NCBI GenBank assembly: GCA_025917655.1
Contig: CP084613.1
Location: forward strand, 1-64,000
Direction: 5' to 3'
Length of the DNA: 64,000 bases
Source: Chlorella sorokiniana
Taxonomy: Eukaryota; Chlorophyta; Trebouxiophyceae; Chlorellales; Chlorellaceae
The position numbers were made by a program, and so were the translations under genes. The notes beneath the pieces are model-generated. The model made no database searches. It was not told where the DNA came from and saw only the letters and a list, made by a program, of their open reading frames with translations. Each line of letters begins with the position of its first letter. Position 1 is the first letter of the stretch. Below are positions 1 through 64,000 of the stretch, one piece after another.

Positions 1-199
1 CCTAAACCCTAAACCCTAAACCCTAAACCCTAAACCCTAAACCCTAAACCCTAAACCCTAAACCCTAAACCCTAAACCCTAAACCCTAAACCCTAAAACC
101 TAAAATCCTAAACCCTAAACCCTAAACCCTAAACCTAAACCTAAAACTAAACCTAAAACCTAAACCCTAAATAATAATCCCCTAAAAAAACCTAAAAAC
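1..199. repeat. Telomere, CCCTAAA repeats
   Basis: The first ~95 bases are perfect CCCTAAA units on the + strand, the C-rich strand expected at the left end of a chromosome (TTTAGGG toward the tip). From about 95 to 199 the units become irregular (CCTAAAA, CCTAAAT, CCTAAA), and a last isolated AACCCTAAAA lies near 244. TTTAGGG is the telomere type of land plants and of Chlorella-like algae. The window is therefore a true or nearly complete chromosome end. Confidence 0.97.
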
Positions 200-1330
200 C
201 CTAATGATTGTGGTGACGTGGGAGACAGGACCTGCCTCTAACGAAACCCTAAAAGCAAAAACGCTTTGTCTTACTTACTAATGTCCATAACTAGCGTTGC
301 ATAAGTTCATTAATTTTATCAATTTGGATAGGAATGGATCACAATGCGGTTGGCCTGCAGCGGGTGGAGGAACATACGCTTGTGTCCGATGTGTTTGCAA
401 GCTTGATACAATGGAATGCAAGTCTCGCCGTTCATCCATCGGAAGTGACACACGCACAGTACGATACGACAAGGTTTGGGCGTTCATCAAACTTATCACG
501 CTTCCCATGCTCCTTGCTTCATTAGGGAGTGCAAGAAAGAATACTAAGGGTGCTGATTTTACATGATGTTTATGCTCACAGTATGCAAACTGCCAAAATT
601 GCAAGCAACATAGTTTGCGGGCACAAGGCGCTCCTGAAAGCTGCCCTACGCTCCCTCAACCAGTACTACGTATCCTCATGATGCGGATTTGCAGCATCGT
701 TCCTTTCACACTTCTCCCAACCCCGCCGCCAGCGGATGCCACGCAATGCGGTCGTGTGGTTCACCCAAAGAGCTCATCCCATATCCATTCATGCAGGTGT
801 GCGGCTCTGGGCAAATTAAGGCTTTGCTATACCATACCATGGAAAATATGGCCAGCCCCATCATTGCGCGACTACGCAAAATGTGTAGGGTATCTGCACA
901 CGCATCTTGGTTTTATGGCGGTGCAAATTCACTAAAATTACATGGTAGCATCATACTCCGTAGCTGCAAGCAGCGACAGTATATTTTGCAAGGCTTGGAC
1001 AGTGCATTGCTTGAACCATGATACCAAGAACCGCCATGCAAGCAAGGCCCCATTGCAGCTGCCAGGAAGCTGGCGCCAAGTCAGCTTCACTCTTGGGTTG
1101 CGACCGAGATGTGCACCCGGGAATGATCCTGATCGACTTTACTCGTTCGTCTTCGTGATACACATCTCTGAGTCGCGAGATTATCGGGCGCTATGCAGAC
1201 CTCAGGTGACTTGTCAGGTGACTTGTAAGCCAGCCGCTCGCTGCATGTTTGATGCCGGTGGTGATGTGCATTGCAGCCAGCATGTCTGTCGATGATACTG
1301 ATATGCTGCTTTTCGTTCCCACCCTCGCAG
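200..1330. other. Gene-poor subtelomeric segment
   Basis: This is the only clearly AT-richer stretch in the first 60 kb. Open frames here are short, overlap on both strands and have no recognisable domain or splice pattern. The last ~100 bases before 1331 hold a plausible splice acceptor for the LEA-like gene, so its first exon may lie somewhere in this segment. I could not identify it. Confidence 0.6.
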
Positions 1331-2324
1331 GCACGCACACCACCCACACCACCCACACAGCCGGCACCACCAGCGCCACTGGCGAGGGCATTGGTGACAA
1401 GATTACACGCAAGGCTGGCGAGGTGGGTCACCTGCTGGAGGGCAGCGTGGGGTGCATTTGCCGTCTGCAGCAAACACGCGCTGACTGTGCTACATGCCAC
1501 TCAGCTCCCTTCGAGCAATTGCACACCATGCTTTCAACACACGCTTTTTGATGCCCGCAGGCGTGGCAGGGCGTCAAGGAGGCGACTCCTGGCACCCAGG
1601 AGCACCGCGCCACGCACCCCACTGCCGGCACCGCTGGTACAGGGCTGGGCGCCGGCACCGGCATGGCCGCTGGCATGGGAGCACCCACCGGCGGCTACAA
1701 CACCACTGGCACGGGCTACGGGTCTTCTGGGATGGGACACACAACCATGGGAGGTACCTCCGGGGAGCCCATGGGCCAGAAGATCTCGCGCAAGGCTGGG
1801 GAGGTGAGCGGGCGCTCTCCCATGATGCATGCCTCTCAATCAACCCACAACAATCCCTCACCATCATCTGGCGATAGACTCCATACCCATGCTGCCCTTG
1901 GCTACTTGGTGATGTGCAGGCTTGGGAGGACATCAAGGAGGCCACCCCTGGCACCCAGGAGCACCGCGCCACGCACCCCCAGGCTGGCACAGGCGCCAGC
2001 ACCATGACTGGCATGACGGGAGCCACAACTGAGGTTCGCGCAACATGGCACCGCATGACTGGGACTGTCATACTTGCCTGCAAATATTTCGTGTGTTTGA
2101 TGTTTGATGTGCTGTGTCGCCTTGCCACATTCAACGATTGCTTGGCTTGCCCTCCCATTCGACCAGGAATACCACCACGCGTCCAGCCGCCACACAAACA
2201 TTTGATCTGCCCGCCTGGGAATGGGCCACAAGAAACGCTGCTTGCCTATCCGCATCAAACACAACTGCGCGAGCGTGTGTGTACCGATGAGCAAACGTGT
2301 GTGTGTACATTATTACAAGAGTGA
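1331..2324 (+). CDS. LEA-like hydrophilic protein with duplicated exons
   Basis: Three exons are visible: 1331-1422, 1561-1803 and 1920 to a stop at about 2322. The encoded protein is rich in Gly, Thr, Ala, His and Glu, without hydrophobic segments. It repeats a module: GQKISRKAGE at the end of one exon, then AWEDIKEATPGTQEHRATHP at the start of the next. Each intron falls between KAGE and AW. This composition resembles late-embryogenesis-abundant or dehydrin-like desiccation protectants, but no named LEA motif is certain. The first visible exon starts in phase 1 after an acceptor, so an upstream exon with the start codon is missing from this model. The frame after about 2035 (…GATTEVR) loses the repeat character, so a further intron or an earlier end is possible. 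Confidence 0.55.
2313..2317 (-). promoter_or_regulatory. Candidate TGTAA poly(A) signal of the coiled-coil gene
   Basis: TTACA on the + strand reads TGTAA on the minus strand, about 170 bases past the stop at 2487. TGTAA is the usual polyadenylation signal of green algae. A five-base match is weak evidence alone. Confidence 0.35.
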
Positions 2325-2423
2325 TTCGTGATGAAGTCGAGTTTTTGTGGGTGTAAAGCCTTTAATGTGTAAAGCCCCCGACAAAAGAGAGTTTGGAGCA
2401 TGAGGAGGCCATGAACTTCAAGG

Positions 2424-2460
2424 TCAGTCAATCAATCAGTCAGTCAGTCAGTCAGTCAGT
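2424..2460. repeat. (CAGT)n microsatellite
   Basis: About eight imperfect then perfect copies of a CAGT/CAAT tetranucleotide lie between the LEA-like gene and the 3' end of the coiled-coil gene. No coding role is apparent. Confidence 0.85.
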
Positions 2461-2486
2461 GGGAGAGTCGCGAACAGCGAGGAAGA

Positions 2487-5400
2487 TCAAATCCCGGCGC
2501 CACTGAGGCTGCTGCTTGCAGGCGTAGCAGCCAGCGACATGCCGCTGCCCCTGGCACTGCTGCCGCTGATTGCCGCCGCAAGCTGCCGCGGCACGCTTGC
2601 TCCACTGGAGCGGGCACCAACAGACATGGCTGTGCGTTGGATACCAACGATCACCTCCAGCTGTCTGCCCAGGCGGCCCTCCCAGCGTGACAGCTCGCGT
2701 TGCTGCTCCTCCATCTGCGCCCTCAAAACCGCCAGCTGAGGGGGGCCGGAGGCGTACTTGAGCTGCAGCTCGATGGCAGCCTGCGACAGCAAAATGGGAC
2801 AGCTAGAGCTCGCTTCAGACCGTTGCAGCATGAGCCTGGAAAGCAACAGGCAAGCTTGAGCAGGAACGCACCGCCATCATGTTAAGAAGGAGGCAGATGC
2901 ACGCGCATCCTGTGCCATTCCCAGCTGCCTGCCAGCACTAGTGCAGTAGCCCTCACCTGCCCTTGCTGCTGCTCCTGCAGCTGCTGCCGCAGCTGCGCCA
3001 CGGCACGGCTTGCCTCCTCGACCGCCGCTGCGTCTGCGCCACCCTGTGCAATTGCGCGAACAATCCCCTCCAGACGTGCCAGCCGCCCAGAACCCTTGTC
3101 GGCGCCCGTCTGCAGTTTTTTCAAGGCAGCTGTCAGGCAGGCCTGCAGCTCAGGAGTGCCTTCCATAGAGGCCGAGCTGTCCCGACGCACCGCCAAGCCC
3201 GCCGCTGCAGTGGAGGCAGTCGAGCCGGGCAGCGCCTGGGGCGTCTCCATGCTGACAGAGTGTCGCAGCAGCGAGGAGGCTGGCGTTGCATACGTGCCGC
3301 CGCTTGCCAGGCTGGCGCCACCGCTTGCCGCCGGCTGCTGCTGTTGCGGCTGCTCCTGCGACGGCAAGGCCTGCAGGCCTCGCCTGCTGGGCTGTGCAGG
3401 CAGGCTGTCCTTGGCGGTGCCAGCAGCCTGCTGCACCGTCAGGCTGGTGCTGCCGGCTGACTGACGAGTCGAGGCTCCTGCTGCTGCTGCAATGGCGGCG
3501 GGGCTGGACGCCAGCCGCAGATCAGCCTCCAGCCGCTGCGTGAGCTGGGCCACGCGCTGCTCCGCCCCAACCAGTGCAGCCTCCCGTCGCTGCAGCTCCC
3601 GCTCCCGCCCCGCCAGCAGCTGCTCCTGCGCAGCAGACAGAGGGGCAAAAAAGCTGCGTCAGTATTGTGGAATGCGCCTCAAGGCAGTAGTCCCATGCAC
3701 CTGATGCGCAAGACAAAGGCCCCTCTGCCGCTCTGTGCTGTCAACGGCAGGTTAATGGCACCCACCTGCCCTGCAGCAGCGCCTCCTTCTCAGCCTGCAA
3801 CTCTGCAGCATCGGCTGCCCGCCGCTCCTCCGCTGCTGCAGTCTCTCCCAGCCTCCGCGCCTCGGCCTCAGCGCGCTGGGCCTCCAGCTCACGCCGCGCA
3901 GCCCGGCCTTCGGCCTCCAGCACCTGCTCCCGCTGGGCTGCCAGCTCAGCCTCGGCAGAGCGGCACTCATCCCGAGCGGCTTGCAGGATGGCGTCAGCCT
4001 GAGCACGGGCCTCTGCAAGCGCGGCCTCTGCGGCGACGTCGGCGCCGGCACAGGCCCGCTGTGTGGCATCGGAGAGCTCACGCCGTGCCACAGCCAGGCG
4101 GGCCTCGGCGGCGGCCGCCTCCGCCTCGCGCTGCTGCAGCGCCGCCTCGCGCTGCGGGTGCAGGGTGGGCATCGCCAATGACAAATGACATGCACCGCGC
4201 AGCCTGCCAAGACGTGCCAGCTTGGAAGGAGGCAGCGCGGCAACGACAACCGCCCGTGCCTTTCCTTGGCTAAGCCAGAGCAGAGCACGCCCCAAGCACC
4301 CGCACCCTATCTTAAGGCAGCCATGCAGCAGCCTGCATCCGCCAGCCCACCTTATGTAGTTCTGCCAGCCGCGCCAGCTCTGCCTCTGCCTGTGCCTGCT
4401 GGGCAGCCAGCGCCTCCCGCTCCATGGCCAGCCCCCGTCGCTCCTCATCCAGCGCCCGCTTCGCCAGCTCAGCAGCTTTAAGGCCCGCCTGCAGCCAGCC
4501 CCGACAGACGTGGACAGAAGCCCGGCCAACAAGCATATGCACACTGCTCAGCCAACAAGCACATGCACCATCCGTGCATGCAATACGTGTCAGAAGCAAC
4601 CCCACCCCTTCCTCAGCCCCCCGCTCAACCCCCCATCCACCCTCTCCCCAACACACCCACCCACCCACCTGCGCCGCCTGCCGCGCATCAGCCAGCTCCT
4701 GCTCCTGCTGCCTCACCCGCTGCTCCCGCCCGTCCAGCTGCGTGTACGCCTCCTGCAGAGGGGCAGGCAACTTGATGGAAGGATACTGAGGCTTGCTGCC
4801 AAGTTTTGCGGGTGTGGTGCAGCTTGAACCATGGTTGGCCAGCAACAGATGTTGGGAAAGCCCAAGCATGCCGTCCCACATGTAATCCAGAGCAGCCGCG
4901 CAAACAAAGGTAAACCTCTGATGAATGCCCACCTTGAGACCCTCCAGCCCATCTTCCTGACGCTTGAGCGAGCGCTCCCGCGCGGCTAGCTGCTCGACAC
5001 GCTGCGCCGCCGCCGCCTCCCGTTCCGCCACCTCCGCCTGAGCAGATTCAAGCTTCTCTTGCATCAGTGCGTGCCGTGCCTCCGCCTCGCGCTCGCGATC
5101 TGCCACAGCTTTAAGGCGCGCATTGACAGCGTCCAGTTTCCGTTCAGCCTCCGCCTTGGCGGCAAGCACCTGCTGTTGCTGCTCCGCCAGATCGCGCTCC
5201 TTGGCTGCAGGTGGGGCAGCAGGCGGGAAACACAGCTGGCGTGTGTGCGGCTGGCAAAGCACCAACCCCACCCCCTGGGCAAGAAGGAAAGCTGGGGTGC
5301 AGGGCAGAACACGCCACCACAAAGCAGCAGGTCCACCTACCGGTCACCCGCGCTTCCAACGACTGCAGGCGCCGCTCCTCGTCCGCCGCCAGCAGCTCTC

Positions 5401-8400
5401 GCTTATGCACGGTTTTGGACTCGATCTGCACACGTGCAATGGTGGCGCGTGGGGTTGAAAAGCGTATGAGTGGCGCAGGCCAGAGTGTGACAGAGCATCC
5501 AGAAGGCACAGAGCGAGGCAGGGTGCAGCAGGCAGCGAGATGAGCAGACGACTGGGCGGCCTCCTCGCCTCAACCGTGCGCAGCTCCGCCTCGCGCGCCT
5601 CCAACGCCCGCATCTGCTGCTCCGTCTTGACCTGGGGAGAGCAGGCTGCAGTTACGAGCAGTGCAACACTTGCACAGCTGGGCAAGGCATTCATCAGCAA
5701 TCCTGACGGTGGTGCCAACACACCGGTGGCACCCCACTCCACCCGCTTGCCCAACACGATGGCACGTGCATGCGCACACATCCAAACACACCTGAAGCTC
5801 ACGCACGCGCTGCTCCGTGGACTGCAGCTCGTCAGCACGCCTCTCCAGGGCGGCCTGGGAGGCCTCCGCCTGGTGTCCGGCAAGTGGGGTAAAGAGGCAA
5901 GAAGTCAGGCATCAAGGCAAGGAACGCAGCATGATGCAGGCATGCGCGCGCATGCCTCGAGCAACGGCAACCAATTGGAGCCTGCGCACTCCTTGCGTTG
6001 CCCCTGCAGCATCCCTCATGGCACACCTGCGCCAGCGCCTTGGCAGCCTCCCGACCCCGCACTTCTGCCTCAGCTGCCTCGCCCGCCAGCTGAGTGGCCT
6101 GCCGCGCCAGCTCGCGCTCTCGCTGGGCCAACTGCTTCTGCAGCGCGGCAGCCTCGGCAGACTCGGCGGCCACAGAGGCGGACTTGACGCGCAGACGCTC
6201 TGCAGGGAAAGGGGAGGGGGATCCGGCGGATCGTGGGCTGGGCAAGTAAAGACGGGGAGTGTGGCGACATTGATGGCGGCACCCACGGAGCAGGCTGATA
6301 GCAGGCGGAAAGGGCGGAGGTACCCCGTATCAAAGGTGGTGGGCTTGCGTAACTGGTAGGAGGCATGCCAGACATAAAAAGGCGCGCTTGTGCAACCTGT
6401 CCCTCACCAGCCTCCTCCCGCAGCTCGGCCTCACGGGCCAGCAGCTCCCGCCGGCCCGCCTCGCCCTCGGCCCACGCCTTGCGGCTGGCCTCAAACGCAG
6501 CGGCCTCCGCCTGGTGCCGCGCAGAGGCCTCCGCCAGGACCGCAGCCTTGTCCGCCAGCTCAGCCTGCTGCGCTTCCAGCCGGGCTTGGAGGGTAGACGC
6601 CTCCCGCTCCGCCCGAAACACCGCCTCCTCCCGCTGCTCCACCTCACGCAGGCGCGAGGAGGCCGCCAGGCGCTGCTGCGTGGCGGACGCAGCCTCTGCC
6701 TGCAGCCCCGCCGCGCGGCTCTCCAGCGTGCTGGCCTCGCTGGCGGCGCGGCGCTGAAGGGCAGCCGCCTCGGCACGCGCTGCCTCCAGGTCGGCGCGGG
6801 CTGCCGCCAGCTGGTGCCCCGCACGCTCTTGCTCGCGCGGGCAGACCGCAGGTCTGCCTCTGCGGCAATCAGCCGCTGCTCGCGGTCGTCCAGAGCCGCC
6901 TTGCGCACAGACAGCTCCTGCGGGTGGCAGGGTGGGGGAAGGAGAGGGCGGGGCGGTTTGTGTGGGAAGAGGTCGGCGCATGGACACCTGGGGCTGTCAG
7001 GAAGAACCCAAATCTGTAAGAACGGATGCTGACAAGAGCAGATTTGCACCCTGACTGCATCCGGCCAAGCTGCATCGCCTCAAGCACAACAGAAACTGCC
7101 CCGCGCCTGCAGGCCGCCATCGCCCCTCACCTGTTGCAGCGCATCAGCCCGCCGCTCCAGCCCCTCGCGCTCCCTGCGGTTCGCCTCGCGCTCCGCTGTC
7201 AGGTCAGCACTGCGCGCGCTGAGGTCGCGCTGGGCGCTGCAGGCACATGGCACGCAGGCGGGGTCACAAAACAGTAACACTTGGGGCGATCGTGCAACTT
7301 GGCGAGTTTCAAGATCATTAGGAGAGATTGGCTGCAGTAGCAGCCTACCGCTGCAGCTCTTCCTGCTGCGCCGCCAGTGCCGCCTGCAAGCGGCGCAGCG
7401 TATCAGCATCAGCGGCCGCCTTAGCGTCCACCTCACGCTCCAGCTCGCCCAAGCGCTGCTGGTCGGCAGCGGCGGCCGCCTGGGCCTGCATGCGGCAGGG
7501 GGCAGCAAGATTTGGTGCTGACTAGCTGGCTGACAGAGAGGCAGCTTATCAAAAGACATTGGTAATGCTACAGCGGTACGGCAGCGGCGGGTGGAACAGC
7601 TGGCATGCCTGTGTCAGTGCCGCCTCCCGCAGCTTCAGGCTGGCTTCTGCCTCTGCCGCCCCTCGCTCCCGAGCCGCCAGCTGCTGCTCGCGGCCTGCCA
7701 GCTCAACGGCCTGGGCCAGCGCGGCGTCGGCACGCGCCTGGCTGTCCTCCAGCTGCTGCCGTAGCTTTTCCAGGGCCTCCCGCTCTGCATCCAGCTGACG
7801 CCGCTGCCACGCCAGCTCTTCCGCCTCCACCGCCAGCTCCCGAGCCCGCTGCTTCGCCTCCGCGGCCTGCGTGCTGGCGCTCTCCAGGCGCGGGGTGAGC
7901 TCCTCCTGCTGCTGCCGCACCCAGGCGCGTTCCGCGTCGGCCCTGGCAGCCTGCTCCCGCGCCGCAGCCAGCGCAGCCGCGGCCTGCTCTTCTGCTCGCA
8001 CGATGCGCTGCTGCTCCGCCGAGAGGGCGAGCTTGTCGGCTGCCAGCCGAGCCTCGCCCTCTTTCAGGCGCGCCTCGGCTGCGGCAATCTCGCCCGAACT
8101 GCAGCAGCGCACAAGCAGGCAACTTATGGGGGTCTGGAAAACAAAATGAAGACGAGGGCAGGGTATGGAACGCTGGCGCAAGGGCACAGCAGGCCCAGCG
8201 CCCCCACCGCCGCCGTCCTTACCGCTCCCGCAGCCGAGTCTCAGCAGTCGCCACCTCCGTCGCCCTGCGCTCCGCCTCCTCCAGCTGCTGCTGGGCCTGG
8301 CGGCTCAGCGCCCGCAGCTGCTCCTCGCTAGCCGCCATGTCAGCTTCCCGCGCCTGTGCCACCGCCGCCGCAGCAGCCAGGCGTGCCTCCTCTGCCGCTA

Positions 8401-11400
8401 GCTGCCTCCGGCTGTCAGCGAGGTCAGCAAGGTCGTTCCGGAGGCGCTCCTTCTCAGTGCCCAGAGCCTCCTCCCGGGTCCTCACCTCAGCCTCTTGAGC
8501 TTTAAGTGCCTCCAGCCTGCCCGCAGCGGCCAGAGCCTCCGCCTGAGCCACCTCTGCCGTGGCACGCAGGCGCTCTGCCTGCGCTTCACGCCCCGCCGCA
8601 CTCGCCAGCATCTGCGCAGCTTCTTCTGCGTCCGCCGCCGCCGCCGCCCGTGTCGCCTCCGCCTCACGCTGCATTGCTTCCGCCCCTGCTCTTGCCGCCT
8701 CAGCAGTCGCCGCCGCACGATCGGCCTGCTGCGCACGCTCTGTTGCCTCACGCTCAGCTACGGCCAGCACCGCAGCACGATCCGCCAGACTGGTCTTCAG
8801 CTCTGCCAAGGACGCTTCCCGCTCACCCAGCCGCGCCTCCCGCACCTCCAAAGCATTCACCTTCCGCTCTGCCACGGCTGTCGCCTCGCTGGCGGCCTGC
8901 GGGAAGGAGATGGTTCCAGCCGAGGGCCAGCAGTAGATTGAGGAATAGTTGAAGGAACACTCAAAAGTGTACAAAACAGAAAGCAAACACGAGTACGGCA
9001 GAGCCTCAGGCAGCAGCATTTTCCAACCTTGAACTGTGCCTTGGCCGCTTCCACCTTGGTCGCCCACTCTTCCTCGGCTGCCGACAGCACCGCCTCCCGC
9101 CGCGCAATGTCGGCAGCGCGCTGCGCCAGCTCCGCGGCGGCGCCCTCCAGCGCAGCCCGCTCTTGGACCAAAGCAGCACGCTCCAGCTCCACGCTGCTGT
9201 GCAGCTGCTCCACTTCGGCAGCCTCTTGCTGCAGGCGCTGCTCTCGGGTGGCCACATCAGCCAGCAGATTCTGGGCAGATTGCTTGCCCTCAGCCGCTTC
9301 GGCTGCAAGCCGGGACAGCTTGCCCTCTTGGGCTGCCAGCTGCCCGGCGGCGGTTGCCTGCCGCGCCGCCTCCAGCTCCAGCGCCACTGCCCAGCGCTGA
9401 AGCGCCGTCTCCCGCTCCACCAGCTGCGTGCGGCGCAGGTGCAGCGTGCGCAGCAGGTCTGAAGAGGCTGCGGAGGAGGCGGTGACGGGGGCAGAGCGGC
9501 CGAGGGAGAACGGCCCGCGGCGTCCAGCGCTGCCGCTTGCCCATCGTCCTGCAGGGAGCGGAGCGGAGTGGCAGAATGACCGCTGCTTTGAAGCCTGGCT
9601 GGACAAGCGCAGCCTGTCGCAGCAACTTCGCTGCACAGGCATGCAACACAAGGCCTGACCGTGAGGCACTCCTGGGTGGCCCTGCTCCTCCAGGCTGCCC
9701 CGACGCCGCCCGCCCAGTCCCCCTCGCCCACCTTCAGCCGCTGGTCGGAGTGCAGCAGCAGCCCGGCGGAGGCGTCGCTCACGTGCGCCAACTGCGCGCG
9801 GAGCGCCTTCCAGCTGTCTTGCAGCTTGGCCTCCCGCGCATCCAGCGCCCGCTCCAGCTCAGCCAGCATGCCGCGGGAAGCTTCGGCCAGCTGCTGTGCG
9901 CGCTGCGCCTGCTGGGCTGCAGACGTAGAGGCTGCCTGCTCTGCCTTGGCCTCTGAAACCAGCGCCTCCCACTTTGCCAGCTCCCGCGCATGCCTGCATA
10001 TTGAGAACAGGATGGATGAATGATTGGTGGCACCAAATTGACGCCCCCGCGCATGCCGTGCACTCAGAAGCAGCAGTAGAAGGTTGCTCGTCTTCCGCAG
10101 CTCACCGCTCGTCGCGTTGCACAGCGTCTCGCAGCTTCGCCTCGGCTTCTTTGAGCTGTTGCGCGGCTTCCGCCTCCCGAGCCTTGGCCGCAGCAACTGC
10201 CTCGCCCAGTTCGGCGCTCTGGCGTGACAGTCTTGCGTGCAGCTCCTGAGCCTGCAAAAGGCATGGCAGTAAGATTACAATTGGACTGCAAAATGCAATG
10301 CTGTGCGAGCAATCCGTCTGTTCTTGGGCCAGGCTGGAAAAGGGGCAGCATGCACCAAACCCTGAAGCAGGAAGATGTCGGTGCGCCCCCGCCCAAGCCA
10401 CATCCAGGAGCTCAAGCCAAAGGTCAACAAGGGGCAGCTCATTGCCGGACCTGCGTCTCGAGCTCGACGGCCCGCGCTTCCTTGCGCTCTGTCCGCCGCT
10501 GCCTGTCCTCCAGCTCTGAGCTGGCAAGATCCAGGCCAGTGCGGGCCTTGCGCACCTGGATGGGGGTGGGGGCGGGCGGGAGAGAGAATTCAGGAAGAAG
10601 CTGGGGCCAACCAACGCGCCCACCCCCAACCACCCAGCAGCAGGCACAGGGCGGGAGATTGTGAACAGCAACCAGGCCAAAACGACACAAGATCCCGATG
10701 GCGCAGCGAATATCGTGCATGTCACGACGGGCGGGAACAGTGCAGCTGGCGGCGGCAGCTGCAGCGCACCTCGGCCTGCGCCGCCTGCAGCGCCTCGTCC
10801 CGCTGCTCCAACGCCCGCCGCTCGCCGTCCAGGCGTGTGCGGGCGGCGTCCAGCGCTGCCCTGCGCTCTGCCAGGTCTGCCTGCTGCGTGGCCTGCTTGG
10901 AGACGCGCTGTGCCAGAGCAGCCTCACGATCGGCCAGGTCCTGCGTGGGCCAGGGCGACACCAGAAAGGTCAGGGCAGAGAGGAATAAAAACACGGCTCA
11001 AAGGATGAGGCCAGGAAGCACACAGGCTGGAAGGCGATTCTCCCTGCTGTGGATTGCACCGCCACCGGCCTTGGTATCAGCTAATAGGCTGGAAACAAAC
11101 CCCGCCAAACCCACGCGGCCCGCTGGCAGCCCACCCGCAGAGCCGCCTTCTCCTTGGCATCATACGCGGCGACGCGCGCCTCCAGCTCCTGAGCAGCCTG
11201 CAGCGCGGCGCGCTCGTGCGCCAGGGAGGCCTCCTCGCGGGCGGCAATGTTCTTCTGCAGAAGGGATGGGTGGGCAGGCCCCTTGAACCGGCTGGTTTGC
11301 TTGGCATGATACAACGTAGCGAAGGAGGGCAGAAGGAGAGCAGACGGGCCAGACAGCGGTGCACACCCCGCCCAGCAGGCAGAGGCAGCCCTGTGCAGTG

Positions 11401-14400
11401 GCCCACACCCCACCCTACCTCAGCCGCCCGTGCGCCGTCCTCCACCTCAGCCGCGCGCCGATCAAGGCGCGCCTGCCACTCGGTGAGCAGCCGCTCGCGC
11501 TCGGCAATCTGGCGAACGGCTTCCGACTTGAACTGGGCCTTCCACGCCTCCAACGACTCCTCTTTTGCCGCCAACTCATCTGCCTGATCCTACAGTGTGC
11601 AGATAATGATGACAGGGATGGCGCCGATGTAGAAGTGGGCAGGGGCAGGGCAGGACCTGAGGAAAAGAGGCCTCACGGAGGACAGGACAGGGGTGCAAGA
11701 AGAGGCTAAAGGGCCGGGTGGGCACCGGCAGCGGCAGAGGGCAGAGCCACACCTTGAGCGCGCAGCCCTCCTCCTCCAACGCCGCCATTGCAGCTTTCAG
11801 CCGGTCAGCCTCGCCATCGAGCCGCTGCTGAGCCGCCGCGATGCGCCGCTCCAAGGTGGCCAACTCGCCAGTCCGAGCCGCCAGGCGTGCCTCCTGGGCT
11901 TCGGCCTCGCGCCGCCGAGCAGCCAGGGCGTCTTCCTCGCGTGCCGCGGCTTCCTCCCACTCGGCTGCACGTTGTTCTTGCTGCGACACCAGCGCATCAA
12001 AGCCGGAGCGCAGCTGCTCCCGGTCTGTCTCCAGCTGCTCGCGCTGCAGCAGGTTGATTTGCGAAGAAGGGAGGAAAGTAAACTGCCAGGTTGAGCAGAG
12101 GAAAGCAGGGGTGGCCGCAGGCAGCCAGAGCCACAGGCGCAAGCGCGCATTGCGTGGGCCTCACTGCCTTGCAGACCGGCGGGCAACCTCGGCCGACCCG
12201 CGAGCGTCACACCTGGCGCGCCACGTCAGCCTCAAACGTGCGTCGCTCATCGTCCAGGCGCGCCTCTGCCGCCGCCTGCTCCGCCTGCCAGCGACCGCGC
12301 TCGGCATTGAAGCTCTCCATTTCCAACAGCATGGCCTCGTACTGCTGCTTCACCTGCGGCACAGCAGCGGGGCAGCCACATGACAAACGTCAACCGCCAT
12401 GCCGAACAGCCGGCAAGAGAGGTAAGTGTGCAGGCAAAACCCCAAACCGACACTGGGCATTCATGCTTGGCAGCAGCAAGACTGCGGGCAGGGCAGAACG
12501 CCAGCGTTGGCGCTGCAGCGGCCGGGCGCCGGCCGACGGCGCCATCAGCAGGGGGAGCGACCGAGGGCCCCACCTTTGCCACCTCCTCATTGCCGGCAGC
12601 CACAGCTTCATCCATGGCGGCACGGGCATCGCGGGCAGCCTGCACGGAGTGAACATCACACGCTTTGCCAGGCGTTGTGCAGGCGCGGCGATGAAGGCAG
12701 ATGCCTACTGCTGTAAACAAGAGACGGCCCTGCGCTGTGGCAGCAGTGGCGCTGCCCTGGGCTGCAGCTCGATGCACTAGCGAGTGCAAAGATGTTGCCG
12801 ACTTGGCACAACACTGTTCTCCTGCACAACTCAAACCACTTGCCCCACCTGCTGCGCTGCCTTGTGTGCCAATAGCGCCTTGTCTCGCGCCGCCTCCGCC
12901 TCCGCCGCCTCGCCCTGCGCGTCCAGCACGCGGCGGCGCACCGACGCCGCCTCCTCTTCTGCCTCGCGCAGCTGCCCCATGGCAGCCTCCACCCCTGCTT
13001 CCAGCTGCCGCAGCTCTTCAAGCATGCGCCGCCGCTGCTGCGCGTCAGCCTCTGCCGCTTGGTCCCGCTCCGCTTCAAAATCGTGCACAGCTGCCGCCAG
13101 CTCCTCCTCCCGCTGCTGCAGCTCAGCCTCGCGCGCCCCCAACTCCGCGGCCGCCGCTGCCTGCTGCTCAGCAGCGGCGGCGCCCGCAGCCCGCAGCCGC
13201 GCCGCCTCCTCCGCCGCGCTGGACCGCTGCGCCTCCAGCTCTTTTTAGCGGCAGCCGCCTCGACCACCGACTTCTCCAGGACCTGCTCCCGCTCAAGCAG
13301 CTCCCCCTCCATCTCAATCAGCCGCCTTTCCCTCTGCAGGTGCGCCGCCGCCACATCCTCGGCCTCCCGGACCCGCGCCTCTCGCTCCTTCAGCGACCGC
13401 GTGATCTCCTTGACCTGCAACACGAGGGCGAGCCAGGGCAGATGCGGCAGGGAGTCGCACCGAGAGCAGTGGCTACGGCGAACAGGCGCAGGACTGCAGC
13501 AGGCAGGCAGGCAGCTTCACGACGGACGCTGTCCAGCCGAACCACGTGGAAGACCGCAGCGGTCCCCTGGCGGTGACCATGCGCTGCAGCGACAAAGCGA
13601 CCGAACTCACCTGCGCCTCGAACTCGCGTTCGCGCTGCGCCAGCTCAGCATCCCGGTCCACGAGCGCCCGCCCCTGCTCCTCCATGCGCGCCGCCCGGGC
13701 CTCCAGCGCCGCCGCCTGCCGTTCGAGAGCCTGCTCGCCCTCCTTGGCCGCTGCCGCCGCCGCATCGCGCTCAGCAGCCAGGCGCGCTTGTTGCACGGCA
13801 AGCTCGCGCTCCGCCGCCGCCACTGCCGCTGCGCGCTCCTTCTGGTATCGCTCCTGCTCTGCACGCTGCGCGCTTTCCAGCGACGCAAGCCGGCTTTGCG
13901 CGCGCTGCAGGTCTGCCGTGAGAGCCTCCAGCTCTCGCTGCCCCGCCGCAATCTGCACCTTTAGCGCTTTTGCTGACGCCCCAGCGGCCGCTGCCTCGGA
14001 AGACAGGGTGTCGCGCTGCACCGCCAGGCCCTCCACCTCTGCTTTCAGGCGCTCGACCTCTGCGGTGTACTTGCGACGCATGTCTTCCACCTGCTGCAGG
14101 AACAGGTTGGACGCCTGCTGCAGCATGGAGTCGCCGGCCGCCGCCCGGGATTCCCGCTGTTTGACAAAGCTGCCGCAGCTGCCGCCGCAAAGCTGCTCAA
14201 TGGCGCTGCAGAGTGCGGCAGGGCGGCGGGCCGCGAACCAAACACCGAGTTGCGGTTCAGCTCAGCACCCAAGTTCTCCTTCAGCGAGCTGCCGCTGCGG
14301 GGAGTATTGGCTGCAGACGCAAGGTCCATGCCGGAAGCCAGCTGCGAGCTGGGGGCTAGGGCTGCAGGCGCACCCTGCAGGCTGGCCTGCGGTGTGGCAA

Positions 14401-14700
14401 GCGGCTCGCCGCCGCCAGCCGCCGCTGCAGGCGTGTCAAAGCGCTTGCGCATGCTGTCCAGCATTCCTGCCGACTTGGAGAGCACGCTGTGCTGCTCGCT
14501 ACTGCGCTCTGCCACCTTGCGTTCATACTGCTGCCACTGCAGCCGGTGGGCACAGAAGAAGCGAGAGCAGGTGGGGCGACGGCGACGGGCGGGTGACAGC
14601 GGCGGTAAGGCAGGGGCGGCGAGATTGTGACGGCAGCGAATCTCATTCTTGCCTGGGAGGAAAGCTCCTCAAAACGCTTCACGGCCGATTCTCCCGACAT
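2487..14700 (-). CDS. Giant coiled-coil protein, ~28 exons
   Basis: The gene starts at ATG 14700 (MSGESAVKRFEELSSQ, then a GC-AG intron and WQQYERKVAERSSEQ) and stops at 2487. Nearly every exon encodes Ala/Glu/Arg/Gln-rich, Pro-free sequence with a heptad look, such as REAALAQRVSKQATQQADLA. This predicts a rod of roughly 2,500 residues or more. A Ser/Ala/Pro-rich N-terminal linker (about 14.2-14.5 kb) and a Ser/Ala-rich tail (about 2.5-2.65 kb) look unstructured. Larger exons lie near 3630-2960, 4155-3770, 6920-6410, 8100-7620, 8895-8220, 9545-9030, 13420-12840 and 14540-13600. The coiled-coil frame slips by one base near 13242-13246 (A5 run), near 6840 and probably near 9490 and 14200. The last may instead be a very short intron. 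Such rods serve as cytoskeletal, centrosomal or Golgi scaffolds; I do not recognise the family. Confidence 0.75.
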
Positions 14701-15066
14701 AGTGCAGCCACCGTTTGAGTTCCGGTGGGCGCTAAGGCCAAGTGCAAGATATCATTCTGACTTGAAAAGAAGTGAGTTTTCAGGGCAAGCAGATATCCAG
14801 CTCAATAGGCAATAGTGAAAGCGATCTGAGCATTCGGGGTGAGAGAGCGCAGGCCCACGGCTTGTGAGGAGGGAGCATGCAGCCGCACTCATTGCACATC
14901 GAGTGCAGCGTGGGCGGCGAGGGCCAAGGAGCGCTGCAGCTCAGCACGGCAGCACGACAACCTGGCGCCGGCGGGGCATGCTATTGCCTGTTCAAAGGGC
15001 TCGGTCACCCAAGTCTCGATTGGATAGTCGGACGGTCACAAGCATTCTCCTCAAAGCGCCGACACC
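14701..15066. promoter_or_regulatory. Divergent intergenic promoter region
   Basis: These 366 bases separate the start codons of the minus-strand coiled-coil gene and the plus-strand membrane-protein gene. They must hold both 5' UTRs and both promoters, so a shared bidirectional promoter is likely. I see no clear TATA box. Confidence 0.5.
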
Positions 15067-17119
15067 ATGGGCACCCTGGCTGCCGTCGTAACCCTCGTGC
15101 TCGCTTGCTCTGCCTGGGCAGCTCTTGCTGAACCTGCATGGCTGCAACAGTTTAGCTCGCTACCGCCACAGGGCCGACTTGCCGCCTACCGACTGATGGC
15201 TGAGTGGCAGGCGCTGGCGGCGGCAGCAGCGGCGGCCGAGGCGGCGGCGCAGGACCGGCTGCCTCTGGTGGAGCTTGCAGCGCAGAAGCAGCAGCTGCTC
15301 CGTGGACTGCTCCCGGATTTGGATGCTGCAGCCAGCGAGAGTGCCGAGGTGCAGACCCAGGCTCATGCCGCCCTGGCTGCGCAACTGGCGGGCACCGCTT
15401 CCATTCCCACCCCGCCGCCAAGCCGGCTCTCCCGCGCGCTCACGCTCGTCAACATTGCGTGGTTTGTTGGCTGTGTGCTGCTGGTGGCCGCCGTCGTCTC
15501 CCTGGCAGGCGTTTATTTAGCGGCCCTAGTCATGCTCATCCCCCTGCTGGCCTGGGAGGCGATCGGCTATGCGGCCTCGCTGTGGGTGCTGCATGCCGCC
15601 ATGCACAGCGCCCCGGCACGGCGCCTTACGTCGGCCTCACCGGCCTTCTCATGCTCACCGCAACTGTCGGCGGCTCACTGGCCCTGCACCTTGCGGAGCG
15701 CATCAAGAACAGCGAGACGGCGGCGGCGACCCTCATGGGCGGCTTTGCGCTGCTCTACGGCCTGGTGGCGGTCCGCTTGCAGGCAAGGCTGGGCGCGGGC
15801 TGCCTACACTGTTGCGTGCGAGGTTACATCTCCAGCCGCTCTTTCTCTTCAAGCCATCAGGTATTCCTGTGGGGTGATGTTGAATGTTTATTGCAGCCGC
15901 GACGTGCAACCCACTCACACACACCGCCCTGCGCAGGCCACCTTGCTGGGCACGCTGGCGGTGTGGTGGGCCATGAGCGCCCTCGGCTTCTCCATCTTCG
16001 TCTTCCCCTTCCTCACTGTCATCGGCTTCCGCAACGGCCTGCTGGCGCCCTTTGCCGCCTCGCTGGCCCTGCTGCTGGCCTTCCTGCCCTTCAAGGTGGG
16101 TGGGTGGGCAACTGACGCTGCAAGAGAGAACCAGCAGCGCTGTAGGTGGAAGCACTCTGCCTGCTGTGGGTGGCAGCGCCAGCGCTTGCCTTCCTCTCGC
16201 CACGCTAGATGGCAGCCACATTGCCCGGCCGCCGCCAGCCTGCCGCTGTCCCCTGCAGGTCGCTCCCCACGCCCTGCCCACCCCGCCCTGGCTGCGGCCC
16301 TTTGAGCCGGGTGTGTGGCTCTGGTGCACGCTGTGCCTCAACCTGGCCAATCTCATCCTCGCTCACCGCCACTGGCAGAGCAGCAATGGCGGGCAGAGCG
16401 TGCCCGCCGAGGTCTGGGCGCAGCTGCCGCTCGGTGTCAGGGTCCGTATTGTGCTGTACCGCGCACGCCGGGTGAGGATGACGAGTTGCCTGCTTTTGCT
16501 GTGGTCTCACACTCTCTGTGTCAGAGGTTTCCTGCTGCCGCTGCTGAAGATGGCTCTGCATGGTGAAGGGAGTGGCACACCAAGCAGGAATGCCGCCCCC
16601 CTTCCTGGCGGCGTATGATTATCTTCATTCGCAAACCGTGCACCGCCTTGGTATACCTTCCCGCAATCTCCCCTATGCTTGCGCCTGCCTGCAGTGCCTG
16701 CTGAGCCAGGTGCCGGCGGTGGCCGTCATTGGCGGCACGCTCACCTGCGGCGTGCTCCTGGATGTGGAGCCGTGCCGCTCAGTGGGCGCGGTGTTTGGCT
16801 TCCTCTGGTTCCTCTCCAAGCTGTGCGAGTGCAACTGGAAGAGGTAAGCGCGTTGCGCCGACTGGGTTGATGAGGCAGGCAGGCAGCACACAGACTGCTG
16901 CAAGCGATGGCATTTGGAAAGAAGAGTCCACCAATTGGTGGACATGCCCCGTGCTGGCGTGATTAGCATCATAGCTCCGCGTTTCGCGCTGCCGCCATGT
17001 GCAGGGTGGGTTTCGCCTGGTCGGCGCTGGTGCTTGGGTCGCTGCTGTGGGGCGCGGCGTGGGCGGTGCACAGGTGGCCACATTTGCTGATGTTCGGCAC
17101 AGCTGCATGCATCATTTGA
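15067..17119 (+). CDS. Polytopic membrane protein with signal peptide, unknown family
   Basis: Five exons fit: 15067-15782, 15937-16095, 16259-16471, 16695-16843 and 17005-17119. The first intron uses a GC donor (CAG|GCAAGG) with phase 0 on both sides. The ATG opens a clear signal peptide (MGTLAAVVTLVLACSAWAALA). A ~110-residue Ala/Gln/Leu-rich helical segment follows, probably lumenal or extracellular. After it come about ten hydrophobic spans, including LTLVNIAWFVGCVLLVAAVV and VGFAWSALVLGSLLWGAAWA, ending in a short tail. The frame slips by one base at a CCCC run (15611-15614): MHSAP continues naturally as GTAPYVGLTGLLML in the next frame. Total length is about 450 residues. No transporter or enzyme motif is recognised; the join between exons 3 and 4 is the least certain. 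Confidence 0.7.
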
Positions 17120-17141
17120 ATGCCTGGCTGCTATGACATAT

Positions 17142-17146
17142 TGTAA
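17142..17146 (+). promoter_or_regulatory. Candidate TGTAA poly(A) signal
   Basis: TGTAA lies 22 bases after the stop codon of the membrane-protein gene, a position compatible with a green-algal polyadenylation signal, though unusually close to the stop. Confidence 0.4.
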
Positions 17147-17351
17147 AACAGACGCGTTGGTACGCAAGGGATCAAAGCGTGACAAGATTTTTTATTTGCA
17201 GCACTGCCTGACTGCTGACTGCTGACTCAGACAAAGCCCAAGATCAGGCAGCACCGCAGCGCGCAGCAGCGGTATCTCATGCGACCGGGCGTCCGTCTCG
17301 GTGTCAGTTGCCCCGTGTTTTCAGAGCCCCCACTCCATCTCAAGCCTAACC

Positions 17352-19625
17352 ATGTCTCGCAAGCTGGTACTGTGCCTCCTGGCGCTCGCCGTCAGCTATG
17401 CAAACGGCCTGGAGAAGCCCCCTTCTCACTGGAGGACTTTGGCACCGCTACCGGCGTTCCAGCGAATTGTACAGCATCTGGGGGCGGCATGCCGTCCTAC
17501 TGGGTGGAGATGACAGATGTGAGCGCTGAACTCGTGACCTGACCGGATGGGAACGTAAAGTCGGCTGTTGCTGCCCTCCCGACAAGCGGGCTTGCTTGCG
17601 CTTGCGAGTTCCCGTGTGCAAGAAAGCGGGGAGGAAGGGGGGTATCGCAGTGCAGGGTTTCGTAACATGCTCCGGCATTGTTCCACTGCTGCCGCCGCCC
17701 TCGCCGCCAGCGCCGCTTGCTGTGCTTCCCTTACCATGCAAGGCTCGCTATTTTTCTCCTTTTACGTGTCCCTCTGCAGCTACTTAACTACACCCAGTAC
17801 TACAGCACCTCTGGAGACCTGTCTGGCGTGCCGTCGCCGCTGCCCTTCCCCTACATGCAAACCGCAACCGACACGAAGGCGCCCGGCTGGCTGTCCACCT
17901 GCATTGCGCGCTCCCCACAGCCCCTGAGGACTGCTCTGGCGACGACTGCAACGTCTACATTGAGGAGTGAGTGGTTCCGCTGCATGGATCCATCTTGGCA
18001 CGGGCGCTGCGCAGCTCCGATCGGCCAAAACATGCAGTTTTCAAGCAGGGGCCCCGCCTGCTGCCTGATCTTCTGCGTGCCTCTGCCAAACTCGCAGGTG
18101 GGGCGTGGAGTGGCTAGAGTTTGCCCTGATCAACTGCTTCGGCGGCTTGTGAGTCGTTTTCTGCCTGTATCCCTCGCATTCCTGCAGTCAGTCACGACTG
18201 CAGCAGCTGCCCCCTCCCCGCGCTCCCTTTCTCAAGTGTACCGCCCGGTGCCCCTTTCCTTCTGCAGCCCCAACGCCAGCGCGGTTTCCTTCTTCGGCAA
18301 CCCCAGCCTGGACCCGGCGAGGTGGCACTCACCGTCACCCAGACCTGCAAAAAGTGAGCGTACATGTCCGCGGACACGTACATCCGCTGTGGAACATGCG
18401 CAACAGCTGTACACATGTGTTCTGCATGCGCACTACTTTCTCGCCTGCACCTGTAGCTAGTCAGCAAGCAGCGGCGCTGCCCTACTGCCACATGCACAGT
18501 GTCTTGTCTGGCACACCTCCCCTCATATGCAACCCTCCCCCGCAGCTATTACTATGGCCCCAGCGAGGAGTGGGACTTCTTCTACTCCGTCACCGACCAG
18601 GTGGGGCGGCTATGGGAAGGGGAGGGGAAATTCTATTTTCGCATCTGCCCTGAATGTTGACCAGAGGGGAGCTGTGATGCAGCCAGGAAAGCAGGTCAAC
18701 AGCGCACTGCCATGGCAGCTGGCCAGCTGGCAGTGCCCTTCCGCTGATGAGTCAGCAACCTCTCCTTCGAGGAGCTTACACCCCCACCCCCATGTCCACC
18801 CCACCGCCTCATGTGCTTGCAGTGGGGCAATAAATGGGCCCTGCAGACCGTGCACTCCAACGATACCACCGAGGATGAGTTCGATGCCAACATCGATTCT
18901 GTAGTCTGGCCTGAGGGCTGGGCGTGGAGAAGGTGTGCATGCGCATCGGCAGCGGCAGGAGCTGCAGCAGCTGCAGCGCCTCAACCCTGCACCACATGGA
19001 CCATATGCCAAGCGTCGCCCTCATGCCAATGCCGCTGCGCATTTTACTATTCCTGTAGCGGCAGCGCGCCCCGCCCTACCACTCCACCCCCGTCTCACAC
19101 AGATACTTCTTTAAAGAAGGAAATTTCCGTACCCCTACCTACGCAGGTTCCCCTGGAGGAGACTGTGGAGATGGTTCCCCTGCAGGTGGGGGCCGGCTGC
19201 TACGCAATGATTCTGAAGGATTCCAACTTCAACAGCTGGCATCTGTACACGTGAGTTTTGTCGGGGGGGTAAAGGTGTTTGGGGGCGCGTGCACTCAGGC
19301 GATGCTGATTGTAGTGCAAAGAAAACAAGATCAGTTCCTCCCTTTCCCTCCATGCCTCTCGCCCCTTCCCCTCGCTTCCCCCGCTGTCCTGCAGCTACCC
19401 AGAGGGCGGCCTCACCTCAGGCAACTCCTGTTCGGCGCCATGGGCGGCACTCAGGGCTGCACCGTGCTGGATGCCCAGTACACTTTCGAAAACATTGGAG
19501 AGATGGCGGGTGCCCCTGCCGAGGCCCCGGCCCCTGCCGAAGTGCCCTCTGACGCCGGACGCTCAGCTGGCGGCCCGGCTGCACTGCTGCTTGTCGCCGG
19601 CGCCGCCCTCGCCTTGCTGTTCTGA
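17352..19625 (+). CDS. Secreted, probably GPI-anchored protein, unknown family
   Basis: Eight exons fit: 17352-17518, 17780-17966, 18098-18148, 18268-18353, 18546-18600, 18833-18932, 19147-19250 and 19395-19625. The start MSRKLVLCLLALAVSYANG is a signal peptide. The ~330-residue mature part is Cys-, Tyr- and Trp-rich with several N-glycosylation sequons (NYT, NAS, NDT). It ends DAGRSAGGPAALLLVAGAAL plus three hydrophobic residues, a textbook GPI-attachment tail. The protein is therefore probably a cell-surface or wall protein. Frame is lost by one base at least four times, always in short C or G runs: 17418-17422, 17913-17916, about 18313 and 18920-18922, and probably again near 19430. With those slips the segments read continuously (for example PEGWGVEK to VPLEETVEMVPL). 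I recognise no catalytic domain. Confidence 0.65.
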
Positions 19626-20303
19626 GCACCGACGAGCCTCGTACGAGGCGATCACATGCCAAACACCTCCTCCAATTACAACGCCCGTTTACCAGCACGG
19701 CAACAATGTGTATGTGTGCATCCCCCAACATGCTGACATGACTGCCCTTGCCCCGACCATTCCACCTTGTACAGCCCCGTTCACTGCATGTCCATGGACC
19801 TGCATCCTGTGTGACACTTTCTGCCGTTGGTTACTTGTGATTTTGTGATTAATGTAAGATTGAGGAACTCCCAGCATACGGCAGTTGAGGAGCAGGCAGT
19901 TGCATTGCACTTTGACCAGAGTCGCAGCACCCATGTAAAACAACCCGGCCCTGTTGCAGATGGTTCAGACTGCTCTGTTTTTACAGCGAGCCAATCCAGG
20001 CCCAGCAGTGGGGCAAAACAGCCAGGCAGGAATTGAACAGATTCAATGAGAAGCAAGGGTGTGGAGGCAAGTCCAGGGCTCTTCTCGCCCATCTGGCCGC
20101 AATACGCGACCTGACAGGATTAAATGAATGTCTGCCGGGGGCTGGCAGGGAAACAAAGGAAGCAAGCGCATCAAAGGAAGGGGCCCAGGGAAGGAGGGCA
20201 AAGTAGAGCCATGCCATGCCATGCGGGTTGGTGCAGTTGTGCTGCCCGCTGCCTCAAACCAAACACGGCCGGGCTGATATGTTGGTGCAGCGCTCCAGCT
20301 AGC
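19626..20303. other. Convergent 3' intergenic region
   Basis: The region lies between the 3' ends of the GPI-anchored protein gene (+) and SBPase (-). It has a TGTAA on the + strand at 19853-19857 and a TGTAA on the minus strand at 19981-19985, either of which could be the poly(A) signal for the respective gene. No gene is supported here. Confidence 0.5.
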
Positions 20304-23032
20304 TCAGGCGGTGACCTCAGAGAAGCGGGGGAGGAGCCGTACATGTACTCCTCAAACCGGCGGACCTGCGGGACGGGGAAGAAACGAGAAGCGTGGAGCA
20401 TGCAAAGAGTAAGCAGCGGAAGCTGAAGGCTGCTAAGTCCGCAGCAGGGAGGCTTAGCGGCAGCGCCTCGCGCCCTTGAAAGCGGCGCCACCAATCGAGC
20501 GGCACCGACGCACCCGCTGGCATGGCAAGAGGCATAGCTTCGCGGTGTAACCCCTGCACCTCCCTGGCCCGGCATCTCCCCTGCCACGCTGCACGCCCCC
20601 TCCTCACCTCGCCCACGGAGCCGTAGCAGATCTGGGTGCGCTGGTCATGCTGCAGCACCTCCACATCCAGCCCCGACACGCACTTGCCATCGCACGACGA
20701 CGCGCCGCCCGCCTTCTCCACCAGCAGCGCCAGCGGGCCACCTCGAACAGCAGGCGCAGCTTGGCCTTGGTGGAGGGGGAGGTGACGTTGGTGAACACGC
20801 CCTTCTCCTTCACAATGATCTGGAACACATCGGGCACCTGCAAGGTTGGTTGGGGTATGGGGGGGGAGGGTGTACAAGGATGGGACCACGCAGGGTGGTG
20901 GCAAGATCGGCAGGGAGCATTTATGCACATAACAGCAAAGCTCAGCGTCTTATGCTCTCCATCCAGCGCCCAGCCCACGTCAAGCGAGCATTGTGGAGCG
21001 CACCATGCCACCGGTGTACCGCAGCGTGTACTTCTCGCCGATGTAGTATGCGATCAGCTTCTCGTAGGCAGAATTGTCAAAGGTGGCACGCAGGTTGCCG
21101 GGCGAGAACATCTTGCCCTCGCCAATGGTCTCCGTCTCCTTGACATGCAGCCACTTGCCGTCGTCCTGCGGTCAGGGCGGCGCACAGGGAGCAGGAAGCG
21201 GGCTGAGAAGGAAGGTTGCATTGACAGCAGCTGTGCAGCAGTGGCTGCAGCTGTGCGACCTAGAATTCTGCAGCGGGCGGCGCCGGGTCAGCTGGCGAGG
21301 AGAGCTGCTGCAGGCACAGAACGCGCAGAGGGGGCAGGCAGCTGGCGCGAGATCCTGATTGCCCGGGACTCTAGCGCCAGAACCCTGCACGCTCCCCGTC
21401 AACTCAACAGCCCACCACCGCCACCAACCCACCGCCCAGCCCCCACCTGCAGCAGGAACTCGTGGCAGCCGGGGGCGTCCTTGAGCGCAATGCAGAAGAC
21501 GGTGCGAGGGCCGTAGATGCCCATGCCCGCCGCCGCCTGCTCGCGGCCCGTGATGCCGGTCAGCTTGTCGCCGGGCCACACGCCAAAGATGGTGCCGACA
21601 GAGAAGTTGGTGTCCACGATGGAGGAGCCGTCCAGGGGGTCAAAGGCCACGGAGAAGCCCTCGCCTGCAGCGTGCAGCAGTGCGGCAGGGCGGTGAGGGA
21701 ACAGGGGTGAGGGTGCAAGGCGCGGGAGCTGGGGGCTTCAGGGGGCGCCGGCGCCGTTGGGCAGCCACATGCTGCAGCCAGCTGCGGGCAGGGCATGGCC
21801 CCTAGACAACCGGGAGCAGCATCAGTGCAGCATTGCTCTGACCCCCTCATGTGTTCTCCCGCCCCCTACTGAGCTCACCGCCCAGGTCCAGGGGCTCGGG
21901 CACCTCCTCGGAGCAGGCCAGCTTGCAGCAGCCCGAGTACTTGAGCGCCTCGAACAGCAGCTTGTCGGCCAGCAGGTCCACAGCCAGCTGCTCGTCGCCA
22001 AAGGAGTTGACGCAGGCGGTGCCGCCGCACGACGCGGTGCGCACCTGGCGTGCAGGCAGGGGGCAAATCGGGCGTCGTGCGTCGGGCGGCGGAGGGCGAC
22101 GGTACGCGCGGGATCTGGCAGTGAGGCCCCTGGTCGGACCAGGCTGGTTGCTGGGCAGTGCAGAGCATTAGGTGATGCAAGCAAGGATGTGCCGCCGCCC
22201 CCGCCGCTGCCGCACCTTGTACGCAATGGTGCGCACGGCCTCGGACATGCTCATCATGAGCTGGCGCAGCTTGGGGTCGGGGGTGGCCTCCAGCAGGAAC
22301 TCCTCCAGGGTGTCGCCGATCTGCGGGCACGGTGGTTGACACGGTGGTTGGAAACAAGACGAGGTGAGGCGGAGGAGGGGAGGCAAAGGGGAAAGCGGGC
22401 GTGGCCTGTTGCGAGACTAGGCCCTTGAGCGGTGCTGCCGCCAAAGACGCCTCTGATCAGCTCTGCTGAGATAATGGGGGCGAGGGGGCCAGGCTGCTGT
22501 GGCTGGTAGGTTAGCAGCGCTGTCACAGCGATGCATAGGCGCTGAAGACCAAGTAGCGATACAACGCTGGTTGGGCTGCTATTGGTGCGGCGTTGAACGT
22601 CATCTCTATGTTGCAACCATACCAAGCATGCAGCACTGAAAGGACACTGCCAGTAGCTGCAAGTCATGCACTCCAGACGCAGGCAGCGGCAGGCACCGGC
22701 GCAGGCAGGGGCTGACCTTGGCCTGGGCAGCCACGGCGGCGCGACGGGCGCTGCGACGGGCGCTCTTGGCGGAGAAGCGGGCGCCGGCAAAGGTGCTGGA
22801 GCTGGAGGACTGGGCAGCGGCGCGCACGGCCACCCGGGGAGCCACCTGCAGGCATCAATGCAAGACATCAGGATAAGCCCCTGCCCTGAAGCGGCTGCAG
22901 GCTTGCAGGGGTGTCGGATATCAAATCGATGCCCGAGACAAGTGCCCGGACCTTCATGCTCGCAGAGCTCTTAGCGGTGGTCGCCACACGGGCTGCGGCG
23001 GTCGCCTGGGCTGAGATGGTGGCAGCGGCCAT
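20304..23032 (-). CDS. SBPASE: Sedoheptulose-1,7-bisphosphatase, chloroplast
   Basis: The enzyme dephosphorylates sedoheptulose-1,7-bisphosphate in the Calvin cycle in the chloroplast stroma. Eight exons: 23032-22952, 22845-22717, 22320-22216, 22044-21879, 21664-21447, 21165-21004, 20837-20608 and 20365-20304. The first two encode an Ala/Ser/Arg-rich transit peptide ([20 protein letters not shown]). [14 protein letters not shown] carries the thioredoxin-controlled Cys pair typical of SBPase. [18 protein letters not shown] is the metal- and phosphate-binding core of the FBPase/SBPase superfamily, and [14 protein letters not shown] and [10 protein letters not shown] match plant SBPase closely. 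Two single-base slips occur: in GGG at 20735-20737 ([13 protein letters not shown] is split) and in GGGGG at 20327-20331. With the latter, the C-terminus would read [12 protein letters not shown] and stop at 20304; as given, the frame runs to 20171. Confidence 0.95.
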
Positions 23033-23495
23033 GATGCCTCGGCTGTTGCTCTTGTTCTGATCGCAAAAGCAACGAAGAGGACCGATAGGACGCGCATTGT
23101 GCTGAAGGAGGCCAGTGCAATTCGACAGTACGCGATGCAGTACATCAAGGAACAGTGTGCGTGGAAACACAAAGGGATGCTTTCGAAGGGGCCTCGACCG
23201 ACGTGGGACAGCAGCGGCCCTCGGTCCGCTCGTCGGGAGTAGCTGTCATGGGGACTCAGCCCGCAGCAAGCGCCACAGCGAACAGGCAAGGGTGACGGCG
23301 GCCCCGATTTTTTAAAACCCGCCAGCGACAAGAATGGCGTGCGCAGATGGCCTCCAAAGGAGCCAGCCAAGCGTCTCTTACTCCAGCCCGACCCTGCCGC
23401 CTGCCGCACAACGCTTCACTCCTCTTCCTTTCATGCCGTAACGCTGGCCAGCCCTTCCTGGCCCTCGTTCCGTAGGAACAAGCGTAGGCGTGAGG
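23033..23495. promoter_or_regulatory. Divergent promoter region, SBPase and ADA2
   Basis: This gap separates the SBPase start (minus strand, 23032) from the ADA2 5' end. A single segment probably drives both. The true ADA2 start is unresolved, so part of 23340-23495 may be coding. I see no clear TATA box or light-response element. Confidence 0.45.
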
Positions 23496-26400
23496 ATGGC
23501 GCGGCAGGCTCGAAGCCCTCGGGCGGGAAAACGTGGGTGTTCCCTCGCTGCATGCTGCGCCCCGCCTGCTGCCCATGTTAGTTGACTGTTCAATCAAACA
23601 TGCGCTGTTGCTCTTTATCTGTTTCTCTTTCTGCAGCGAAGGCCTGTACCACTGCGACTACTGTCACAAGGATTTGAGTTCCACGCTGCGCATAAAGTGC
23701 GCCGTGTGCAAGGACTTTGATCTCTGCCTCGAATGCTTCAGGTTTGTTGCTCTGGCAATGGGCAGAAGCTGCCGCGGGCAGCCAAACGCCGCTTCCGACG
23801 ATGAAAAGGTTGCCAGCCTAGCAATCTATAAGGCTGCTGGGGTAACAGCAGGGCTGGCGGCTCTTCAGCTGCTGCCAAAGCTCTGGCATCCCGTCCGCAT
23901 TCACCATGCACATTCCCAGCCCCCCCACCCCCACACCCCCATCCCACCCCACCCCACCCCTTGCAGCGTCGGTGTGGAGCTGAATGTGGCCGGCCACTCC
24001 TCTGACCATGCCTACAAGGTGGTGCAGAGCCTGGGCTTCCCGCTGTACCACCCTGCCTGGCGGGTGAGCAAGTGTTGCGCATGATGGGATGAGAGGGTGG
24101 GCGCGAAGGTAGCCGCATGCGGCCCGCGTGGCGGGGTGCGAGGGTGGGCGCAGGCACCGTTGCATGGCGGGCGTGCAGCCGCAGCTTCAGCTGGTTGCTT
24201 GGGAGTGCAGGCGCAGGGCAGCGATTGCGAAGCAGCCCAGGTGACGGCCAACCCACAGACACATGCCAACAGGCCAGCTGAGCTGGGTGGAATTTCCTCC
24301 ATACCACTGACTGTCATTTGGGAATGCCGCGTTGCCCCACTTTGTGAGCAGGCTGACGAGGAGCTGCTGCTCCTGGAGGGCATCGAGATCTACGGGCAGG
24401 GCAACTGGCCCAAGGTGGCGGGTGAGTCTATGGCGTCTCATGCAAGCTGCATGTCCTCCCCTGCGCGACCCGCCCGCCTGCTGAGCAGCCAGCCGGCAAG
24501 GGCTGCCCTTCCTGCCGCTGGGCCCCTGCACCTGTGCCCACCCGTGCGCCTCCTCGCCGCAGAGCATGTGGGCAAGGGCGCCGACGAGTGCCGGGCCCAC
24601 TACCTGGCCACCTACATCGAGCACGAGCAGTTCCCGCTGCCCAAGCGCGATGCATCGATGGCGCATGTGAGCTCGCGGCGCCCCCTCCCTGTTGCCACAA
24701 GCTGCTGCAGTTGCTGCCAGGCTGTGCTGCTGCATGCACACGGTCCTGGAGATCAGCTGACTCCGAAATGGATGGCAGGGTTAGGGCTGCCGTTCTGTGA
24801 TGTGCAGCTGGCCAAGGCTGCGCGGCGTCCTGCCGCGGTCCCTCTCCTGCTCCAGGTGGACATCCAGGAACTGGTGGAGGAGTACCGCCGTACCGGACGG
24901 GAGATCACCAGCATCAAGGCGGCGGCGCAGGCGGCACCACAGACCCAGCCCAAGAAGGCGAAGCCGGCGGCGGCTGCCGTGAAGCTGGAGGGTGGCGACG
25001 TGGGGCCCAAGCTGGAGGCAGGGTCGGCCCCGGAGGTGGCAGAGGTGAAGCGGGAGGAGGGAGACGGCGACGCGGATCAGCCCCATGCCACCACAGCGGG
25101 CAAGCAGCCGGGCGCAGCGGGCAGGAAGCATCGTGCGGAGGAGCCTGCTACAGCGCAGCAGCGCGGTGCGGCGCCGCCAGATGCAGGCGTGCACCAGACC
25201 CAGGGCACGTTTGCGCTGCGGCCGGCGGCAGCGGGCGGCGAGGCCTCACCATTTGTGGTGGCTGTCACCCCCGGCGGCGGCGCCGACCCCTCGAAGGCAA
25301 GCGTCTGTGCTGCAAGGGCAGCCTCTGTTTGCCGCCTGCCTCCGCTACGCCTTCACCTGCCTGCTGTACCTCATGTCCCTTTGCGGGCATGCCCTTCCTG
25401 TGCAATTCGATCATAATGTTTGCGCCCCATGCCCCGCAGATCCCCGCCGCCACCGAGGCGCAGCAGACAGGATACAACATCAAGCGCAACGAGTTCGAGC
25501 CGGAGTGGGACGCCGAGGCGGAGACCATCATTTCCGAGCTGGCGGACTTCAGGTGGATGGGGTGCAGGCAGAGCAGCAGGGCGTTGTTTCCCGCTGCAGA
25601 AGCAGGACTGTGGCTGGCTCTGCGCGGCCTGCCGTGCTGCGGGATGCCGCTTGCTGCTCGTCGCCTGGCCTGCGGCGGCGCCACACCCCGTATGGTTGGG
25701 ATCGCTGCTGCACAACATCAACCTCTTGGCTGCTGCAGCCCCGAAGATCCCGAGGAGGAGACGGCGCAGAAGGACCGTCTGATTGAGGTGAGCTGCGGCT
25801 TGGCGGAGGTTTACTAAACCACCATGCGCGCCCTGCATCGCCCAGCAGCACCGCGTTGCATCTGCCCGACCACTGCCGGGTTGCTGACTGCCACTCCTCT
25901 TCCACTCCAACCACCTTATCAGCAACCCGGTCCACCACCTACACCGACCGCCCCTGCAGATTTACAACCGGCGCCTGGACGAGCGCGCGGCGCCGCCAGT
26001 TCATCCTCGACCGCGGCCTGCTCAACATCAAGCGCCAGCAGGTGCGGGGTGCATGCACACAACCCTACGCAGCAGCTGTGGGACACCTCCCTCCATGCGA
26101 CTGGGCCCTGGATGGCAGGGCTGAGGGGGCACGCGCTGCCGCCCGGCAACTCAACTTTCTGGGCCTTGTCTGTTCACACCCAGTGTTTACCGTGTGGGCA
26201 TGGATGGGTGTCCATGTGTGAGATGTCTCTCTTTGTGTTTGTGTACGCTTCAACCATCCGGCCTTACAGGCGCTGCCTCCCACCCTTACCCCCACCACCG
26301 CAACCCTTCGCCCCTGCAGACCCTTGACAAGCGGCGCACCGCCGCCGAGCGCGAGCTGCAGGGCGGGCTGCGGGTGCTGGCGCGCCACCTGCCCCAGGAT

Positions 26401-28286
26401 CAGTGGGAGGCGCTGGCAGACGGCATCGCGGTGCGCTGCTTGTGCCCATGCTTGCTTGTTCTGTCTGTTTACACACATCAATTCTGCTAATCCACATATC
26501 ACATTTCTTTCTTTTGTCAACCGTGGCTTGTTTTGCAGGTGGAGCAGCGGTTGCGGGCGCGCATCGCTGAGCTGCAGGAGTACCGGGCTATGGTGAGGGC
26601 TGGGTGGATTTGCGGGCGCTTGCGCGCATGTGATTGTGTGCTTGTTGCCGCGTCTGTTGCTGCTGTGGCTGGCGGGTGGCCGGTGGTCGTTGTTCCACAT
26701 GTCACGTGCAGGCAGTCCTGCCACGGGACAGCACAAACGAACGCCGCGCGTTGCAGCCTTTTAAGGGGTGTGGCCACCGGGCTATTCTTTCGAGGCTGGC
26801 AGTGCCGCTCCCTCAGCTTCTCAGCGGTTGTGTCTGTGCATGCAGGGTCTGCGCACGTTTGAGCAGGTGGATGAGGTGGAGGCGCTGCAGGAGAGCCGGA
26901 AAAGCGGGGTGAGTACTAGTGCGATTGCTTACTGCTTTGTGGTTGGCATGCCGCTAACAGCCTGCATACCTCGGGCCCGCCTGCTGCTAGCCCTGCTGCA
27001 GCGGTTGCATTGTCCTCTCACCTGCTCTCTTGCATGGGCAAACCCCCGCTGCATGCACCAGCGCCCCTTTGACTGCCCTCCCTTCTCGTTTTCCTGGCCC
27101 CCGCAGAGGCGCAGCAGCAGCAGCAGCAGCAGTCGGTGCGGGCGCGGCTGAGCCGGGTGCCTTTGGATGAGGGGGCGCTGCAGGAGGCGCTCGTGGAGGT
27201 GCGGGGCCCCGCTGCTGGGCTTTGCTGCATGCCGCAACGAGCGGCCCGCATGGTTGCCTGCTGGTGCTGCCTCAGCTGCCCACACCCAATTGTCTCTCTT
27301 TCTTACTAGTACCCCATGTTCACGCTGACAGCAGCGCGCGCCCAGCATCCACCAACTGCCTGCCTGTCGTCTCTGCAATCACCGTGCAGACCATAGGCGC
27401 GGCGCACGCAGCGGCGGCGCTGGGCCAGCAGCACAGCACGCTGGCGGAGGGCGCGGCAACGGGCTGACCGCGTGGCGCCAGTGAGCTCGCAACCCTCTGC
27501 CTTGCCCTGAACCATCCTTTGCGGGCTCCCTCTTTGCCTGCTGATGTCAATGAGCATGCTGTCGCCTGTGCTTTGCCCCCTGGCCTTACCAACTCGCCTT
27601 GCCAGCTTCTTGACCCCGCTGCCTCCCTGCCTCCTTCTGCAGCAAGCGCGGCGTGCTGCTGGACATCACCTCCCTGCCTGACGTCGAGCCGCTGAGCCAG
27701 CGGGTGGGCGGGTGCCAGCCTGGCAGCCGCACGCCGCATCCGGCCCTCCTCCCTTCCTCTGAATGTGCTGCGGTTAGACAAATGCCCGCGGCGCTGCTGT
27801 GCTTGATGTCCATGGCTTCTGAAACCTCGCTCCACCCTTCCCCGTTGTTTACCCCAGGAGCGCACGCTGTGCGCATCCGAGCGGTACCTGCCAGCGCAGT
27901 ACCTGGCGATAAAGGCAGCCGCCCTGAAGCTACAAGAGCAGAAGGGCCGTGTGGCCAAGAGTGACATCCAGCGCTTGCCTTTTCAGGTGGACCCTCAACG
28001 AATGCAGCGGTGAGTGCAGCCGGGCCTGGGTTGCACAGCGGGGTTGCGGGCAAGGGAGTGCACTGGCTCGTTCTGCTGCGGGACCTGGCGGCCGCAGCTT
28101 GCTGGCGGGAATACTTGAGGGATGCGGCATCTGCCATGCCCAGAAAGCACTGCTTCTAATCTCCACTCCCGCCGCAGGCTGCACGACTTCTTTGTGACCC
28201 AGGGCTGGATCACGCCGGGCCCCGCCAGCGCCAGCAAAGACCCACGGCAGCAGCAGCAGCAGCAGCAGCAGTGGCAGGCAGGATGA
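23496..28286 (+). CDS. ADA2: Transcriptional coactivator ADA2 (ZZ, SANT, SWIRM)
   Basis: ADA2 links the GCN5 histone acetyltransferase to its targets in SAGA-type complexes in the nucleus. Domains in order: a ZZ zinc finger (YHCDYCHKDLSSTLRIKCAV then FDLCLECF, from 23638); a split-exon SANT/Myb-like domain (ADEELLLLEGIEIYGQGNWP, 24352, then EHVGKGADECRAHYLATYIE, 24564); a basic and acidic linker (24856-25300); the ADA2 central helical region (GYNIKRNEFEPEWDAEAE, 25469; IYNRRLDERA, 25960); and a C-terminal SWIRM domain (ERTLCASERYLPAQYLAIKA, from 27858, to RLHDFFVTQGWITPG). Two CAG tracts encode polyglutamine. The start is uncertain: the frame of the ZZ exon is open upstream through NKRRREDGAAGSKPSGGKT but has no ATG there, while an ATG at 23496 is one base out of frame. 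Confidence 0.92.
27112..27132 (+). repeat. CAG tract encoding polyglutamine in ADA2
   Basis: Seven pure CAG codons sit at the 5' edge of an ADA2 exon, read as EAQ7SVRARLSRVPLDEG. Pure CAG without CAA suggests a length-variable tract. Confidence 0.85.
28248..28271 (+). repeat. CAG tract encoding polyglutamine at ADA2 C-terminus
   Basis: Eight CAG codons follow the SWIRM domain, close to the stop codon of ADA2 (…KDPRQ8WQAG). It is the second polyglutamine tract in this protein and lies outside any folded domain. Confidence 0.9.
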
Positions 28287-28381
28287 GTCTGGGCAGGGAG
28301 CGCACCGCATGCACTGTGACCGCATTTGGCTTGACACACCCAGCATCAATTTGTACTTCTCAAATGACGTGTACCGCAGCT

Positions 28382-28386
28382 TGTAA
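28382..28386 (+). promoter_or_regulatory. Candidate TGTAA poly(A) signal of ADA2
   Basis: TGTAA occurs 96 bases after the ADA2 stop, within the ~480-base convergent gap between ADA2 and phosphatidylinositol synthase. Nothing else is recognisable in that gap (28287-28764). Confidence 0.4.
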
Positions 28387-28764
28387 CTCCCAGCTGGCCC
28401 CTTTTAGCCTGCATCACAGTCAGCGCGTGTGCGGTAGAAACTGCACGATGTTAGGTGGTGCAGCACATGGCTGCGGTTGCCTCAGCGCCGTCACTCAAGA
28501 CTTCTGATCCCACTCGACTGCTGCTGGCCGCCCACCGCTTGGCATACCCTGGACAGCCACTAGTAGCGGTGCTACCCTGCTGACAGGCAGCATGAAGGCC
28601 CCAGCACAGCCTATACAAGTGCTGGTGCGTTTGTTGCAGGTGATAGACAGTAACAGACAGATGGCAGTGCAAGCAAATAACACACATTCACACCAGGCAG
28701 GGGCAAGGGAGCAAATCGACGCTGCTCCGGTGCAGCGGAGAAACACGCTGTGCCTGTCTCGCAC

Positions 28765-31158
28765 TCACGCCTGCCGCGACCTCTTCGCATCCTGCTGCCG
28801 GTCGTGCAGCACAAGCTGCTGCGCGGCGGTGCGCAGCTGTATGACGTTGACCACCTGCTTGACCGCAAAACCGGGCAGCGCCAGCAGGGCGACAACGCCG
28901 GCCCAAGGGAGCGCCGGCGGCAGGGCGAAGCCTGCACGGGAGCAGATCGGAGGTGGGCAGCAATACAGTAGGACATGGATGCATGGCCCTCCCAACAAGG
29001 GCAGCAACAGCAGCAGTGCATCCTCGGATGCCAGCGACCCACACAGAGCGACAAATCCATCAACGTTCGACCCGCCCACCTGCCGCTGCCGCCGCATGCA
29101 CAGCAACTGCGGGCAGCGCCAGCGCCGGCGCAGCGTACGTCTGCCAGCTCAGCAGGTACAATGCGAGGTACAAGACCTCGCAGCAGATGCAGCAGAAGCC
29201 CATGAAGAGGCGGGAGCGGTAGTAGGCGCGCACGACGAAGCTGCGGCTGTTTGTGTCCTGCAGCAAGGGGCAAGTGCGGGATGGGGAGTTAGCAACGGTG
29301 GGAGTGTGAATGGCCACTCATTAAGGCAGCAGCAGTACAATAACGTGTACCAAGACCGCGGATCCAACAGAGTGGATTGCAGTGAAGGCATCGCCAGATG
29401 GGGCGGGGAAGCTGGGCAGAAGGCGCCCAGTGTGGCGACAGAAGCCTCTGGATGCACCACAGGAGGCACAACTCCTCAGCTACTGCGTGTTGTTGTAACC
29501 TGAGCGCAGCAGCAGCAACATGAAGGCTGAAGCCGTGGACCCCCAGGCCCAGAAAGACTGCGCCGCCCAGGCCACGGCGGCGGGCGCCAAAGGTGCGCCC
29601 TTTCAAGAAGCTTTCTACATCTGGGCAAAAGCATCTTGCGACCACCCGCTGGGCGCTTTGCCGAATGGCTGGCTCCCACCACCCCCGCAGGCGCCGCGCT
29701 CTACGGCAGCTCTCTGCGGCTGCGCTGCTGGGCCTGTCGCGTGCGCGGCCCGACCTGGGTGCCCGCGTGCCCCCGTGGCTCGAACCGTGCTCGTGCTGCT
29801 CCCCTCCCTGTTTGGCTTCTTTTGGAACTCCCAGACCGCCCTGGACCGCTGCGCACAGCAGCACGCCGCCTACGCGTAGTGCGTCGCCCGTGAGCGGTGC
29901 CCGGCATGGCAGCACGGAAAGCTGCGCTTTTGGTCGGCAGCGACAGCAGGAGCGCAGCCATTGTAGGGCAGCAGTAGTCCTCGCTCTAACCCAACGACAG
30001 GCCCACCTTGTGCGTGCTGGCGCCCATGGCAAGGGTGGAGTACATCTGAAACCAGTGGCTGCACAGGGGACAAGCTCAAGGGCAGAGGGTGAGCGGGGCA
30101 CGCTGAGCAGGGGTACGCCGCTCAAGACAAGAGGGCTGCTGGTGGGCGACAGCAGGCGGCAGGGGCGCCAGGGCGCCGCCCTGTGTGTGCAAGGCACTGC
30201 TTTCCGTCTCGGGCTGAAACATAGGCGGACAGCTGTTGTTTATCTGCTTGGCCTCCAGGTCGCACTGGCGCCATACGCCTCATGCAGCACAGCACCGTGC
30301 GGGTGTGGCAGCCGCGGGCTGAAACAAACAGGAGGACAGAAGCACCGAGCCAACCAGCACGAGGGTCGGCGACGGCGGTTCCCACCTGAAAATATCCAGC
30401 ATGATGAGGAGGAGGAAAGGGAGGTGGGCGGCGGGGTACCGTGCCGCCAGCACGGCCAGCAGGCAAGCTGTGGCCACGCGGTCTGTCACCATATCCAGCA
30501 CTGCACATGGTTGCGGCGGGGGGCGGGGGGGCGGGGGCGGCGGCGCGGATGGTTAGCGACGGCCGCTGCATCCCAGCAATGAAGCAGTAGTGCATCGAGC
30601 GTTACTGTCCGTTGTTGCCAGGGCGCCCTTCTGCAGTCTCCACACACAACCCGCGCTTGATGCGTAGTGCAAGCGTCCCGCGCTTCCGCCTCCAGCCCCC
30701 TCACAGGCCTCTTCTGCCAGGCCCGCGACTCATGCCTCCATCACTACCACACACCGCGCCCCCGCGGCCTCACCGCTGCCCAAGGTGGAGCACTGGTGGA
30801 ACTTGCGGGCAAAGCGGCCGTCCAGCTCATCGCACACGAAGCTGGCAAAGTAGGCTGCGCAACAGGCGGTGGGGTTGCGTTGCGCCACTCCGAACGCAAA
30901 CACAGCGGCCGCCACGCGTGCATAACCTGCAGCGCAGCGCCAGATGGAGGGAAGCGGGTCAGCTAGCAGGTGGCTGAACAAGCAGCTGTGGCGGCGGCGT
31001 CCGCTGGCCCCCGAGGCGGCAGTGCCCCTGCTCCTAGCCTGCGTCTGCTGGCATCGCAATGCACCTATGAGGTTTGGAATATATATGTAAACATTGCCGT
31101 GGCGCCCAAAGAAGGAGGGCTTCTCCTCGCGAAGGTTTTGAGCACGGGTGCGAGCCAT
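28765..31158 (-). CDS. PIS1: Phosphatidylinositol synthase (CDP-alcohol phosphotransferase)
   Basis: The enzyme joins CDP-diacylglycerol and myo-inositol to make phosphatidylinositol in the ER membrane. Six exons: from ATG 31158 (…VYIYIPNLIG); about 30932-30775; about 30497-30386; about 30052-30008; about 29260-29077; and about 28933-28765. Across the second and third exons the sequence reads CDELDGRFARKFHQCSTLG then SVLDMVTD. This gives the full CDP-alcohol phosphotransferase signature D-x2-DG-x2-AR-x8-G-x3-D-x3-D. SHWFQMYSTLAMGASTHK and RSRLFMGFCCICCEVLYL are hallmarks of plant PIS, as is the end KQVVNVIQLRTAAQQLVLHD. Several membrane spans flank the motif. All splice phases match without base slips. 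The ~750-base intron between the fourth and fifth exons contains an entire gene on the opposite strand. Confidence 0.95.
29520..29879 (+). CDS. Small membrane protein nested in PIS intron, ENOD93-like
   Basis: Two exons, 29520-29592 and 29691-29879, with a 98-base GT-AG intron, lie wholly inside the PIS intron on the opposite strand. The ATG begins MKAEAVDPQAQKDCAAQATA; AGAKGAALYGSSL spans the splice. Two one-base slips, near 29705-29710 and in the C5 run 29770-29774, would let it continue through AALLGLSRARPDLGARVPP and VARTVLVLLPSLFGFFWNSQ to ALDRCAQQHAAYA and a stop at 29879. The result is a protein of ~90 residues with two hydrophobic stretches. The layout (N-terminal helix, GAK before the first span, an ARxxL loop, second span) resembles the early nodulin 93 family of plant mitochondrial proteins, but identity is low. 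Without the slips the frame would be shorter and less coherent. Confidence 0.5.
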   Translation: MKAEAVDPQAQKDCAAQATAAGAKGAPFQEAFYIWAKASCDHPLGALPNGWLPPPPQAPRSTAALCGCAAGPVACAARPGCPRAPVARTVLVLLPSLFGFFWNSQTALDRCAQQHAAYA

Positions 31159-31650
31159 CGCCGCCGTCGTGAATAATGATTGTATATGAGAGCTGTTGAA
31201 GAGAAAAAAAACGTCACTGCAGGGCTGGCAGCCCACGGACGCTGCACGAGCGGCGGCGCCAAGTTCCGGAGGGAAGGTGTTCCTGCACCGTCTTTGGGCC
31301 CAGACGCAATGGCATCGCCTCTGTATCCCTTAGCCGTGGCTGCGGATTCAAATACGGTCATCAGGGACTGCCAGGCTGGAGTGGGAATTGCGTCCACCTG
31401 GATGCTTGTTGCAACATGTTGAAGCTTTCTGCGTTATTTTGCGGAGATTCTGACCAAGAAAGGTGGCCAATTGTCCATTTTCATTCCCCCAGAGGGCGCC
31501 GGCCGTCTTCACTACCGCTCCCTGCTTTTGTTCGGCTTGGGCCGGTGCCTCGGGCTTCACGCTACTGCAAATAAGAAGGGTAACTCAAAGTCAGTTATCA
31601 GCTGCACCCTTCCTTGGCGGCACCACCCAGCCGCCGCTCCTGCCACGGCT
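31159..31650. promoter_or_regulatory. Divergent region, PIS and DnaJ-finger genes
   Basis: 492 bases lie between two divergent start codons. An open frame from 31471 runs in frame into the plus-strand gene, so an earlier start or 5' exon for it cannot be excluded. No promoter motif is obvious. Confidence 0.4.
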
Positions 31651-32268
31651 ATGCTCCGCTCTCCCTTCTTCACGGCTATTGGAGCGGGGGCTGGCACCTT
31701 TGCCGCCCTGACTCTAGTGACAGGAGTGGTCAGCGGCGCCGCATTTTCCGTGGCAAAGCGCATTGTGCGGCACCGCAGGGTGAGACAACAGCTGCATTTT
31801 AGGCTGCCCAGATGCTGCTGCGCAACATTGCAGCCTGCGCTTGATGTTTCCATAACCAAATCAAACCGCCTGCACTCCGCGTGCAGCTGAAGGCAGCCAC
31901 CAAGTGCTTAATGTGCGATGGAACAGGCTTTAAGGACTGCCAAGTGTGCATGGGTGCGTGTTGCTGCTGCACCGAGTTGTGGGTCCATGCTGATGGTCCA
32001 GCCAGCCATGGGAGTTGCGATAGACCGGATCCCCCAAGTTCCTGCGCAAATGGGTTGCCCATGTGCAATGCGCAGGCAAAGCCATCATCCGCTGCCGGGC
32101 ACCCGTGTCACTGCGGCAGCTGCGGCGCAGCAGGTCAGCAGGAGGCGGCGGGGGGGGCGGGCGGACGGCGGCACACCCGTGCACAGCTCATGCCCTGCAT
32201 GCGGCACGACGCGGCTGCAGCGTTGCTTGAATTGCCTGGGCGACGGCAGGGTCTGCCTGCCCACCTGA
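31651..32268 (+). CDS. DnaJ-type zinc-finger protein, probably plastid (BSD2-like)
   Basis: Exons 31651-31779, 31887-31953 and 32076-32268. The N-terminus (MLRSPFFTAIGAGAGTFAAL) leads into one hydrophobic segment. Exon 2 carries CLMCDGTGFKDCQVCMG and exon 3 ends SCPACGTTRLQRCLNCLGDG. Together these give four CxxC pairs with GxG spacing, the cysteine-rich zinc-finger fold of DnaJ without a J domain. Plastid proteins of this kind (BSD2 group) act as chaperones or disulfide-active assembly factors. Between the second and third Cys pairs the frame slips near the long G run around 32150, so the middle of exon 3 is uncertain. An upstream in-frame extension to 31471 could add a targeting peptide. 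Confidence 0.65.
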
Positions 32269-32820
32269 GCGCCAACCTCCGCGCTTGTTTTATTGCCTCC
32301 TCTCGCTGTTTTGGTTGATGCCACCTTGACCCGCCCAGCGGATTGTGCTGCTTCTTTCTGGTCAGCTCACCACTTCCTGCCCACCATAAGTCAATGCCAA
32401 GCGCACCGACAAGTGTACTGATGATCATTCGTGATAGGAGAGGGCAGGAATGCTCCAGCCACTAGCCACAGCGCAGCAGGCCGCGGTTTGCGCGCTGGCC
32501 GCCGGGATTGTTTGGGGATGGTGGCCTGTTGGGCTTCCCTCTTCCAGAGCAACTTTCACCCCATTCAACTGTCTGATTCACGGGTCGTGAGCGTGTTTCG
32601 GCCCCCGTGTCAAGATTTATCGGCGGTCGCATCGCTCTCCAATTCCAGAGTTCTGGCGTTTGTTCTTGCGTTGATTTTCCGGTAGGAGTGCACACAGAGT
32701 CAGGCTCACCGCGCTGAGTGCATGTGAGGTGTAGGGTGCAGGTGGCGGTGCTGCCTCTTGCGTAGCTTGGGTTGTTGCAGACGGCCGGGTGTGAGCCTCC
32801 CGCAGGCATCTTCCCATCCA
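32269..32820. other. Intergenic region upstream of MYND gene
   Basis: No convincing gene is seen. The open frames here are short and composition-driven. The promoter and 5' UTR of the downstream MYND-finger gene are expected here. Confidence 0.4.
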
Positions 32821-34423
32821 ATGAACCCAGATTGGACGTCTCCCAGCTCGGAAATCTACAGCGAGCGCTTGGCGCGGGCGCGGGCGCTGCCGCCCGAGGG
32901 GCGCGGCGTCGACGTGCGCCTGGCTGCGGGGCCATGCCGCCCTGGAAGCCGCCACGGCGGCCCTGCCGCCGCTGCCTGACTCGGGGCCCCCGCTGAGCCT
33001 GCCTCTGGGCGGGGGCAAGGCCCTTGCGGGGCTGCTGCAGTTCCTGGCAGAGTCGTTTGGAGGGCCCTGCGATGACCCCAAGCACCCGAAAGCCACGCTG
33101 CGCTGGCTGGCGCCGCAGCTGCCGCCGCTGGCGCGCGTGTGGCGCCAGGGAGACGCTACGCAGGCCCTGATGCAGCCGCTGCTTCTGACCGCTTTGCAAG
33201 AGCGGCGGCTGCCCCGCGGTCGGCAGGAGCTCGACTCTGTTGCCCGCCTGCTGCTGGTGGGCCTGGCTACCAGCTTCCCGGCATCAGCCAGGTCCACCTG
33301 GGCCTGGCCTCTGTGCAAGTGGCCAGCGACACACTCCTGGCAGAATTCAGCAAGCCGCTGCTGGAGGCGCAGCTGCGGCAGCTGCAGGCAGAGGTCGGCG
33401 GCCGCGGGCGGCGGCACGTGGCGAAGGCGAAGCGGGGTTGGCGGCGTCGGCGACGACGACGGCTCTGAGGCCAGCCTGTGCGTGCCCAGCCTGGCGCAGC
33501 TTCAAGTCGCGGCCCATGCACTGACTATGCAGCTGGCGTCGGAGGTCAACCTGCAGACCCCCTCCCCCACCTCCCGCCTCTGATGGAGGCCGCCGCCGCG
33601 GCCTGGCGGCGCTGCTGCCCGACACACCCCGCGCCGCCTTCTTCCTGGGCAAAGCCGCGCTGATCAATGCGGCGGGGGGGCGGCCTCGCCGCTGCGCGAC
33701 CCCCTGCCCCACTTGCTGCGCGGGGCGGAGCTGGCGCGGGCGCAGGGCAGCGATCTGTGGCTGGCACAGTGAGAGGGGCCGCATGTGTTGTGTTGTTGCT
33801 TTTTTGGGGGGGAGGGGGGGGTGCAGTATAGCTGGAAAGGGGTGTTTTCAAACCGCTTGCGCCTTGCTCTGCCCTGCTATGAAACCTGGCCTGCTCTTGC
33901 TGCATTCTGCACAGCTGCCACGTCGTCTTCCGTATGAGCTGCTCAGCGGGCGGTCCATCAGCCTTGCTGGCACCCCCATCCCTGCTGCAGGTGTGGCTGG
34001 ATGGCTGCGATGATTGCCGCCACCGACCTGAACCCGGCGCTGCCGCCTGCCGCAGCCCAGGCGCTGTTCGAAGAAGCCGGGCGGCCTACTGCCGCTGCCG
34101 CCGCACGGCGCCGCCGGGCTGGCAGCTGGCGCTGACGCAGACCCGCGACATGACTGCGGCGTCTGCCGACATGTTGCGGCAACAGGCGCAGCGCTCCCGG
34201 CCGCTGGCAGGCGGCGATCCAGCAGGAGCGCGTTGCGGAGATGCGGCGGGGCATGCAGCAAGTGTTGGATGCCGGTTTGCCCGCTTGCGACGCCTGCCGC
34301 CTGCCCTCTGCAGCACTGCGGCAGTGCGCTGCCTGCAAACAGGCGCGCTATTGCTCCCGCGAGTGCCAAAGCAAGGCCTGGCCGCAGCACAAGGCGGCCT
34401 GCAAGGCAGCGCGCAAGGCGTAG
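32821..34423 (+). CDS. MYND zinc-finger protein
   Basis: The ATG at 32821 opens MNPDWTSPSSEIYSERLARA. A Leu/Ala-rich helical protein of about 500 residues follows and ends in a MYND finger at 34285-34410: CDACRLPSAALRQCAACKQA, then RYCSRECQSKAWPQHKAAC. This is the C-x2-C…C-x2-C…YC-x3-C…H-x3-C pattern. MYND domains bind proline-rich partners, often in transcription or methyltransferase complexes; no SET domain is visible here. The middle reads coherently (GKALAGLLQFLAESFGG, PQLPPLARVWRQGDATQALM) only after one-base slips in G/C runs near 32930, 33280, 33440 and 33600. One intron probably lies around 33770-33990. The intron-poor structure is unusual for this window. Family identity beyond the MYND finger is unknown. 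Confidence 0.6.
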
Positions 34424-35268
34424 ACCAGCCGGCAACTGTTGGCAGATGGCGGCAGCCCAGCTTGACAGCACCCTTGGAGACCGTGCGGATGCTGGTACCG
34501 CGACCGACGGAGGACGACACCGCCCGCGGCCAGCGCCTTGGTTGCCTTGACCTGCCGTCCTGCTCACATCACTACTGCCTCCTGTGTGGAGCTTGCAACG
34601 TGTTTTCGCCACACGGTGGTAGTTTGTGCAGTTGCCTGCACCCGTGCTAGCAGGGGAGCATGGTGGCAGCACTTTTTGCAAATTACTGGTCGCAACCTCA
34701 ACCACACAGGATGGTGTGCGCATGCTTTGTTTTGTCGCCCAACTGGACACTGTGGGCCTGCGTGCTGCGGCAGAAGGGGAGAAGGGGGACCCGCGGGGCT
34801 CCCTGCCGCATCGAGGGCGTGGCACCCGAGCTGGCGCCGGTGCAATGCAGCAGCGCCTGGCTGGCACAGCACTCGGTTCAAACACTGCTGAACATGTGGC
34901 AGGCTCAACCACTGTTGAACAGTGCACTGGTTCACGGAAGAAGCAGTCGTGGATTACATGGCAGGAAGCATGGGCCGCAGCGGCGATCAGAAAGACATCA
35001 AGTTTGGAGTAGAGCGCAGGAGCGCCATGGCGGCGCTGCATGCATGAAGCGGAGCCGGCTGGATCAAATCCGCAACCCGAGAAAATCAATGAGCGTGAGA
35101 TCAACAGTTTACACAGGGCGGCCCTCAGCAACTGACATAGTGTGCAGCAAAGGGAAACTACAAGGAATCAAGCTTCAAACCAGCTGCCAGGTGATGTATA
35201 TGGGATGCGACACCTGCGTGTTCTCCTTACCAGAGCGCTCAAGAGCGGCCTGGCTGCAACAGACGCCC
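34424..35268. other. Convergent intergenic region, no gene seen
   Basis: The gap separates the 3' ends of the MYND gene (+) and the DUF3611 gene (-). A TTACA at 35109-35113 reads TGTAA on the minus strand about 156 bases past the DUF3611 stop and is a candidate poly(A) signal. The long open frames across this stretch show no domain and are antisense to or downstream of real exons. Confidence 0.45.
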
Positions 35269-37540
35269 TCAGTACTGGTAGCCGGGGGCAGGGGGCGCGG
35301 AGGGGGCGGTGTCGGCGGCAAAGGCCGCCTCCCTATCCTGCTGCCGCTTGTTGTACTTGTTCAACACCATCAGGATCCAGTTGCTGCGAGGAACAGGCGG
35401 CACGTGTGGGTTCGTTACACTGGCCGTCACAGTGATGGTAGCAGCGGCAGCAGGGCCTGCCTGCAGCACAGCATGATGCACTGGTGGCTGGCAGCGCTGC
35501 TGGCCGGCGTGCAGAGCGCGCATGGTGGCAACCATTGGTTGCTTGCCTGAAGAGCATGCCCACAAAATGCGCCATCAAGGTGTTTGTGCAGGCCTGCGGC
35601 AGCGGGCAGAGCAGCACGGGTCAGGTCAGCGCGACAGCAGAGGCGGCCAAGGTGGCCAACGTGCTCTCGGAAGAACCCTTGTGCACCTCAGTGCAGCAAT
35701 CAACCGCTCCACCTGCCCATGTGTATCCTGGAAAGACTGGGCAGCAGCGACACACGCTCACTCCCACACATAACCACCCCCACCTGCACGCTGAACACGT
35801 CAAAGGCCACGGGGGGGCGCCGCCCCGCGCTGCGCGCCGTAGTACGCATTTGCCGAGGCGCTCGACAGAGTCTTGGCCACCAGGTTGCCCACAATGGCCT
35901 GCCGGGAGGGATGGGAGCAAGTGACTTGCCTGATGCGGATGCTGAAGTTGAAGCGGGCTTTGCAAAAAGTGCAGCGGAGGCCAGGCGCACAGTGCATGCG
36001 AGAAGGAGGGATGGTAGGCCGCCGCGGACGGCAGCCTTGACTGCAGCACTTCGTGTGGCAAGCGGGAGGGAAATGTGGCCACAACACGACCTGTGGTCCC
36101 CACCCACCAACGCCCCTCCCCACACAAACACCAGCACCCTGCCCCCATCCACCTGCCCACAAACACACAAAACCCACCTGCAGCGAAATGATGGTTGCGC
36201 CCATGCCCAGCAGGTTGAGGTTGGAGTTGGCGATGACAGTGCCGCTGATGGAAGGCAGCTTCACGTCCTGCAGCGGCGGAAAGGGTTTTGGGGGCATGGG
36301 GGTAGGCAAGGGGTTAGGGCACTGAGAACGCGGGGGAAGGGTGCATGCACAATGCCAGCCTACTGGAACACAGCTCGCAATTTATCCTGTACCACGAAGT
36401 GCCGTCGACCCGCTGTACATTTCCCGGCTGTACTTCCCCGTGCCGCCCCACCTGCAGCATGCCCAGCTTGCGCCCCGCCCGCGTGTAAGACCAGGCCAGG
36501 AAGGTGGACACATAGCCGCACAGCACGCCAAACAGCGTGGCAATGTCCACGAAGGTGAACTGCTCGGAAGGCAGGTGGGGTGGGGCAGGAACCAGGGGTC
36601 GCGGCTTGCAGGTGGGCACGATCCAGGCTCCTCCAGCAAGCAAATGGCAGCGAGGGGACGAGTAGCCATCAACGCCTCACCGACAGGCCTCCCCAGCGGG
36701 CACCCCGTGGAGAAGAGCAGGATGGTGGTGGAGACGACGGTGAGGATCAGCTGCCCCCAGAAGCTGTGCAGGGGAAGGGGGGCACAGTGTTGGAGGGCTG
36801 CCGCTGAAGGCGGGGTGACGCCAGGCGATGAGCGGGATGCGCAAGTGCAGAAGGGTGCGACCACGTGACTCTAAGAGGAGCGCGTTGCATGCGCACAAAG
36901 TAAACACGCGTGGCGCTGGCTGATCGGTGGCCCCCTGGGGAAGGGCAAGGCCCCCTGGGGAGGAGACAGCTTAGGAGGAGACGGCGGATCGCCCCAATCA
37001 CCCACGCACCTGAGCCAGCCGATGTTGCGCAGCGCAGTGCCCACACGCAGCATGTCCTCCTGCCGCTCATCCAGCTTGCCCTCCAGCGGGCCTGACGGGC
37101 AGGGGATGCGGCGGCGGGCGGGCTCAACGGCGCTGAAATGCCCCGTAAGATGCAGCAGCACTCTCATGGGCAGGGTCAAGGGCTCACTCTGGTACACGGG
37201 TGGGTACATGGAACCACCAGGCCGCTGCGCGTGGGGGACCTGTAGCACAGGCAGGAGCAGCGTGACGGGCAGACGGGCTGCGAGGATGGGATGGCCGGCG
37301 CTCTGGCAGACAGCTGCGGCAGGCCCTGGTCGTTGGATCTTGAGAGATCTGGCCGCTTGGAAATCACTGAGATGAGACTTCTGCGCTTCCGTGTTGGCAG
37401 ACAGAAGAGAGCACCTGTTGTCTGCGCGGTGGCTGGCCCGCGGCGACAGCAATTGGGCGCATGATCACCCGCTGAGGCCTGATCGCGACATGCTTAACGC
37501 TGGCCAGCGGCGCTGCCGGCCTGAAGGTGGAGCACATCAT
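35269..37540 (-). CDS. DUF3611 family plastid membrane protein
   Basis: The first exon, 37540-37415, encodes a basic Ala/Arg/Pro-rich leader (MMCSTFRPAAPLASVKHVAI…RRQQ) that fits a chloroplast transit peptide. It splices to VPHAQRPGGSMYPPVYQSEP. Later exons give SFWGQLILTVVSTTILLFST, then EQFTFVDIATLFGVLCGYVS with YTRAGRKLGMLQ, and then NLNLLGMGATIISLQ. These are followed by AIVGNLVAKTLSSASANAYY and ACTNTLMAHFVGMLFR, ending SNWILMVLNKYNKRQQDREA near the stop. The order and motifs (LLGMGA…QA.VG.LVAK.L, NAYY, four membrane spans) match DUF3611 proteins of cyanobacteria and plastids, whose function is not established. One slip near 35815 joins AAPP to VAFDVFSVQ. About eight exons. Confidence 0.8.
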
Positions 37541-38556
37541 CGCTTTAAACGGAAACCAGCGGCTCGATTTGGGTGTGTTCAATGCAACAGGCTGGCAAGA
37601 AACACTGGGTTCACTGTAAAGACGCCTCAATGGTGGGCTCGAGGTATGGGTTCTGCCTTCCAGCGCCTGCCAAGCTGGAAGCGCACTGAGCGGCAGTGGC
37701 GGGCCGCTGGCGGCTGAGGGTGTGGTCACCAGGAGCACGCGGGAACGGAAACTGGTGTTTTGATGATCGCAGGAAGGCTCTTGGAACAGGAGAGTTTCCA
37801 CCCAAGCACATGCCGAACTCATGCCAGTGGCGCACTCCCGAAAGAGTGTCGGGAGCAACAGAGTCAGTGACGCTGTCCGGTGGCGAAGACCTCGATGTGT
37901 CTGCAAGAGCAATACGCAATCATTGCATACGACCTTATGACTGACGGTGGGGCGAAAATGCCCAGTGAAAACATATCCCAGGCTGCCAAATTTGCCAGGC
38001 GGAGGTGGGGACGGGCACTGAAAGAAAGAACCCCTGGCGCCTGCCAAATTCGGCTCCTGGAGCATCGGGACCGTCTGTAACACGATTTTTACTGCAACAT
38101 ACGTAGTTTAGCAACCCGAAGCTAGCGGAGGAAGGCCTTGCTGCCACTGCTGGTGAGCTTCGCCGCCGTTTACGCTCAACAGCTGCCGTACATCTTGCGT
38201 CGGGCTACTTGGGGTTAATTTGACCCCCGGGTGCCGCCATCAGCGGCAGTGGTGCGCCCTTCCCGCACTGTTGTGGCAGCCTGTTCGCGGTGCCAGCGGG
38301 AGGAGAAAAGCCGCATACTGCTGCCCGGCTACCCCTGTCTTGCGCGTCGGAGCGACTGGCGCCTGCACCAGTTTCGCGCCGCCCTTCTGCCGTCGCCGCC
38401 GCTGCCGCTGCTGTTGCTGAGGCTGCTCTTTCGCGGCTTTTAGGTCAGCCTTTGTTCAGGGCCAGTGTTACCACACTCTGCAGGTGCTTTGGCGTGAGGG
38501 GCCTGGCAGTCGAAGCCCGACGCAGACAGCCCGCCTCGCGGGGCTAGGCTGGCACC
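37541..38556. promoter_or_regulatory. Divergent region between DUF3611 gene and BRR2
   Basis: About 1 kb lies between two divergent start codons. The frames present are short and have no domain. Both promoters and 5' UTRs should lie here; I cannot point to individual elements. Confidence 0.4.
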
Positions 38557-55479
<16,923 letters not shown>

Positions 55480-55781
55480 GCCGGTTGCGTACTGTGCTCC
55501 GCTGATGGCGCCTTCTACAGCATTTCTGCACCCTGCCTCAGACCGAGGCGCTGCGTTACGCCCCCAGTGGTCAACATGCTTAATGTTGCATTCTTGTTGG
55601 CTGCACAGATGTACAACAACTTGCTGCATGTGCACTGCATGAATCCAATGATCCGGGCTCTGCTTGCTGCTTCTGGTTTTCTGGCAAAGTGCTGTGAGCA
55701 TAAGATGTACCGGCAGTGTTACATGTACACGTTTGAATTGGAGCCACCGGGGTGTTATGGTGCCAGAGGGGGCGTCAACCT
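55480..55781. other. Convergent gap, BRR2 and ankyrin gene 1
   Basis: The gap holds both 3' ends. TTACA at 55719-55723 reads TGTAA on the minus strand 59 bases past the ankyrin stop and is a candidate poly(A) signal. No gene is seen. Confidence 0.4.
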
Positions 55782-58528
55782 TCAGCAATCAGAGTCAAAG
55801 GCATGCATCAAAATTTTAATGATGATGTCTGAAGGAAGGGACACATTGGCATGAGTGGCCCGGAGCCGATCCCTGAAGCTCTGCTGGACACGGCGCAGGC
55901 GGAGCAGCGCGGTGCGCAGCTGCGCTGCCTCATCACGCGGCAGCCGCTGCACAACCTCACGGGCCTGGTCTACAGACCGGCTCAACGCAGAGGGCACAGC
56001 GCGCAGCAGGCCGGGGCAGGGGGTGGGGATGTGCTGCCACTCCAAGGCAGACAGGGGGCATGGCCGATCACGAAATCTGCCAGCAGCGGCAGCCCGCGAG
56101 GACCGGCAGTGAGCAGAGCCGACAAATTGTTCAGGCGGTCGCCCGCTGATGCATGCAGCATTTTGCGCGCGGTCCGGTGGTGTTCAGCGGTGTCTTCCGA
56201 CAGAGCCACCACAAGAGGCAAGCGCCCCTCCGAATCAAACCATCTTGCAGCTGCCTTGAGGTCAACGGATGAAAGCAGCGCTTGCACCGCAGCCGCGTGG
56301 CCTTTCTCCGCCGCCACATGCAGCGGAAGGCAGCCTTTGCGAGTCGCACACATCGCTGCCTCAGGCGCAACTGTAAGCAGCGCCTTCACCACCGCTGTGT
56401 GGCCTTCCTTTGCTGCATTGTGCAGCGGCAGCCAGCCACTTTTAGTCTTCGCAAGCAACATGGCGCGTCCGATGTCTGTCGCCAGAAGCGCCGTTACCAC
56501 CGCTGCATGGCCGTTGTCGACTGCCAAACACAGCGGCAGCTGGCCGAGTGCAGTCCTAGCCAGCAAACTGGCATGACCGCTGTCTGCAGCCAGCAGCGCC
56601 TTCACCACCTCGACGTGGCCGCAGTATGCTGCGTTGCGCAGCGGCAACCAGTCACTAATGTCCCTCGCCAGAACAGAGCCATGTCCGCTGTCTGCCGCCA
56701 GGAGCTGGTGAACCACCGCTGTCTCGCCGTGTAACGCTGCCATGTGCAGCGGCGTCTCGCCTTCTGAGTCCCTCGCGAGCAACGTGGTGTGTCCGCTGTC
56801 TGCAGCCAGCAGCGCAATCACCACCTCTGCGTGGCCATCGTGAGCTGCCATGCAGCGGCACCAAGCCATCAGGATCCCTCGCAAGCACAGTGCCATGTCC
56901 GCTGTCTGCCGCCAGCAGCGCCTCCACCACCGCTATATGACCGTTTCGTGCTGCCAGGTGCAGCGGCAGCCAGTCATCTGCATTTGTCGCCAGCAACGAG
57001 CGATGGTCGCTGTCTGCCGCCAGCAGCGCCTCCACTGCCGCTGCACAGCCACGTGCTGCAGCAAGATGAAGCGGCAGCCAGCCATCTGCATCCGTCGCCA
57101 GCAAAGTGCCATGGCTGCTGTCTGCCGCCAGCAGCGCCTCCACCACCGCTGCGTGGCCGTATGCTGCTGCCAGGTGCAGCGGCACATAGCCATTGGAATC
57201 TTTTGCCAGCAACGCAGCATGTCCGCTGTCTGCAGCCAGCAGCGCCTCCACCCCCTACGTGGCCGTTAGCGGCTGCCAGATGCAGCGGCACATGTCCACA
57301 GGAACTGTTTGCCAGCAACGTGCCATGTTTGCTGTCTGCCTCAAGCAGGGCATTCACCACCGCTGCGTGGCCGTATGCTGCTGCTTTATGCAGCGGCAGC
57401 AAGCCTGATGAATCCGGCGCCGTAGAAGTGAGCCGCACAGCCGTCACTTCAAGCAGGGCCTCCACCACCGCAGCGTGGCCGTGCTCTGCCGCCACATGCA
57501 GCGGCAAACAGGCCTGCACAGCTGCAACCAACAGGCTGGCAGGGCATGCCGCCAGCAGCGCTCGGGTCGCCACGCTGTTGCCACACTGCCCTGCCCGGCA
57601 AAGGAGGTCACCTAGGACCAGACAATCTGGCCCCCATCTTTCTCGCAAAGCTCATGTCCCAGCGAGGCCGGATTGACGATGAGCAACAGCTGCAGCACAG
57701 CGTTGTGCTGCTCGTCAATCGCTGCGGCCAGCAGACGCCAGACATCAACTGCAGGTTTCAATTCAAAGCCATCCAGGTCTGCAAAAGGTGCGTTGGAGTT
57801 CGTTGAACCTGTTGCTCTGACAATGGCGCCGTACAAGCTGGCCGCCAGCATTGCATTCGGTTTGCAGTTGCGATCCTCACCATGCCCGGACTGGAAAACA
57901 CAAGCTGCAAGCTGCTGCAGCACAACCTTAAGGGGTTCCTCTGACAGGCTGCTGCCATCAAGCATGCTCCTGCAAGACCTGCAAAACAAGCAGCATATGC
58001 TTGAACTCTTTCCTGCCCTGGCTGCCAGCCGGCATGAAGTGGCAATTACTCACCTGGGCCGGCAGGCACTTGGCTGTGAGAGATAGCCCTCCTTGTGACG
58101 GAGGTTAGCGGCTGGAACATCCTCCCCGCATCCATCGCTGCCTTGACTGCGAGTGGGTGTGCATATCGCATGGCAAAACAGTGGCAACATCACCCTGCAC
58201 CCAACTAGAGCGCGCCGCTGACCGAGCGCCGACATCCACAAAGGCGGCAGTGGCGGCTCTCACCGGTCACTGCATCGCACACCACGGCGGCAGCCTCCTC
58301 CGTGAACAGCGGGGAGATCTCGTACGTCTCATCATTGAAGTGGACCACAACCTGCACGTCGTGGGCCTTGCTAATAACAGGGTTCCTTTTCCGCTCGCAA
58401 AAAGCGCGCCTCTGTCGACACCTCATTGTGATTGCGACCGGTTTCACCTTAAACCTGCCGTCCGCCTCCTCCTGTAGGTCGCAAACTGGCCCGGCACCCC
58501 CATGGGGTAGGATGCCTGCCACAGGCAA
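55782..58528 (-). CDS. Ankyrin-repeat protein, tandem copy 1
   Basis: Minus-strand paralogue of copies 2 and 3. The N-terminal exon reads LPVAGILPHGGAGPVCDLQE, then across an intron VVVHFNDETYEISPLFTEEA. A spacer exon (LSEEPLKVVLQQLAACVFQS) and a DVWRLLAAAIDEQHNAVLQL segment follow. Next come about ten 36-residue ankyrin units (LPLH-AA--GH-AVVEALLAADSGH pattern) and the shared C-terminus LSALEWQHIPTPCPGLLRAV … LPSDIIIKILMHAFDSDC. Relative to copies 2 and 3 it has more breaks in frame, near 57258, 56850 and 56059; the last is one C short where both paralogues have CC. The start codon is unresolved, because the frame upstream of LPVAG has stops that copy 2 lacks. It could be a decaying copy or a real gene with consensus errors. 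Ankyrin arrays bind proteins; the partner is unknown. Confidence 0.7.
56260..57500 (-). repeat. 108-bp ankyrin coding repeats, copy 1
   Basis: About ten tandem units of ~108 bp, each encoding 36 residues, more diverged from each other than those in copies 2 and 3. Confidence 0.75.
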
Positions 58529-58844
58529 CCTGCTGCGCCAGTATTATGTTCTTGCAGGCCAAATGTGGGAGACGGGCTACTTGCGCCTCAGCCCCTTATC
58601 GAACATCCCACTTTCCGACACACAGCGCAGCACGCCGCAGCGCAACGACACCCGCCCTGGCTGACCCTGTTGGGCTGAGATGTGAGGATGTTGCTGGCAA
58701 TTGGGTGTCGTGTTTACTGGCTGCTGAGCTGACGGGCTGCCGTTTTGACTGCTCACTCTTAGGTAAGGTTGCGCAATTAAACAGGCAGGGCAGGTAAACT
58801 GATGGGGCCGGAGGGGGAGTCAACATTGGCCACAACATACACAG
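58529..58844. other. Intergenic segment between ankyrin copies 1 and 2
   Basis: This holds the copy 2 3' UTR and the copy 1 promoter. It is nearly identical to the segment 61413-61666 apart from small indels. No separate gene is seen. Confidence 0.5.
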
Positions 58845-61412
58845 TCAGGGATCAGACTCAAATGCATGCATCAAAATTTTGGGAAGAATCTCTGAGGGAA
58901 GGGACACACCGGTCCGCAGCTTGGCGCGGCGCAGGCGGAGCAGCGCGGTGCGCAGCTGCGCTGCCTCATCAGTCGCCAGCCGCTGCACAGCCTGACGAGC
59001 CTGGTCCGCAGACCGGCTCAAGGCAGAGGGCACAGCGCGCAGCAGGCCGGGGCAGGGGGTGGGGATGTGCTGCCACTCCAAGGCAGACAGGGGGCCATGG
59101 CCGATCACGAAATCTGCCAGCAGCGGAAGCCCGCGAGCACCGGCAGCGAGCAGAGCCGATAAGCTGTTCAGGCGGTCGCCCGCTGCTGCATGCAGCAATC
59201 GGCGGGCGGTCCTGCGGTGCCCAGCGGTGTCCTCCGACAGAGCCACCACAAGAGGCAAGCGCCCCTCCGAATCAAACCATCTTGCAGCTGCCTTAAGGTT
59301 GTCGGATGACAGCAGCGCCTGCACCGCAGCCGCGCGGCCTTCCTCGGCAGCCAAGTGCAGCGGAAGGGAGCCGTTGGCAGCTGCAACCATCGCGGCCTCA
59401 GGAGCAGCTGCCAGCAGCGCCTCCACCATCTCTACGTGGCCGCTGAATGCTGCCAGATGCAGCGGCAACTGGCCATCTGCATCCGTCGCCAGCAACGAGC
59501 CATGACCGCTGTCTGTCGCAAGCAATGCCTCCATGAGCGCCACGTGGCCGCGTTGTGCCGCCACATGCAGCGGCAGCCAGCCTTCAAGAGTCCTCGCCAG
59601 CAACGTGGTGTGTCCGCTGTCTGCCGCCAGCAGCGCCTCCACCATCTCTACGTAACCGTCGAATGCTGCAAGATGCAGCGGCAGCCAGCCATCTGCATCC
59701 GTCGCCAGCAACGAGCCATGGCCGCTGTCTGCCGCCAGCAGCGCCTTTGCCACCGCTACATGGCCGTGCCCTGCCGCCAGATGCAACGGCACGTTGCCAA
59801 TTGAGTCCCTCGCCAGTAATGTGGCATGGCCGCTGTCTGCCGCCAGCAATGCCTTCACCACCTTCACGTGGCCGTGAATTGCTGCCAGATGCAGCGGCAG
59901 AAAACATTCAGCCTTCGCCAGCAACGTGCCATGGCCGCTGTCTGCTGCCAGCAGCTCCTCCACCACCGCTACATGGCCGTGAATTGCTGCCAGATGCAGC
60001 GGCACCCTGCCGTTTGCATCCCTCGCCAGCAACGTGCCATGGCCGCTGTCTGCCGCCAGCAGCGCCTCCACCACCGCTATATGGCCACTCTGTGCTGCCA
60101 GATGCAGTGGCAGCAAGCCATCCCCATTTGTCGTCAGCAACGAGCCATGGCCGCCGTCTGCGGCCAGCAGTGCCTCCACCGCCGCTGCATGGCCAAATTC
60201 AGCTGCAAGATGAAGCGGCAGACTGCCCTCTGCATCCGTCGCCAGCAACATGTCACGGCCGCTGTCTGCAGCCAGCAGCGCCTCCACCACCGCTGCGTGG
60301 CGCGCTTTGCCGCCGCATGCAGCAACAAGCAGGCCTGCAAAGCTTCAGCCACCAGGCTGGAAGGGCCCGCCGCCAGCAGCGCTCGGGTTGCTAGGCTGCT
60401 GCCACCTGACGCTGCCCCGCGAAGGAGATCGGCCAGGACTGAGCGCTCCTCCGGCGCTCCCCTGCATAATTTACGTCCCATCAATGCTGGAGTAACCATG
60501 AGCAACAGCTGCAGCGCAGCGTTGTGCTGCTTGTCAATTGCCGCAGCCAGCAGACGCCAAATATCAGGTTCAGATGGCCGCGAGCCTGCAAGTTCAATCG
60601 GTGTTTTACGGCCCAGAAGGCCTGCTGGTCATGCAAAGGCGTTGTGAAAGCTTGCAGTTGCATGCATGCCAGCTTGGCAGTTGCAGTCCTCACCATCGTC
60701 GAGAGCGCAGTCTGCAAGCTGCTGCAGCACACCCCGTAGGGGCTCCTCTGACAGGCTGCCGCCATCAAGCATGCCTTTGCGGAACCTGCAATTCATGCAG
60801 CATATGCTTCAACCATGACCTGCCCTGGCTGCCAGCAGGCACGAAGCGCGACACACACTTACCACAACAGGCAGGCACTTGGCTGTGAGAGCTCGCTCTC
60901 CTTGTGACGAAGATCGGCTGCTGAAAGATCTTCCCCGCATCCAACGCTGCTTTGACTGCGATTGGATGTGAATATTACATGACAGAACAGTGACAACATC
61001 ACCCTGCACCCAACTAGAGCATGCCGCTGACCGAGCGCCGACATCCACAAAGGCGGCAGTGGCGGCTCTCACCGGTCACTGCATCGCACACCACGGCGGC
61101 AGCCTCCTCCGTGAACAGCGGGGCGATCTCGTACGTCTCATCATTGAAGTGGACCACAACCTGCACTTTGTGGGCCTTGCTAATAAACAGGGTTCCTTTT
61201 CCGCTCGCAAAAAGCGCGCCTCTGTCGAAACCTCATTGTGATTGCGACCCCACCTTAAACCTGCCGTCCGCCTCCTCCTGTATGTCGCAAACTGGCCCGG
61301 CACCCCCATGGGGTAGGATGCCTGCCACAGGCAACCTGATGCGCCAGTAATATGTTCTAGCAGGCGAAATGTGGGAGACGGGGTACTTGCGCCTCAGCCC
61401 CTTATCGATCAT
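58845..61412 (-). CDS. Ankyrin-repeat protein, tandem copy 2
   Basis: An ATG at 61412 opens MIDKGLRRKYPVSHISPART and runs into LPVAGILPHGGAGPVCDIQE. An intron then joins GRFK to VVVHFNDETYEIAPLFTEEA and VVCDAVTG. Further exons encode AADLRHKESELSQPSACL and the leucine-rich spacer. The final exon, continuous from about 60296 to 58845 (more than 480 residues), holds ten to eleven ankyrin units and the C-terminal block ending GVSLPSEILPKILMHAFESDP. The frame slips by one base at about 60300 (TGGCGCG where copy 3 pattern predicts TGGCCGCG), splitting AAAKRGHAAVVEALLAADSG. The protein is probably soluble; no membrane span or signal peptide is seen. The exact start and the small 5' exons are inferred from comparison with the other two copies. 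Confidence 0.75.
59380..60300 (-). repeat. 108-bp ankyrin coding repeats, copy 2
   Basis: Nine to ten near-identical 108-bp units. The segment CTGTCTGCCGCCAGCAGCGC (+ strand) recurs in most units and encodes the invariant ALLAADS. Confidence 0.85.
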
Positions 61413-61549
61413 CCCACTTTCCGACACACAGCGCACCCGCCCTGGCTGACCCTACTGATGGGCTTGAGATGTGAGGATGTTGCTGTCAATTGGGTATCGT
61501 GTTTACTGGCTGCTGAGCTGACGGGCTGCCGTTTTGAATGCCAGCTCAC

Positions 61550-61605
61550 TCACAGGTAAGGTTGCGCAATTAAACAGTCACAGGTAAGGTTGCGCAATTA
61601 AACAG
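61550..61605. repeat. 28-bp perfect direct duplication
   Basis: The 28 bases at 61550-61577 (TCACAGGTAAGGTTGCGCAA…) are repeated exactly at 61578-61605 with no spacer. The corresponding place between copies 1 and 2 (about 58760) has one copy, so the duplication arose after the segmental duplication. Confidence 0.9.
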
Positions 61606-61666
61606 GCAGGGCAGGTAAACTGAAGGGGGCCGGAGGGGGAGTCAACATTGGCCACAACATACACAG

Positions 61667-64000
61667 TCAGGGATCAGACTCAAATGCATGCATCAAAATT
61701 TTGGGAAGAATCTCTGAGGGAAGGGACACACCGGTACTCAGCTTGGCGCGGCGCAGACGGAGCAGCGCGGTGCGCAACTGCGCTGCCTCATCAGGCACCA
61801 GCCGCTGCACAGCCTGACGAGCCTGGTCCGCAGACCGGCTCAACGCAGAGGGCACAGCGCGCAGCAGGCCGGGGCAGGGGGTGGGGATGTGCTGCCACTC
61901 CAAGGCAGACAGGGGGCCATGACCGATCACGAAATCTGCCAGCAGCGGCAGCCCACGAGGACCGGCTGCGAGCAGGGCCGACAAGTCGCTCAGCCGGGCG
62001 CCCGCTGCTGCATGCAGCAATCGGCGGGCGGTCTGGCGGTGCTCAGCAGTGTCCTCGGACAGAGCCACCACAAGAGGCAGGCGCCCCTCCAAATCAAACC
62101 AACATGCAGCTGCCTTGAGGTCGTTGGATGACAGCAGCGCCTGCACCGAAGCCGCGTGGCCTTCCTCGGCCGCCACATGCAGCGGAAGGGAGCCTTTGCC
62201 ATTCGCACACATCGCCGCCTCAGGCGCAACTGCCAGCAGCGCCTCCACCACCGCTACATGGCCGTTGAATGCTGCCAGATGCAGCGGTAGATCGCCATCA
62301 AAATCCCTTACTAGCACAGTGCCATGGTCGCTGTCTGCCGCCAACAGTGCCTCCACCACGGCTGTGTGGCCATTCCATGCTGCAAAATGCAGCGGCAGCC
62401 AACCATCTGTAGCCTTTGCCAGCAACGTGCCATTGCCGCTGTCTGCAGCCAGCAGCGCCTCCACCACCGCTGCGTAGCCGTACCTTGCTGCCAGATGCAG
62501 CGGCACACAGCCATCAGCATCCCTCGCCAGCAACGTGGCATGGCCGCTGTCTGCCGCCAGCAGCGCCTTTGCCACGGCGGTGCGGCGTTTGTCTGCATGA
62601 TGCAGCAGCAGCCAGCCTGCTGCATGATGCAGCGGCACCCTGCCATTTGCATCTGTTGCCAGCAACGAGCCATGTCCGCTGTCTGCCGCCAGCAGCGCCT
62701 CCACCACCGCAGCGTGGCCGTTCTCTGCTGCGTGGTGCAGCGGCAAGCAGCCATCTGCATCCGTCGCCAGTAACGTGCCATGTCCGCTGTCTGCCGCCAG
62801 CAGCGCCTTTGCCACCGCTACATGGCCGTGCCCTGCCGCCAGATGCAACGGCAACTCGCCTTTTGAGTCCCTCGCCAGTAATGTGGCACGGCCGCTGTCT
62901 GCCGCCAGCAGCGCCTCCACCACCTTTACGTGGCCGTGTATTGCTGCCAGATGCAGCGGCAGAAAACAAGCAGCCTTCGCCAGCAACGTGCCGAGGCCGC
63001 TGTCTGCAGCCAGCAGCGCCTCCACCACCGCTACGTGGCCGTGAATTGCTGCCAGATGCAGCGGCACCCTGCCCCTTGCATCCCTCGCCAGCAACGTGCC
63101 ATGGCCGCTGTCTGCCGCCAGCAGCGCCTCCACCACCGCTACGTGGCCGTCCTCTGCCGCCACATGCAGTGGCAAACAGGCCTGCACAGCTGCAACCACC
63201 AGGCTGGCAGGGCCTGCCGCCAGCAGTGCTCGAGTTGCCAGGCTGTTGCCACGCATGACTGCCCGAACTAGGAGATTATCCAGGATTAGGCGCCTTGCCG
63301 ACCGTTCCCTGCAGAGTTTGCGTCCCAGCAAGGCTGGATCGACCGTGAGCAAGAGTTGCAGCGCAGCGTTGTGGTGCTCGTCAATCGCCGCAGCCATCAG
63401 ACGCCAGATATCATGTTCAGAGGGCCGCGATCCTGAAAAAAGCAAAAAGTAAGTCGAAGTTTTGTAACCCGCAGTAAAACAAAGGCGGCGCGAAGGCTTC
63501 TCTTCAAACCAGCATTGCATTTTGTTTGTCACTTGCAATCCTCACCATAATCGCGAGCGCAGTCTGCAAGCTGCTGCAGCACAACATGTAGTGGCTCCTT
63601 TGACAGGATGCCGTCATCAAGCAAGCCCAAGCGCAACCTGCAAGTCATGCAGCATATGATTTCAGCTATGCCCTGCGTGGACTGCCAGCATGCACAAAGC
63701 GCGGCGTGCACGTACCACAACAGGCAGGCACTTGGCTGTGACAGCTCGCCCCCCTTGTGACGAAGATTGGCTGCGGAAAGATCTTTCCCCGCATCCAACG
63801 CTGCCTTTACTGCGAGTGGGCTTGAACATCAAATGACATCATGGTCAACAGTGACAACATCGCCCCTGCACCCAAGTAGCAGCCGCTGGCGGAGCGCCGC
63901 ATCCACGGAGGCCGCCCTCACCGGTCACTGCATCGCACACAACGGCGGCAGCCTGCTCCGTGATAAAAGGTGCAATCTCGTGCATCTCATCGTTACAGTG
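61667..64000 (-). CDS. Ankyrin-repeat protein, tandem copy 3 (runs off window)
   Basis: This is the best preserved copy: the last exon is open without a break from about 63433 to 61667. Upstream exons are about 63640-63545 (LGLLDDGILSKEPLHVVLQQ), about 63812-63715 (VKAALDAGKDLSAANLRHKG), and from 63934 past the window edge (HCNDEMHEIAPFITEQAAAV). After SEHDIWRLMAAAIDEHHNAA come about ten ankyrin units of 36 residues (VPLHLAAIHGHVAVVEALLA, then ADSGHGTLLARD). The C-terminal block follows (LPLLADFVIGHGPLSALEWQ … LPSEILPKILMHAFESDP). The first exon lies beyond 64000. One unit near 62590 is irregular. Function is unknown; ankyrin arrays are protein-binding scaffolds. Confidence 0.85.
62230..63200 (-). 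repeat. 108-bp ankyrin coding repeats, copy 3
   Basis: About nine tandem 108-bp units with very similar DNA sequence, one of them interrupted by an extra short duplicated segment at about 62590-62635. Confidence 0.85.

What the first reader, a model, noticed from the sequence alone, without database searches (positions are those of the whole stretch)
13242..60302. Recurrent one-base losses in short homopolymers across conserved genes
Single-base frame breaks fall in short runs in at least eight genes: A5 13242-13246, C4 15611-15614, C5 17418-17422, C4 17913-17916, G3 18920-18922, G5 20327-20331, G3 20735-20737, C5 29770-29774, C3 38916-38918, G4 43019-43022 and near 60300. They hit SBPase and BRR2, which must work. 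In each case the protein continues coherently in the next frame. A systematic consensus error (one base short) explains this better than decay of so many genes.
Basis: partly seen in the sequence, partly recalled or inferred. Interest (0 to 1): 0.75.

Follow-up and report, generated by a model that had tools for sequence, protein, structure and literature searches.

The report
Sequencing errors breaking algal genes
In a sample of this green-alga genome sequence nearly every longer gene is broken by one-letter slips, many of them in runs of G or C, so these look like errors of the draft sequence and not broken genes in the living alga.

Summary
The frame breaks are really in the sequence, and they are almost certainly consensus errors of the assembly. 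A self-trained exon/intron model that allows frame slips called 17 breaks in 18,884 coding bases of the window and 105 in 67,888 coding bases of 20 other nuclear 10-kb stretches. Frame-clean simulations gave 1 break each. 40 of 42 gene models with at least 600 coding bases are broken. Losses outnumber gains 94 to 28. 50 of 94 losses lie within 3 bases of a run of 4 or more, against 25 of 220 recovered artificial losses. Counts of G/C runs drop sharply after length 5, inside and outside exons. Plastid atpI and rps2 and mitochondrial atp6 and rps2 are broken too; plastid psaA, psaB and the matched part of rpoB are open. No reads were available. Interest is low.

The parts
13242..13246 (-). Frame break (net -1) at an A5 run (T5 on the + strand) in a long coiled-coil gene (model 2651-14700)
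   Evidence: called at 13245; gain 16.9, above all 6,058 controls
15611..15614 (+). Probable frame break at C4 in a membrane-protein-like gene; an intron 15349-15608 is a rival reading
   Evidence: gain 9.2, p 0.0035; the model prefers the intron
17418..17422 (+). Probable frame break at C5 after a signal-peptide-like start
   Evidence: gain 5.2, p 0.011; not called by the model at any of three settings
17913..17916 (+). Frame break (net -1) near C4 in the same gene
   Evidence: called at 17916; gain 12.9
18920..18922 (+). Frame break near G3 in the same gene
   Evidence: called at 18917 at the laxest setting; gain 14.5
19425..19433 (+).
   Evidence: called at 19429 at the laxest setting; gain 11.7, p 0.0007
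20327..20331 (-). Frame break (net -1) at C5 (gene strand) near the C-terminus of SBPase
   Evidence: called at 20326; collinear with 7b2o; local gain only 3.2, p 0.021
20735..20737 (-). Frame break (net -1) at C3 (gene strand) inside SBPase
   Evidence: called at 20736; gapless alignment to 7b2o across the break; gain 27.3
25985..25996 (+).
   Evidence: called at 25993; gain 6.7, p 0.008; X lies inside the TADA2A-like_3rd match, in a query retyped with changed letters at the break
26890..26898 (+). Frame break call in the ADA2-like gene, doubtful
   Evidence: not supported by the local test (gain -7.2; flanks leave the short exon)
27453..27461 (+). Frame break call in the ADA2-like gene
   Evidence: gain 3.5, p 0.02
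29770..29774 (+). Frame break at C5 in a small gene without a Pfam match; a second break is likely near 29713-29720
   Evidence: gain 15.4 and 7.4; 0 Pfam families; no exon called there by the model
35811..35817 (-). Frame break (opposite sign) at G7 (+ strand) in a DUF3611 gene
   Evidence: called at 35816; inside the PF12263 match; gain 21.6
38557..55479 (+). BRR2 (U5-200K helicase) gene model, 52 exons, 7 called breaks (38918, 39157, 40495, 43024, 50809, 51826, 53775)
   Evidence: homologue alignments
38916..38918 (+). Frame break near C3 in exon 2 of BRR2
   Evidence: called at 38918; loosely collinear with human BRR2; gain 16.2
43012..43024 (+). Frame break beside the DEIH motif of BRR2; one base short or two bases long
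   Evidence: called at 43024; homologue DDR-GPVLE; gain 13.5
50804..50808 (+). Frame break (net -1) at C5 in BRR2
   Evidence: called at 50809; gapless alignment to human BRR2; gain 20.2
51820..51826 (+). Frame break (net -1) at C5 in BRR2
   Evidence: called at 51826; gapless alignment to human BRR2; not tested locally (one search was mis-centred)
53771..53780 (+). Frame break (opposite sign) in the C-terminal part of BRR2, not at a run
   Evidence: called at 53775; gapless alignment to human BRR2 at the break; gain 21.4
60295..60305 (-). One base missing in an ankyrin-repeat unit relative to sister repeats, not in a run of 3 or more
   Evidence: one gap column against three sister repeats; gain 6.2, p 0.0086; not called by the model

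Best explanation
The breaks are consensus errors, spread over the whole assembly, of a long-read genome that was not corrected well with accurate reads. Where the true DNA has a G or C run of about five or six, the base caller or consensus often writes one base too few; less often it adds or drops bases elsewhere. Each slip shifts the reading frame of an otherwise normal exon. Shown: breaks in the window, in the nuclear sample and on both organelle contigs; loss bias; enrichment at runs; a drop in run lengths after 5 for G/C; collinear homology across the checked breaks. Inferred: that the living alga has intact genes, that the sample stands for the genome, and that the data are nanopore-like.
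For: 105 breaks in 67,888 coding bp outside the window and 17 in 18,884 bp inside; three frame-clean simulations gave 1 loss and 0 gains each per about 85 kb. 40 of 42 models of at least 600 coding bp, 48 of 56 overall, are broken. 94 losses against 28 gains. 50 of 94 loss calls are within 3 bp of a run of 4 or more, against 25 of 220 recovered random deletions made in clean exons (Fisher p 1.7e-14). G/C run counts for lengths 4, 5, 6, 7 are 576, 228, 18, 4 inside exons and 1474, 704, 105, 32 outside, while A/T runs outside exons decline evenly (396, 98, 21, 6); in four organelle stretches A/T runs of 6, 7, 8 number 198, 116, 22. SBPase and BRR2 stay collinear with solved homologues across breaks. 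Plastid atpI and rps2 and mitochondrial atp6 and rps2 are split between frames. Long-read-only assemblies are described with the same kind of damage (PMC7500977 and PMC12007338, passages seen).
Against: No reads or second assembly were available. Plastid psaA and psaB are open over the whole profile and rpoB over positions 23-373, and several plastid frames that I named by eye (psbE-, ycf3-, minD-, cysA-like) look open, so organelle errors are sparser. 29 of 94 loss calls have no run above 2 within 3 bp, so runs do not explain all. The model was trained on the same sequence and allows slips; its control uses idealised exons, so its false-call rate in real exons may be higher; one call (26894) failed the local test. 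Published profiles differ in part: Kastor's deletions were more often in A/T runs, and in Drechmeria polishing added more insertions than deletions.
Confidence: 0.95

Rival explanations
1. The genes have really decayed: the indels are in the alga's DNA and these are pseudogenes or a degraded subtelomeric region.
For: The window is the start of a contig with telomere repeats, where decay is common (general knowledge).
Against: The window has fewer breaks per coding base than the other stretches (p 0.037). 40 of 42 longer models in the sample are broken. Genes that must work, in the nucleus and on both organelle contigs, are among them. SBPase and BRR2 stay close to their homologues on both sides of breaks.
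Confidence: 0.01
2. Real frameshifts that are bypassed by programmed ribosomal or transcriptional slippage at G/C runs.
For: About half of the loss calls sit at runs of 4 or more, and the protein continues in the next frame.
Against: Breaks go both ways (94 to 28) and sit in 106 distinct hexamers among 122 calls, placement noise included. They hit genes of three separate translation systems. The drop in run lengths is also present outside exons.
Confidence: 0.01
3. Missed introns or wrong exon borders mimic frame breaks.
For: At 15611 the model explains the frames with an intron. Three small genes have no Pfam match. One call, 26894, failed the local test.
Against: At the homologue-checked sites (SBPase 2, BRR2 4) conserved sequence continues directly across the break and leaves no room for an intron. 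The model had introns of at least 30 bp available and still preferred slips.
Confidence: 0.03

Closest known systems
Homopolymer indel errors in long-read-only assemblies (Drechmeria nanopore study PMC7500977; Kastor PMC12007338; passages seen)
   Same: Small indels at homopolymers break the frame of most conserved genes: in Drechmeria fewer than one-sixth of 305 test genes were full length in the first assemblies. In Kastor's test genome deletions peak after four to five equal bases, and a few delete a non-repeated base.
   Different: Platform and source of this assembly are unknown here. The losses here sit mostly at G/C runs, whereas Kastor's were more often at A/T runs despite 59% G+C; exons here hold only 53 A/T runs of 4 or more, too few to compare. 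Drechmeria polishing added more insertions than deletions; here losses lead 94 to 28.
Programmed frameshifting (for example in Euplotes, recalled)
   Same: The protein continues in another frame after a break.
   Different: No shared motif at the breaks, both signs, three translation systems, and a matching drop in run lengths outside exons.

Membership tests
Uncorrected long-read consensus errors | Frame breaks spread over the assembly and not confined to one locus | tested here: met
   19 of 20 other nuclear stretches; the remaining one (L013) has no called exon
Uncorrected long-read consensus errors | Enrichment at homopolymers with loss bias | tested here: met
   50 of 94 against 25 of 220; 94 against 28
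Uncorrected long-read consensus errors | Run-length distribution cut short independent of gene models | tested here: met
   G/C counts drop after 5 inside and outside exons; A/T counts drop after 7 in four organelle stretches
Uncorrected long-read consensus errors | Organelle genes affected as well | tested here: met
   plastid atpI, rps2 and mitochondrial atp6, rps2 broken; psaA, psaB and part of rpoB open
Uncorrected long-read consensus errors | Accurate reads contradict the consensus | not testable with these tools
   no reads were at hand; the genome has no relatives here
Pseudogenes | Breaks confined to dispensable loci that have lost sequence constraint | tested here: not met
   SBPase, BRR2 and organelle genes affected and still close to homologues
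Programmed frameshifting | Common slippery motif and one direction | tested here: not met
   106 distinct hexamers among 122 calls, both signs

The most novel reading that the evidence does not exclude
A minority of the G/C-run breaks, for instance in the genes without known family around 15-19 kb, are real and are decoded by slippage, hidden among many consensus errors.
Probability: 0.01. Interest if true: 0.7.

Novelty: not a real feature. Interest (0 to 1): 0.08.

Why it matters
It matters as a data-quality warning. Gene counts, pseudogene calls, selection tests and protein predictions from this assembly will be wrong for most longer genes, if the sample is typical, until it is polished with accurate reads. 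It also shows that a small self-trained exon model can estimate the error rate of an assembly without reads or a reference: about 1.4 called breaks per coding kb here, about 2 per kb after allowing for missed ones (122 in 86,772 bp; recovery 60-66%).

Tried and rejected
Tried: identifying the assembly through the literature. A search for Chlorella assemblies listed PMC11005252 (abstract and passages seen), whose genomes are 53 and 58 Mb with plastids of 107-110 kb, so it is not this one. A search for 'green alga', 'nanopore' and '38.8 Mb' gave no paper. Pfam gave no family for the genes at 15611, 17418 and 29770. The local two-frame test did not support the call at 26894. In that call I had moved the test centre away from 39157 and 51826 to stay inside their exons, so those two rows (both negative) do not test the breaks. 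The idea that the window is special because it is subtelomeric was rejected: its break rate is lower than elsewhere.

Considered and rejected: real decay, programmed frameshifting, missed introns as a general explanation, and a purely run-based cause (29 of 94 loss calls have no run above 2 nearby).

Choice of organelle genes: plastid atpI and rps2 were picked because the ORF list already looked broken; mitochondrial atp6 and rps2 came up unasked in the same family searches; psaA, psaB and rpoB were picked without a look. So 4 of 7 is not a fair rate: of the five not picked for being broken, 2 are broken and 3 open. Nuclear matches were not analysed.
Full report
What the window is. The window is bases 1-64000 of contig C3 of a 38.8 Mb, 15-contig genome. 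It starts with CCCTAAA telomere repeats. The 13 large contigs are taken as nuclear. C14 (77,013 bp) and C15 (117,793 bp) are A+T-rich in the stretches read and carry organelle genes, so they are taken as mitochondrion and plastid. Gene content (SBPase, many introns, high G+C) points to a green alga; this is inference, and the assembly was not identified.

How breaks were measured. I wrote a two-strand exon/intron hidden Markov model with 3-periodic coding statistics, splice-site matrices, a 30-bp minimum intron and optional one-base slips. I trained it on the window and 20 nuclear 10-kb stretches (264 kb in all) until the score stopped changing. It recovered SBPase in 8 exons and BRR2 in 52 exons without homology input. 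At a strict slip setting it called 17 breaks in 18,884 coding bp of the window and 105 in 67,888 coding bp of the other 20 stretches; one of those 20 (L013) had no exon called. Three simulations that replaced exon interiors with frame-clean codons gave 1 loss and 0 gains each over about 85 kb. Random artificial deletions were recovered in 56 of 93 and 67 of 112 cases in simulated exons and in 220 of 333 cases in real clean exons, with a median placement error of 2 to 3 bases in the simulated exons. So the strict counts are mostly real and miss a third or more. The control exons are idealised, which may flatter the false-call rate.

All 11 show a gain for a two-frame reading; 7 exceed all 6,058 control positions and the other four have p between 0.0035 and 0.0206. 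The model called 13242, 17913, 20327, 20735, 38916 and 43019 at the strict setting and 18920 at the laxest one. The sites fall in 7 genes, because 38916 and 43019 are both BRR2. Of these, 26894 is not supported by the local test, 27457 only weakly, and 39157 and 51826 were not properly tested there.

Homology. The SBPase model aligns to the solved chain 7b2o over query residues 1-315 at E 4.7e-189, with one unknown residue at each break and no gap. BRR2 pieces align to human U5-200K at E 7.7e-87, 2.1e-129 and 5.7e-57; the breaks at 50809, 51826 and 53775 are crossed without gap. At 43019 the homologue reads DDR-GPVLE, one residue shorter than the one-base-short reading, so two extra bases are the better guess there. 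The N-terminal part aligns more loosely (E 5.8e-63): it crosses 38918 and 39157, while 40495 lies in an acidic stretch that cannot be aligned well. The breaks at 25993 (ADA2-like) and 35816 (DUF3611) lie inside Pfam matches, the first in a query that I had retyped with changed letters at the break. At 60300 one base is missing against three sister ankyrin repeats.

Pattern in the sample. 48 of 56 gene models, and 40 of 42 with at least 600 coding bp, carry a break; models cut by stretch ends are counted as they stand. Losses outnumber gains 94 to 28 (p 1.6e-9). 50 of 94 loss calls have a run of 4 or more within 3 bases, against 25 of 220 recovered artificial deletions (p 1.7e-14). By length, runs of 4 have 22 calls (6.0 expected) and runs of 5 have 27 (2.7 expected); 29 of 94 have no run above 2. 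The share of G/C runs in exons with a loss call within 3 bases rises from 1.2% at length 3 to 4.2% at 4 and 11.4% at 5. G/C run counts drop by a factor of about 13 from length 5 to 6 in exons and about 7 outside, while A/T runs in the nuclear sample decline evenly. In four organelle stretches A/T runs drop from 116 at length 7 to 22 at length 8. These drops need no frame calls and are what a run-length limit of the sequencing method would leave.

Organelles. Plastid atpI and rps2 run into another frame within conserved sequence, and mitochondrial atp6 and rps2 are split between frames (frame offsets worked out from the coordinates). Against this, plastid psaA and psaB are open over the whole profile and rpoB over positions 23-373, and other plastid frames named by eye look open. 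The two plastid genes were chosen because they already looked broken; of the five genes not chosen for that reason, 2 are broken and 3 open. Errors in the organelles are thus present and sparser.

Mechanism and verdict. The best explanation is a long-read consensus that was not corrected well with accurate reads. Published long-read-only assemblies are alike in kind: in Drechmeria fewer than one-sixth of 305 conserved genes were full length at first, mostly through homopolymer errors (PMC7500977, passages), and in Kastor's test genome deletions peak after four to five equal bases (PMC12007338, passages). They differ in detail: Kastor's deletions favoured A/T runs, and Drechmeria polishing added more insertions than deletions. 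Real decay, programmed slippage and missed introns each fail on the spread, the two directions, the three genomes affected or the homologue alignments. The platform (nanopore-like) is inference. The decisive test, accurate reads at these sites, could not be run.

Noticed in passing
1-200: Contig begins with CCCTAAA telomere repeats that become degenerate inward; the window is subtelomeric.
   Followed up: partly
55700-64000: Tandem array of about three ankyrin-repeat gene copies, about 2.8-3.0 kb apart, with a 108-nt repeat unit. Some unit spacings are 214 and 106, not multiples of 3, a possible internal ruler for further indel errors.
   Followed up: partly
2651-14700: Very long alanine-rich coiled-coil gene on the minus strand, 33 exons in the model, three break calls.
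   Followed up: no
32821-34423: A gene with a C-terminal MYND-like zinc finger (named by eye, no search) that gets 8 break calls at the laxest setting.
   Followed up: no
L013 (G000:C8:500001-510000): Stretch of 51% G+C in which the model called no exon, unlike the other 19 nuclear stretches; perhaps centromeric or transposon-rich.
   Followed up: no
L019 3210-6543: Plastid ftsH-like gene (named by eye) spread over several frames, suggesting further breaks.
   Followed up: no
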